DNA of 64,000 nucleotides, from positions 14,191,817 through 14,255,816 of the forward strand of contig NC_090699.1 in the NCBI RefSeq assembly GCF_040954835.1. The letters are read 5' to 3'. The stretch's first letter is position 1, and each line of letters starts with the position of its first letter. The notes below the pieces were generated by a model. The model saw nothing but the letters and a program-made list of their open reading frames with translations. It did no database searches and had not been told where the DNA came from. Below, piece by piece: positions 1 to 64,000 of this stretch. A program made the position numbers and the translations under genes. Source of the DNA: Lepisosteus oculatus (taxonomy: Eukaryota > Chordata > Actinopteri > Semionotiformes > Lepisosteidae).

Positions 1-288
1 GAGACACTGAGAGAGAGAGGGGTTCATACAGACACACTGACTGGACACTCCAGTACATTAACACTGCACTGAGAGAGAGGGGTTCATACAGACACACTGA
101 CTGACTGGACACTCCAGTACATTAACACTGCACTGAGAGAGAGGGGTTCATACAGACACACTGACTGGACACTCCAGTACATTAACACTGCACTGAGAGA
201 GAGGGGTTCATACAGACATACTGACTGACTGGACACTCCAGTACATTAACACTGCACTGAGAGAGAGGGGTTAATACAGACACACTGA
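1..288 (-). repeat. main 60/64-bp satellite, RNF31 intron
   Basis: Units of 60 or 64 bases, differing by one GACT. Anchor motifs on the plus strand are CCAGTACATTAACACTGCAC and GAGAGAGGGGTTCATACAGA. On the RNF31 strand the unit reads as a splice acceptor: TGTATGAAC, C/T tract, CAG. It begins exactly at the exon donor (GTCAGTGTGTC at 288). Confidence 0.97.
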
Positions 289-289
289 C

Positions 290-2117
290 CTGAGACCTGG
301 GAAGCCTGCAGTACATCATCTCTGCCAGCAGGAGGGGCAGTCCGAGGCCTCTCACAGCTCACACACAGCACGGCTAGGCTCTCGTTCCGACAGGTACAGG
401 AGACACAGGTCCAGGGCGCGGAGGGGGAGCGCACAGACAGAGACTGCGGGGGGCTGGGAGAGAGAGAGGGGTCAATACAGACACTGCGGGTGAATGAGGC
501 TGCCTTTCCTGCCCCAGGGGCAAAGATCCAGAATGGGAACCAGGTGTATGTGCATTTACAACCGAGATCAGCAGGTGTTCCTGTACGCAAAGAGTGGTGG
601 GGGTGGGGAACAAGCTGCCCAGCCACGTTGTTGAAGCCGATACCCAGACTTCTCTCCAGACACAGCTGGGTGAGACCCTCCAGTCAGGACAGGAGGCTCC
701 TCTTTACACAGAGGGGGGTGGGGGTGGGGAACAAGCTGCCCAGCCACGTTGTTGAAGCCGATACCCAGACTTCTCTCAGGACACAGCTGGGTGAGATCCT
801 CCAGTCAGGACAGGAGGATCGCCTTTACACAGAGGGAGGTGGGGGTGTGGAACAAGCTGCCCAGCCATGTTGTTGAAGCCGATATCCTGGCTTCTCTCCA
901 GACACAGCTGGGTGAGACCCTCCAGTCAGGACAGAAGGCTCTTCTTTACACAGAAGAATTAACCCGAAGGGGGAAACGACCCGTCTTCTCCCCCAGAAGC
1001 CCCCCGGACCGCGCAGAGTGTGCACAGCGGAGCAGGGGCGGGTGGGTGTGGGACCCTGGCACGGTCTCGCGGGGTCCAGCCCACCCTGTCCCAGCTCACA
1101 CAGCCGGCCCGGCGGGGCCCGCTCCCCTGGGGAGGTGGGAGGAGAGCCGGCCGAGACCGTGCGAACTCCACACGGACAGGCAGGCGTGTCCGAGTGGCGG
1201 ATGCCCGAGCACCGCTCGACGGCGGTCACGGCGCCTCGGGGCGCCCCCTCACCTGCTGGTCTGCGGGAGGCGGGCGGGGGCGCGGAGCGAGGTGGTGGAG
1301 CTGCGCCGGTGCTGCCCCCTACTGGGGTGAGTGTGGTACAGCCTGTCGCAGTCGGTGCAGAGCCACTGGACACAGGAGGGGCAGTGCAGGGACACGGGGA
1401 ACATCCCACACAGCGTGCAGTTCTCCACTGGGGAGAGGAGCAGAGGGACTGCTGCTGTCACAGCGCAAGAGCACACAACACACACACACAGCGTGCAGTT
1501 CTCCACTGGGGAGAGGAGCAGAGGGACTGCTGCTGTCACAGCACAAGAGCACACACACACACAGCGTGCAGTTTTCCACTGGGGAGAGGAGCAGAGGGAC
1601 TGCTGCTGTCACAGCACAAGAGCACACACACACACACACACAGCGTGCAGTTCTCCACTGGGGAGAGGAGCAGAGGGACTGACTGCTGCTGTCACAGCGC
1701 AAGAGCACACAACACACACACACACACACACACAGCGTGCAGTTCTCCACTGGGGAGAGGAGCAGAGGGACTGACTGCTGCTGTCACAGCGCAAGAGCAC
1801 ACAACACACACACACACACACAGCGTGCAGTTCTCCACTGGGGAGAGGAGCAGAGGGACTGCTGCTGTCACAGCACAAGAGCACACACACACACACAGCG
1901 TGCAGTTCTCCACTGGGGAGAGGAGCAGAGGGACTGCTGCTGTCACAGCGCAAGAGCGCACAACACACACACACACAGCGTGCAGTTCTCCACTGGGGAG
2001 AGGAGCAGAGGGACTGCTGCTGTCACAGCACAAGAGCACACACACACACACAGCGTGCAGTTCTCCACTGGGGAGAGGAGCAGAGGGACTGCTGCTGTCA
2101 CAGCGCAAGAGCGCACA

Positions 2118-2148
<31 letters not shown>

Positions 2149-2300
2149 GTGCAGTTCTCCACTGGGGAGAGGAGCAGAGGGACTGACTGCTGCTGTCACA
2201 GCGCAAGAGCACACAACACACACACACACACAGTGTGCAGTTCTCCACTGAGGAGAGGAGCAGAGGGACTGACCTCTGCTGTCACAGCGCAAGAGCGCAC

Positions 2301-2335
<35 letters not shown>

Positions 2336-5300
2336 TGCCCGCCTGTGTTAACACACACACACTGCCTGCCTGTGTGGCTAACCAGGTACATCCCGCCTGT
2401 GTGTCTCACACACACACACTGACTGGGTGAAGAAACAGACCTGTGTAGAGAACAGACAGAACTGATGAAACAGTGACTGGAACTGCGATGCCCATGGCCG
2501 AGACTCACCAGGTGCTCTGGAGATGGGCTCTCGAATGTGACTGGCTCTCCCAGGATGGCGGTGGATTACAACGTCACACTTCTCACAGAAGAGCTTGGCA
2601 TCACAGGGAGGACAGGAGACAGATGGAGTCCCACCACAGACATTACACATTCCCTCTGAGAGAGAGACAGGTCAGTACAGACACACTGATGGGACACTCC
2701 AGTACATTAACACTGCACTGAGAGAGAGGGGTTCATACAGACACACTGACTGACTGGACACTCCAGTACATTAACACTGCACTGAGAGAGAGGGGTTCAT
2801 ACAGACACACTGACTGACTGGACACTCCAGTACATTAACACTGCACTGAGAGAGAGGGGTTCATACAGACACACTGACTGACTGGACACTCCAGTACATT
2901 AACACTGCACTGAGAGAGAGGGGTTCATACAGACACACTGACTGACTGGACACTCCAGTACATTAACACTGCACTGAGAGAGAGGGGTCAATACAGACAC
3001 ACTGACTGACTGGACACTCCAGTACATTAACACTGCACTGAGAGAGAGGGGTTCATACAGACACACTGACTGACTGGACACTCCAGTACATTAACACTGT
3101 ACTGAGAGAGAGGGGTTCATACAGACACACTGACTGGACACTCCAGTACATTAACACTGCACTGAGAGAGAGGGGTTCATACAGACACCCTGACTGACTG
3201 GACACTCCAGTACATTAACACTGCACTGAGAGAGAGGGGTTCATACAGACACACTGACTGGACACTCCAGTACATTAACACTGCACTGAGAGAGAGGGGT
3301 TCATACAGACACACTGAGTGACTGGACACTCCAGTACATTAACACTGCACTGAGAGAGAGGGGTTCATACAGACACACTGACTGACTGGACACTCCAGTA
3401 CATTAACACTGCACTGAGAGAGAGGGGTTCATACAGACACCCTGACTGACTGGACACTCCAGTACATTAACACTGCACTGAGAGAGAGGGGTTCATACAG
3501 ACACACTGACTGACTGGACACTCCAGTACATTAACACTGCACTGAGAGAGAGGGGTTCATACAGACACACTGACTGACTGGACACTCCAGTACATTAACA
3601 CTGCACTGAGAGAGAGGGGTTCATACAGACACACTGACTGACTGGACACTCCAGTACATTCACACTGCACTGAGAGAGAGGGGTTCATACAGACACACTG
3701 ACTGGACACTCCAGTACATTAACACTGCACTGAGAGAGTTTACCTGTGCCTTTGGGGGTGAAGCCTGGGCAGGGCTCTGGTTTCGGGGGCTCTGCTGGTC
3801 TGGAGAGGGCAGGGGGGGGCAGCTGTCTGTCTACCAGCGGTTTAGGGTCCCCGGGCTCTGCGAGCGCCCCCGCGTCCGGGCTGAACCCCGCTTCCTCCTG
3901 TGGAACAGCGGAACAGCTGTGTCGCTCACGACGGCGGTGCGACAAGAGCAGCCCCGCCCGAGCCCAGCCACCCCCCCGGCCGCGGCTCACCTGCTCGGGC
4001 GGCTCCGTCTCCCGCCCGCGGGGCGGCAGGGCGTCCCCGAACGCCTCCGGGTGGGAGTGCGCGCCCTGCAACACAGACAGGGGCCCCCGGTCACAGCTCC
4101 GCCGCCGGGGAAGTCTCCTGCCCCACTTTAAGGAGAGGGGTGACAGCAGCTACCCCCTTGCTAACAGCCACTCCACCCTGAGCTGGTCTCGGGAGCCGCG
4201 CTGGGTCGGGCCTGGCTAGTACCCGCGTGGGAGACCAGGGGCTGTAAGCTTTTGGGGCGGAGCGGTGGCCCTGTGGCTCAGGATCTCCTGATCCTGGCTC
4301 AGGATCTCCTGAACCCCAGCTGCTCCAGGGGTGCTGTATACATGGCTGACCCTGCGCTCTGACCCCCCAGCTTCTCTCCCTGTCTGTGTGTCTCCTGGAG
4401 AGCAAGCTGGGGTCTGGGAAAATAAATTGTATATGGCCAATAAAGTGCTCTTATCTTATCCTGTCCAGAAAAGAAGCAGTCTTTCTTTCTTCCAGTAACT
4501 GGAACCTCTTACAAAATGTTTTCCAATTTGGCCTTTAAGGAATCTTGTTAAGTAAGTTTACCCATCTGATTGTATTAATCACTAATCAAGATCACAGTCC
4601 AGTCAGTCCAGTCCAGTCTGGAGAGTCTCACACTGCTCTGTCAGTGTCAGTGGAGTCTGATTATAATCTCAGTGAATCACTAATCAAGATCACAGTCCAG
4701 TCAGTCCAGTCCGGCCTGGAGAGTCTCACTCTGCTCTGTCAGTGTCAGTGGAGTCTGATTATAATCTCAGTGAATCACTAATCAAGATCACAGTCCAGTC
4801 AGTCCAGTCCAGCCTGGAGAGTCTCACTCTGCTCTGTCAGTGTCAGTGGAGTCTGATTATAATCTCAGTCCACGACTGGGGGAGTCGAAGTACCTTGATA
4901 AGGAGGTCGAGCTCCAGGCGGAGGCACATGACCTCTAAGGTCACAGCAGCCACTTTCTGGGTGTCGGGTTCGAGCACGTCATCTGGGAAGCTGAGGCCGT
5001 CTGCCTGCTGGTTGGCGTAGCCGTAGAGATACAGCACCGCCCGCCCCCCCTGGGAGAGAAGACAGGAACGCGCGACGGGTCACAGACGGGAACGCGCGAC
5101 GGGTCACAGACGGGAACGCGCGACGGGTCACAGAGGGGAACGCGCGACGGGTCACAGAGGGGAACGCGCGACGGGTCTCAGACGGGAACGCGCGACGGGT
5201 CTCAGACGGGAACGCGCGACGGGTCACAGACGGGAACGCGCGACGGGTCACAGACGGGAACGCGCGACGGGTCACAGAGGGGAACGCGCGACGGGTCTCA

Positions 5301-6019
5301 GACGGGAACGCGCGACGGGTCTCAGACGGGAACGCGCGACGGGTCACAGACGGGAACGCGCGACGGGTCACAGACGGGAAGGGGGATCCGCGCCTCGATC
5401 CCGCGGCCGCCCCGGGGCTCCCGCGAGAAGCCGGAAGCAAGGCGGGGGCGAGCTGCGCCACGCCCCCGCCTCTCCGAGCGCACGTGCATGGCTCTTCCAG
5501 AGAGAGGGAAAGAGAGTGGGAGAGACAGGGGGGGAAAGAGGGGTACAGAGAGAGGGAGGGGTGACGAAAGAGCTCGCGAACTGCGGGCGCCCACCTGGAT
5601 GGAGTCCACGGTGGCTCTGAACACAGGGTTGTTGTGCTTGACAGTCCTCCAGTAGCGCGGCCTGCTGGGGCTGACCAGGTTACAGCCGTACTTCTCCAGG
5701 ATGTTGAGAGCCGTGGAGAGCTTCTGGAGAGAGGACAGCCGCTGCGGGAGAGGAGAGGGGGTCAACACAGACACCCAGGGGCCACTCCCGGAGGGCGGGG
5801 GGGGCCGGCCCGTGCTCTCACCTCCGTGTGGTTGGCCCCGGCACAGTTCTCTCGAACCATCGCCTCCGCGCTGATCTGGCTGTACTTCACGGCCAGGGGG
5901 AGGGGCAGGGAGGCCATCTCTTCCACCGCCGGGCGGACTTCCTGAGTGGAGCCCGTGGCCAGGAAGGCCACGGCCCCATCCCTCAGCTCCTCCAGCCGGG
6001 CCACTGCTGATGACGTCAT
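290..6019 (-). CDS. rnf31: RNF31/HOIP, E3 ubiquitin ligase of LUBAC, N-terminal part (runs off left edge)
   Basis: Eight coding exons, 5' to 3' on the minus strand: 6019-5822, 5741-5595, 5049-4894, 4065-3991, 3897-3744, 2655-2509, 1427-1253, 453-290. All have GT-AG borders and the phases join. HOIP makes linear (Met1) ubiquitin chains in NF-kB signalling. Exons 1-3 encode the PUB domain, which binds OTULIN and CYLD; residues LSTALNILEKYG and NNPVF match the family. Exons 6 and 7 each encode a Cys/His zinc block (CNVC..CPPC..CEKC..HRH and CTLC..CPSC..CTDC..HTH). Exon 8 encodes an NZF finger (PWTCVSC..AVLCVSCERPR). UBA, RING-IBR-RING and LDD lie outside the window. The start ATG at 6019 is the first in frame and sits just after a possible acceptor, so a 5' noncoding exon is likely. 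The 290 donor is the best of two candidates. Confidence 0.92.
590..952. repeat. about 120-bp tandem repeat, three copies
   Basis: Three copies (starts near 600, 722 and 842) share GGGGAACAAGCTGCCCAGCC and CACAGCTGGGTGAGA. The same unit recurs at 20665-20900, so it is a dispersed family. Region 953-1252, also in the RNF31 intron, is GC-rich with no exon I can support. Confidence 0.9.
1411..2335 (-). repeat. 73-91 bp array copying the RNF31 zinc-block exon acceptor
   Basis: Ten extra copies of the junction at 1427, each with the C/T tract, CCAG and about 18 exon bases (TGGAGAACTGCACGCTGTGT on the minus strand), followed by (CA)n of varying length. The last copy, near 2241, has CTCAG instead of CCCAG. 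CA-rich sequence continues to about 2430. Confidence 0.95.
2659..3740 (-). repeat. main 60/64-bp satellite, RNF31 intron between exons 5 and 6
   Basis: About 17 units in the acceptor-like orientation relative to RNF31. The last unit supplies the working acceptor of the exon at 2655: TGTACTGAC, C/T tract, CTCTCAG. Some copies differ by ACACCC for ACACAC or by ATTCAC for ATTAAC. Confidence 0.97.
4256..4470 (+). mobile_element. tRNA-derived SINE, decayed copy
   Basis: Resembles the SINEs at 58340-58640 and 58890-59160: GTGGCCCTGTGGCTCAGGAT head, CTGCTCCAGGGGTGCTGTAT body, GGAGAGCAAGCTGGGGTCTG, and tail TGGCCAATAAAGTG. The B-box part is degraded by a local duplication of CTCAGGATCTCCTGA. Confidence 0.75.
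4555..4872. repeat. 100-bp tandem repeat, three copies
   Basis: Units share ATCACTAATCAAGATCACAG and AGTGGAGTCTGATTATAATC. The same family lies in a PSME2 intron at 12875-13160. Confidence 0.93.
5057..5385. repeat. 24-bp CpG-rich minisatellite in RNF31 intron
   Basis: About 14 units of GGGAACGCGCGACGGGTCAC plus AGAC, with variants CAGAGG and CTCAGA. It starts about 10 bases inside the intron from the exon at 5049. Region 5386-5594 is GC-rich then purine-rich, with no exon seen. Confidence 0.95.
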
Positions 6020-6041
6020 CACTCTGGGACACCCGGGAGAG

Positions 6042-6330
6042 AGACATTCAATTTAAATTCGATTCAGTTCAAGGTGCTGTATTAGCGTGACCGATGGGTG
6101 CAATCCGTGTCACCAAAGCAAATACAAATAATGAAATTCACATGAAACAAAACAAAAAATAGAAGTAAAATCAAATCTACAGACATATTACAGACATTTA
6201 CAACAAAGACATATTATAAAATATTGACATATTCTGTAGGCGGCTGGAGCATTATTGGGAGACAGACTCACTGTTCCTCAGGCTGTGACAGGAGATCACA
6301 TACTGGGCTGCCAGTTCCACTGAGAACCCG
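6042..6330 (-). mobile_element. LINE 3'-end fragment, relative of the copy at 33390
   Basis: It matches the 3' end of the LINE at 33400-33680, including AAATAGAAGTAAAAT, CATATTATA, GGCGGCTGGAGCATTATTGG and CAGGAGATCACATACTGGGC. It is strongly 5' truncated, and its 3' tail near 6050 is a degenerate TTCAA repeat. It lies just upstream of the RNF31 ATG. Confidence 0.85.
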
Positions 6331-6412
6331 GACCAGAACCTCTGTACTCAGAGAGGGAGAGAGAGCTGCTCAGGAGCCCATGAAGTCTTCTCCTGCAGGG
6401 GGCGAGCAAGCA

Positions 6413-6738
6413 GAGGTACCCCTGGGGTTCACCCTGTCACACCCCGAGGGACGCTGGGGTTCTGTACAGAGGTACCCCTGGGGTTCACCCTGTCACAGCC
6501 CGAGGGACGCTGGGGTTCACCCTGTCACAGCCCGAGGGACGCTGGGGTTCTGTACAGAGGTACCCCTGGGGTTCACCCTGTCACAGCCCGAGGGACGCTG
6601 GGGTTCTGTACAGAGGTACCCCTGGGGTTCACCCTGTCACAGCCCGAGGGACGCTGGGGTTCTGTACAGAGGTACCCCTGGGGTTCGCCCTGTCACAGCC
6701 CGAGGGACGCTGGGGTTCTGTACAGAGGTACCCCTGTT
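6413..6738. repeat. 56-bp minisatellite upstream of RNF31
   Basis: About six units containing GAGGTACCCCTGGGGTTCAC and CAGCCCGAGGGACGCTGGGG. The same family is expanded in REC8 at 37443-38310, and a single degenerate unit lies at about 7385-7440. Confidence 0.93.
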
Positions 6739-7500
6739 CAGTCCAGTTTATTGTCATATGCACAAGTGCAATGAAATGCTTATTTCATCACACATCTTAG
6801 AGAAAACAACATCAGTGTGAGCCAGTGGGAGGGGTAGACTTCTCATCTGACAGCTTGCAGGACGAATCGGTCTCTGAATCTGGAGGTTCCTGCCTTTATA
6901 CTCCTGTCACGCCCACCAGAGGGAAGGGGAGAACAGTGAGGAACCAGGCTGACTGGTGTCCTTAGCCATGCTGCCAGCCCTCCTGAGACAGCGAGTTGTA
7001 GAAATGTCTGAAACAGAGGGGAGCTGTACTGCAGCGAGGGGCCGGGCCGACCCGATCGCCCCCTGGAACAGCCTTCCGCTCAGACGACGAGCTGCTGCCC
7101 AACCACACTGCGATCCCACACGGGAGCACACTGTCAGTCCCGCTCCTGTCACATGTGGCCAGGCCAGCTGAAGACAGACCACTTTTTTTCACTGTATGAG
7201 GAAGTGAAGGCACTGTTGCACCTCCTTTGCAGCTCCAGTTACACGCTGGGACCCCGTTAAATCACCAGTGACGAAGGTACCCAGGAACCCTACATCTCCA
7301 CAGTCACCCCATGGATGGGAACAGGGGTGTGGTCCCCACCTGCCCCACCCCACAATCCACAACGAGCTCTGTGGGTTTGCAATCTGTGTGTCAGAAGTGG
7401 GGTTCACCACTGTCACAGCCCGAGGGACACCCCTGGGGTGCCCAGCCAGGGCGCAGTGTTTCCCCACCAGAGCGGCGGCCGTCTCTCCCGGTCCTGTAGC
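6739..7500. other. RNF31-PSME2 intergenic sequence, repeat remnants
   Basis: The start (TTTATTGTCATATGCACAAG, then GCAATGAAATGCTTA) resembles the tail of a common dispersed fish repeat. The rest is low-copy DNA with a trace of the 56-bp unit near 7400. No supported exon was seen. Confidence 0.5.
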
Positions 7501-7956
7501 CTTACTGTAGCCGGACAGCCGGGCTCAGTTCGGGCCCAGTTCGGACCGGAACCTGGGCCCGTGGTTCTGGCAGGGGTCCCCCTAAATGTACCCCTTCTGT
7601 GTGACGGGGTTAAACCCAGGCCAGGGTCCGGCCCCGGGCGTGGGAGTGGGGAGTGTGCGTGTCAGACCCGAGTCAGGTGACAGGGAGACGAGGCTAAAAA
7701 TACCGATGCGGCCCGCCGAGGCGACGACCAGCGGACTGGTTCACGTTACTGCCCTGACAGGGACTTTCCTGGTGCAGAGTTTAACCGGAAGGTGGCCGCT
7801 GGTTCACTTACCCGCGTAATTAAAGCGATTAACCCCGATCCCTGTCCCGAACCGAGCTTTTACACCCGGGAGCGACACTGTGACACAACTCTTTCCGTGT
7901 TTCCTCCGGGGACTTTTAAAGAGACACGAACAGAGCCCCCTACGCGGGCCAGACCG

Positions 7957-7967
7957 GAAACCGAAAT
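7957..7967 (+). promoter_or_regulatory. ISRE/IRF-type motif, RNF31 side of the shared promoter region
   Basis: GAAACCGAAAT matches the GAAANNGAAA core bound by IRFs and ISGF3. It sits in a CpG-rich stretch (about 7500-9270) that probably holds both transcription starts. The motif is seen; its function is inferred. Confidence 0.55.
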
Positions 7968-9010
7968 GTTTTCAAGTTTCCGAAGCGCACACGTACAAAG
8001 TGCAAAGGGTTTACTTTCGATTGCTGAAACGGCGACCCGCCCCCTTGCGTCCTCCATCTTGGCTCTAACACAACCCCAGTTTGACCGTTTACCTACCGCG
8101 ACAGCGACGGAATGTGAGCCAAAATGGCTCCCGGCCCTGCCTCCCCGCCCACCCCGCGGCCGATGGCTCTTAAAGGAAACGCAGTCGCAGAGCTCCCGTT
8201 TTCTGTCGGCGTGTGAAACGCCTGCGGGAGGGAGCCTAGTTCCTCCATCCCTTTAACTGGACTCGAGCATGCGGAATTTCCCGTTTGGTCCTCGTGAGGC
8301 GTAAAGCCAAATAAAAGAAGGATGCTGCATTTCATTTATCCACTAAAGAACTGGGGATATAAGCACAAAAAAACAACAGGAGATCAAAGACCATTGCGTC
8401 TGCTTCCTGTTAGACGCGTTGGTTTTGCCTTCGGTGGGCTCACGTCTATGTAGTTCGCCAAGTTTTTATTTAAAGGAATGAACAGGATTATTTCACACAT
8501 CAGACATCAGAGGGAGACGCGCACACCCCTCCACGACCTACTGTCTGCCCGTCAGCTGGGAGGGTTATTGCACGTTGCAGTGGAGAGACGTCTCTTTATA
8601 GATGGTCCCTACCTAGGCGCATATCGTCTTGTGCCCCTTTTCTTTAATTACAACAGCAGTAACACACACACACAACGCACGCAAGAGCACATAGAACATC
8701 ATCTGGGGCCCACGCCAGCGGCCTCTTACAAATGAAGGTTAGATGAAGCGAATTAAAGGTCGGGTACGCACAGCGTCCGCCTTCGTACATTAGAAAGAGT
8801 TTGGCGATAAGCCCTTATGAAGATTTTCGCACTAAACGCCCGTCCGTCCCGGGAGGCGGAAATTTGGGGGGGGACCTTTTCACCCCGAAACGTCCTTGCG
8901 GGTCCAGACTCGGAGATCCGGACCGGCGGCAGTTCCGGCTGCGGCTGTCGACTCCGAGCAGCGCCTCTGCGGCTGACAGCGGCGCCTCCGTTTGCGGACG
9001 GTCCCTGCGC

Positions 9011-9050
9011 GCCAATCAGGTGCCTTGTAACCGGGGCCGAAACCGAAAGT
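9011..9050 (+). promoter_or_regulatory. PSME2 proximal promoter: CCAAT box and ISRE
   Basis: GCCAATCAG at 9011-9019 is an NF-Y-type CCAAT box. GAAACCGAAAGT at 9039-9050 fits the ISRE core with two-base spacing. Both lie about 230-265 bases before the PSME2 ATG in CpG-rich DNA. Mammalian PSME2 is interferon-inducible through an ISRE, so the placement is as expected. Confidence 0.75.
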
Positions 9051-9276
9051 TGATCAAGAACCGACACGAAACAGGACAGAAAGAGAGAGAGAAGGGGAGG
9101 GTGGAGACGACCTGCATCGCCTGCTAGCTTTCTTTTCTTCCCGTGTGGTCAGAATAGTTCTGCCGGGCAGAAAGTATCATTAACAGGACGCGCAGGTTTG
9201 CACCAGGGGCAGCCCGGGCCGTGGAAAGCGCAGTTCCGCCGTTTCTCGGGAGCAGGTCACTGAACGCGCCGCCAGC

Positions 9277-12200
9277 ATGTCCAAGACCGCCGTACTCAAG
9301 GCCGGCAAAGCCAACCTGCTGAAGGTAGGGCTCGCTGAGACACGCAGGGCCGGTGGGCGCGCCGTGACGTGCGCGTGGCTGCTGGGAGAAAAAGGTCGCG
9401 GTCGTGCGTGGACGGTATCTCTCCCGGATAATGCAGCGGGATGGAGGAGGAGGAGGAGGGGGGTCGGTGCGTGACTCTGCACTCGTGCAGTGGACCTGAG
9501 ACGGGAGGAGCTCACGTCCCACCCCCGAGCTCTCTGCCCACGGAGTGTCGTGGGGTCAGTGTGAGGTGGGGTTTATCACCGGGAAGCGTTGCTCCCTCCC
9601 CACGGCGACACGGGAGAGAGAGGAGGGGGACAGGCGGACGCTCCCGGGAGTTTCTCCGCCGGGAGAGAGAGCGGGGATCTGACACGGCGGGCTCCGGCTC
9701 GAGGGACCGGCTCTTCCGGTCGCGCCCGGCGGACGGCACGGGTCGGCACGCGGTGAAGGCGCACGAGCGCGTCTCTCCCGCGGGCCAACTGCAGCCGCTG
9801 GGCGCGCGCAGGAGCCTTGGCCTCGGCGTGGCTCGTGGGGGGGAAAAAGTCCCTCGCGCTGCTGGGTGGGTTTCGGCGCTCTCGGCGAAAGTGAAAGTAG
9901 ATCCGTCTGTGCGGCTGGTCTGCTGGAATTCCCCTCCTGCGGCACCGGCACAGTCACACACCCTGGTTCTGGGTAATCTGTCTCCGGGGGTAACAGGCCC
10001 TGGGTGATTCTGGGTAATCTCTCTCTGGGGGTGCCTGGCCCTGGGTGGTTCTGGGTAATCTGTCTCCGGGGGTAACAGGCCCTGGGTGATTCTGGGTAAT
10101 CTCTCTCTGGGGGTGTCTGGCCCTGGGTGGTTCTGGGTAATCTCTCTCTGGGGGTGCCTGGCCCTGGGTGGTTCTGGGTAATCTCTCTCTGGGGGTGACT
10201 GGCCCTGGGTGGTTCTGGGTAATCTCTCTCTGGGGGTGCCTGGCCCTGGGTGAATCTGGGTAATCTCTCTCTGGGGGTGAATGGCCCTGGGTGGTTCTGG
10301 GTAATCTCTCTCTGGGGGTGACTGGCCCTGGGTGAATCTGGGTAATCTCTCTCTGGGGGTGACTGGCCCTGGGTGAATCTGGGTAATCTCTCTCTGGGGG
10401 TGCCTGGCCCTGGGTGGTTCTGGGTAATCTCTCTCTGGGGGTGCCTGGCCCTGGGTGGTTCTGGGTAATCTCTCTCTGGGGGTAACAGGCCCTGGGTGAT
10501 TCTGGGTAATCTCTCTCTGAGGGTGTCTGGCCCTGGGTGGTTCTGGGTAATCTCTCTCTGGGGGTGACTGGCCCTGGGTGGTTCTGGGTAATCTCTCTCT
10601 GGGGGTGCCTGGCCCTGGGTGATTCTGGGTAATCTCTCTCTGGGGGTGCCTGGCCCTGGGTGATTCTGGGTAATCTCTCTCTGGGGGTGTCTGGCCCTGG
10701 TGGTTCTGGGTAATCTCTCTCTGGGGGTGACTGGCCCTGGGTGAATCTGGGTAATCTCTCTCTGGGGGTGAATGGCCCTGGGTGGTTCTGGGTAATCTCT
10801 CTCTGGGGGTGACTGGCCCTGGGTGAATCTGGGTAATCTCTCTCTGGGGGTGACTGGCCCTGGGTGAATCTGGGTAATCTCTCTCTGGGGGTAACTGGCC
10901 CTGGGTGAATCTCAGAGAGAGGTTCTGGGTAATCTCTCTCTGGGGGTGACTGGCCCTGGGTGAATCTGGGTAATCTCTCTCAGGGGGTGACTGGCCCTGG
11001 GTGATTTTGGGTAATCTCTCTCTGGGGGTGACTGGCCCTGGGTGGTTCTGGGTAATCTCTCTCTGGGGTGCCTGGCCCTGCCCAGGAGCAGTGAGCCGCA
11101 GCCAGCAGGACCAGGACAGGGGTCTGTGTCCAGGCCCTGCGGGGGTGGCAGAGAGTGAGGGCTCAGAGAGCCCAGATCGCACAGCCAGTCCTGCGGCTCC
11201 TGTGCTTTGGCACAGGCTGGCCGTGTCTGTGGCAGAGATGGAAGAAGGTGAGAAAGGCTGATCTGTGAGGGGAGGAGACAGAGTGCGAGGTGGCGTGGTG
11301 GTGAGCACCTCTGCCTCGCAGCGCTGGGGCCCTGGGTTCAGTTCCTGGGGTGCTGTCTGTGTGGAGTCTGCATGTTCTCCCCGTGTTCGTGTGGGATTCC
11401 TCCTGGGGCTCCAGTTTCCTCCCGCAGTCCAGAGACATGCTGGTGGGTTAACTGGCCCTGGTGTGAGTGTGTGAGTGTGTGTGTCTGTGTGTCTTCCTGG
11501 CTCCCCCCCGCCCCCCCGACTGTGTACTGGATGAAGCCATTGGGAAGTGAATCAGAGTGATTTGCACCACAGAGTCACTCAGGTAGAAGGTCCTGTATTT
11601 CTTGCCGTGTAGAAGACTCCAGGGTGTCTTTCTACAGTGTGACCAGCACCACTCACAGTGAAGGTGGAAGACTGAGTGTAAAGGGTTAAAGTGCACCAGG
11701 CTCTGTTTAACGCTAATAGCAGACCGGGAGCACACCCATGCGCACACCCAAACCCACACCCACACACTCTGGTGCCTTGCTGCTCTGCTCATGCTGAAAT
11801 GCCACAAGCCCATCTCTGTGTTTCTCTGCTTGTCTTCCAGGTGGAAAACTTCCGGCAGTCTCTGTTCAAGCAGGTCAGTGAGAGACCGAGGACACCGTGG
11901 GGTGTTTCCAAGGACTGTGTTAAGCGTCTGACGTCGGTACACTGTGATGATGATGCTGTAGGAGACGCTGACGTCTGTACACTGTGATGATGATGCTGTA
12001 GGAGACGCTGACGTCTGTACACTGTGATGATGATGCTGTAGGAGACGCTGACATCTGGACACTGTGACGTGACGCTGTAGGAGACACTGACGTCTGGACA
12101 CTGTGACAGTTACGCTGTAGGAGACGCTGATGTCTGGACACTGTGACGTGACGCTGTAAGTTTAGTTGACGTCTGTACACTGTGACGGTGATGCTGTAGG

Positions 12201-15200
12201 TTTAGCTGATGACTGTACACTGTGACGGTGATGCTATAAGTTTGGCTGACGTCTTGGCTGAAGTTTGGCTGACATCTGTACACTGACGGTGATGCTGTAA
12301 GTTTGGCTGATGACTGTACACTGTGACGTGATGCTGTAAGTTTGGCTGACGTCTGTACACTGTGACGGTGATGCTGTGGGTTTAGCTGATGACTGTACAC
12401 TGTGACGTGATGCTGTAAGTTTAGTTGACGTCTGTACACTGACGGTGATGCTGTGGGTTTAGCTGATGTCTGTACACTGACGGTGATGCTGTAAGTTTGG
12501 CTGACGTCTGTACACTGTGACGGTGATGCTGTGGGTTTAGCTGATGACTGTACACTTTGATGTTCCAGGCAGATAATCTGTTCTCTGATGAAATTCCCAA
12601 GAAGATCATACAGCTGGACAACCTGCTGAAGGTACCACTTTATGAGTGACTACAGTCAGTGTTAATGTGTCTGGTCAGTGTGTAATGTACCGCAGTGTCG
12701 GGTCAGTGTGTCTGTATTAACCCCACTCTGTCCATCTCAGGAGGATGAGCTCAATGTACAGGACCTTTCTTCTCTCCACGCGCCGCTGGACATTCCCATT
12801 CCCGACCCTCCAAAATCCGACGATGAGGTCAGCTTCTGAAATTACAGTCCATCCAGTCAAGTAAATGTAGAGTTAGTGTCATTATAATCTCAGTGAATCA
12901 CTAATCAAGATCACAGTCCAGTCAGTCCAGTCCAGCCTGGAGAGTCTCACACTGCTCTGTCAGTGTCAGTGGAGTCTGATTATAATCTCAGTGAATCACT
13001 AATCAAGATCACAGTCCAGTCAGTCCAGTCCAGCCTGGAGAGTCTCACACTGCTCTGTCAGTGTCAGTGGAGTCTGATTATAATCTCAGTGAATCACTAA
13101 TCAAGATCACAGTCCAGTCAGTCCAGTCCAGCCTGGAGAGTCTCACACTGCTCTGTCAGTGTCGCTGGGAGTCTGTGATTATGATCAAAATTATTGATGC
13201 TCCTGATGTCTTCTGATACTGCAGGAAATGGAGACAGACAAGGATGAAGAGGAGAAGAAGAAGAAGAAGCGTGAGTGAGCCCTGCCCTGTGCTGTTTCAA
13301 GTCCGTGGCTCCGGAAGGTGTGTCTGTATCAACCCCCCTCTCTCCTCTCTCCCCTCGTGCAGCTCCCAAGTGTGGCTACCTCAAAGGCAACGAGCGCATC
13401 GTGGCTCTGCTGGACAGGGTGAAGCCAGAGATCAGAGCCCTGAAGGAGACTTGCATTGTGGTGAGCAGCGGGCATCCCGCGCAGTAATGACACTGTCATA
13501 ACCTCGTAATAAGCCTGTAGTTACACTACAGGACTCAGCGTTGTCATAACAGGGGGGTGTTGGACAGAGAACGTGACAAGGGCTTGTGCTCTCCATGGCC
13601 CCAGGGTCCCTGACCCTTCATGGCCAGGGTACGGGGCAGCGGGGCTGGTGTAGGGGGACTGAGTGTCGGGAGGTGAGTAAGTGCCCGTGTGTCTGGCTGA
13701 GGGTATACTCTTGTAGGTTCATTCGGAGAGGAGCTGGAACAGAACCTCTACTACAGGTGCTGCGCGCGACTGTGCGTCGGTGTGCTGGGCTACAGGCGCC
13801 GCGCGCGACTGTGCGTCGGTGTGCTGGGCTACAGGCGCCGCGCGCGACTGTGCGTCGGTGTGCTGGGCTACAGGCGCCGCGCGCGACTGTGCGTCGGTGT
13901 GCTGGGCTACAGGCGCCGCGCGCGACTGTGCGTCGGTGTGCTGGGCTACAGGCGCCGCGCGCGACTGTGCGTCGGTGTGCTGGGCTACAGGCGCCGCGCG
14001 CGACTGTGCGTCGGTGTGCTGGGCTACAGGCGCCGCGCGCGACTGTGCGTCGGTGTGCTGGGCTACAGGCGCCGCGCGCGACTGTGCGTCGGTGTGCTGG
14101 GCTACAGGCGCCGCGCGCGACTGTGCGTCGGTGTGCTGGGCTACAGGCGCCGCGCGCGACTGTGCGTCGGTGTGCTGGGCTACAGGCGCCGCGCGCGACT
14201 GTGCGTCGGTGTGCTGGGCTACAGGCGCCGCCCGCGACTGTGCGTCTGTGTGCTGGGCTACAGGCGCCGCCCGCGACTGTGCGTCTGTGTGCTGGGCTAC
14301 AGGCGCCGCTCGCGACTGTGCGTCGCTGTGCTGGGCTACTGGCGCCGCGCGCGACTGTGCGTCGCTGTGCTGGGCTACAGGCGCCGCGCGCGACTGTGCG
14401 TCTGTGTGCTGGGCTACAGCAGCTCCGCGTGACTGTGCGTCTGTGTGCTGGGCTACAGGCGCTGCGCGCGACTGTGCGTCTGTGTGCTGGGCTACAGACG
14501 CTGGGCAGCCGCGTGCGTGCGTGCGTGCGTGCGTTGAAGCACACTGTGCACGACTGTGTGTGTCTGTGTGGTGGACTACAGCAGCTCCGCGCGACTGTGA
14601 GTCTGTGTGGTGGACTACAGCAGCTCCGCGCGACTGTGCGTCGGTGTGCTGGGCTACAGGCGCTGCGCGCGACTGTGCGTCGGTGTGCTGGGCTACAGGC
14701 GCTGCGCGCGACTGTGCGTCGGTGTGCTGGGCTACAGGCGCTGCGCGCGACTGTGCGTCGCTGCGATGGGCTACAGGCGCTGCGCGCGACTGTGCGTCGC
14801 TGTGCTGGGCTACAGGCGCTGCGCGCAACTGTGCGTCGCTGTGCTGGGCTACAGGCGCTGCGCGCGACTGTGCGTCTGTGTGCTGGGCTACAGCAGCTCC
14901 GCGTGACTGTGCGTCTGTGTGCTGGGCTACAGGCGCTGCGCGCGACTGTGCGTCTGTGTGCTGGGCTACAGACGCTGGGCAGCCGCGTGCGTGCGTGCGT
15001 GCGTGCGTGCGTTGAAGCACACTGTGCACGACTGTGTGTGTCTGTGTGGTGGACTACAGCAGCTCCGCGCGACTGTGAGTCTGTGTGGTGGACTACAGCA
15101 GCTCCGCGCGACTGTGAGTCTGTGTGGTGGACTACAGCAGCTCCGCGCGACTGTGAGTCTGTGTGGTGGACTACAGCCGCTGTGCAGCCACGTGTGTGCG

Positions 15201-18200
15201 TGCGTGCGTTGAAGCCCACTGTGCGTGACTGTGTGTGTAAAGTTGTCGGCTTCTCTCTGAGACTTGGTCTGACTCCAGTGACCTCTCCTGCCATCTCTCA
15301 GGTCTCCTGCTGGATTCAGCACCTCATTCCCAAAATCGAAGATGGGAATGACTTTGGAGTTGCAATACAGGTAACCAGTCAGTTAGGCATTAATTAATCT
15401 ACTGCGCTTGACTTCTCTCAGTGCTGCTACTCCAGTGTTACTCACTGCTCTTTCTACTGTGCTTGACTTCTCTCAGTGCTGCTACTCCAGTGTTACTCAC
15501 TGCTCTTTCTACTGTGCTTGACTTCTCTCAGTGCTGCTACTCCAGTGTTACTCACTACTCTTTCTACTGTGCTTGACTTCTCTCAGTGCTGCTGCTACTC
15601 CAGTGTTACTCACTGCTCTTTCTACTGTGCTTGACTTCTCTCAGTGCTGCTACTCCAGTGTTACTCACTGCTCTTTCTACTGTGCTTGACTTCTCTCAGT
15701 GCTGCTACTCCAGTGTTACTCACTACTCTTTCTACTGTGCTTGACTTCTCTCAGTGCTGCTGCTACTCCAGTGTTACTCACTGCTCTTTCTACTGTGCTT
15801 GACTTCTCTCAGTGCTGCTACTCCAGTGTTACTCACTGCTCTTTCTACTGTGCTTGACTTCTCTCAGTGCTGCTACTCCAGTGTTACTCACTACTCTTTC
15901 CACTGTGCTTGACTTCTCTCAGTGCTGCTGCTACTCCAGTGTTACTCAGTGCTCTTTCTACTGCGCTTGACTTCTCTCAGTGCTGCTACTCCACTGTTAC
16001 TCACTGCTCTTTCTACTGTGCTTGACTTCTCTCAGTGCTGCTGCTACTCCAGTGTTACTCACTGCTCTTTCTACTGCGCTTGACTTCTCTCAGTGCTGCT
16101 GCTACTCCAGTGTTACTCACTGCTCTTTCTACTGCGCTTGACTTCTCTCAGTGCTGCTGCTACTCCAGTGTTACTCACTGCTCTTTCTACTGCGCTTGAC
16201 TTCTCTCAGTGCTGCTACTCCAGTGTTACTCACTGCTCTTTCTACTGCGCTTGACTTCTCTCAGTGCTGCTACTCCAGTGTTACTCACTGCTTTCTACTG
16301 CGCTTGACTTCTCTCAGTGCTGCTGCTACTCCAGTGTTACTCACTGCTCTTTCTACTGTGCTTGACTTCTATCAGTGCTGCTGCTACTCCAGTGTTACTC
16401 ACTGCTCTTTCTACTGTGCTTGACTTCTCTCAGTGCTGCTACTCCAGTGTTACTCACTACTCTTTCTACTGTGCTTGACTTCTCTCAGTGCTGCTGCTAC
16501 TCCAGTGTTAGTCACTGCTCTTTCTACTGCACTTGACTCCTCTCAGTGCTGCTGCTACTGCTGCTCTACTCCAGTGTTACTCACTGCTGCTGTGTTTTCA
16601 GGAGAAGATTCTGGAGAGAATAACTGCTGTCAAGACTAAAGTAGAGGGCTTTCAGACCAACATCTCAAAGTAAGAGCTGTCTGATATTCTGTATATGTGC
16701 ATTTTCACTGGTGATTAGAGGGAGTTTTTTTACATAACGATGGTTATTATTATTGCAGGTATTTCTCAGAGAGAGGTGATGCTGTGGCTAAAGCTTCCAA
16801 AGAAACTCATGTGGTAAGTTTTAGTCTTAACATGAACACCACACTGAGAGAGAGGGGTCAATACAGACACACTGACTGACTGGACACTCCTGTACATTAA
16901 CACTGTACTGAGAGAGAGGGGTTCATACAGACACACTGACTGACTGGACACTCCAGTACATTAACACTGCACTGAGAGAGAGGGGTTCATACAGACACAC
17001 TGACTGACTGGACACTCCAGTACATTAACACTGCACTGAGAGAGAGGGGTTCATACAGACACACTGACTGGACACTCCAGTACATTAACACTGCACTGAG
17101 AGAGAGGGGTTCATACAGACACACTGACTGACTGGACACTCCAGTACATTAACACTGCACTGAGAGAGAGGGGTTCATACAGACACACTGTCTGACTGGA
17201 CACTCCAGTACATTAACACTGCACTGAGAGAGAGGGGTTCATACAGACACACTGACTGGACACTCCAGTACATTAACACTACTGAGAGAGAGGGGTTCAT
17301 ACAGACACACTGACTGACTGGACACTACAGTACATTAACACTGCACTGAGAGAGAGGGGTTCATACAGACACACTGACTGACTGGACACTCCAGTACATT
17401 AACACTGCACTGAGAGAGAGGGGTTCATACAGACACACTGACTGACTGGACACTCCAGTACATTAACACTGCACTGAGAGAGAGGGGTTCATACAGACAC
17501 ACTGACTGACTGGACACTCCAGTACATTAACAGTGCACTGAGAGAGAGGGGTTCATACAGACACACTGACTGCTCTGGAATCAGTCTAAAGCTTGTCAGT
17601 CATTCTGGATCAGTAAATACTGCCAGAGGACAGTTTTCTGATCTTTATTGACGCCATCAGGCCAGTACATCCCTTTACAATCCCTGATCAATGTGCTGGA
17701 CTGGTCTCTTCTCACCTGTCTCATGTTAATAACCTTTCTCTATCTCTCTGTCTCTCCCTGTCTCTCTCAGATGGACTACCGCGTTCTGGTTCATGAGAGG
17801 GACGAGGCAGTGTACTCTGAGATCAGGGTCATCCTGCTGGACATCCGCGGCTTCTACGTGAGTTTTGGAGACATTTGGGAGCGTCGAGACTGAGGGAGAG
17901 GAGGAAGACTGCTGCTGAATGTGGTCAGCAGGTCTTCCTCAGAGAGCAAATGTGGTCCAGGGCATCTGTCAGCTAGAGCATTTGTCAGTACAGTCAGTGT
18001 ATGAGTACAATCTCTGTGTCACTACAGTCGGTGTGTCGGGCAGTCACTATATCAGTACAGTCACTGTATCAGTACAGTGACTGTATCAGTACAGTCGGTG
18101 TGTCAGTACAGTCTCTGTGTCTGTCAATCACTGTATCAATACAGTCGGTGTGTCAGTCACTGTTTCAGTACAGTCTGTATGTCGGTCATTCACTGTGTCA

Positions 18201-19618
18201 GTACAGTCGGTGGGTCAGTACAGCTGGTGTGTCGGTCAGTCACTGTGTCAGTACAGTCGGTGTGTCGGTCAGTCACGCTGTCGGTACAGTCTCTGTCAGT
18301 ACAGTCGGTGTGTCGGTCAGTCACTGTATCGGTACAGTCGGTGTGTCGGTCAGTCACTGTATCGGTACAGTCGGTGTGTCGGTCAGTCACTGTGTCAGCA
18401 TAGTCGGTGGGTCAGTACAGCCGATGTATCGGACAGTCACTGTATCAGTACAGCCGATGTATCGGACAGTCACTGTATCAGTACAGTCGGTGTGTTGGAC
18501 AGTCACTGTATTGGTACAGCCGATGTATTGGTCTGTTACTGTATTGGTACAGCCGGTGTGTCGATCACTCACTGTGTCAGTACAGTCGGTGTGTCGGTCA
18601 ATCGCTATATCGATACAGATGGTGTGTCGGTCACTCACTGTGTCAGTACAGTCACTGTATCGGTACAGTCGGAGTGTCAGTACAGTCACTGTATTGGTAC
18701 AGCCGATGTATTGGTCTGTTACTGTATTGGTAAAGCCGGTGTGTCGATCACTCACTGTGTCAGTACAGTCGGTGTGTCGGTCAATCGCTATATCAGTACA
18801 GTCGGTGTGTCGGTCACTCTCTGTGTCAGTACAGTCACTGTGTCAGCAGAGTCGTTGTTTCGGTCAGTCACTGTATCAGTACAGTCTCTGTCAGTACAGA
18901 CGGTGTGTCGGTCAGTCACGCTGTCGGTACAGTCTCTGTCAGTACAGACGGTGTGTCGGTCAGTCACTGTATCGGTACAGTCGGTGTGTCGGTCAGTCAC
19001 TGTATCAGTACAGTCTCTGTCAGTACAGACGGTGTGTCGGTCAGTCACGCTGTCGGTACAGTCTCTGTCAGTACAGACGGTGTGTCGGTCAGTCACTGTA
19101 TCGGTACAGTCGGTGTGTTGGTCAGTCACTGTATCAGTACAGTCTCTGTCAGTACAGACGGTGTGTCGGTCAGTCACGCTGTCGGTACAGTCTCTGTCAG
19201 TACAGACGGTGTATCGGTCAGTCACTGTATCGGTACAGTCGGTGTGTTGGTCAGTCACTGTATCAGTACAGTCTCTGTCAGTACAGACGGTGTGTCGGTC
19301 AGTCACGCTGTCGGTACAGTCTCTGTCAGTACAGACGGTGTGTCGGTCAGTCACTGTATCGGTACAGTCGGTGTGTTGGTCAGTCACGGTGTCGTCAGTC
19401 AGTTGGTGTGGACGTGCACTCAGTGTGTCAGTTTAATATGTGACTGTTTTTAGACTGTATGCAAGCTGGTTTCCCAGTTTCTGATTTTCAGTGGATTTCA
19501 TTCTACAATTAACCTGTTGATCTGTCTCTTACTGCAGGCGGAGCTGTATGACATCATCAGCAAGAACCAGGACAAGGTGACCAACCCCAAGGGCGAGGAG
19601 AAACCATCTATGTACTGA
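9277..19618 (+). CDS. psme2: PSME2, proteasome activator PA28 beta subunit, complete
   Basis: Eleven coding exons: 9277-9324, 11841-11873, 12569-12631, 12741-12827, 13225-13270, 13363-13460, 15302-15370, 16602-16669, 16759-16813, 17771-17857, 19538-19618. Phases join to a 244-residue protein (human PSME2 is 239). PA28 alpha/beta rings cap the 20S proteasome and alter peptide output for MHC class I. Family signatures seen: [11 protein letters not shown], the acidic-basic KEKE-like stretch [14 protein letters not shown] (exon 5), [39 protein letters not shown] (activation-loop region), [11 protein letters not shown], and C-terminus EEKPSMY. That ending is the beta-type tail and separates it from PSME1. 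The ISRE 230 bases upstream fits interferon induction. A poly(A) signal follows at 19818. Almost every intron carries a minisatellite. Confidence 0.95.
9960..11080. repeat. 41-bp minisatellite in PSME2 intron 1
   Basis: About 27 units of CCCTGGGTG, a variable GATTC/GGTTC/GAATC, TGGGTAATCTCTCTCTGGGG and TGACTGG. The upstream part of intron 1 (9325-9950) is CpG-rich and nonrepetitive. Confidence 0.95.
11270..11480 (+). mobile_element. tRNA-derived (DANA-like) SINE in PSME2 intron 1
   Basis: Shows GGTGGTGAGCACCTCTGCCT, GCGCTGGGGCCCTGGGTTCA (B-box-like), GTGTGGAGTCTGCATGTTCT, CCCGTGTTCGTGTGGG and CAGTCCAGAGACATGCTGGT, the ordered landmarks of fish V/DANA-like SINEs. The tail runs into (GT)n. Confidence 0.85.
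11936..12555. repeat. about 40-45 bp minisatellite in PSME2 intron 2
   Basis: Units share GACGTCTGTACACTGTGA followed by a GATG/GACG variant and GATGCTGTAGG or GCTGTAAGTTTGG. Two subtypes occur in blocks. It starts about 60 bases after the exon 2 donor and ends just before the exon 3 acceptor. Confidence 0.9.
12875..13165. repeat. 100-bp tandem repeat in PSME2 intron 4, three copies
   Basis: Same unit as at 4555-4872 (ATCACTAATCAAGATCACAG). Confidence 0.93.
13755..15200. repeat. 39-bp minisatellite in PSME2 intron 6
   Basis: About 33 units built on GCGCGCGACTGTGCGTC and GTGTGCTGGGCTACAGGC. Roughly the first eleven are near identical. Later blocks diversify and contain a duplicated higher-order block with (GTGC)n and CACACTGTGCACGACTG at 14510-14570 and 14985-15040. 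Because 39 is a multiple of three, long reading frames arise on both strands; these are not genes. Confidence 0.96.
15395..16590. repeat. 52-55 bp minisatellite in PSME2 intron 7
   Basis: About 22 units with GTGCTTGACTTCTCTCAGTG and CCAGTGTTACTCACTGCTC, plus GCT insertions. Each contains CTTCTCTCAG, an acceptor-like C/T-AG, in the PSME2 sense. The true acceptor is at 16601. Confidence 0.95.
16838..17568 (+). repeat. main 60/64-bp satellite, PSME2 intron 9
   Basis: About 12 units in the orientation opposite to the acceptor-like one for PSME2. It starts about 25 bases after the exon 9 donor and ends about 200 bases before the next acceptor. Confidence 0.97.
18000..19400. repeat. about 32-bp minisatellite in PSME2 intron 10
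   Basis: Units of GTCGGTGTGTCGGTCAGTCA plus CTGTATC and AGTACA, with many variants. A higher-order unit of about 121 bases repeats four times at 18880-19380. Confidence 0.93.
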
Positions 19619-19817
19619 GAGCGGGGGGAGGAGGAGAGGGAGAAACCACCCCTGTGCTTAGCGGGGGGTGGCAGGCCTGGGGCAGAAAGACAGCGGGGTC
19701 CCATGGTTGGCTTTCAGTGGCGTGAGTCACCCTCATTTCCCGTGACAGTTGCTGTTCTGTCACCTGTACCACAGTTTTACAGTCTGCAGTAGTGTTTTAA
19801 GGCTTCAGTTTTACACA

Positions 19818-19823
19818 AATAAA
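19818..19823 (+). promoter_or_regulatory. PSME2 poly(A) signal
   Basis: AATAAA lies 200 bases after the PSME2 stop. Confidence 0.8.
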
Positions 19824-20094
19824 ACATAGCTCCCAGAATGCCCGGCTCCTGGACTTACTCACTGCTTGTATCGATCGTGTCATCATGAGCAGCAGCTCTT
19901 TCTGCTGTAAACCCCCAGGGCAGGGCGATCTGACAGTACTGGGGCGTTTTTCTCAGCAATATTACCGCCCTGGGAGAAGTGTGATCCCGATGTGACAGAT
20001 CGTTTCCCCTTTGACAGTACACTGAGGCCTCTCTGCTGCACAGCGTGGGGCTATCCCACCTACCTCTTCAACTACCCATCCTGTCCTGAGGCTC

Positions 20095-20492
20095 ATAGGA
20101 GAGTCCCACACTGACAGGCTGGAGGAACTGAGTCTCTTTAGTCTGAAGGGAGTATCCCACACTGACAGGCTGGAGGAACGGAGTCTCTTTAGTCTGAAGG
20201 GAGTGTCCCACACTGACAGGCTAGAGGAACTGAGTCTCTTTAGTCTGAAGGGAGTGTCCCACACTGACAGGCTGGAGGAACTGAGTCTCTTTAGGCTGAA
20301 GGGAGTGTCCCACACTGACAGGCTGGAGGAACTGAGTCTCTTTAGTCTGAAGGGAGTGTCCCACACTGACAGGCTGGAGGAACTGAGTCTCTTTAGGCTG
20401 AAGGGAGTGTCCCACACTGACAGGCTGGAGGAACTGAGTCTCTTTAGTCTGAGGGGGGTGTCCCACGCTGACAGGCTGGAGGAACTAAGTAT
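20095..20492. repeat. 51-bp minisatellite between PSME2 and REC8
   Basis: About eight units of GTCCCACACTGACAGGCTGG and GAACTGAGTCTCTTTAG. The same family lies inverted in REC8 at 39100-39870. Confidence 0.95.
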
Positions 20493-20664
20493 CATTACAT
20501 GAGTGCATACATGAGACTTCGAGAGGACCTGATTCAAGCGTTTAGGATCTTCAAAGACACTGCCAACACAGTGGAGTCCTTCCCAGTGAAGAGTGAAACA
20601 TGAGGACACAAGTGAAAAACACATGAAAGTGCCTTTAAATCTGAGAGCAGCAGGGAACGGCTGG

Positions 20665-20900
20665 GAGTGGGGAACAAGCTGCCCAGCCATGTTGTTGAAG
20701 CCGATACCCTGACTTCTCTCCAGACACAGCTGGGTGAGACCCTCCAGTCAGGACAGGAGGCTCTTCTTTACACAGAGGGTGGTGGGGGTGGGGAACAAGC
20801 TACCCAGCTATGTTGTTGAAGCTGATACCCTGGCTTCTCTCCAGACACAGTTGGATGAGCTTCTCCGGTCAGGACAGGAGGCTCTTCATTACACAGAAGT
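20665..20900. repeat. two copies of the 120-bp dispersed unit
   Basis: They match 590-952 (GGGGAACAAGCTGCCCAGCC). Confidence 0.85.
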
Positions 20901-21337
20901 TGCTGGCGATTAGCTGGAAACTTCTGAACCGATTTATCGATGAAAGAACGACACCTTAACGCGATTGACGTTACCTTAAGACTGTTCTGAGATCAGTACT
21001 GTACTGTTACCTACCCCTAGGAAGCGTGATTTAACTACATAATCGTTGATACGCGATTAATCGGTTAATGTACACATCCCTCGCATTAAAATAAAGCGAT
21101 GCTCTTCTACCGTGCCGACACCCACGGCTCACGGCTCACAAGCGCCATGAGTATCACCGGCCATTATGAGAATCGATTATTCAGTTAAAATGGCGTGAGA
21201 TGGTTTAAAACTGCACGCATCTGCCTTTTACTAAACTCATCTGATAGTCTTTACTAGTGAGGATCGGACTTTCTAATTTCGGACTTCGATTTTTTTGTGT
21301 GTGTGTTAACTACTAGTGGACCTGCACTAGTTTCCTG

Positions 21338-21541
21338 ATTGGCCTGCCGGCTCGCCGCCGGGACTGTCATTGGCTGCCGCTGGCCGTGACGTCACGGTCT
21401 CCAGGAGGATTCCGGCAGGCGGAGCGAGTTTGAATAAAGCTGTCACCTGATTGGTAGCTGTTACCTGGCAGGAGAAGCAAATACAGTGACGCTATTGGCC
21501 AGGACCCTGTCTCTAAAACGAGCGCACCGACAGCTGATTGG
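21338..21541 (+). promoter_or_regulatory. REC8 upstream region: cluster of five inverted CCAAT boxes
   Basis: ATTGG occurs at 21338, 21369, 21450, 21494 and 21537 within GC-rich, nonrepetitive DNA 680-885 bases before the REC8 ATG. Clustered ATTGG is typical of NF-Y promoters. The 5' leader (about 21600-22221) is AT-rich and repeat-free. Confidence 0.6.
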
Positions 21542-22221
21542 ATGGAAGAAGACAGACCCGACGGGGGCCCCGCCCCCTCAGAAGCCCTAGTGCCGCAGCT
21601 GTCAGGCGGGAGACGAGAGGCGTCAGTTCGACTCGCCCTCAGCCACTGAGACAACACTGCGGATTATTATTTTATTCAGCGCTTTTTAACGCTTTTTGTA
21701 AATGACTTCAATACTCCTGGAATTGTTAATTAAAAAAAAACCTTCGCAGGAGAAACAAAACTTTTAGTCGCTCAGTATTGCTTTCAATATCATCTCGCTG
21801 GTTAATCTTTCGATATTGTGTTCACAATATACTGAAATTAAAAAAAAACTAAGACTCCGTACAGACGGAAAGGAATCGTTATTGATGTTCAGCTATTTTA
21901 CGTTCTGGCTCTGCGCTCAACTATACAACCGAAGTTTCAGTTGGGATCTCGAGAGAGGGGAATATTGATCCGAATATCGGAATAACTTTTAAAAACTGAT
22001 CGAAATGATTTCGCCCAGCTTGACGCTGGGATTTTAAACGGAAAACTCAACACTGTTGGGCATTTCTCTATGGGTACGTTTTAACAAGGGTCCTTTAAAA
22101 AATCTCTCAGGGAATATCAGTGCAGACAGGGCGCAGGTCGATCTGACCATCGATTAGTATCTCGTGCTGGGACAGAAGCGGTCGATCGCCAATCACCGAT
22201 CAGTAACAGAGACCCGGGACC

Positions 22222-25200
22222 ATGTTTTACTACCCTAACGTGCTGCAGAGGCACACCGGCTGCTTCGCCACCATCTGGTGAGATCATCGTCCGGCTACAA
22301 AACTTTCCTATAGGACTGAGGTGGAGTGTGTGTGAGTGTACAGTACCTATAGGATTGAGGTGGTGTGTGTGAGTGTACAGTACCTATAGGATTGAGGTGG
22401 AGTGTGTGTGAGTGTACAGTACCTATAGGATTGAGGTGGAGTGTGTGTGAGTGTACAGTACCTATAGGATTGAGGTGGTGTGTGTGAGTGTACAGTACCT
22501 ATAGGATTGAGGTGGTGTGTGAGTGTACAGTACCTATAGGATTGAGGTGGAGTGTGTGTGAGTGTACAGTACCTATAGGATTGAGGTGGTGTGTGAGTGT
22601 ACAGTACCTATAGGATTGAGGTGGAGTGTGTGTGAGTGTACAGTACCTATAGGATTGAGGTGGGGTGTGTGTGAGTGTACAGTACCTATAGGATTGAGGT
22701 GGTGTGTGAGTGTACAGTACCTATAGGATTGAGGTGGTGTGTGTGAGTGTACAGTACCTATAGGATTGAGGTGGTGTGTGTGTGAGTGTACAGTACCTAT
22801 AGGATTGAGGTGGAGTGTGTGTGAGTGTACAGTACCTATAGGATTGAGGTGTTGTGTGTGAGTGTACAGTACCTATATGATTGAGGTGGTGTGTGTGAGT
22901 GTACAGTACCTATAGGATTGAGGTGGAGTGTGAGTGTACAGTACCTATAGGATTGAGGTGGAGTGTGTGTGAGTGTACAGTACCTATAGGATTGAGGTGG
23001 AGTGTGTGTGAGTGTACAGTACCTATAGGATTGAGGTGTTGTGTGTGAGTGTACAGTACCTATATGATTGAGGTGGTGTGTGTGAGTGTACTGTACCTAT
23101 AGGATTGAGGTGGTGTGTGTGAGTGTACAGTACCTATAGGATTGAGGTGGTGTGTGTGAGTGTACAGTACCTATAGGATTGAGGTGTTGTGTGTGAGTGT
23201 ACAGTACCTATAGGATTGAGGTGGTGTGTGAGTGTACAGTACCTATAGGATTGAGGTGTTGTGTGTGAGTGTACAGTACCTATAGGATTGAGGTGGAGTG
23301 TGTGTGAGTGTACAGTACCAATAGGATTGAGGTGGAGTGTGTGTGAGTGTACAGTACCTATATGATTGAGGTGGAGTGTGTGTGAGTGTACTGTACCTAT
23401 AGGATTGAGGTGGAGTGTGTGTGAGTGTACAGTACCTATAGGATTGAGGTGGAGTGTGTGTGAGTGTACAGTACCTATAGGATTGAGGTGTTGTGTGTGA
23501 GTGTACAGTACCTATATGATTGAGGTGGTGTGTGTGAGTGTACTGTACCTATAGGATTGAGGTGGTGTGTGTGAGTGTACAGTACCTATAGGATTGAGGT
23601 GGTGTGTGTGAGTGTACAGTACCTATAGGATTGAGGTGTTGTGTGTGAGTGTACAGTACCTATAGGATTGAGGTGGTGTGTGAGTGTACAGTACCTATAG
23701 GATTGAGGTGTTGTGTGTGAGTGTACAGTACCTATAGGATTGAGGTGGAGTGTGTGTGAGTGTACAGTACCAATAGGATTGAGGTGGAGTGTGTGTGAGT
23801 GTACAGTACCTATATGATTGAGGTGGAGTGTGTGTGAGTGTACTGTACCTATAGGATTGAGGTGGTGTGTGTGAGTGTACAGTACCAATAGGATTGAGGT
23901 GGTGTGTGTGAGTGTACAGTACCTATAGGATTGAGGTGGAGTGTGTGTGAGTGTACAGTACCTATAGGATTGAGGTGGAGTGTGTGTGAGTGTACAGTAC
24001 CAATAGGATTGAGGTGGAGTGTGAGTGTACAGTACCTATAGGATTGAGGTGGAGTGTGTGTGAGTGTACAGTACCTATAGGATTGAGGTGGAGTGTGAGT
24101 GAGTGTACAGTACCTATAGGATTGAGGTGGAGTGTGTGTGAGTGTACAGTACCTATAGGATTGAGGTGGAGTGTGTGTGAGTGTACAGTACCTATAGGAT
24201 TGAGGTGGAGTGTGTGTGAGTGTACAGTACCTATAGGATTGAGGTGGTGTGTGAGTGTACAGTACCTATAGGATTGAGGTGGAGTGTGTGTGAGTGTACA
24301 GTACCTATAGGATTGAGGTGGAGTGTGTGTGAGTGTACAGTACCTATAGGATTGAGGTGTTGTGTGTGAGTGTACAGTACCTATAGGATTGAGGTGGTGT
24401 GTGTGAGTGTACAGTACCTATAGGATTGAGGTGTTGTGTGTGTGAGTGTACAGTACCAATAGGATTGAGGTGGAGTGTGAGTGTACAGTACCTATAGGAT
24501 TGAGGTGGAGTGTGTGTGAGTGTACAGTACCTATAGGATTGAGGTGGAGTGTGAGTGAGTGTACAGTACCTATAGGATTGAGGTGTTGTGTGTGAGTGTA
24601 CAGTACCTATATGATTGAGGTGGTGTGTGTGAGTGTACAGTACCTATAGGATTGAGGTGTTGTGTGTGAGTGTACAGTACCAATAGGATTGAGGTGGAGT
24701 GTGAGTGTACAGTACCTATAGGATTGAGGTGGAGTGTGTGTGAGTGTACAGTACCTATAGGATTGAGGTGGTGTGTGTGAGTGTACAGCACCTATATGAT
24801 TGAGGTGGTGTGTGTGAGTGTACAGTACCTATAGGATTGAGGTGTTGTGTGTGAGTGTACAGTACCTATAGGATTGAGGTGGAGTGTGTGTGAGTGTACA
24901 GTACCTATAGGATTGAGGTGGAGTGTGTGTGAGTGTACAGTACCTATAGGATTGAGGTGGAGTGTGTGTGAGTGTACAGTACCTATAGGATTGAGGTGTT
25001 GTGTGTGAGTGTACAGTACCTATATGATTGAGGTGGTGTGTGTGAGTGTACTGTACCTATAGGATTGAGGTGGTGTGTGTGAGTGTACAGTACCTATAGG
25101 ATTGAGGTGGTGTGTGTGAGTGTACAGTACCTATAGGATTGAGGTGTTGTGTGTGAGTGTACAGTACCTATAGGATTGAGGTGGAGTGTGTGTGAGTGTA

Positions 25201-28200
25201 CAGTACCTATAGGATTGAGGTGGTGTGTGTGAGTGTACAGTACCTATAGGATTGAGGTGGTGTGTGTGAGTGTACAGTACCTATAGGATTGAGGTGTTGT
25301 GTGTGAGTGTACAGTACCTATAGGATTGAGGTGGAGTGTGTGTGAGTGTACAGTACCTATAGGATTGAGGTGGTGTGTGTGAGTGTACAGTACCTATAGG
25401 ATTGAGGTGGTGTGTGTGAGTGTACAGTACCTATAGGATTGAGGTGGAGTGTGTGTGAGTGTACAGTACCTATAGGATTGAGGTGGTGTGTGTGAGTGTA
25501 CAGTACCTATAGGATTGAGGTGGTGTGTGTGAGTGTACAGTACCTATAGGATTGAGGTGGAGTGTGTGTGAGTGTACAGTACCTATAGGATTGAGGTGGA
25601 GTGTGTGTGAGTGTACAGTACCTATAGGATTGAGGTGGTGTGTGTGAGTGTACAGTACCTATAGGATTGAGGTCGGGTGTGTGTGAGTGTACAGTACCTA
25701 TAGGATTTAAGTGAGGTGTGTGAGAGTGTACAGTACCTGTAGGAGTGGCCTGTGGATTGTGTATGTATATGGCATATCAGATTGTGTTATATGGAATGTG
25801 TATCCCAGTGTGTCTCCAGCTCCCCCTGCTGGCCCAGTGTTGTAGAAGAGCTGTGTATCCCAGTGTGTCTCCCCCTGCTGGCCCAGTGTTGTAAAAGAGC
25901 TGTGTATCCCAGTGTGTCTCCAGCTCCCCCTGCTGGCCCGGTGTTGTATAACAGCTGTGTCTCCAGCTCCCCCTGCTGGCCCAGTGTTGTATAACAGCTG
26001 TGTATCCCAGTGTGTCTCCCCCTGCTGGCCCAGTGTTGTATAACAGCTGTGTATCCCAGTGTGTCTCCCCCTGCTGGCCCAGTGTTGTATAACAGCTGTG
26101 TAATGGTGTAATGTGTGTTTTTGTTGTGTTCAGGCTCGCTGCCACGAAAGGTATCCAGGTCACCCGCCGCGAGTGTCTCAAAGTGAACGTCGGGCAGACA
26201 TGGTGAGGCTCTGTCTCTCCCTGTGTGCGGCTGTTTGCAGCACAACGAGCTTGAGAGTCTGTCACTGTGCGTCTTTCTCTGTGTGTGAGCACGTCTCTCA
26301 GTGTGTATTTCTGTGTGAGTCTGTGTGTAAGTACGTCTCTCAGTGTGTGTTGCTGTATGTCTGTGTGTGAGAATGTCTCTCGGTGTGTTTGTGTGTGATT
26401 ATTTATCTCAGTTTGTGTATGTCTGTGTGAGCATATGTCTCATTGTGTGTTTTCTCTATGTGAGCGTGTGTCTGTCTGTGTGTTTCTCAGGGTATGTTTC
26501 TGTGTGTGAGTGTTTGTGTGTAAGTACGTCTCTCAGTGTATGTTTCTGTCTGTGTGTCTGTGAGTGAGCACATCTTTCAGTGTGTGTGTGTGAGTGTGTG
26601 TTTGTGTTTAAGTACGTCTCTCAATGTGTGTGTTTCTCTAGGTCAGTGTGTGTCTGTGTGTGCGTATGTCTCTCAGTGTGTGTTTCTGTATGTGTGTATG
26701 TCTCATTGTGTGTTCCTGTATGTGAGTGTAAGTACGTCTCTCAGTGTGTGTGTTTCTCTAGGTCAGTGTGTGTCTGTGTGTGCGTATGTCTCTCAGTGTG
26801 TGTTTCTGTTTGTGTGTATGTCTCATTGTGTGTTCCTGTATGTGAGTGTAAGTACGTCTCTCAGTGTGTGTGTTTCTCTAGGTCAGTGTGTGTCTGTGTG
26901 TGCGTATGTCTCTCAGTGTGTGTTTCTGTGTGTGTGTGTCTGTGAGTGAACACATCTCTCAGTGTGCGTGTGTGTACGTCTCTCAGTGTGCGTTTCTGTG
27001 TGTAAGTTTAAGTTCATGAGCTTGTGTCTGTCTTTGTGTGTGTCTGTGTGCTGCTGTGTGTGTCCAGGTGTGTCAGTCTCAGTGTGAGAGAGAGCGTCTG
27101 TCTGTTTTATGCATAAGAAATGAAGAGATTCTTCAACAACTATTTTACTCAAAAGTACCATTACTTGTCTCTCAGGGAGTTTATTATTGCTTATTTATTA
27201 TTGAGAGGAACATGTGGGCTCATTGTGACATAACACCTCACTTCCTGTGTCTACAGTGATGACATCATGGACTACGTGCTGGTGCGAGTGGAGCCCCTCC
27301 TTCCTGACCTCCCCCGACCCCGATTCTCCCTCTACCTGTCCTGTCTGCTGCAGTATGGAGTCGTCCTGGTCTACCACCGCCAGTGCAACTACCTGCTGGG
27401 TACATTAACACTGCACTGAGAGAGAGGGGTTCATACAGACACACTGACTGACTGGACACTCCAGTACATTAACACTGCACTGAGAGAGAGGGGTTCATAC
27501 AGACACACTGACTGACTGGACACTCCAGTACATTAACACTGCACTGAGAGAGAGGGGTTCATACAGACACACTGACTGGACACTCCAGTACATTAACACT
27601 GCACTGAGAGAGAGGGGTTCATACAGACACACTGACTGGACACTCCAGTACATTAACACTGCACTGAGAGAGAGGGGTTCATACAGACACACTGACTGAC
27701 TGGACACTCCAGTACATTAACACTGCACTGAGAGAGAGGGGTTCATACAGACACACTGACTGACTGGACACTCCAGTACATTAACACTGCACTGAGAGAG
27801 AGGGGTTCATACAGACACACTGACTGGACACTCCAGTACATTAACACTGCACTGAGAGAGAGGGGTTCATACAGACACACTGACTGACTGGACACTCCAG
27901 TACATTAACACTGCACTGAGAGAGAGGGGTTCATACAGACACACTGACTGACTGGACACTCCAGTACATTAACACTGCACTGAGAGAGAGGGGTTCATAC
28001 AGACACACTGACTGGACACTCCAGTACATTAACACTGCACTGAGAGAGAGGGGTTCATACAGACACACTGACTGACTGGACACTCCAGTACATTAACACT
28101 GCACTGAGAGAGAGGGGTTCATACAGACACACTGACTGACTGGACACTCCAGTACATTAACACTGCACTGAGAGAGAGGGGTTCACACAGACACACTGAC

Positions 28201-31200
28201 TGACTGGACACTCCAGTACATTAACACTGCACTGAGAGAGAGGGGTTCATACAGACACACTGACTGACTGGACACTCCAGTACATTAACACTGCACTGAG
28301 AGAGAGGGGTTCATACAGACACACTGACTGGACACTCCAGTACATTAACACTGCACTGAGAGAGAGGGGTTCACACAGACACACTGACTGACTGGACACT
28401 CCAGTACATTAACACTGCACTGAGAGAGAGGGGTTCACACAGACACACTGACTGACTGGACACTCCAGTACATTAACACTGCACTCTCTTTCTGCCTGGC
28501 TGTAGAGGAGATCCAACATACTCTGGAGAGGCTGATTCGCTCTGAGAAGCACCTGAGGATCGATATGACAGAGCCAGAGAGGTTAGAGGTCAAGAGCAAC
28601 ACTGACACCCATCTGTCTCACTGTCTCAGTCCTGACAGAGAAGGGCAATCTATAAGTGGGGTACCTTTATATGCACCTATAAGGGGGGTACACCCGTATA
28701 TGCAACTATAAGGGGGGTACACCTGTAAGCAGGCTACACCTGTACTCACCCCTATAAGGGGGGCACACCTGTAGATGCCCCCATAAGGGGGGTGCACCTG
28801 TACATGCAGCAATAAGGGGGTGCACACCTCTACATGCACCAATAAGGGGGGGTACACCTGTACATGCACCTGTAAGCGGGGTACACCTGTACGTGCACCA
28901 ATAAGCTGTAGTAATAAAGTCTCAATGTCTACCAATGACATCACTGCGACTCTATTGCCATGGCGCCCAGGCTGCTGTCACTGGTATCCTGGCACACAGT
29001 CTGCTCTGTGTCTCCCTCCAGGGTCAACGTGAACCTGCCGGACCCACTGTCTCTCCTCATGGACACTGAGGGGGCCCTTGACCCATTCTTCGGGGTCATG
29101 AGTGCTGACCTCACACTGCCCAGTCCACTGAGACTGCCCCAGGTGAGACACACTGACCTCACACTGCCCAGTCCACTGAGACTGCCCCAGGTGAGACACA
29201 CTGACCTCACACTGCCCAGTCCACTGAGACTGCCCCAGGAGAGACACACTGACACTGATCTCACACTGAGACTGCCCCAGGTGAGACACACTGACACTGA
29301 TCTCACACTGAGACTGCCCCAGGAGAGACACACTGACACTGACCTCACAGTGAGACTGCCCCAGGAGAGACACACTGACACTGACCTCACACTGAGACTG
29401 CCCCAGGAGAGACACACTGACACTGACCTCACAGTGAGACTGCCCCAGGAGAGAGACACTGACACTGACCTCACACTGAGACTGCCCCAGGAGAGACACA
29501 CTGACACTGACCTCACACTGAGACTGCCCCAGGAGAGACAAACTGACCTCACACTGCCCAGTCCACTGAGACTGCCCCAGGAGAGACAAACTGACCTCAC
29601 ACTGCCCAGTCCACTGAGACTGCCCCAGGTGAGACACACTGACCTCACACTGCCTAGTCCACTGAGACTGCCCCAGGAGAGACACACTGACACTGATCTC
29701 ACACTGAGACTGCCCCAGGAGAGACACACTGACACTGACCTCACAGTGAGACTGCCCCAGGAGAGACACACTGACACTGACCTCACACTGAGACTGCCCC
29801 AGGAGAGACACACTGACACTGACCTCACAGTGAGACTGCCCCAGGAGAGACACACTGACACTAACCTCACACTGAGACTGCCCCAGGAGAGATACACTGA
29901 CACTGACCTCACACTGAGACTGCCCCAGGAGAGACAAACTGACCTCACACTGCCCAGTCCACTGAGACTGCCCCAGGTGAGACACACTGACCTCACACTG
30001 CCCAGTCCACTGAGACTGCCCCAGGTGAGACACACTGACACTGATCCCACACTGCCCAGTCCACTGAGACTGCCCCAGGAGAGACACACTGACACTGACC
30101 TCACACTGAGACTGCCCCAGGAGAGACACACTGACACTGACCTCACACTGAGACTGCCCCAGGAGAGACACACTGACACTGACCTCACAGTGAGACTGCC
30201 CCAGGAGAGACACACTGACACTGACCTCACACTGAGACTGCCCCAGGAGAGACACACTGACACTGACCTCACACTGAGACTGCCCCAGGAGAGACACACT
30301 GACCTCACACTGCCCAGTCCACTGAGACTGCCCCAGGAGAGACACACTGACCTCACACTGCCCAGTCCACTGAGACTGCCCCAGGAGAGACACACTGACC
30401 TCACACTGCCCAGTCCACTGAGACTGCCCCAGGAGAGACACACTGACCTCACACTGCCCAGTCCACTGAGACTGCCCCAGGTGAGACACACTGACCTCAC
30501 ACTGCCCAGTCCACTGAGACTGCCCCAGGAGAGACACACTGACACTGACCTCACACTGAGACTGCCCCAGGTGAGACACACTGACACTGATCTCACACTG
30601 AGACTGCCCCAGGAGAGACACACTGACACTGACCTCACACTGAGACTGCCCCAGGAGAGACAAACTGACCTCACACTGCCCAGTCCACTGAGACTGCCCC
30701 AGGTGAGACACACTGACCTCACACTGCCTAGTCCACTGAGACTGCCCCAGGAGAGACACACTGACACTGATCTCACACTGAGACTGCCCCAGGAGAGACA
30801 CACTGACACTGACCTCACAGTGAGACTGCCCCAGGAGAGACACACTGACACTGACCTCACACTGAGACTGCCCCAGGAGAGACACACTGACACTGACCTC
30901 ACAGTGAGACTGCCCCAGGAGAGACACACTGACACTAACCTCACACTGAGACTGCCCCAGGAGAGACACACTGACACTGACCTCACACTGAGACTGCCCC
31001 AGGAGAGACACACTGACACTGACCTCACACTGAGACTGCCCCAGGAGAGACAAACTGACCTCACACTGCCCAGTCCACTGAGACTGCCCCAGGAGAGACA
31101 AACTGACCTCACACTGCCCAGTCCACTGAGACTGCCCCAGGTGAGACACACTGACCTCACACTGCCTAGTCCACTGAGACTGCCCCAGGAGAGACACACT

Positions 31201-34200
31201 GACACTGATCTCACACTGAGACTGCCCCAGGAGAGACACACTGACACTGACCTCACAGTGAGACTGCCCCAGGAGAGACACACTGACACTGACCTCACAC
31301 TGAGACTGCCCCAGGAGAGACACACTGACACTGACCTCACAGTGAGACTGCCCCAGGAGAGACACACTGACACTAACCTCACACTGAGACTGCCCCAGGA
31401 GAGATACACTGACACTGACCTCACACTGAGACTGCCCCAGGAGAGACAAACTGACCTCACACTGCCCAGTCCACTGAGACTGCCCCAGGTGAGACACACT
31501 GACCTCACACTGCCCAGTCCACTGAGACTGCCCCAGGAGAGACACACTGACACAAGAGAGTGCAGCTGCTGAGGTTTTTGACACTGTAAGCAATATCTAC
31601 AACCACTCACATGAACAGCCTGTGTGTGTGTGATTGCAGATTCAACACATCCTGGAAGCAGCAACCCCAGAGCGCTCACCTGTGGAGTCTCCTCGAATCT
31701 CACCAGAGGGTCAGTCCCAGCGAGAACAGAGAGGGGTTAATACTTCAGTGAGAGAGAAGGGGGTTAATACAGCAGTGAGAGGGGTTAATACCACAGTGAG
31801 AGAGAGAAGGAGGTTAATACTGCAGTGAGAGAGAGAAGGGGGTTAACACTACAGTGAGAGAGGGGTTAATACCACAGTGAGAGAGAGAAGGAGGTTAATA
31901 CCACAGTGAGAGAGAGGTTAATACTGCTGTGAGAGAGAGAAGGGGGTTAACACTGCAGTGAGAGACAGAGGTTAATACTGCAGTGAGAGACAGGTTAATA
32001 CTACAGTGAGAGAGAGAGGTTAATACTGCAGTGAGAGAGAGAAAGGGGTTAATACTGGAGTGAGAGAGAGAAGGCGGTTAACACTGCAGTGAGAGACAGG
32101 TTAATACTGCAGTGAGAGACAGGTTAATACTACAGTGAGAGAGAGGGGTTAATACTGCAGTGAGAGAGAGAAAGGGGTTAATACTGCAGTGAGAGACAGG
32201 TTAATACTACAGTGAGAGAGGGGTTAATACTGCAGTGAGAGACAGAGGTTAATACTACAGTGAGAGGGGGTTAATACTACAGTGAGAGAGGGGTTAATAC
32301 TGCAGTGAGAGAGAGGTTTATACTGCAGTGAGAGAGAGTCTGGAGTTAGAACTACAGTGAGAGATGAGTTAATACAGCACTGAACAAGAATGACTAAGTG
32401 TGGTTTCTAAGTGTGCCCTCTAAATGTCTGGACTTGGGCTCTGGTGTCAAGATGGGCGGAGTTATCTTGTGAGAAGGGCGGGGCCGCCTGCTGAGAGGCT
32501 GTGCCTGTCTCATTTGAGGGTGTGGCTATCACACATGGGGGCGGGGTCATCTCCTGAGAGGATGTGGCAGTCTTACATCAGGGTGGGATTATCTCCCAGG
32601 AGGGTGTGGTAGGTTCTAATCAGGGTGGGGCTATCTCACGAGGGTGGGGCCATCTCCCGCCAGGGTGGGGTTATCTCACAGGAGGGCTGGGATATTTGCC
32701 CCAGTGTGGGGTCGTCTCCCGGGAGGGTGGGGTTATCTCACAGGAGGGCTGGGATTTTTGCCCCAGTGTGGGGTCGTCTCCCGCGAGGGTGGGGTTATCT
32801 CACAGGAGGGCTGGGATATTTGCCCCAGTGTGGGGTTGTCTCCCGCCAGGGTGGGGTTATCTCACAGGAGGGCTGGGATATTTGCCCCAGTGTGGGGTCG
32901 TCTCCCGCGAGGGTGGGGTTATCTCACAGGAGGGCTGGGATATTTGCCCCAGTGTGGGGTCGTCTCCCGCGAGGGTGGGGTTATCTCACAGGAGGGCTGG
33001 GATATTTGCCCCAGTGTGGGGTCGTCTCCCGCGAGGGTGGGGTTTCAGACAGTACCCATCGGTCTGTGTGTGTTGTGCCTGCAGCCCTGACAGCCTCTCC
33101 AGAGTCCATCACCCTGAGGGAGAAGGAGCCCATTGTGACACCAGCTCCTGAGGTACAGGAGACACTGTCGCTCTCTCTCCTGTCCTCTCTCCTCTCTCCT
33201 CTCACTCTCCTCTCTCCTGTCCTCTCTCCTCTCACTCTCTCTCTCCCTCTCACTCTCTCTCTCCCCTCCCTCTCCCTCTTCCTCTCCCTCTCCCTCTCCC
33301 TCTTCCTCTCCCTCTCCCTCTCCCTCTCACTCTCCTCTCTCCCTATCTTCTCTCTCCATCTCTCCCTCTCCTCCCCTCTCTCCCTCTCCTCTCAATTCAA
33401 TTCAATTCAATTCAATTCAAGGTGCTTTATTAGCATGACCGATAGGTACAATCAGTGTTGCCAAAGCAAATAAAAATAATAAAATTAACATAGAACAAAA
33501 CAAAAAATAGAAGTAAAATAAAATCTACAGACATGTTACAGACATTTACAACAAAGACATATTATATAATATCGACATATACTGTAGGCGGCTGGAGCAT
33601 TATTGGGAGACGGACTCACTGTTCCTCAGGCTGTGACAGGAGATCACATACTGGGCTGCCAGATCAACTGAGTTCCCTCCTCCCTCTCCCAGTAGGATTG
33701 GGACCTGTTGTGGTTTTGGCAGGTGTGGGAACTCTAGGATTAGATTTCTGAATTTCGGGAAGAATGTTTCTCTAATCCCAGAGTATCTGTCACAGTGCAG
33801 TAGGAAGTGCACCTCTGTCTCTATTTCTCCCTGCTGGCAGTGGGAGCACAGCCTGTCCTCTCTGGGCAGCCAGGTCTGCCTGTGTCACCCAGTTTCTATG
33901 GCCAGGTTGTGGTCACTGAGCCTGTACTTCGTCAGGGTCTGTTTCTGTTTGTTATTTTTTATTTTGGTCAAATATTCAGCTAGTGTGTATTGTCTGTTTA
34001 AGGTTCTGTAGCATTCCAGTTTATGTTGTGTTTGTGTGTGTGTGTCCCAGTGTGTGAGATATTGCTGTTTGATCTGTGCTGTGATGTGGTTGAGTCTGGG
34101 TTGTGGTGCTCTAGCAGTGCTGTCCTGAGGGTGGTTAGTGTCGGTGTGGCTCAGGTCGGTGAGCCTCAGGACCAGCTGGCTCAGGGGGCTCTGTTTTGGG

Positions 34201-37200
34201 CTCAGCTCTTGGCTCAGCAGGGCTTTGTGGTGGTAGGAATTTTGGTCACTGTTTTTTAGGTATAGCCAATACTTTAATATTCTTTTCTGTATGTTTATCA
34301 ATAGTGGGTACTGGCCTAATTCGGCCCTGCACCCGTTGTTAGGAGTTTTTCTCTGCACACGGAGGATGATTCTACAGATCTCCATGTGCAGAGTTTCTGT
34401 GGGGTGTTTGTCCCATTGGGTGTAATCCTGGTCTGTGAGGGGACCCCAAACTTCACTGCCGTATAGGGCAATGGGTTGGATTACACTTTCAAATATTTGG
34501 AGCCAGATTCTTGTTGGTGGGTTGATGTTGAAGAGCCTCCTTCTTATTGCATAGAAAGCCCTGAGTGCCTTCTCCCTCAGTGCCTTCACTGCCAGGTCAA
34601 AACTCCCGGAAGAGCTGATGGTGAGACCGAGATATGTGTAGCTGGATGTGTGCTCCAATGTGTTGTTGTTCAGTGTGAATTTGTACCTGTTTCCCTGAGG
34701 TCTGGCTTTCTTCTGGAAAACCATAACTCTGGTCTTGTCCAGATTGACTGTCAGTGCCCAGGTCTGACAGTACTGCTCCAGCAGTGCCAGGTTCTGCTGC
34801 AGCCCCTGTTCTGTGGGCGACAGCAGGACCAGGTCATCTGCGTAGAGCAGGAACTTGATTTCTGTGTCGTGTAGTGTAAGACCAGGAGCTGCAGACTGCT
34901 CCAACATTCCTGCTAATTCATTGATATAGATATTGAACAGTGTTGGGCTCAGGCTGCAGCCCTGTCTCACCCCGCGGCCTTGGGTGAAGAATTTAGTCCT
35001 TTTGTTTCCAATTTTCACTGCACATTTGCTCTCTGAATACATTGATTTAATTATGTCGTAGACTTTGCCCCCTATGCCACTTTGGAGTAGTTTATAAAAC
35101 AATCTCTCATGCCAAATCGAGTCAAATGCTTTTTTGAAATCGACAAAGCAGGCAAAAATTTTTCCTTTGTGTTTTTGGTGGTCGTGTTTGTCTATCAGTG
35201 TGTGTAGGGTGTAAATGTGATCAGATGTGCGGTGATCTGGCAAGAAGCCAATCTGACTTTTACTCAGGACATTGTGTTCGGTAAGGAAGGCCAGTATTCG
35301 TGTGTTCGGGATACTGCAGAATACCTTCCCCAGGTTACTGTTCACACAGATGCCCCGGTAGTTGTTGGGATCGAGTTTATCTCCACTCTTATAGATGGGC
35401 GTGATCAGTCCTTGGTTCCAGGCCTCGGGGAAACATCCGGCTGTCATGATGAGATTGAGGAGTTTGAGCAGGGCTTGTTGCAACTTTGGGCTGCTGTGTC
35501 TCAGCATCTCATTTATGACTCCATCATGGCCACAGGCTTTGCGTGGTCTGAGGGCCTGGAGTTTGTCCAGTAGCTCCTGCTCAGTGATTGGGGAGTCTAA
35601 GGGGTTTTGGTTGTCTTTGATAGCCAATTCCAAAATTTTGAGTTTTTCATAAATGGTGTTTTGGTCTGATTGATTTGTATTTGGGAGCTTTTCATAGAGA
35701 TTTTCAAAGTATGTTTGCCAGATTGTTCCATTTTGGATGGCCAATTCTTCTGGTTTTGATTTGTTTAAGTTGTTCCACTTCTCCCAGAAACAATTCTGAT
35801 TTAGTGACTCCTCAATTTCTGCAAGTTGTTTGTCTATGTATGTGTTTCTTTTCTTTTTCAGCGTGTGTTTGTAAAGTTTTACCATGTCACAGTACCTGAG
35901 TCGCAGATCTGTGTTGTGTGGTTGTCTGTGTTTTTCATTTGAGACTTTTCGTAGTGCATTTCTGATGTTTTTGCACTCCGTATCAAACCACTTTTCTTTT
36001 GCTTTTGTTTTTTGGTAGTTTTTTGATGTAGTTGTTTTTAGCTTAGATTTTGATGCTAGTTTGTGGAATAGGTGATTTAGTTTTTGTGTGGCCAAGTTTA
36101 TGCCTAATTTGTTGGTTTGATACGGAGTGTTTAGGAATGTGTCCATCAGTGTCTGAATTTCGTCATCACCCAGTGCAGTTTGGTATCTGTCTAGGCTGTC
36201 TGTGTCCCATCTGTATGCCTGGTTGAGGTCATACAGCTGGCTGGGCTGTGTCAGTGTGTCTCTGTGCTGGTGTGTTCTCTTCATGTAGAGTGTGATCTGG
36301 CTGTGGTCGGAGAGGGGAGTTTGTGGCCTGACAGTGAAGGCACTGATACAGGAGGGGTCCAGGTCGGTGATGGCGTAGTCCACCACACTGCTGCCCAGAG
36401 CTGAGCTGTAGGTGAACCTGCCTAGAGAGTCCCCTCTAGTCTCTGTCTGACTCTCCTCTCACTCTCCTCTCTCCTCTCCCCTCTTCTCTCTCTCCCTCTC
36501 ACTCTCCTCTCTCCTCTCACTCCTCCCTCTCTCCCTCTCACTCTCCTCTCTCCTCTCACTCTTCTCTCTCCTGTCCCCTCTCTCTCACTCTCCTATCTCC
36601 TGTCCCCTCTCTCTCTCCTCCATCTCACTCTCCTCTCTTCTCTCTCTCCCCTCTCTCCCTCTGTCTGACTCTCCTCTCTCTCCTCTCCCTCTCTCTCCTC
36701 TCCCCCTGTCGCAGTTTGAAGGAGTGGAGCTGCCCGAGGTCACAGCCAGAGAGTTAGACTTGCTGATCGAGCAGCCAGAGCTCGTTCTGCTACAGCCAGA
36801 GAGGGAGGCCGAGGGTGAGACAGGCCCCGAGAGAAGCAGTGTGAGAATAGAGAGTGAGACAGGCCCTGAAAGAGAGTGAGACAGGCCCAGAGAGAAGCAG
36901 TGTGAGAATAGAGAGTGAGACAGGCCCTGAGAGAAACAGTGTGAGAATAGAGAGTGAGACAGGCCCTGAAAGAGAGTGAGACAGGCCCAGAGAGAAGCAG
37001 TGTGAGAATAGAGAGTGAGACAGGCCCTGAGAGAAACAGTGTGAGAATAGAGAGTGAGACAGGCCCAGAGAGAAGCAGTGTGAGAATAGAGAGTGAGACA
37101 GGCCCCGAGAGAAGCAGTGTGAGAATAGAGAGTGAGACAGGCCCTGAGAGAGAGAGTGAGACAGGCCCTCAGAAAGGCAGGGCGACAGGTGGACAGCAGT

Positions 37201-40200
37201 GGCATGAGGTGAAGAGAGGGACAGGGAGCAGCTGACCTGAGCTGCAGTGGTGAGACAGGCCCTGAGAGAGAGTGAGACAGGTGGACAGCAGTGGTGTGAG
37301 GTGAAGAGAGGGACAGGGAGCAGCTGCCAGGCCACAGAGTGACTGGACTCTCTCCTGCAGGGCCGGAGGAGAGGGAGAGGGAGAGAGAGAGGGAGAGAGA
37401 GAGAGACCTGGAGCTGCTGGAGCCCCTGCCCACGGTGGAGCAGTGAGTGACAGCCCGAGGGATGCTGGGGTTCTGTACAGAGGTACCCCTGGGGCTCACC
37501 CTGTCACAGCCCGAGGGACGCTGGGGTTCTGTACAGAGGTACCCCTGGGGTTCGCCCTGTCACAGCCCGAGGGACGCTGGGGCTCTGTACAGAGGTACCC
37601 CTGGGGTTCGCCCTGTCACAGCCCGAGGGACGCTGGGGCTCTGTACAGAGGTACCCCTGGGGTTCGCCCTGTCACAGCCCGAGGGACGCTGGGGTTCTGT
37701 ACAGAGGTACCCCTGGGGTTCGCCCTGTCACAGCCCGAGGGACGCTGGGGCTCTGTACAGAGGTACCCCTGGGGTTCGCCCTGTCACAGCCCGAGGGACG
37801 CTGGGGTTCTGTACAGAGGTACCCCTGGGGTTCGCCCTGTCACAGCCCGAGGGACGCTGGGGCTCTGTACAGAGGTACCCCTGGGGTTCGCCCTGTCACA
37901 GCCCGAGGGACGCTGGGGCTCTGTACAGAGGTACCCCTGGGGTTCGCCCTGTCACAGCCCGAGGGACGCTGGGGATCTGTACAGAGGTACCCCTGGGGTT
38001 CGCCCTGTCACAGCCCGAGGGACGCTGGGGTTCTGTACAGAGGTACCCCTGGGGTTCGCCCTGTCACAGCCCGAGGGACGCTGGGGCTCTGTACAGAGGT
38101 ACCCCTGGGGTTCGCCCTGTCACAGCCCGAGGGACGCTTGGGTTCTGTACAGAGGTACCCCTGGGGTTCGCCCTGTCACAGCCCGAGGGATGCTGGGGCT
38201 CTGTACAGAGGTACCCCTGGGGTTCGCCCTGTCACAGCCCGAGGGATGCTTGGGTTCTGTACAGAGGTACCCCTGGGGTTCACCCTGTCACAGCCTGAGG
38301 GGGTGTCTATGCAGGAGGGAAAGACACAGGTCAGACTGCACTCGAGGGGCCTGAGTGACCTCTGTGACCTGTGTGACCCCTCTCTCACAGGCTTGTGGAC
38401 ACGGCCCCAGAGCAGGACATCGTCCTCCTGCTGGATGAGGAGACGGGGCTGCCCATCACCATTCCTGCAGAGCTCGTCCTGGAGGTCACACCCCCGGTCA
38501 GCGTCTCTCTCCCACCTCTGCCACCCGAGAGAGAGGAGGACAGGGAGAGGGTGGTCAGTCCAGAGGTCAGTTACTCTCACAGTGCAGTGTTAATGTACTG
38601 GAGTGTCCAGTCAGTGTGTCTGTATTAACCTCTCTCTCTCTCTATGTAGCTCCCTGAACTTGATCTTGTCACTCCTAAGAGACGAAGGCGTCAGCTACAG
38701 TTCATTGATCCAGAAACCCAGATAAGCCAGGATGCACTGCGTGAGCAGATTGAAGACCCTCTGGCTGAGACCCAGCGTCCGGTATGAGTGTGAGCGTTCA
38801 CTGAGTTTGATCCACTGTCTCTTTCAGTGATATTAAACTGTGTCCAGTCAGTCAGTGTGTCTGTATGAGCCCCTCTCTCTCAGTGCAGTGTTAATGTACT
38901 GGAGTGTCCAGTCAGTCAGTGTGTCTGTATGAACCCCTCTCTCTCAGTGCATTGTTAATGTACTGGAGTGTCCAGTCAGTGTGTCTGTATGAACCCCTCT
39001 CTCTCTCTCTTTCAGTCTCAGCTCTTGGTACAGGATCCTTTGCTCCGGAGAGAGCCTCCATCAGATCTCTTCAACAGACCTTGTACCTGTGAGTGAGATA
39101 AACATTTCCTCCAGCCTGTCAGTGTGGGACACCCCCTTCAGACAAAAGAGACTTAGTTCCTCCAGCCTGTCAGTGTGGGACACCCCCTTCAGACTAAAGA
39201 GACTCAGTTCCTCCAGCCTGTCAGTGTGGGACACTCCCTTCAGACTAAAGAGACTCAGTTCCTCCAGCCTGTCAGTGTGGGACACTCCCTTCAGACAAAA
39301 GAGACTTAGTTCCTCCAGCCTGTCAGTGTGGGACACTCCCTTCAGACTAAAGAGACTCAGTTCCTCCAGTCTGTCAGTGTGGGACACTCCCTTCAGACAA
39401 AAGAGACTTAGTTCCTTCAGCCTGTCAGTGTGGGACTCTCCCTTCAGACTAAAGAGACTCAGTTCCTCCAGTCTGTCAGTGTGGGACACTCCCTTCAGAC
39501 AAAAGAGACTTAGTTCCTCCAGCCTGTCAGTGTGGGACACTCCCTTCAGACAAAAGAGACTTAGTTCCTTCAGCCTGTCAGTGTGGGACTCTCCCTTCAG
39601 ACTAAAGAGACTCAGTTCCTCCAGTCTGTCAGTGTGGGACACTCCCTTCAGACAAAAGAGACTCAGTTCCTCCAGCCTGTCAGTGTGGGACACTCCCTTC
39701 AGACTAAAGAGACTCAGTTCCTTCAGCTTATCAGTTTAGGACACTCCCTTCAGAATAAAGAGATTCAGTTCCTTCAGCCTGCCAGTGCAGGAAACTCACT
39801 TCAGACTAAAGAGACTCAGTTCCTCCAGCCTGTCAGTGTGGGACACTTCCTTCATGCTAAAGAGACTTTAGTGCAGTTTTTCATGTCATAATCGAGCTCT
39901 GGTCGTGGGAAGGAAGTCCCAGTTGCCCTGTTTGTGCTTGACCAGCAGGGAGGCGACAGAGAGGTCGTGCCACCCTGTGTTGGCAGCAGTGCTCATATTG
40001 CCGTCTCCTGTGTTTCGGTGCCGCTGCTCTGTGCTTGTGTCTGTGGCCCCACGGGCTCCTGCTGTTGTGTCACCCCATTCTTAACAGCTCTCTCTCCCGC
40101 CCTCCCCAGACCTACACCCCGACATCTTGGCTCTGTGGAAGCGCTGTGCCTTCGTCACCCCCACCCCGCTGTCTGTCTGGAGGGAGAGGGAGAGGGAGGA

Positions 40201-42107
40201 GGAGAGAGCGGAGATCAGCGAGAGAGAGGTACAATCCCTCTGTCTGATTCTCTGTCTCTGTGCCTGGTCACCTGTGTCTGTCTGATTCTCAGGGCCTGTC
40301 TGTCTCTGTGCCTGTCTGTCTGTGTCTGTCTGATTCTCAGGGCCTGTCTGTCTCTGTGCCTGGTCACCTGTGTCTGTCTGATTCTCAGGGCCTGTCTGTC
40401 TCAGTGTCTGTCTGATTCTCAGGGCCTGTCTGTCTCTGTGCCTGGTCACCTGTGAACCTGTCTATCTGTATGTCTCGCGATGTGTTTGATGCCTTATGTT
40501 ATCGTGACGGTGAGTGTCTGTGTATTTTTCTCATGTGGTCTTGATCACTTGTGTGTGTCTCACTCTGATCATGTGTGTGTGTCGCCATGTCTCACTCTGA
40601 TCATGTGTGTGTCGCCGTGTCTCACTCTGATCATGTGTGTGTGTCGCCGTGTCTCACTCTGATCATGTGTGTGTCGCTGTGTCTCACTCTGATCATGTGT
40701 GTGTCGCTGTGTCTCACTCTGATCATGTGTGCGCAGGAGCTCAGAGAGATGGTGGAGCTGGGAGTGTCTCAAGTTGAAGTGTCCGGTAAGAACAGCTTCT
40801 AATTAACTCCTCACACTGGTACAGAAAAACATCTCCATCCCTGAGCTCTTACACACAGGAGCTGGGCCTGAGAGAAACCGCACCTCAACCCCAGAGTGGA
40901 CACTTACCCTACTGACGGTGTCCTGGGATCTGGACTGACCAGCGGTCAGGACACCCCTACTCTTCCTGACAGTGTCCTGGGATCTGGACTGACCAGTCAG
41001 GACACCCCTACTCTTACTGACAGTGTCCTGGGATCTGGACTGACCAGCAGTCAGGACACCCCTACTCTTACTGTCAGCGTCCTGGGATCTGTACTGACCA
41101 GTCAGGACACCCCTACTCTTACTGACAGTGTCCTGGGATCTGTACTGACCAGTCAGGACACCCCTACTCTTACTGACAGTGTCCTGGGATCTGGACTGAC
41201 CAGCAGTCAGGACACCCCTACTCTTACTGACAGTGTCCTGGGATCTGGACTGACCAGTCAGGACACCCCTACTCTTACTGACAGTGTCCTGGGATCTGGA
41301 CTGACCAGCGGTCAGGACACCCCTACTCTTACTGACAGTGTCCTGGGATCTGTACTGACCAGCGGTCAGGACACCCCTACTCTTACTGACAGTGTCCTGG
41401 GATCTGGACTGACCAGCAGTCAGGACACCCCTACTCTTACTGACAGTGTCCTGGGATCTGTACTGACCAGTCAGGACACCCCTACTCTTACTGACAGTGT
41501 CCTGGGATCTGGACTGACCAGTCAGGACACCCCTACTCTTACTGACAGTGTCCTGGGATCTGGACTGACCAGCAGTCAGGACACCCCTACACTTACTGAC
41601 AGTGTCCTGGGATCTGTACTGACCAGTCAGGACACCCCTACTCTTACTGACAGTGTCCTGGGATCTGGACTGACCAGCGGTCAGGACACCGCTACTCTTA
41701 CTGACAGTGTCCTGGGATCTGGACTGACCAGCGGTCAGGACACCCCTACTCTTACAGTGTCAGTGTGACCACCTGGCTGACCCGTTGTCCTGTCTGTGGC
41801 AGTGCCCTCAGAGCCCACGCTGGAGGTGTCCGAGGAGGAGCGCTCCCGCATCCTGGTCACCCCGGAGACCAAGTGGTGAGAGGGGGCGTGGCCTGGCGGG
41901 GCGGGGCGGGGCGGGGCCTGGGCGGGGCCGGGGCGCTGGGGCAGGCGTGAGCAGTCCTGATTTCTGCTGACTCGAGTCGGAGCTGCAGCCCCCCGAAGGC
42001 CCGGCAGGAATAAGGGCCTCCCTGTTAAGAGTCAGGACTGCAGGCGGTGTGTGTGTGTGTGTGTGTGTCTGGAGACGCTGATCCCTCTGGAGGGTCAGAG
42101 TCAGGGT

Positions 42108-42173
<66 letters not shown>

Positions 42174-42223
42174 GTCTCCAGTGCCGGAGGTGCTGATCCC
42201 TCTGGAGGGTCAGAGTCAGGGTC

Positions 42224-42257
<34 letters not shown>

Positions 42258-44583
42258 TGCAGGTCTCCAGTGCCGGAGGTGCTGATCACTCTGGAGGGTC
42301 AGAGTTAGGGTAAGGGTGTGTGTGTGTGTGTGTGTGTGTGTCTGCAGGTCTCCAGTGCCGGAGGTGCTGATCCCTCTGGAGGGTCAGAGTCAGGGGGTGT
42401 GTGTGTCTGCAGGTCTCCAGTGCCGGAGGGGCTGATCCCTCTGGAGGGTCAGAGTCAGGGTCAGGGGGTGTGTGTGTGTGTCTGCAGGTCTCCAGTGCCG
42501 GAGGTGCTGATCCCTCTGGAGGGTCAGAGTCAGGGTCAGGGGGTGTGTGTGTGTGTCTGCAGGTCTCCAGTGCCGGAGGTGCTGATCCCTCTGGAGGGTC
42601 AGAGTCAGGGTGTGTGTGTGTGTGTGTGTGTCTGCAGGTCTCCAGTGCCGGAGGTGCTGATCCCTCTGGAGGGTCAGAGTCAGGGTCAGGGGGTGTGTGT
42701 GTGTCTGCAGGTCTCCAGTGCCGGAGGTGCTGATCCCTCTGGAGGGGATCCCAGAGGAGATCCCGGGCCGCAGGGAGAGGGAGCCGGAGGAGGGTCTGAC
42801 GGCTGAGACTGTCCTCGGGTAAGAGAGTCAGCTGCTGTAGAGACTCGTCATACTGGAGCTCATTCAGCACACGAGCTCAGGGAAGCAGGGTGGAGCAGAG
42901 GGGGAGGAGTGTGGAGTACTGTGGGAGCAGTGGAGTAGTAGTGGGTGAGTAGTGTGAAGTAGTGGGGCAGTAGTGTAGAGTAGTGGTTTAATAGTGGGGC
43001 AGTAGTGACCTGTTCACTGTTCGCAGCCTAGCGCATAGTAGTGGGGGTAGTAGTGTAGAGTAATGGGGTAGTAGTGTAGAGTAATGGGGAAGTAGTGTAG
43101 AGAAGTGGTTTAGTAGTGGGGCAGTAGTGTAGAGTAGTGGTTTAGTAGTGGGTGAGTAGTGGGGCAGTAATGTAGAGTGGTAGTTTATTAGTGGGGCAGT
43201 AGTATAGTACTGGGCGAGTAGTGGGACAGTAGGGGTTTAGTAGTGGGGCAGTAGTGTAGAGTAGTGGTATAGTACTGGGTGAGTAGTGGGGCAGTAATGT
43301 AGAGTGGTAGTTTATTAGTGGGGCAGTAGTATAGTACTGGGCGAGTAGTGGGGCAGTAATGTAGAGTGGTGGTTTAGTAGTGGGGAAGTAGTGGTATAGT
43401 ACTGGGCGAGTGGTGGTTTAGTAGTGGGGCAGTAGTGGTATAGTACTGGGCGAGTAGTGGGGCAGTAATGTAGAGTGGTGGTTTAGTAGTGGGGAAGTAG
43501 TGGTATAGTACTGGGCGAGTAGTGGTATAGTAGTGGGGCAGTAGTGGTATAGTACTGGGCGAGTAGTGGTATAGTACTGGGCGAGTGGTGGTTTAGTAGT
43601 GGGGCAGTAGTATAGTACTGGGCGAGTAGTGGTATAGTACTGGGCGAGTGGTGGTTTAGTAGTGGGGCAGTAGTATAGTACTGGGCGAGTAGTGGTATAG
43701 TACTGGGCGAGTAGTGGTTTAGTAGTGGGGCAGTAGTATAGTACTGGGCGAGTGGTGGTTTAGTAGTGGGGCAGTAGTGGTATAGTACTGGGCGAGTAGT
43801 GGTTTAGTAGTGGGGCAGTAGTATAGTACTGGCCACTAACAAGACCCACATGTTCACTGTCTGCAGCCTGGCGGCCGCGGCGCTCAGGCAGTTCAGGCAG
43901 GTGGCCTTCGACTCGCTGCTGCCCCCTGACTGTGACAGGAGAACTGCAGCCCTCTTCTTCTACAGACTGCTGGGTAAGAGACACCTTTCATCCTTCCCTC
44001 ACACTGGGACCTGGCTGTCCAGAGAAGACACACTCAGTATCCACAGCCTGGACACAGACAGACCTGGCTGTCCAGAGAGGACACACTCAGTGTCCACAGC
44101 CTGGACACAGACAGACCTGGCTGTCCAGAGAGGACACACTCAGTGTCCACAGCCTGGACACAGACAGACCTGGCTGTCCAGAGAAGACACACTCAGTATC
44201 CACAGCCTGGACACAGACAGACCTGGCTGTCCAGAGAGGACACACTCAGTGTCCACAGCCTGGACACAGACAGACCTGGCTGTCCAGAGAGGACACACTC
44301 AGTGTCCACAGCCTGGACACAGACAGACCTGGCTGTCCAGAGAAGACACACTCAGTATCCACAGCCTGGACACAGACAGACCTGGCTGTCCAGAGAGGAC
44401 ACACTCAGTGTCCACAAACTGCCCATAGAAACTGGAGGTGTAGAAATATCCAGGTGTGTACAGTGTATATTAACTGAATGTGTGTGTTTTTCAGAGTTGG
44501 TGTCTGCAAGAATCCTGAAAGTGCATCAGGCTGAACCCTACAGCGTCATCATTGTGACACCTGGAGAGCTGTACTCATACTAA
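22222..44583 (+). CDS. rec8: REC8, meiosis-specific kleisin subunit of cohesin, complete
   Basis: Eighteen coding exons: 22222-22277, 26134-26202, 27257-27399, 28506-28581, 29022-29142, 31640-31709, 33085-33152, 36715-36814, 37361-37442, 38391-38565, 38650-38781, 39016-39088, 40110-40228, 40737-40785, 41803-41875, 42711-42818, 43867-43973, 44495-44583. All phases join, giving 569 residues (human 547) if the first donor of exon 5 is used. REC8 closes the SMC1-SMC3 ring and holds sister chromatids until separase cuts it. The N-terminus ([20 protein letters not shown], then [10 protein letters not shown] and [11 protein letters not shown]) is the SMC3-binding Rad21/Rec8 domain. The middle has [20 protein letters not shown] and a basic [10 protein letters not shown] followed by DPETQIS. 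The C-terminus ([41 protein letters not shown]) is the winged-helix SMC1-binding part. Exon 9 holds an unusual Glu-Arg run. Exons 5 and 16 border arrays that copy their splice sites. No poly(A) signal is obvious close downstream. Confidence 0.95.
22300..25740. repeat. 3.4-kb minisatellite (about 42-48 bp) in REC8 intron 1
   Basis: More than 70 units of GTACAGTACCTATAGGATTG, AGGTGG and a variable (GT)n. Variants include TATATGATTG, CCAATAGG and GGTGTTGTG. A block of roughly 0.46 kb recurs (for example 22960-23420 and 23420-23880), so there is higher-order structure. It starts about 25 bases after the exon 1 donor. Confidence 0.96.
25790..26105. repeat. about 49-63 bp minisatellite, end of REC8 intron 1
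   Basis: Units of GTATCCCAGTGTGTCTCC, CCCCTGCTGGCCCAGTGTTG and TATAACAGCT, five to six copies, ending about 25 bases before the exon 2 acceptor. Confidence 0.9.
26270..27075. repeat. GT-rich minisatellite in REC8 intron 2
   Basis: Irregular GTACGTCTCTCAGTGTGTG units with a nearly perfect 120-base triplication at 26610-26950. Region 27076-27256 before exon 3 is ordinary. Confidence 0.85.
27400..28490 (+). repeat. main 60/64-bp satellite, REC8 intron 3
   Basis: About 17 units. The exon 3 donor is GTACATTAACA, which is itself satellite sequence, so the array starts on the splice junction with no spacer. Orientation is opposite to the acceptor-like one. Confidence 0.97.
28650..28905. repeat. 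about 29-bp minisatellite in REC8 intron 4
   Basis: About nine units of ATAAGGGGGGTACACCTGTA, diverged. Confidence 0.88.
29104..31545 (+). repeat. 42/48-bp array copying the REC8 exon 5 end and donor
   Basis: Units are 48 bases (with CACTGCCCAGTCCACTGAGA) or 42 bases (with CACTGACACTGACCTCACAC), ending CTGCCCCAG. All keep the REC8 frame, and no stop appears from exon 5 to 31572. Eleven units end CAG|GTGAGAC (donors at 29143, 29191, 29281, 29629, 29977, 30025, 30481, 30571, 30703, 31141, 31489); the rest have GAGAGAC and lack the GT. Blocks recur at a 348-base period. Confidence 0.96.
31715..32375. repeat. purine-rich minisatellite in REC8 intron 6
   Basis: Irregular units of GGTTAATACTGCAGTGAGAG, 20-33 bases, about 25 copies. 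It starts just after the exon 6 donor. Confidence 0.92.
32583..33050. repeat. 62-bp minisatellite in REC8 intron 6
   Basis: About seven units with GGTGGGGTTATCTCACAGGA and TTTGCCCCAGTGTGGGGT. It ends about 35 bases before the exon 7 acceptor. Region 32376-32582 shows diverged relatives. Confidence 0.94.
33160..33392. repeat. (CT)n low-complexity tract
   Basis: TCTCTCCCTCTCC-type pyrimidine run after the exon 7 donor. It resumes at 36440-36710 beyond the LINE, so the LINE entered one long CT tract that forms the C/T run of the exon 8 acceptor. Confidence 0.9.
33390..36435 (-). mobile_element. APE-type non-LTR retrotransposon (LINE), 5'-truncated, in REC8 intron 7
   Basis: The minus-strand reading frame 36386-33885 (833 codons) opens in the end of the APE endonuclease (PLSDHSQI) and covers a whole reverse transcriptase: [33 protein letters not shown], and the YADD catalytic motif. 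It is stopped by TGA at about 33885, while frame and a Cys/His segment (CSHC..H..C) continue after the stop to about 33740. The 3' end is an AT-rich stretch plus (TTGAA)n near 33400. It is flanked by (CT)n on both sides, so target-site duplications are unreadable. It is antisense to REC8. I do not assign the clade. Confidence 0.9.
36815..37335. repeat. purine-rich minisatellite starting at the REC8 exon 8 donor
   Basis: Units GTGAGACAGGCCCTGAGAGA and AGCAGTGTGAGAATAGAGA. The first unit is the donor itself (GTGAGACAGG at 36815), so donor-like GTGAGAC repeats many times. A second block has GGACAGCAGTGG and GTGAAGAGAGGGACAGG. Confidence 0.93.
37443..38310. repeat. 56-bp minisatellite in REC8 intron 9
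   Basis: About 15 nearly identical units (GAGGTACCCCTGGGGTTCGC, CAGCCCGAGGGACGCTGGGG), starting 6 bases after the exon 9 donor. Same family as 6413-6738. The unit length allows several long but meaningless reading frames. Confidence 0.96.
38566..38649 (+). repeat. 84-bp REC8 intron 10 made of one satellite unit
   Basis: After GTCAGTTACTCTCA the intron is one main-satellite unit in the acceptor-like orientation (CAGTGCAGTGTTAATGTACT, then GTGTCTGTATTAACC and CTCTCT) ending ATGTAG. Confidence 0.93.
38845..39015 (+). repeat. two to three main-satellite units at the end of REC8 intron 11
   Basis: Acceptor-like orientation. The last unit (TGTCTGTATGAACCCC, CTCTCTCTCTCTTTCAG) is the exon 12 acceptor. 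Confidence 0.95.
39100..39870. repeat. 51-bp minisatellite in REC8 intron 12
   Basis: About 15 units of CCTCCAGCCTGTCAGTGTGG and GACACTCCCTTCAGACTAAA, in reverse orientation to 20095-20492. It starts about 12 bases after the exon 12 donor. Region 39871-40109 is nonrepetitive. Confidence 0.95.
40235..40460. repeat. CT/GT-rich minisatellite in REC8 intron 13
   Basis: Units GTCTGATTCTCAGGGCCTGT and CTGTCTCTGTGCCTGGTCAC. A second array, TCTCACTCTGATCATGTGTG (about seven copies, 40555-40735), fills the rest of the intron up to the exon 14 acceptor. Confidence 0.9.
40890..41765. repeat. about 51-54 bp minisatellite in REC8 intron 14
   Basis: About 17 units of GACAGTGTCCTGGGATCTGG and ACTGACCAGTCAGGACACCC; AGCAG or AGCGG insertions vary the length by three. 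Confidence 0.95.
42045..42710 (+). repeat. 65-90 bp array copying the REC8 exon 16 acceptor
   Basis: Seven extra copies (near 42171, 42263, 42347, 42412, 42488, 42562, 42638) plus one partial of (GT)n, CTGCAG| and the first 36 exon bases (GTCTCCAGTGCCGGAGGTGC, then TGATCCCTCTGGAGGG). The true exon follows at 42711. Confidence 0.95.
42890..43840. repeat. GTAGTGG-rich minisatellite in REC8 intron 16
   Basis: Irregular units such as GTGGTTTAGTAGTGGGGCAG and TATAGTACTGGGCGAG, about 950 bases, ending just before the exon 17 acceptor. Confidence 0.93.
44005..44415. repeat. 53-bp minisatellite in REC8 intron 17
   Basis: About eight units of ACCTGGCTGTCCAGAGAGGA and TCCACAGCCTGGACACAGAC, starting about 30 bases after the exon 17 donor. 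Two subtypes (GAAGACAC..GTATCC and GAGGACAC..GTGTCC) recur every third unit. Confidence 0.95.
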
Positions 44584-44639
44584 CACACTCACTCACACTG
44601 ACACACAGTGATATACCGCTACAACAATTGACACACACT

Positions 44640-46480
44640 CAGTGTAGGGAGGTGACAGTAACACACACTTAATGTGATTACAGTGTGAAGGGTTAGGGCT
44701 ACAGTATACAGAGGTTAAGGGTACACACACAGTGTACAGAGATCAGGCTTACAGTGTAGAAAGGTTAGGGTTACACACATACTCCGTGTAAAGAGGTTAT
44801 GGTGACAGTGTAGAGGTGTTATGATTACACACATACTCAGTGTAGAGAGGTTATGATTGCACACATACTCAGTGTAGAGAGGTTATGATTGCACACATAC
44901 TCAGTGTAGAGGTGTTATGATTACACACATACTCAGTGTAGAGGTGTTATGATTACACACATACTCAGTGTAGAGAGGTTATGATTGCACACATACTCAG
45001 TGTAGAGAGGTTATGATTGCACACATACTCAGTGTAGAGAGGTTATGATTGCACACATACTCAGTGTAGAGAGGTTATGATTACACACATACTCAGTGTA
45101 GAGGTGTTATGATTGCACACATACTCAGTGTAGAGGTGTTATGATTACACACATACTCAGTGTAGAGAGGTTATGATTGCACACATACTCAGTGTAGAGA
45201 GGTTATGATTGCACACATACTCAGTGTAGAGAGGTTATGATTGCACACATACTCAGTGTAGAGAGGTTATGATTACACACATACTCAGTGTAGAGGTGTT
45301 ATGATTGCACACATACTCAGTGTAGAGAGGTTATGATTGCACACATACTCAGTGTAGAGAGGTTATGATTGCACACATACTCAGTGTAGAGAGGTTATGA
45401 TTACACACATACTCAGTGTAGAGAGGCTAGGGTTACAGTGTTACAGGGTTACAATGTAGAGAGGATGGAGTTACAGTGCAGAGAAATTAGGGGTACACCC
45501 AATGTAGAGAGGCTAGGGTTACACACACAGTGTAGAGAGGCTAGGGTTACACACACAGTGTAGAGAGGCTAGGGTTACACACTCAGTGTAGAGAGGCTAG
45601 GGTTACACACACTTAGTGTAGAGAGGCTAGGGTTACACACACAGTGTAGAGAGGCTAGGGTTACACACACACTCAGTGTAGAGGAGTTAGGGTTACAGTG
45701 TAGAGAGGTTAGGGTCACACACACACTCAGTGTAGAGAGGTTAGGGTTACACACACACTCAGTGTAGAGAGGTTAGGGTCACACACACTCAGTGTAGAGA
45801 GGCTAGGGTTACACACACTTAGTGTAGAGAGGCTAGGGTTACACACACAGTGTAGAGAGGCTAGGGTTACACACACACTCAGTGTAGAGGAGTTAGGGTT
45901 ACAGTGTAGAGAGGTTAGGGTCACACACACACTCAGTGTAGAGAGGTTAGGGTTACACACACACTCAGTGTAGAGAGGTTAGGGTCACACACACACACAG
46001 TGTAGAGAGGCTAGGGTTACACACACACTCAGTGTAGAGAGGTTAGGGTCACACACACACACAGTGTAGAGAGGCTAGGGTTACACACACACTCAGTGTA
46101 GAGGAGTTAGGGTTACACACACACAGTGTAGAGAGGCTAGGGTCACACACACACTCAGTGTAGAGGAGTTAGGGTTACAGTGTAGAGAGGTTAGGGTCAC
46201 ACACACACTCAGTGTAGAGGAGTTAGAGTTACAGTGTAGAGAGGTTAGGGTCACACACACACTCAGTGTAGAGAGGCTAGGGTTACACACACACTCAGTG
46301 TAGAGAGGTTAGGGTCACACACACACACAGTGTAGAGAGGCTAGGGTTACACACACACTCAGTGTAGAGGAGTTAGGGTCACACACACACAGTGTAGAGA
46401 GGCTAGGGTTACACACACACTCAGTGTAGAGGAGTTAGGGGTACAGTGTAGAAGGGTAAGGGGTACAATAGAGAGAGAGA
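44640..46480. repeat. 1.8-kb array downstream of REC8 with TTAGGG-like words
   Basis: Units of ACACACTCAGTGTAGAGAGG followed by TTATGATTG or TTAGGGTTA, about 35 bases, over 50 copies. It begins about 60 bases after the REC8 stop. Region 46481-46764 is plain. Confidence 0.95.
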
Positions 46481-46764
46481 TTAGGGTTTAGTGTACAGAA
46501 AGGCTCAGGATGCAGTGCTCACTCTGTGTTTCAGAAGTGGTTGCTATGATTTTTCTCACATACTGTTCTAAGTGTAGACATTACAAGACAAGAAAGTAGA
46601 GATTAAAGACACATTTCTTATAACAAGAAATTCTGTTTTTCTACTTATTTTTTGTCCAAACCACACTGTACATATTATGGCTCAGGATTCGTCTAGATTA
46701 AAGATCCATGTTAAAGAGCCCATCTCTGTGTCTGATTGGTGAGCAGGTAGGGCTTGTGAACACT

Positions 46765-47275
46765 ACATTAACACTGCACTGAGAGGGGTTAATACAGACA
46801 CACTGACTGACTGGACACTCCAGTACATTAACACTGCACTGAGAGAGAGGGGTTCATACAGACACACTGACTGACTGGACACTCCAGTACATTAACACTG
46901 CACTGAGAGAGAGGGGTTCATACAGACACACTGACTGACTGGACACTCCAGTACATTAACACTGCACTGAGAGAGGGGGGTTCATACAGACACACTGACT
47001 GGACACTCCAGTACATTAACACTGCACTGAGAGAGAGGGGTTCATACAGACACACTGACTGACTGGACACTCCAGTACATTAACACTGCACTGAGAGAGA
47101 GGGGTTCATACAGACACACTGACTGGACACTCCAGTACATTAACACTGCACTGAGAGAGAGGGGTTCATACAGACACACTGACTGACTGGACACTCCAGT
47201 ACATTAACACTGCACTGAGAGAGAGGGGTTCATACAGACAGACTGACTGACTGGACACTGCAGTAAATTAACACT
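46765..47275 (+). repeat. main 60/64-bp satellite, REC8 to unknown-gene interval
   Basis: About eight units, flanked by single-copy AT-rich DNA. Region 47276-48151 after it is the likely upstream region of the unknown gene; it holds a short duplication (CTCCTGTCCTGTTGTGT near 47576 and 47641) and no other feature I can support. Confidence 0.96.
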
Positions 47276-48151
47276 GCTCCAAGCCAAGTGTCCAAGGGGG
47301 TGTGAGGGGAGTGTAAGGGTTATTTGAACAGATTTTTAAAATGTTTAAAATGTGGCGCATCTGTGTGAGAATTCAATAAATCAGTCAGTATGCACTCTGA
47401 CTCATCACACAGAGAGAGAGTGCATGTGAGATCAAACCGTTATTATCTGCTATAGCTGAAATATTTTAATTACAAAGAAATATCAACATGGTTAAATAAA
47501 CACACTGTAGCAAAGTCATGGGCAGTCTTTATTATGCCATAGTATTCTGCCAGATTTGACACTAACAGAACATCTCCTGTCCTGTTGTGTGTTTATTACT
47601 GAGGGATTCTCTGTGATCTCCTCTCCTCTCTCACTGTGTCTCCTGTCCTGTTGTGTTTATTACCGAGGGATTCTGTGTCATCTCCTCTCTCACTGTGTCT
47701 CCTGTCCTAGTGGGGGTTTCTCAAGGACAAGAGTCAGTGAGAGAGGAGAGGTGAGACCGGGAGCAGAGCTGGTGACACAGACTGTGATTCTGCTGTCAAG
47801 GTGGACTGACATGTCAGTCTTGACAGTTTAATGAGCTCCACAGCCAAGCGCCAAATTACACACTTTCACATGCGTGACATATATCTGCCCCCAAGAACAA
47901 GAGGCAGAGAGCTGACGGCACCACCTCAGAGAGAGACTCTGCCCCACACACAGAGACAGAGAGAGACTCAGCCCCACACACAGACAGAGAGACCCAGTCC
48001 CACTCCACACTGACGAGTGAGCGGTCCACACACAGAGACAGAGGAGAATTTATTTTCCAGTTTTCTCACATTCCGACCAGTTTAACTCGGACACGCGGGT
48101 GAGGAAGAGAGGTATTTGCGCACACCTGTCTCCCAGCTGTGGGGCGCAGGG

Positions 48152-51100
48152 ATGGTGCGCTCCGATCTGGAGAGGGATCTGCCCCTCTGCGTCTCCCTGC
48201 CCATCGAACTGCTGAGCGTGGAGGAGGCCTTTCCCTTCCTGGACCTGACGCTGAGGGACCTGGGGATCTCACAGTGAGTCCGCTGGGAGAGAGAGAGACA
48301 CTGAGGGATCTGGGGATCACAGTGAGTCTGGCTGGGACAGAGCGAGACACTAAGGGATCTGGGGATCTCACAGTGAGTCTGACTGGGAAAGAGAGACACT
48401 GAGGGACCTAGGGATCTCACAGTTAGTCTGGCTGGGGGAGAGAGAGAGAGACACTGAGGGACCTGGGGATCTCACAGTGAGTCTGACTGGGAAAGAAACA
48501 CTGGGGGATCTCACAGTGAGTCTGACTGGGAAAGAGAGACACTGAGGGATCTGGGGATCTCACAGTGAGTCTGACTGGGAAAGAGAGACACTGAGGGATC
48601 TGGGGATCTCACAGTGAGTCTGACTGGGAAAGAGAGACACTGAGGGACCTAGGGATCTCACAGTTAGTCTGGCTGGGGGAGAGAAAGAGACACTGAGGGA
48701 TCTGGGGATCTCACAGTGAGTCTGACTGGGAAAGAAACACTGGGGGATCTCACAGTGAGTCTGACTGGGAAAGAGAGACACTGAGAGGACCTAGGGATCT
48801 CACAGTGAGTCTGACTGGGAAAGAGAGACACTGAGGGATCTGGGGATCTCACAGTGAGTCTGGCTGGGGGAGAGAGAGAGAGAGAGACACTGAGGGACCT
48901 GGGGATCTCACAGTGAGTCTGGCTGGGGGAGAGAGAGAGAGACACTGAGGGACCTGGGGCGGGGAGAGAGAGACACACTGAAGGACCTGGGGCTGGGAAA
49001 GAGAGAGACACTGGAGGATCTGGAGCTGGGAGGGAGAGAGAGACACTGGGGGACCTGGGGATCTCACAGTGAGCGGCTGGGAGAGAGAGAGAGAGAGAGA
49101 GAGACACACTGGGGGATTTGGGGCTGGGAGAGAGAGACACTGGGGGATATGGGGCTGGGAGAGAGAGTCGGTGAGCAGGCGTGCGCCTCGGGACCCACGT
49201 GCACCACACGAGTCGGTGAGCAGGCGCCTCGGGACCCATGTGCACCACACGAGTCGGTGAGCAGGCGCCTAGGGACCCACGTGCAACACACGAGTCGGTG
49301 AGCGGGCGTGAGCCTCGTGACCCGTGTGCACCGCACGAGGAGAGCACCACAGCCCCAACTTACGTTACTACCAGTCAGCAGTGTTATAGATCGTAATCTA
49401 GTGAGGGTGTGTCTGCGCAGGTCTGCAGTAAAGGAGAAGGTGTTCTGGGTGGACAGCACGAAGACTCGGGTCCGGAAGGGCCCCAGCCAGCTGCGGGAGA
49501 AGGAGGTCCTGGTCGTGGAGGCCCGGGTCCGAGTGCAGAGGACCGGCGACCCGCAGGAGCAGGAGATCCTGTACAGCACCGAGACGCACACGGACCGCAG
49601 TTACTGCAGGAGCTGTGTGTCGGTGCTGCCCTGGAGACACACCCAGAGAGGTGAGTGGGGCCAGGCTGTTTAGATCTCAGACAGCATTAATGATGGATTA
49701 ATCTGATCTCATTCCGTTCCCCAGGCTGTGAAATAACACACCCGGGTGAGACGGACACTTCACTGCAGGAAAATGAAAAAAAAAAATTTCAAGCCAGCAT
49801 CTTCCAACTGAATGTATCAACATATTTACAACTCACTCTCCAGCTGCATTCTAAACGTACTGTAGTGTCCAGTCAGTCAGTGTGTCTGTATGAACCCCTC
49901 TCTCTCAGTGCAGTGTTAATGTACTGGAGTGTCCAGTCAGTCAGTGTGTCTGTATGAACCCCTCTCTCTCAGTGCAGTGTTAATGTACTGGAGTGTCCAG
50001 TCAGTCAGTGTGTCTGTATGAACCCCTCTCTCTCAGTGCAGTGTTAATGTACTGGAGTGTCCAGTCAGTCAGTGTGTCTGTATGAACCCCTCTCTCTCAG
50101 TGCAGTGTTAATGTACTGGAGTGTCCAGTCAGTCAGTGTGTCTGTATGAACCCCTCTCTCTCAGTGCAGTGTTAATGTACTGGAGTGTCCAGTCAGTCAG
50201 TGTGTCTGTATGAACCCCTCTCTCTCAGTGCAGTGTTAATGTACTGGAGTGTCCAGTCAGTCAGTGTGTCTGTATGAACCCCTCTCTCTCAGTGCAGTGT
50301 TAATGTACTGGAGTGTCCAGTCAGTCAGTGTGTCTGTATGAACCCCTCTCTCTCAGTGCAGTGTTAATGTGCTGGAGTGTCCAGTCAGTCAGTGTGTCTG
50401 TATGAACCCCTCTCTCTCAGTGCAGTGTTAATGTACTGGAGTGTCCAGTCAGTCAGTGTGTCTGTACTAACCCCTCTCTCTCTCAGTGCAGTGTTAATGT
50501 ACTGGAGTGTCCAGTCAGTCAGTGTGTCTGTATGAACCCCTCTCTCTCAGTGCAGTGTTAATGTACTGGAGTGTCCAGTCAGTGTGTCTGTATGAACCCC
50601 TCTCTCTCTCAGTGCAGTGTTAATGTACTGGAGTGTCCAGTCAGTCAGTGTGTCTGTATGAACCCCTCTCTCTCAGTGCAGTGTTAATGTACTGGAGTGT
50701 CCAGTCAGTCAGTGTGTCTGTATGAACCCCTCTCTCTCAGTGCAGTGTTAATGTACTGGAGTGTCCAGTCAGTGTGTCTGTATGAACCCCTCTCTCTCAG
50801 TGCAGTGTTAATGTACTGGAGTGTCCAGTCAGTCAGTGTGTCTGTATGAACCCCTCTCTCTCAGTGCAGTGTTAATGTACTGGAGTGTCCAGTCAGTGTG
50901 TCTGTATGAACCCCTCTCTCTCAGTGCAGTGTTAATGTACTGGAGTGTCCAGTTAGTCAGTGTGTCTGTATGAACCCCTCTCTCTCAGTGCAGTGTTAAT
51001 GTACTGGAGTGTCCAGTCAGTCAGTGTGTCTGTATGAACCCCTCTCTCTCAGTGCAGTGTTACTGTGCTGGAGTGTCCAGTCAGTCAGTGTGTCTGTATG

Positions 51101-52629
51101 AACCCCTCTCTCTCAGTGCAGTGTTAATGTACTGGAGTGTCCAGTTAGTCAGTGTGTCTGTATGAACCCCTCTCTCTCAGTGCAGTGTTAATGTACTGGA
51201 GTGTCCAGTCAGTCAGTGTGTCTGTATGAACCCCTCTCTCTCAGTGCAGTGTTAATGTACTGGAGTGTCCAGTCAGTGTGTCTGTATGAACCCCTCTCTC
51301 TCAGTGCAGTGTTAATGTACTGGAGTGTCCAGTCAGTCAGTGTGTCTGTATGAACCCCTCTCTCTCAGTGCAGTGTTAATGTACTGGAGTGTCCAGTCAG
51401 TCAGTGTGTCTGTATGAACCCCTCTCTCTCAGTGCAGTGTTAATGTACTGGAGTGTCCAGTCAGTCAGTGTGTCTGTATGAACCCCTCTCTCTCAGTGCA
51501 GTGTTAATGTACTGGAGTGTCCAGTCAGTCAGTGTGTCTGTATGAACCCCTCTCTCTCAGTGCAGTGTTAATGTACTGGAGTGTCCAGTCAGTGTGTCTG
51601 TATGAACCCCTCTCTCTCAGTGCAGTGTTAATGTACTGGAGTGTCCAGTCAGTCAGTGTGTCTGTATGAACCCCTCTCTCTCAGTGCAGTGTTAATGTAC
51701 TGGAGTGTCCAGTTAGTCAGTGTGTCTGTATGAACCCCTCTCTCTCAGTGCAGTGTTAATGTACTGGAGTGTCCAGTCAGTCAGTGTGTCTGTATGAACC
51801 CCTCTCTCTCAGTGCAGTGTTACTGTGCTGGAGTGTCCAGTCAGTCAGTGTGTCTGTATGAACCCCTCTCTCTCAGTGCAGTGTTAATGTACTGGAGTGT
51901 CCAGTTAGTCAGTGTGTCTGTATGAACCCCTCTCTCTCAGTGCAGTGTTAATGTACTGGAGTGTCCAGTCAGTCAGTGTGTCTGTATGAACCCCTCTCTC
52001 TCAGTGCAGTGTTAATGTACTGGAGTGTCCAGTCAGTGTGTCTGTATGAACCCCTCTCTCTCAGTGCAGTGTTAATGTACTGGAGTGTCCAGTCAGTCAG
52101 TGTGTCTGTATGAACCCCTCTCTCTCAGTGCAGTGTTAATGTACTGGAGTGTCCAGTCAGTCAGTGTGTCTGTATGAACCCCTCTCTCTCAGTGCAGTGT
52201 TAATGTACTGGAGTGTCCAGTCAGTCAGTGTGTCTGTATGAACCCCTCTCTCTCAGTGCAGTGTTAATGTACTGGAGTGTCCAGTCAGTCAGTGTGTCTG
52301 TATGAACCCCTCTCTCTCAGTGCAGTGTTAATGTACTGGAGTGTCCAGTCAGTCAGTGTGTCTGTATGAACCCCTCTCTCTCAGTGCAGTGTTAATGTAC
52401 TGGAGTGTCCAGTCAGTCAGTGTGTCTGTATGAACCCCTCTCTCTCAGTGCAGTGTTAATGTACTGGAGTGTCCAGTCAGTCAGTGTATTATTAACCCCT
52501 CTTTCTCTCCTAGAAGGGCTGCCAGAGAACAGTGACAAGACAGTGGAGATGGTTGTTGCTGTGGATACAGAATCACATCCAAACTGGCAGAAAACCAAAG
52601 AAACCAAAGGAAATTTGATCCTGAATTAG
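48152..52629 (+). CDS. unrecognised three-exon gene between REC8 and IPO4 (155 aa)
   Basis: Exons 48152-48273, 49421-49650 and 52514-52629 have good GT-AG borders, and the phases (2, then 1) join to 155 residues ending in TAG. I do not recognise the product. Exon 1 reads MVRSDLERDLPLCVSLPIEL then a hydrophobic-acidic helix-like stretch (EEAFPFLDLTLRDLGI). Exon 2 is charged, with WVDSTKTRVRKGPS, alternating beta-like VLVVEARVRVQ, and a single CRSC pair near its end. Exon 3 is polar. No signal peptide or membrane segment is seen. Exon 1 might start further upstream, because a CTCCCAG acceptor-like site precedes the ATG by about 20 bases and the frame stays open to it. Poly(A) signals at 53123-53135 support a real transcript. 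The mammalian block has no gene I know here. It could be a lineage-specific gene or the end of a larger one. Confidence 0.55.
48242..49080 (+). repeat. about 50-bp array copying the donor of unknown-gene exon 1
   Basis: Around 14 extra copies of GAGGGACCTGGGGATCTCAC plus AGTGAGTCTG (exon end and donor), separated by GGGAAAGAGAGACACT-type purine runs. Copies near 48420 and 48660 have GTTAGT in place of GTGAGT. A further unit, GAGTCGGTGAGCAGGCG with GGGACCCACGTGCACC, is repeated at 49165-49330. Confidence 0.94.
49855..52500 (+). repeat. 2.6-kb main satellite array, intron 2 of the unknown gene
   Basis: About 42 units in the acceptor-like orientation (GTCTGTATGAACCCCTCTCT). Variants such as GTTAGTCAGTG, TTACTGTGCTGG and CTGTACTAACC mark a duplicated block of about 750 bases (compare 50935-51290 with 51700-52050). 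The last unit becomes the exon 3 acceptor. Confidence 0.97.
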
Positions 52630-52789
52630 CAAAGATGACTTCTGAAGCAAAAAAGATTTAGTAATGAGCTTTCCTGCAAGTGAACCCTTCAGCTAAAGAC
52701 CTTTATCTATGGGCTCTATGGGCATCTAGTTCTCAGTGATGTTGACCAATCTGAAATGTAATTCTTTACTATGCTGTAACTATAGGCCT

Positions 52790-53025
52790 TAGTGTAACGG
52801 GACTGTTCTCCTGTACTGGACTGTAGCTCCTATTGTAACTGGACTGTTCTCCTGTACTGGGACTGTAGCTCCTATTGTAATGGGACTGTTGTACTGTACT
52901 GGGACTGTAGCTCCTATTGTAATGGGACTGTTGTACTGTACTGGGACTGTAGCTCCTGTTGTAATGGGACTGTTGTACTGTACTGGGACTGTAGCTCCTG
53001 TTGTAATGGGACTGTTCTACAGCAC
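52790..53025. repeat. about 50-bp repeat in the unknown gene's 3' UTR
   Basis: Four to five copies of GTACTGGGACTGTAGCTCCT and GTAATGGGACTGTT. Confidence 0.9.
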
Positions 53026-53122
53026 TACTGCACTGGGATTATTGCAAGAAATAGTTTCCCATTGTAAGAAGTTCTTAACTCTGTTCAGTGATGTACATTA
53101 ACACCTGACTTACATGATTTGA

Positions 53123-53135
53123 AATAAACAATAAA
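53123..53135 (+). promoter_or_regulatory. two poly(A) signals for the unknown gene
   Basis: AATAAACAATAAA gives two AATAAA motifs about 500 bases after the stop. Confidence 0.7.
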
Positions 53136-53264
53136 AATTTTTCCTGCTTTGCCACTAATGACTGCAGTCTCTCTCATCAGTATCAGAGGTCAGCATTCAA
53201 ACAGATGATAGTCACGTGTCCCCGTCAGTCCGCGATGAGTCTCAGTGTAGCACTACAGAACCAG

Positions 53265-53440
53265 TGGGGGCAGGGTGGCACAGTGGTGAGCTTTGCTACT
53301 CGCCTTGCTGGGGTTCTGGGTTCAATTCCTGGGGTGCTATCTGTGTGGAGTTTGCATGTTCTCCCCATGCGCATGTGGGTTTTCTCCCGCAGTCCAAATA
53401 CATACTGGTAGGTTAACTGGCTTCAGGGAAAATGGGCCGT
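53265..53440 (+). mobile_element. tRNA-derived (DANA-like) SINE
   Basis: Landmarks in order: GGTGGCACAGTGGTGAGC, GGTTCTGGGTTCAATTCC, GTGTGGAGTTTGCATGTTCT, GTGGGTTTTCTCCCGCAGTC, GGTAGGTTAACTGG. It runs directly into the array at 53440. Confidence 0.87.
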
Positions 53441-54965
53441 GGTGTGAGAGTGTGATTGTGTGAGCGCGTCTGCCCTGCGACAGACTGGTGTCCTGTCCAG
53501 GGTGTGTGAGAGTGTGATTTTGTGTGCGTGTCTGCCCTGTGATGGACTGGTGTCCTGTCCAGGGTGTGTGAGGGTGTGATTGTGTGTGCCTCTGCCCTGT
53601 GATGGACTGGTGTCCTGTCCAGGGTGTGTGAGGGTGTGATTGTGTGTGCCTCTGCCCTGTGATGGACTGGTGTCCTGTCCAGGGTGTGTGAGGGTGTGAT
53701 TGTGTGTGCCTCTGCCCTGTGATGGACTGGTGTCCTGTCCAGGGTGTGGTGAGAGTGTGACTGTGTGCACATCTGCCCTGCGACGGACTGGTGTCCTGTC
53801 CAGGGTGTGTGAGAGTGTGATTGTGTGTGCGTGTCTGCCCTGCGATGGACTGGTGTCCTGTCCAGGGTGTGTGAGGGTGTGATTGTGTGTGCCTCTGCCC
53901 TGTGATGGACTGGTGTCCTGTCCAGGGTGTGTGAGGGTGTGATTGTGTGTGCGTGTCTGCCCTGCGATGGACTGGTGTCCTGTCCAGGGTGTGTGAGGGT
54001 GTGATTGTGTGTGCCTCTGCCCTGTGATGGACTGGTGTCCTGTCCAGGGTGTGTGAGAGCGTGATTGTGTGTGCCTCTGCCCTGTGATGGACTGGTGTCC
54101 TGTCCAGGGTGTGTGAGAGTGTGACTGTGTGCACATCTGCCCTGCGACGGACTGGTGTCCTGTCCAGGGTGTGTGAGAGTGTGATTGTGTGAGCGCGTCT
54201 GCCCTGCGACAGACTGGTGTCCTGTCCAGGGTGTGTGAGGGTGTGATTGTGTGTGCCTCTGCCCTGTGATGGACTGGTGTCCTGTCCAGGGTGTGTGAGG
54301 GTGTGATTGTGTGTGCGTGTCTGCCCTGCGATGGACTGGTGTCCTGTCCAGGGTGTGTGAGGGTGTGATTGTGTGTGCCTCTGCCCTGTGATGGACTGGT
54401 GTCCTGTCCAGGGTGTGTGAGGGTGTGATTGTGTGTGCATGTCTGCCCTGCGATGGACTGGTGTCCTGTCCAGGGTGTGTGAGAGTGTGACTGTGTGCAC
54501 ATCTGCCCTGCGACGGACTGGTGTCCTGTCCAGGGTGTGTGAGAGTGTGATTGTGTGAGCGCGTCTGCCCTGCGACAGACTGGTGTCCTGTCCAGGGTGT
54601 GTGAGGGTGTGATTGTGTGTGCCTCTGCCCTGTGATGGACTGGTGTCCTGTCCAGGGTGTGTGAGGGTGTGATTGTGTGTGCGTGTCTGCCCTGCGATGG
54701 ACTGGTGTCCTGTCCAGGGTGTGTGAGAGTGTGACTGTGTGCACATCTGCCCTGCGACGGACTGGTGTCCTGTCCAGGGTGTGTGAGAGTGTGATTGTGT
54801 GAGCGCGTCTGCCCTGCGACAGACTGGTGTCCTGTCCAGGGTGTGTGAGGGTGTGATTGTGTGTGCCTCTGCCCTGTGATGGACTGGTGTCCTGTCCAGG
54901 GTGTGTGAGGGTGTGATTGTGTGTGCGTGTCTGCCCTGCGATGGACTGGTGTCCTGTCCAGGGTG
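53440..54965. repeat. 60-bp minisatellite expanded from the SINE tail
   Basis: About 25 units of ACTGGTGTCCTGTCCAGGGT with GTGTGAGAGTGTGATTGTGT and CTGCCCTGCGATGG. This is the usual 3' body of the adjacent SINE. Multiples of three give open frames of over 500 codons in all three minus frames; none is a gene. Confidence 0.95.
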
Positions 54966-55087
54966 TACCAATGCTTAGACAATGGAGCGGGTGCAAGCCT
55001 GCAGGGGCAGGACAGGGGATGGGAGTACAGGAAAGAGAAAACAGGTGAAAGACATGCAGAGAGCAGTGGATTAAGTGCCTAGGAAAA

Positions 55088-55093
55088 TTTTAT
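55088..55093 (-). promoter_or_regulatory. IPO4 poly(A) signal
   Basis: AATAAA on the minus strand, about 480 bases after the IPO4 stop, in AT-rich 3' UTR-like DNA (55080-55570). Confidence 0.65.
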
Positions 55094-55571
55094 TTTGTAC
55101 TACTTGAGTTCTGCAGCAATTTTCACACAGAGAAAATTCTCATTGGAAATGTGTTTATCAGTCAGTAAATGAAAACAACTTCAAAACAACAATAATAATA
55201 ATACTCTAACAGAGGGAAAGTAAATGTGAAAGATACCTTGACTCCTGTCGTCTTTCTGCTCTCCACATTACAAACCTCTCTAAACTGGTTAATGGTTTGA
55301 AAAACACCCAGCAACTCCAAAAGCACTCCCCTTCATAGAAGAAAGTGAAATATTAAACAGCAACAACAAAGGATAAAATTAAAGTAAAAATTAGAACTAA
55401 ACAGTCTTTGCATTAAGTCTGAACTTTGGCTCTCTGTGTTTCAATTGATAGTACGAAGATTGATGGTATAAATTAAATAGCTACTGAGCGCCCAACCTCA
55501 TTGGCTAAACTTGAAGATACTGATTTGGCAGACAGCCAATGAAGAGAGAGCTTCCACCGATGTGGGCGGGG

Positions 55572-58500
55572 CTAGGAGGCAGTAACAGCAGAGGTCACCG
55601 TGGCCCTCCCCTGAGCAGGAAGTGACATCACAGCGGTCTGGAACTCCTGTGGATAACGCTGGGCGACGTCTCTGAGCAACAGAAGCAAAGTGTTCTGGAT
55701 ATCTGAAACAGAGAACAACAGCCAATATAGACACCCTGACAGAACACTGCATTACAAAAGCAAAGGGCATCAGATTGTCACAGCCTTTTCACATCTCTGC
55801 TCATTCTCTTTCAGACATAAAGCAGACAATAAATAATGATGAAATGAAGACAAAGTAATACCCACTACAACATTCTTGGATAAACCAAAAAAATCCATGC
55901 AGATTTAACTATTGTTGTACTTAAGAAATATTACTACAGTACAGTAATGCAAGTATTGTTTCCTGTGATCCACACAATAACAAAGAAAATATCCCTCAAA
56001 TGTCCACTAATGTTTAAAAGTGCTCCGCACTCCTGACGAGCACACCGTGACGTCCTGTCACCGGTGAACAGTCGAGCCACCACGCTCCTGACGAGCACAC
56101 AGTGACGTCCTGTCACCGGTGAACAGTCAAGCCACCGCGCTCCTGACGAGCACACAGTGACGTCCTGTCACCGGTGAACAGTCAAGCCACCGCGCTCCTG
56201 ACGAGCACACAGTGACGTCCTGTCACCGGTGAACAGTCAAGCCAACACACTCCTGACGAGCACACAGTGACGTCCTGTCACCGGTGAACAGTCAAGCCAC
56301 CGCGCTCCTGACGAGCACACAGTGACGTCCTGTCACCAGTGAACAGTCAAGCCAACACGCTCCTGACGAGCACACAGTGACGTCCTGTCACGGGTGAACA
56401 GTCAAGCCAACACACTCCTGACGAGCACACAGTGACGTCCTGTCACGGGTGAACAGTCAAGCCAGCACACTCCTGACGAGCACACAGTGACGTCCTGTCA
56501 CCGGTGAACAGTCAAGCCACCGCGCTCCTGACGAGCACACAGTGACGTCCTGTCACCAGTGAACAGTCAAGCCACCACGCTCCTGACGAGCACACAGTGA
56601 CGTCCTGTCACCAGTGAACAGTCAAGCCACCGCGCTCCTGACGAGCACACGGTGACGTCCTGTCATGGGTGAACAGTCAAGCCACCGCGCTCCTGACGAG
56701 CACACAGTGACGTCCTGTCATGGGTGAACAGTCAAGCCACCGCGCTCCTGACGAGCACACAGTGACGTCCTGTCACCAGTGAACAGTCAAGCCAACACAC
56801 TCCTGACGAGCACACAGTGACGTCCTGTCACCAGTGAACAGTCAAGCCAACACACTCCTGACGAGCACACAGTGACGTCCTGTCACGGGTGAACAGTCAA
56901 GCCAACACACTCCTGACGAGCACACAGTGACGTCCTGTCACCGGTGAACAGTCAAGCCACCGCGCTCCTGACGAGCACACAGTGACGTCCTGTCACCAGT
57001 GAACAGTCAAGCCACCGCGCTCCTGACGAGCACACAGTGACGTCCTGTCACCGGTGAACAGTCAAGCCACCACACTCCTGACGAGCACACAGTGAAGTCC
57101 TGTCACCAGTGAACAGTCAAGCCAACACACTCCTGACGAGCACACAGTGACGTCCTGTCACCGGTGAACAGTCAAGCCAACACACTCCTGACGAGCACAC
57201 AGTGACGTCCTGTCACCCGTGAACAGTCAAGCCAACACACTCCTGACGAGCACACAGTGACGTCCTGTCACCCGTGAACAGTCAAGCCAACACACTCCTG
57301 ACGAGCACACAGTGACGTCCTGTCACTGGTGAACAGTCGAGCCACCGCGCTCCTGACGAGCACACCGTGACACAGTGGGTTAAACAGCTCAAGAACCTGA
57401 AACGGTGAATTGCAGTACGACAGTACAGCACAGATGACAGACACAGACACACACAGAGTGACAGACAACAACAGATGACGCCTCACCAGGCTTGAGTTCT
57501 TTGGTTCCCAGGACCTGACTGACTGCAGACACCACTGGCTTCAGGTGTCCCACAACCTGCACAACACAGCACAGGAGAACACTTACTCAGGCTGTACACT
57601 GCTACATCACTCTGGGAGGTGTTTTTATGGTTAGTGTAATTATTTCAGTATTTCTGGCTATTAAAGAAACATCCAAAAAGGGCGTCAATTTTCAGGCATT
57701 TATGATTTTCAAAACATAACTAAACCGGTAATGACGTCAATAGACCGTTCAGTAGCACGTTCATAGAGAACTGCACTTCATACAGGCGATTTCAGCTTCT
57801 ATGTCCATTATGGCTTCGACTCAATTTTTGTTTCACAAAATCACTAACTTCACTCCCTCCCCATTTGATGCCTGGTGTTTGTGCACTGGAAGTATTCTCT
57901 CCCAGCGTCAGTAGCACTGAAGTCATTTGGCCTGTTTTCACCACAGGCTGTGCTGGCTGTGATTCTGCCCCCTGTGTTGCTGCTCCCTGGCTTGTATTGG
58001 CACTGTAACGTCAGCACGGAGAGAGGAGGCCTGTACTAGCAACCCGCCCGTACGGCACTGTGCTCAGAAAATACCTTTGATAAACTCCAGCAATCCTGCC
58101 ATTTAGAGACCCAGAACTTTAATCCAACTCAAAATCCGAGAAGGAATGAGACCGAACTCCTTATTTTGGAATGAATTATTTTCTCCTGTCCCACTGTGAT
58201 GACACCTTTTCTGTTGTCTTGGGCTCTTTCTCTTCCAGTGTGGACCCCGCTAAACAGTGACAGTCCAGACTGGACACTGCTGTCCCAAGAAGTTTCTTTT
58301 ATCCCCCAGATGGACGCCACTGTGCAAAGCACTGTGCTTTTAGACTTTTTTTAAGATCACTTTATTGGCCATATACAATTTCTTGCACTAGGAATGTGTC
58401 TTTTTCCAGACCCCAGCTTGTTCTCCATGAGAGACACAGACAGGGAGAGAAGCTGGGGGTCAGAGCGCAGGGTCAGCCATTTATACAGCACCCCTGGAGC

Positions 58501-61500
58501 AGCTGGGGTGAAGGGCCTCGCTCAGGGGCCCAGTGGCGTAGGATTCCTCTGCCGGCTGTGGGATTTGAACCGGCAACCTTCCAGCCACAGGCGCAGATCC
58601 TGAGCCACAGAGCCACCACACCACACTTCTGCTTTTGCTTTTTCCCTGTTTCCTCCCTCTGACCTGACACTGGGACCTCAAACGGTTACACTGCTACCCT
58701 GTGCTGAAGTGCTCTCTTCCTATGCCCACTTGTCCTTCAGAGCTGGAGAGGGTTTCTGGGGTCTTCACTGCCCTCTCCAGCGCTACCGCCGCACCACTGG
58801 TGACTGATCTCTGCTGGGGTGACAGGGGCGGACACACTTGTCTGGGATGAACACAGCGGCCTCCGCTCACAGTGTCACTGCGTTACCATACGTGGTGTGG
58901 TGGCTCTGTGGCTCAGGATCTGCACCTGTGGCTGGAAGGCTGCCGGTTCGAATCCCACTCCATTGGGCCCCTGAGCGAGGCCCTTCAGCCCCGCTGCTCC
59001 AGGGGTGCTGTATAAATGGCTGACCCTGCGCTCTGACCCCCAGCTTCTCTCCCTGTCTGTGTGTCTCATGGAGAGCAAGCTGGGGTCTGAGAAAAGAATT
59101 GTATACATTTTGGAGAAATTGTATATGTATTTGTATGTGGCCAATAAAGTGAGCTCATACATGCGTCCATCACAGGCTGGGGCCCCGAAACCCACGGAGC
59201 GGTCGAGGCCGGCCCCCGAGCTCGGGTTGACGTGCCCCGTTCCCTGCCGTCTCACCAGCGGCTGTGTGTGGGTGTAGAGGAAGGCCAGGCAGCTGAACAC
59301 GGTGCTGTTCTCCTCCAGGTCCTCCTTCAGGGGGAGACATGACAGCACGGCAGGGAGCACCTGAGACAGCAGACAGGGGACAGAGAAGAGGGACAGGTTC
59401 TTGATCATCGGAAATGTACATCTGACAAAAGAGCTGCAAAATATTACCTCCACAAAAAGAGACACTTCACAGCGACAAGCAACAGTTTCATCATTCTTGA
59501 CACTCCTGACAGAGGGCAGAGTTTAGCAGTCCATGTATGTAGTACAAACCATTTTCTTTTGTATGTAATAATATTCCTTACGCTTATATTTCTGGACACT
59601 CCACTCACAAGCTCTTTGCAGGTAATGGGGATCCCCTCCACCACCACCAGTGTGCAGCCCCTCCTGGATGATGCACCAGTCTGCTCACACACACCAGCTC
59701 TCAGTGGGGAGGAGAGCAGAGTGATGAGGCCAGTTCAGAGAGGGGGGTTATCAGGAGGCCATGACTGGTAAAGGCCAGGAGGAAATTTGGGCAGCATGCT
59801 GGGGTAACACCCCTACTCTCTTCGAGAAACACCCTGGGGTTTTTACTGACCACAGAGAGTCAGGACCTCAGGGTTTACGTCTCATCACATTGCTGGGAGA
59901 TGAATCCACAATGTGTCCGGAAGTGGAGGACGAGGATGGGATTTAGCATGAACGTGCTTCAGCCCCGGAGGGGGAGAGAGGCAGATCACATGCGCACTCA
60001 CCTGCTCCAGCGGGACGCACTCGGTGTTGGCCAGGATCATGCGGCTCAGCGCGGCACACAGGTTGTCGATCACCCTGCGGTCAGACTCCCGGGACAGCAG
60101 GGAGGAGAACAGCGCCAGCATGGCGGGGTAGTCTCTGAGACAGGGAGTCAAGGCAACGACGGAGACGGGAGAGGAGGGGGCAAAGGGCACCGCAGAGTCC
60201 GCAAAAACATCCCGCTCCTTCCAGACGGCATCCTGCAGGCCTGCGCTAATGTGTGCTCAGTGTGCAGACAGCAGGCAGGATACTGTGAGAGGGCAGGCCC
60301 GCAGGCCTGAGCTAGCGCCCCCACCCTGAGCACAGTGGAACTGCACCTCTCCCACTCACACTCCCTACAGCTCAGTGTGCAGACAGCAGGCAGGATACTG
60401 TGAGAGGGCAGGCCTGAGCTAGCGCCCCCTTCCTGAGCACAGTGGAACTGCACCTCTCCCACTCACACTCCCTACAGCTCAGTGTGCAGACAGCAGGCAG
60501 GATACTGTGAGAGGGCAGGCCTGAGCTAGCGCCCCCACCCTGAGCACAGTGGAACTGCACCTCTCCCACTCACACTCCCTACAGCTCAGTGTGCAGACAG
60601 CAGGCAGGATACTGTGAGAGGGCAGGCCTGACCTAGCGCCCCCTTCCTGAGCACAGTGGAACTGCACCTCTCCCACTCACACTCCCTACAGCTCAGTGTG
60701 CAGACAGCAGGCAGGATACTGTGAGAGGGCAGGCCTGAGCTAGCGCCCCCACCCTGAGCACAGTGGAACTGCACCTCTCCCACTCACACTCCCTACAGCT
60801 CAGTGTGCAGACAGCAGGCAGGATACTGTGAGAGGGCAGGCCTGACCTAGCGCCCCCTTCCTGAGCACAGTGGAACTGCACCTCTCCCACTCACACTCCC
60901 TACAGCTCAGTGTGCAGACAGCAGGCAGGATGTGAGAGGGCAGGCCTGACCTAGCGCCCCCTTCCTGAGCACAGTGGAACAGCACCTCTCCCACTCACAC
61001 TCCCTACAGCTCAGTGTGCAGACAGCAGGCAGGATACTGTGAGAGGGCAGGCCTGACCTAGCGCCCCCTTCCTGAGCACAGTGGAACTGCACCTCTCCCA
61101 CTCACACTCCCTACAGCTCAGTGTGCAGACAGCAGGCAGGATGTGAGAGGGCAGGCCTGAGCTAGCGCCCCCTTCCTGAGCACAGTGGAACTGCACCTCT
61201 CCCACTCACACTCCCTACAGCTCAGTGTGCAGACAGCAGGCAGGATACTGTGAGAGGGCAGGCCTGAGCTAGCGCCCCCACCCTGAGCACAGTGGAACTG
61301 CACCTCTCCCACTCACACTCCCTACAGCTCAGTGTGCAGACAGCAGGCAGGATACTGTGAGAGGGCAGGCCTGACCTAGCGCCCCCTTCCTGAGCACAGT
61401 GGAACAGCACCTCTCCCACTCACACTCCCTACAGCTCAGTGTGCAGACAGCAGGCAGGATACTGTGAGAGGGCAGGCCTGACCTAGCGCCCCCTTCCTGA

Positions 61501-63554
61501 GCACAGTGGAACTGCACCTCTCCCACTCACACTCCCTACAGCTCAGTGTGCAGACAGCAGGCAGGATGTGAGAGGGCAGGCCTGACCTAGCACCCCCTTC
61601 CTGAGCACAGTGGAACTGCACCTCTCCCACTCACACTCCCTACAGCTCAGTGTGCAGACAGCAGGCAGGATACTGTGAGAGGGCAGGCCTGAGCTAGCGC
61701 CCCCACCCTGAGCACAGTGGAACTGCACCTCTCCCACTCACACTCCCTACAGCTCAGTGTGCAGACAGCAGGCAGGATACTGTGAGAGGGCAGGCCCGCA
61801 GGCCTGAGCTAGCGCCCCCACTCCAAACACACTGTTGCTCCGCACCTCGGCATCGCTGTCCCTCACGCCGCCCACCAGCACTGGCAGCAGTCGACTGGCC
61901 AGCTGGACGGCGACGGGCGCGCCACCCGACACCCCCCCGAGTGCCTGCAGGATCTCGGCCAGCGTGCCCAGAGAGAAGGAGCGGTCAGCCACCGTGCAGG
62001 AGGGCTTCTGCCAGGGAGAGACAGAGGGCAGGGGAGGTGTGAACACACTCACCCCAACTGCGCAACACAGCACACTAACACGAGCTTGTGAATACAACAT
62101 GTGTGCCAAGAGTGTTCTTTCAGACAGACAACAGAGTAACAGAGTGTGTGCGATAGTGTGACAGAGTGAAACAGAGCATGTGTGAGTGTGATACAGTGTG
62201 TAAGAGTGGGAGTGTGATACAGTGTGTTAGTTTGATAGTGTCTAAGATTGTGTGAAACTGTGCGTTATACAGTAACAGTGTGTGATGCAGTGTGTGCGTC
62301 TGACAGACTCACAGTCTTGTTGATCAGCAGGGGCAGCAGCTCGTTCAGGTAGGGGGAGAAGGTCTCTCCTGGCACAGCGGCTGCGAGGAGGGGAATACCC
62401 TCGCCAGCGAACTCCTGCAGCATGGCGTCATACTCTGCCTGGAACACAGGGCGGCAGCACAGCGCAGTCAGCAGCCCCCCGCCCAGGTCAACGCGTGACT
62501 CAGGGCATTACTGGCCTGTCTGGACCAGCCGGGGATCACCAGGGTCTACAGTGCAAAGTGTAGACCTCACACTGAAGCTCACAACACACAGGTTCGGTCT
62601 GGCCAGCATAGCACACAAACACACTGCAGCCTCGGAAAGAGTTTAAAGAAGATCAATAGGCATGATTCCTGGTTCCCGTCAGGAGATCGTAATATACCCT
62701 GAGAAACATCCATCCATTCATTTTCTATCTATTTCTCCCAATACAGGATCACAGGGGAGATGGAGTCTATCCCAGCAAGCACTGGGTGCAAGGCAGGGTA
62801 CAGCCTAAAGGGGACGCCCGTCCAGCACACAGCAGAGACACACACACACACACACACCAGGCCCAGTTCTCCCAGAAGCCAATCAACCGGTAGTATGTCT
62901 CTGGATTGTGGGAGAAAACTGGTTCACCCAGAGGAAATCACATGAACACAGGGAGAACATGCAGACTCCACACAGACAGCACCGCTGGAACTGAACCCAG
63001 GGCCCAGGGCTGTGAGGAGGCAATGGTCACCCCTGAGCTGCTGTGCTGCCAGTCTCCCAGGTCAAAGGAGATGAATCTCCTCAGTCTACGGAGAGGCAGG
63101 GGGAGAAACCAGTTCCAAGTATTGCTAAAACAGTATAAAACAGAGACGGCCCAGTGGCTGACTCTTCTTCTCGTGGCCAAGTCCTGAAGAACCTCAAGCA
63201 CTTCAACAGCAGCTCCTTCCCACTGCCAGAGCTCCTCCAGACTCCCACTACAGCACTCTCCTCCAGTCATGAAACACCTTAAGCCGACACCTGTCCTCGT
63301 CTGTGCTTCAGCGTGGCAGGGGACTCGTCTATGAGCGTCCTCCGTTGCTCAGAAGACAAAGCACGTGGCTCCACAGCAAAGAGAACACTCCCAGCAGACA
63401 GCACTCCAGGATCACAGGGACACAGGCAGACAGGGAGAGGAACTGAGGGAGCCACTGCTGCTAGCAGAGCCTTCTACTGACAGAGAGACAGAGACAAACT
63501 CCATACCTGCTGCTCGTCATCATCTCCATCATCTCCTGCATCCTGACAAGCTGT
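55572..63554 (-). CDS. ipo4: IPO4, importin-4 (HEAT-repeat nuclear import receptor), C-terminal part (runs off right edge)
   Basis: Seven coding exons on the minus strand: 63554-63507, 62438-62313, 62007-61781, 60134-60002, 59360-59256, 57556-57487, 55702-55572. Phases join and the last ends in TAG. Importin-4 is a Ran-dependent karyopherin-beta that carries histones, ribosomal proteins and other cargo into the nucleus. The first exon seen encodes the acidic TACQDAGDDGDDDEQQ loop typical of the family. The next exons encode C-terminal HEAT repeats: EYDAMLQEFAGEGIPLLAAA, CTVADRSFSLGTLAEILQAL, DAEVRSNSVFGVGALAQACG, DRRVIDNLCAALSRMI, LPLKEDLEENSTVFSCLAFL, and NTLLLLLRDVAQRYPQEFQ near the end. 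The 61781 donor (CACA|GTATCC) is weak and is copied 14 times in the following array. The gene converges on the unknown gene, as IPO4 converges on REC8 in human. Confidence 0.92.
56025..57370. repeat. 55-60 bp minisatellite in IPO4 intron
   Basis: About 24 units of CTCCTGACGAGCACACAGTG, ACGTCCTGTCACCGGTGAAC and AGTCAAGCCA, with CCGG/CCAG/CGGG variants. It ends about 120 bases before the exon at 57487. Confidence 0.95.
58340..58640 (-). mobile_element. tRNA-derived SINE, minus orientation, in IPO4 intron
   Basis: Reverse of the element at 58890: CCAGCTTGTTCTCCATGAGA, GCACCCCTGGAGCAGCTGGG, GGGATTTGAACCGGC (inverted B box), and CAGATCCTGAGCCACAGAGC. Confidence 0.88.
58890..59165 (+). mobile_element. 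tRNA-derived SINE, plus orientation, in IPO4 intron
   Basis: TGGCTCTGTGGCTCAGGATC head, CCGGTTCGAATCCC B box, CTGCTCCAGGGGTGCTGTAT, GAGAGCAAGCTGGGGTCTGA and tail CCAATAAAGTG. It faces away from the copy at 58340. Confidence 0.9.
60238..61800 (-). repeat. 107-bp array copying the IPO4 donor at 61781
   Basis: Fourteen extra copies of exon end plus donor (minus strand GGGGGCGCTAGCTCAGGCCT, CCTCTCACA|GTATCC) plus intron start. Eleven keep the GT; three (near 60927, 61139, 61565) have a 3-base deletion that removes it. The true exon and the farthest copy share CCCGCAGG, which the middle copies lack. Confidence 0.96.
62720..63030 (-). mobile_element. tRNA-derived (DANA-like) SINE, minus orientation, IPO4 intron
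   Basis: Reverse landmarks: GGATCACAGGGGAGATGGAG and CCCGTCCAGCACAC (tail), GTATGTCTCTGGATTGTGGG, AGGGAGAACATGCAGACTCC, CACCGCTGGAACTGAACCCA. Region 63031-63506 shows no supported exon. Confidence 0.85.
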
Positions 63555-63559
63555 CTGCA

Positions 63560-64000
63560 ATAGAGAGAGAGGGGTTCATACAGACACACTGACTGACTGG
63601 ACACTCCAGTACATTAACACTGCACTGAGAGAGAGGGGTTCATACAGACACACTGACTGACTGGACACTCCAGTACATTAACACTGCACTGAGAGAGAGG
63701 GGTTCATACAGACACACTGACTGACTGGACACTCCAGTACATTAACACTGCACTGAGAGAGAGAGGGGTTCATACAGACACACTGACTGACTGGACACTC
63801 CAGTACATTAACACTGCACTGAGAGAGAGGGGTTCATACAGACACACTGACTGGACACTCCAGTACATTAACACTGCACTGAGAGAGAGGGGTTCATACA
63901 GACACACTGACTGGACACTCCAGTACATTAACACTGCACTGCGAGAGAGGGGTTCATACAGACACACTGACTGACTGGACACTCCAGTACATTAACACTG
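63560..64000 (-). repeat. main 60/64-bp satellite, IPO4 intron, continues past the window
   Basis: About seven units in the acceptor-like orientation for IPO4. The first (TGTATGAACCCC, CTCTCTCTATTGCAG) is the acceptor of the exon at 63554. Confidence 0.97.

Follow-up and report, generated by a model that had tools for sequence, protein, structure and literature searches.

The window, a 64-kb stretch of the Lepisosteus oculatus genome, contains exons of RNF31, PSME2, REC8, IPO4 and one unnamed gene, and nine of its intron acceptors carry a common core at the intron 3' end, terminated in each case by a pyrimidine tract and AG (Table 1), all at the positions given in the preliminary description. 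The core is also that of a satellite, whose unit reads TGTAT(T/G)AAC, C/T tract, AG and recurs in long head-to-tail arrays, as in satellites and minisatellites, mostly at a spacing of 54-66 bp. The 14-mer TGTCTGTATTAACC (two mismatches or fewer) has 115 matches in the window, grouped as 11 clusters, versus a mean of 0.4 in five mononucleotide shuffles of the window, and tandem repeat makes up 59% of the window. Some introns consist entirely of satellite: an RNF31 intron at 2656-3743 and the 84-bp REC8 intron at 38566-38649, which has only one unit.

Table 1. Satellite arrays and intron ends with the satellite core in the 64-kb window
Feature	Position	Strand	Remarks
Satellite array from RNF31 donor	1..289	-	GT at 288-289, CAG followed by GTCAGTGTGTCTGTATTAACC; array cut by window edge
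RNF31 acceptor, core TGTCTGTATTGACC only	454..486	-	Next exon matches RNF31 zinc finger, E 8.7e-5
RNF31 intron, sense array throughout	2656..3743	-	17 cores; edge branch-point word TACTGAC
Short RNF31 intron, core TGTCTGTGTTGACC	5742..5821	-	Next exon matches RNF31
PSME2 intron	12632..12740	+	Exact core; diverged unit upstream of core
PSME2 intron, core TGTCTGTATCAACC	13271..13362	+	Next exon matches PSME2
Antisense array, PSME2 intron 9 (16814-17770)	16830..17572	-	TRF start 16 nt into intron; ends ~200 nt before acceptor
Antisense array filling REC8 intron 3	27400..28505	-	From donor GTACAT to 20 nt before intron end
84-bp REC8 intron	38566..38649	+	Donor stretch and one satellite unit
REC8 intron	38782..39015	+	~2.7 sense units adjoining acceptor
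Array of 8 cores, without gene assignment	46787..47260	-	
Array of 41 cores	49860..52513	+	Adjoins acceptor-like end of unnamed gene; edge word TATTATTAAC
Array adjoining IPO4 acceptor	63555..64000	-	Cut by window edge; IPO4 known from other exons

Acceptor use was assessed by the homology and the reading frames of the exons. The exons that follow 454, 5742, 12740 and 13362 match RNF31 and PSME2, REC8 and IPO4 are identified by other exons of these genes (Rad21_Rec8_N and Importin-4, respectively), and a Pfam search with the exon after the acceptor-like end at 52513 gave no match. By eye, the unit at 12702 is diverged, and 454, 5742 and 13318 have a core of ~20 nt with no clear unit upstream. 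Antisense arrays had been described as standing off from the acceptor, which holds for PSME2 intron 9 but not for REC8 intron 3, where the array comes within 20 nt of the intron end; the GTACAT donor of the latter intron apparently derives from a satellite unit.

The branch-point consensus yUnAy is matched by 6/9 acceptor cores in the window but by only 5/107 other cores (p = 1.2e-5, with the 52470 edge entered by hand into the scan); the T form of TGTAT(T/G)AAC fits a branch point, and the TATGAAC of most internal units in the window does not, 102 of the other cores being non-fitting. Across 15 arrays in and outside the window, whose edge letters were read by eye, a non-fitting letter stands at three array edges versus 6.4 expected (p = 0.016). 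The likeness of TATTAAC to TACTAAC, which had been drawn for acceptors and satellite together, thus applies to the acceptor cores more than to the satellite. The idea of a ready-made acceptor likewise stands in part: each unit carries a branch-point-like word with a C/T tract and an AG behind it, yet the bases directly preceding the exon often vary among genes, and the terminal tract and AG may therefore be the intron's own.

Genome-wide, the core followed by a C/T tract has 7,917 matches, versus 3 for the reversed pattern used as a control. Outside the window, where loci were sampled by word matches in gene-rich blocks and not randomly, 26/30 resolved array 3' ends are in sense orientation and terminate at an acceptor and exon, and homology supports 18 of these 26 exons (BCKDHA, SMARCC2, ADCY5, PLD2, ARHGEF1, BCL3 and others). 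A 40-bp unit fragment that does not lie at an acceptor (L042) was excluded from the 30; it is the only unit fragment among the five loci inspected (L041-L044, L058) of the 13 isolated 13-mers on C1 and C2. Locus L021 has a single-unit insertion at a lipid-kinase-like exon (weak Pfam support). Similar copies of the unit thus occur in introns of many unrelated genes, and the proposal that the shared intron-end element is the core of the satellite is borne out within the window and beyond it. No report of this satellite-at-acceptor pattern was found in a search of open-licence PMC papers.

The 5' ends of the arrays lie in a C/T tract in 11/24 cases (p = 0.002 against 12/64), and 18/24 of the 3' ends lie either in a C/T tract (8/24, alone p = 0.065) or at the unit's own AG (10/24). 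A search for target-site duplications or mobile-element ends found the junctions often within CT repeats, which would hide a target-site duplication. No empty site was seen, and insertion is therefore something that we infer. Outside the satellite, pyrimidine tracts of at least 14 bases are common (216 in 209 kb, both strands), and targeting of C/T sequence may therefore be insufficient by itself to account for the bias towards acceptors. Mean similarity is 0.94 for 104 pairs of arrays less than 1 Mb apart, some of them within one gene, versus 0.69 for the 632 pairs whose members lie on separate contigs, a contrast reached in 0/5000 permutations; since copies within 1 Mb are so alike, the spread looks mostly local.

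On balance, these observations are probably best explained by units that insert into acceptors already present, within their C/T tract, where they can provide the branch point and multiply in tandem. The satellite would be a dispersed family whose home is the polypyrimidine tract of pre-existing acceptors: a unit would enter the native C/T tract via matching CT repeats, which would fix its orientation, splicing would survive if the unit supplied the branch point, tandem amplification would follow, and copies would later seed the introns of neighbouring genes. For the local steps, DNA copying (template switching or conversion) is favoured because of the local similarity, and an L1-group retrotransposon that sits in CT tracts and was newly found beside the satellite may have brought units into new regions. 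Counted against the insertion model are the 3/9 acceptor cores in the window that depart from yUnAy, the 13/24 array 5' junctions outside a C/T tract, three arrays in the window that are antisense or lack a gene assignment, the 4/30 resolved arrays outside it that are not sense at an acceptor (L050, L057 minus, L110 and L111; a homology search with four L050 fragments gave no match), and a same-contig similarity that rises from 0.73 at 1-5 Mb to 0.82 beyond 5 Mb.

The retrotransposon encodes Exo_endo_phos (an AP-type endonuclease) and RVT_1 domains and matches LINE-1 ORF2 with E = 5e-82. Kibi of fish is a (TC)n-specific LINE of the Tx1/L1 group. The gar element resembles such LINEs in its AP-type endonuclease, its L1-like reverse transcriptase and the CT tracts at its ends, but the commonest host site among the copies examined is the acceptor-sited satellite; the comparison is by domains and target. 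Target specificity, with microsatellites among the targets, is described for Tx1 LINEs in PMC4640811.

Such an element could itself have placed the units by target-primed reverse transcription, nicking the purine strand of polypyrimidine tracts. The GA primer would then pair with CU tracts, either in satellite RNA or in the retrotransposon's own read-through RNA, and sense units would land at acceptors, whether accompanied by the retrotransposon or not. The flanks agree with this process: among the copies read, the 3' flank starts with a CT tract in 20/20, which could be the element's own tail, and continues directly into sense satellite in 12/20; upstream there is a clean CT tract in 18/20 and full satellite units in 13/20, and 5/20 are set in other sequence with a partial unit immediately preceding the element (maybe only about three independent events). 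The end of the element, GATTGAAC(CT)n, also resembles by eye that of the satellite unit, GTATGAACC(CT)n. However, among the arrays viewed, with a few kb around each, the element is present at L047/L048 only; among the matches listed (40 scored each) it is on five contigs, whereas the satellite is on others too; and strong regional similarity is unexpected of a trans-acting process. This route to the acceptors is rather unlikely. A wider proposal, that about a thousand 3' splice sites have been colonised by the satellite with replacement of the native branch point, that it was moved by a retrotransposon targeting the CT tract common to acceptors, and that LINE and satellite thus form a two-part mobile system with the splice acceptor as its niche, is possible but must be regarded as tentative.

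Insertion into existing tracts may also be compared with random insertion of the satellite followed by selection that retained mainly sense copies at acceptors. A sense copy farther upstream would present competing acceptors, with possible harm unless the copy adjoined the exon, and the better branch-point words of acceptor cores in the window are in keeping with such selection; but many copies would then be expected in antisense or between genes, and few were seen in this gene-rich, word-matched sample. Random insertion is improbable.

Even less probable is the introner-like gain of the preliminary description, with the unit as a mobile intron that creates new introns. Introners are reported from only two groups of animals in PMC9860276, and the satellite is like them a dispersed element with splice signals in many genes. 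Introns made wholly of satellite would fit such gain, as would the arrays that begin at or beside a donor, but many arrays have no donor in the preceding 70 bases. Unlike introners, which make new introns, the satellite occupies in PLD2 an intron that looks old: in this one intron compared, matched at its upstream border only, each of two paralogues has an intron as well, and its preceding exon stops at about the same residue as the one before the array. The suggestion that the satellite was born from an intron end is possible.

That each array grew where it stands, out of the intron end of its gene and without passing from gene to gene, is very improbable despite the obvious tandem growth, since unrelated genes on several contigs share one unit, with the part upstream of the branch-point word included, and this unit must have been copied. 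Repeats are known to grow at exon borders in amphioxus (PMC3087553) and birds (PMC12954441). The "mirages" of amphioxus, exon-intron boundaries duplicated in tandem in a minisatellite-like manner, likewise repeat splice signals at intron ends, and avian "sequence stuttering" on dot chromosomes swells introns with tandem repeats near exon borders. Mirages copy the local boundary of one gene and stuttering is gene-local, whereas the satellite is a dispersed family, mainly at acceptors, whose unit is common to unrelated genes and holds no local exon, the sequence after its AG being identical across these genes by eye. Gene-local origin as the sole cause was ruled out by this common unit.

Satellites are usually placed at centromeres or between genes, or regarded as passive where they occur in introns. 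The present family lies in sense orientation in many unrelated genes, chiefly at a splice signal, for which it may provide the branch point. This makes testable how repeats invade working splice sites without destroying genes, as well as the copying of splice signals from gene to gene and the growth of introns, and the block-wise distribution of the satellite offers a natural experiment on branch-point turnover.

The nine intron acceptors that the preliminary description tied to the main satellite are present in the window (C4:14191817-14255816 of a 1.2-Gb genome), each ending with a pyrimidine tract and AG. Tandem repeats make up 59% of this sequence. The satellite unit is TGTCTGTAT(T/G)AAC, a C/T tract, AG, then TGCAGTGTTAATGTACTGGAGTGTCCAGTCAGTG, and its commonest spacing varies between regions (56-58, 60, 62, 64 or 66 bp). 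The 14-mer core, with at most two mismatches, occurs 115 times in 11 clusters, versus a mean of 0.4 in five mononucleotide shuffles. Exons after four of the nine core acceptors are homologous to RNF31 or PSME2, and the identity of REC8 and IPO4 is supported via other exons of those genes; homology and Pfam searches with the exon after 52513 gave no match. Of the window's arrays, three either run antisense or have no gene assignment. Contrary to the claim that antisense arrays keep away from acceptors, the one in REC8 starts at the donor and stops 20 nt short of the intron end. The donor of this REC8 intron (GTACAT at 27400) is apparently derived from an antisense unit, so the satellite may supply donors as well. 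A repeat of 121-bp period (596-954 and 20662-20897; GGGGTGGGGAACAAGCTGCCCAG in the first copy), words of which recur at the end of locus L110, looks like a dispersed repeat.

Wholly satellite introns and other minisatellite families of the window
Feature	Position	Remark
Wholly satellite intron, RNF31	2656-3743	
Wholly satellite intron, REC8	38566-38649	84 bp, one unit
98-bp minisatellite family	4577-4869; 12881-13175	two places
56-bp minisatellite family	6411-6736; 37450-38301	two places
51-bp minisatellite family	20098-20497; 39106-39867	two places, opposite orientations

Genome-wide, searches found 5,511 matches to the exact 13-mer (67 to its reversed control) and 7,917 to the core with 11 pyrimidines after it (3 to the control). 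By our own count the first 100 listed of the latter matches represent 17 loci, which suggests, as a rough guess and if they are typical, about 1,300 satellite loci in all. One literal word, listed completely, occurs at 97 places (about 70 loci after merging by hand), in blocks on contigs C2, C4, C6, C7, C12, C14, C26, C30, C32 and C471.

Outside the window, 26 of 30 arrays with resolved 3' ends lie in sense and end at an acceptor (15/17 at the first-listed places on C1-C3, with L047 and L048, split by a retrotransposon, taken as one array; 8/8 in a rare-word sample of seven places at four loci; and 3/5 in a third sample of eight places spread over the 97, where another 3/8 arrays ran past the fetched sequence), a sample of arrays rather than introns, since places were chosen by word matches. 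The exceptions are L050, the minus array of L057, L110 (not at an acceptor) and L111 (with a likely acceptor some 230 bp downstream of it). In 22 of 23 arrays measured by script, no more than 31 nt separate the exon from the final satellite-like word; in the other, L053, the distance is 76 nt and a diverged core intervenes. L109, L112 and L113 were judged by eye. Homology supports the exons after 18 of the 26 acceptor-ending arrays: SMARCC2, ADCY5, RASGRP1, iASPP, BCKDHA, PER1, PCOLCE, GIGYF1, PLD2 (two exons), Sushi/CUB/CUB, serine-protease (two exons), ARHGEF (two exons) and BCL3. The remaining eight are presumed exons, judged by their reading frames and likely families; for two of them, L021 and L045, Pfam gives a weak hint. 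Judging from exon homology and reading frames, the acceptors at which these arrays end are probably in use.

Junctions were compared in the 24 arrays outside the window that could be read at either end, counting L047 and L048 separately, and reading both ends of each. The 5' end falls inside the C/T tract in 11 (p = 0.002 against 12/64) and the 3' end in eight (p = 0.065 alone), while 10 arrays end at the unit's own AG. The final bases before the exon often differ from gene to gene, as expected if the native tract and AG partially survive. L021 is a single unit flanked by CT on either side. The L039 array is broken three times by one AT-rich block of about 113 bp (TAATAATAATATAATAATAAAC...), forming a higher-order repeat, and that of L097 starts a few bases from the donor of an exon that we take to be sulfotransferase-like.

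Cores at acceptors fit the branch-point consensus yUnAy more often than others in the window (6/9 versus 5/107, p = 1.2e-5). Among 15 informative arrays in and outside the window, whose edges were read by eye, the non-fitting letter stands at three edges, with 6.4 expected (p = 0.016). This bias suggests either that the last unit is the one used or that edge units have a different history.

The iASPP array contains a LINE that encodes an L1-like reverse transcriptase together with an AP-type endonuclease. Searching with the 3' end of this LINE gave 40 scored matches (C3, C4, C14, C18 and C618). All 20 copies read have CT at the start of the 3' flank, which enters satellite in sense in 12, another LINE copy in one and other CT-rich repeats in seven. 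A further search, also with 40 scored matches, supplied 20 5' flanks, a set overlapping the former but not identical to it. The element is preceded by a clean CT tract in 18 of them. Full satellite units lie upstream in 13 and none in two, while the other five are set in different sequence and have a partial unit immediately next to the element; these five may represent about three independent events. Of the 12 3' flanks that enter the satellite, three reach an acceptor within the sequence read (L068, L080, followed by a kinase exon, and L082), all excluded from the 30 resolved arrays. One copy (C4:14163946-14169664, about 22 kb before the window) has satellite on either side, and at L073 two copies stand head to tail with a CT tract alone between them.

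In a k-mer comparison of 43 arrays and flanks, mean similarity was 0.94 for 104 pairs less than 1 Mb apart, some within a single gene, versus 0.69 for 632 pairs across contigs, a contrast matched by none of 5000 permutations. Same-contig pairs averaged 0.73 when 1-5 Mb apart and 0.82 when more than 5 Mb apart, a rise indicating that distance is not the sole factor.

The array-bearing intron of PLD2 interrupts the query near residue 64. Two paralogues show a first match that stops at residue 64 in one and 60 in the other, and a second match, 6-7 kb away, that starts at 94 or 88. The upstream exon border of this one intron is at about the same place in both paralogues, a comparison confined to that border, as the residues between the matches are unaligned.

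Literature searches, limited to open-licence papers, listed no account of one satellite shared between acceptors. Amphioxus mirages (PMC3087553) and avian stuttering (PMC12954441) are described as gene-local, unlike this satellite, which is common to unrelated genes, and introners create introns (PMC9860276). The units may have moved by either of two routes: the local similarity of arrays speaks for DNA copying, and the link with the LINE for reverse transcription in some of the steps. We propose that satellite units would enter the C/T tract of already existing acceptors, could bring a branch point with them, and would then multiply in tandem.
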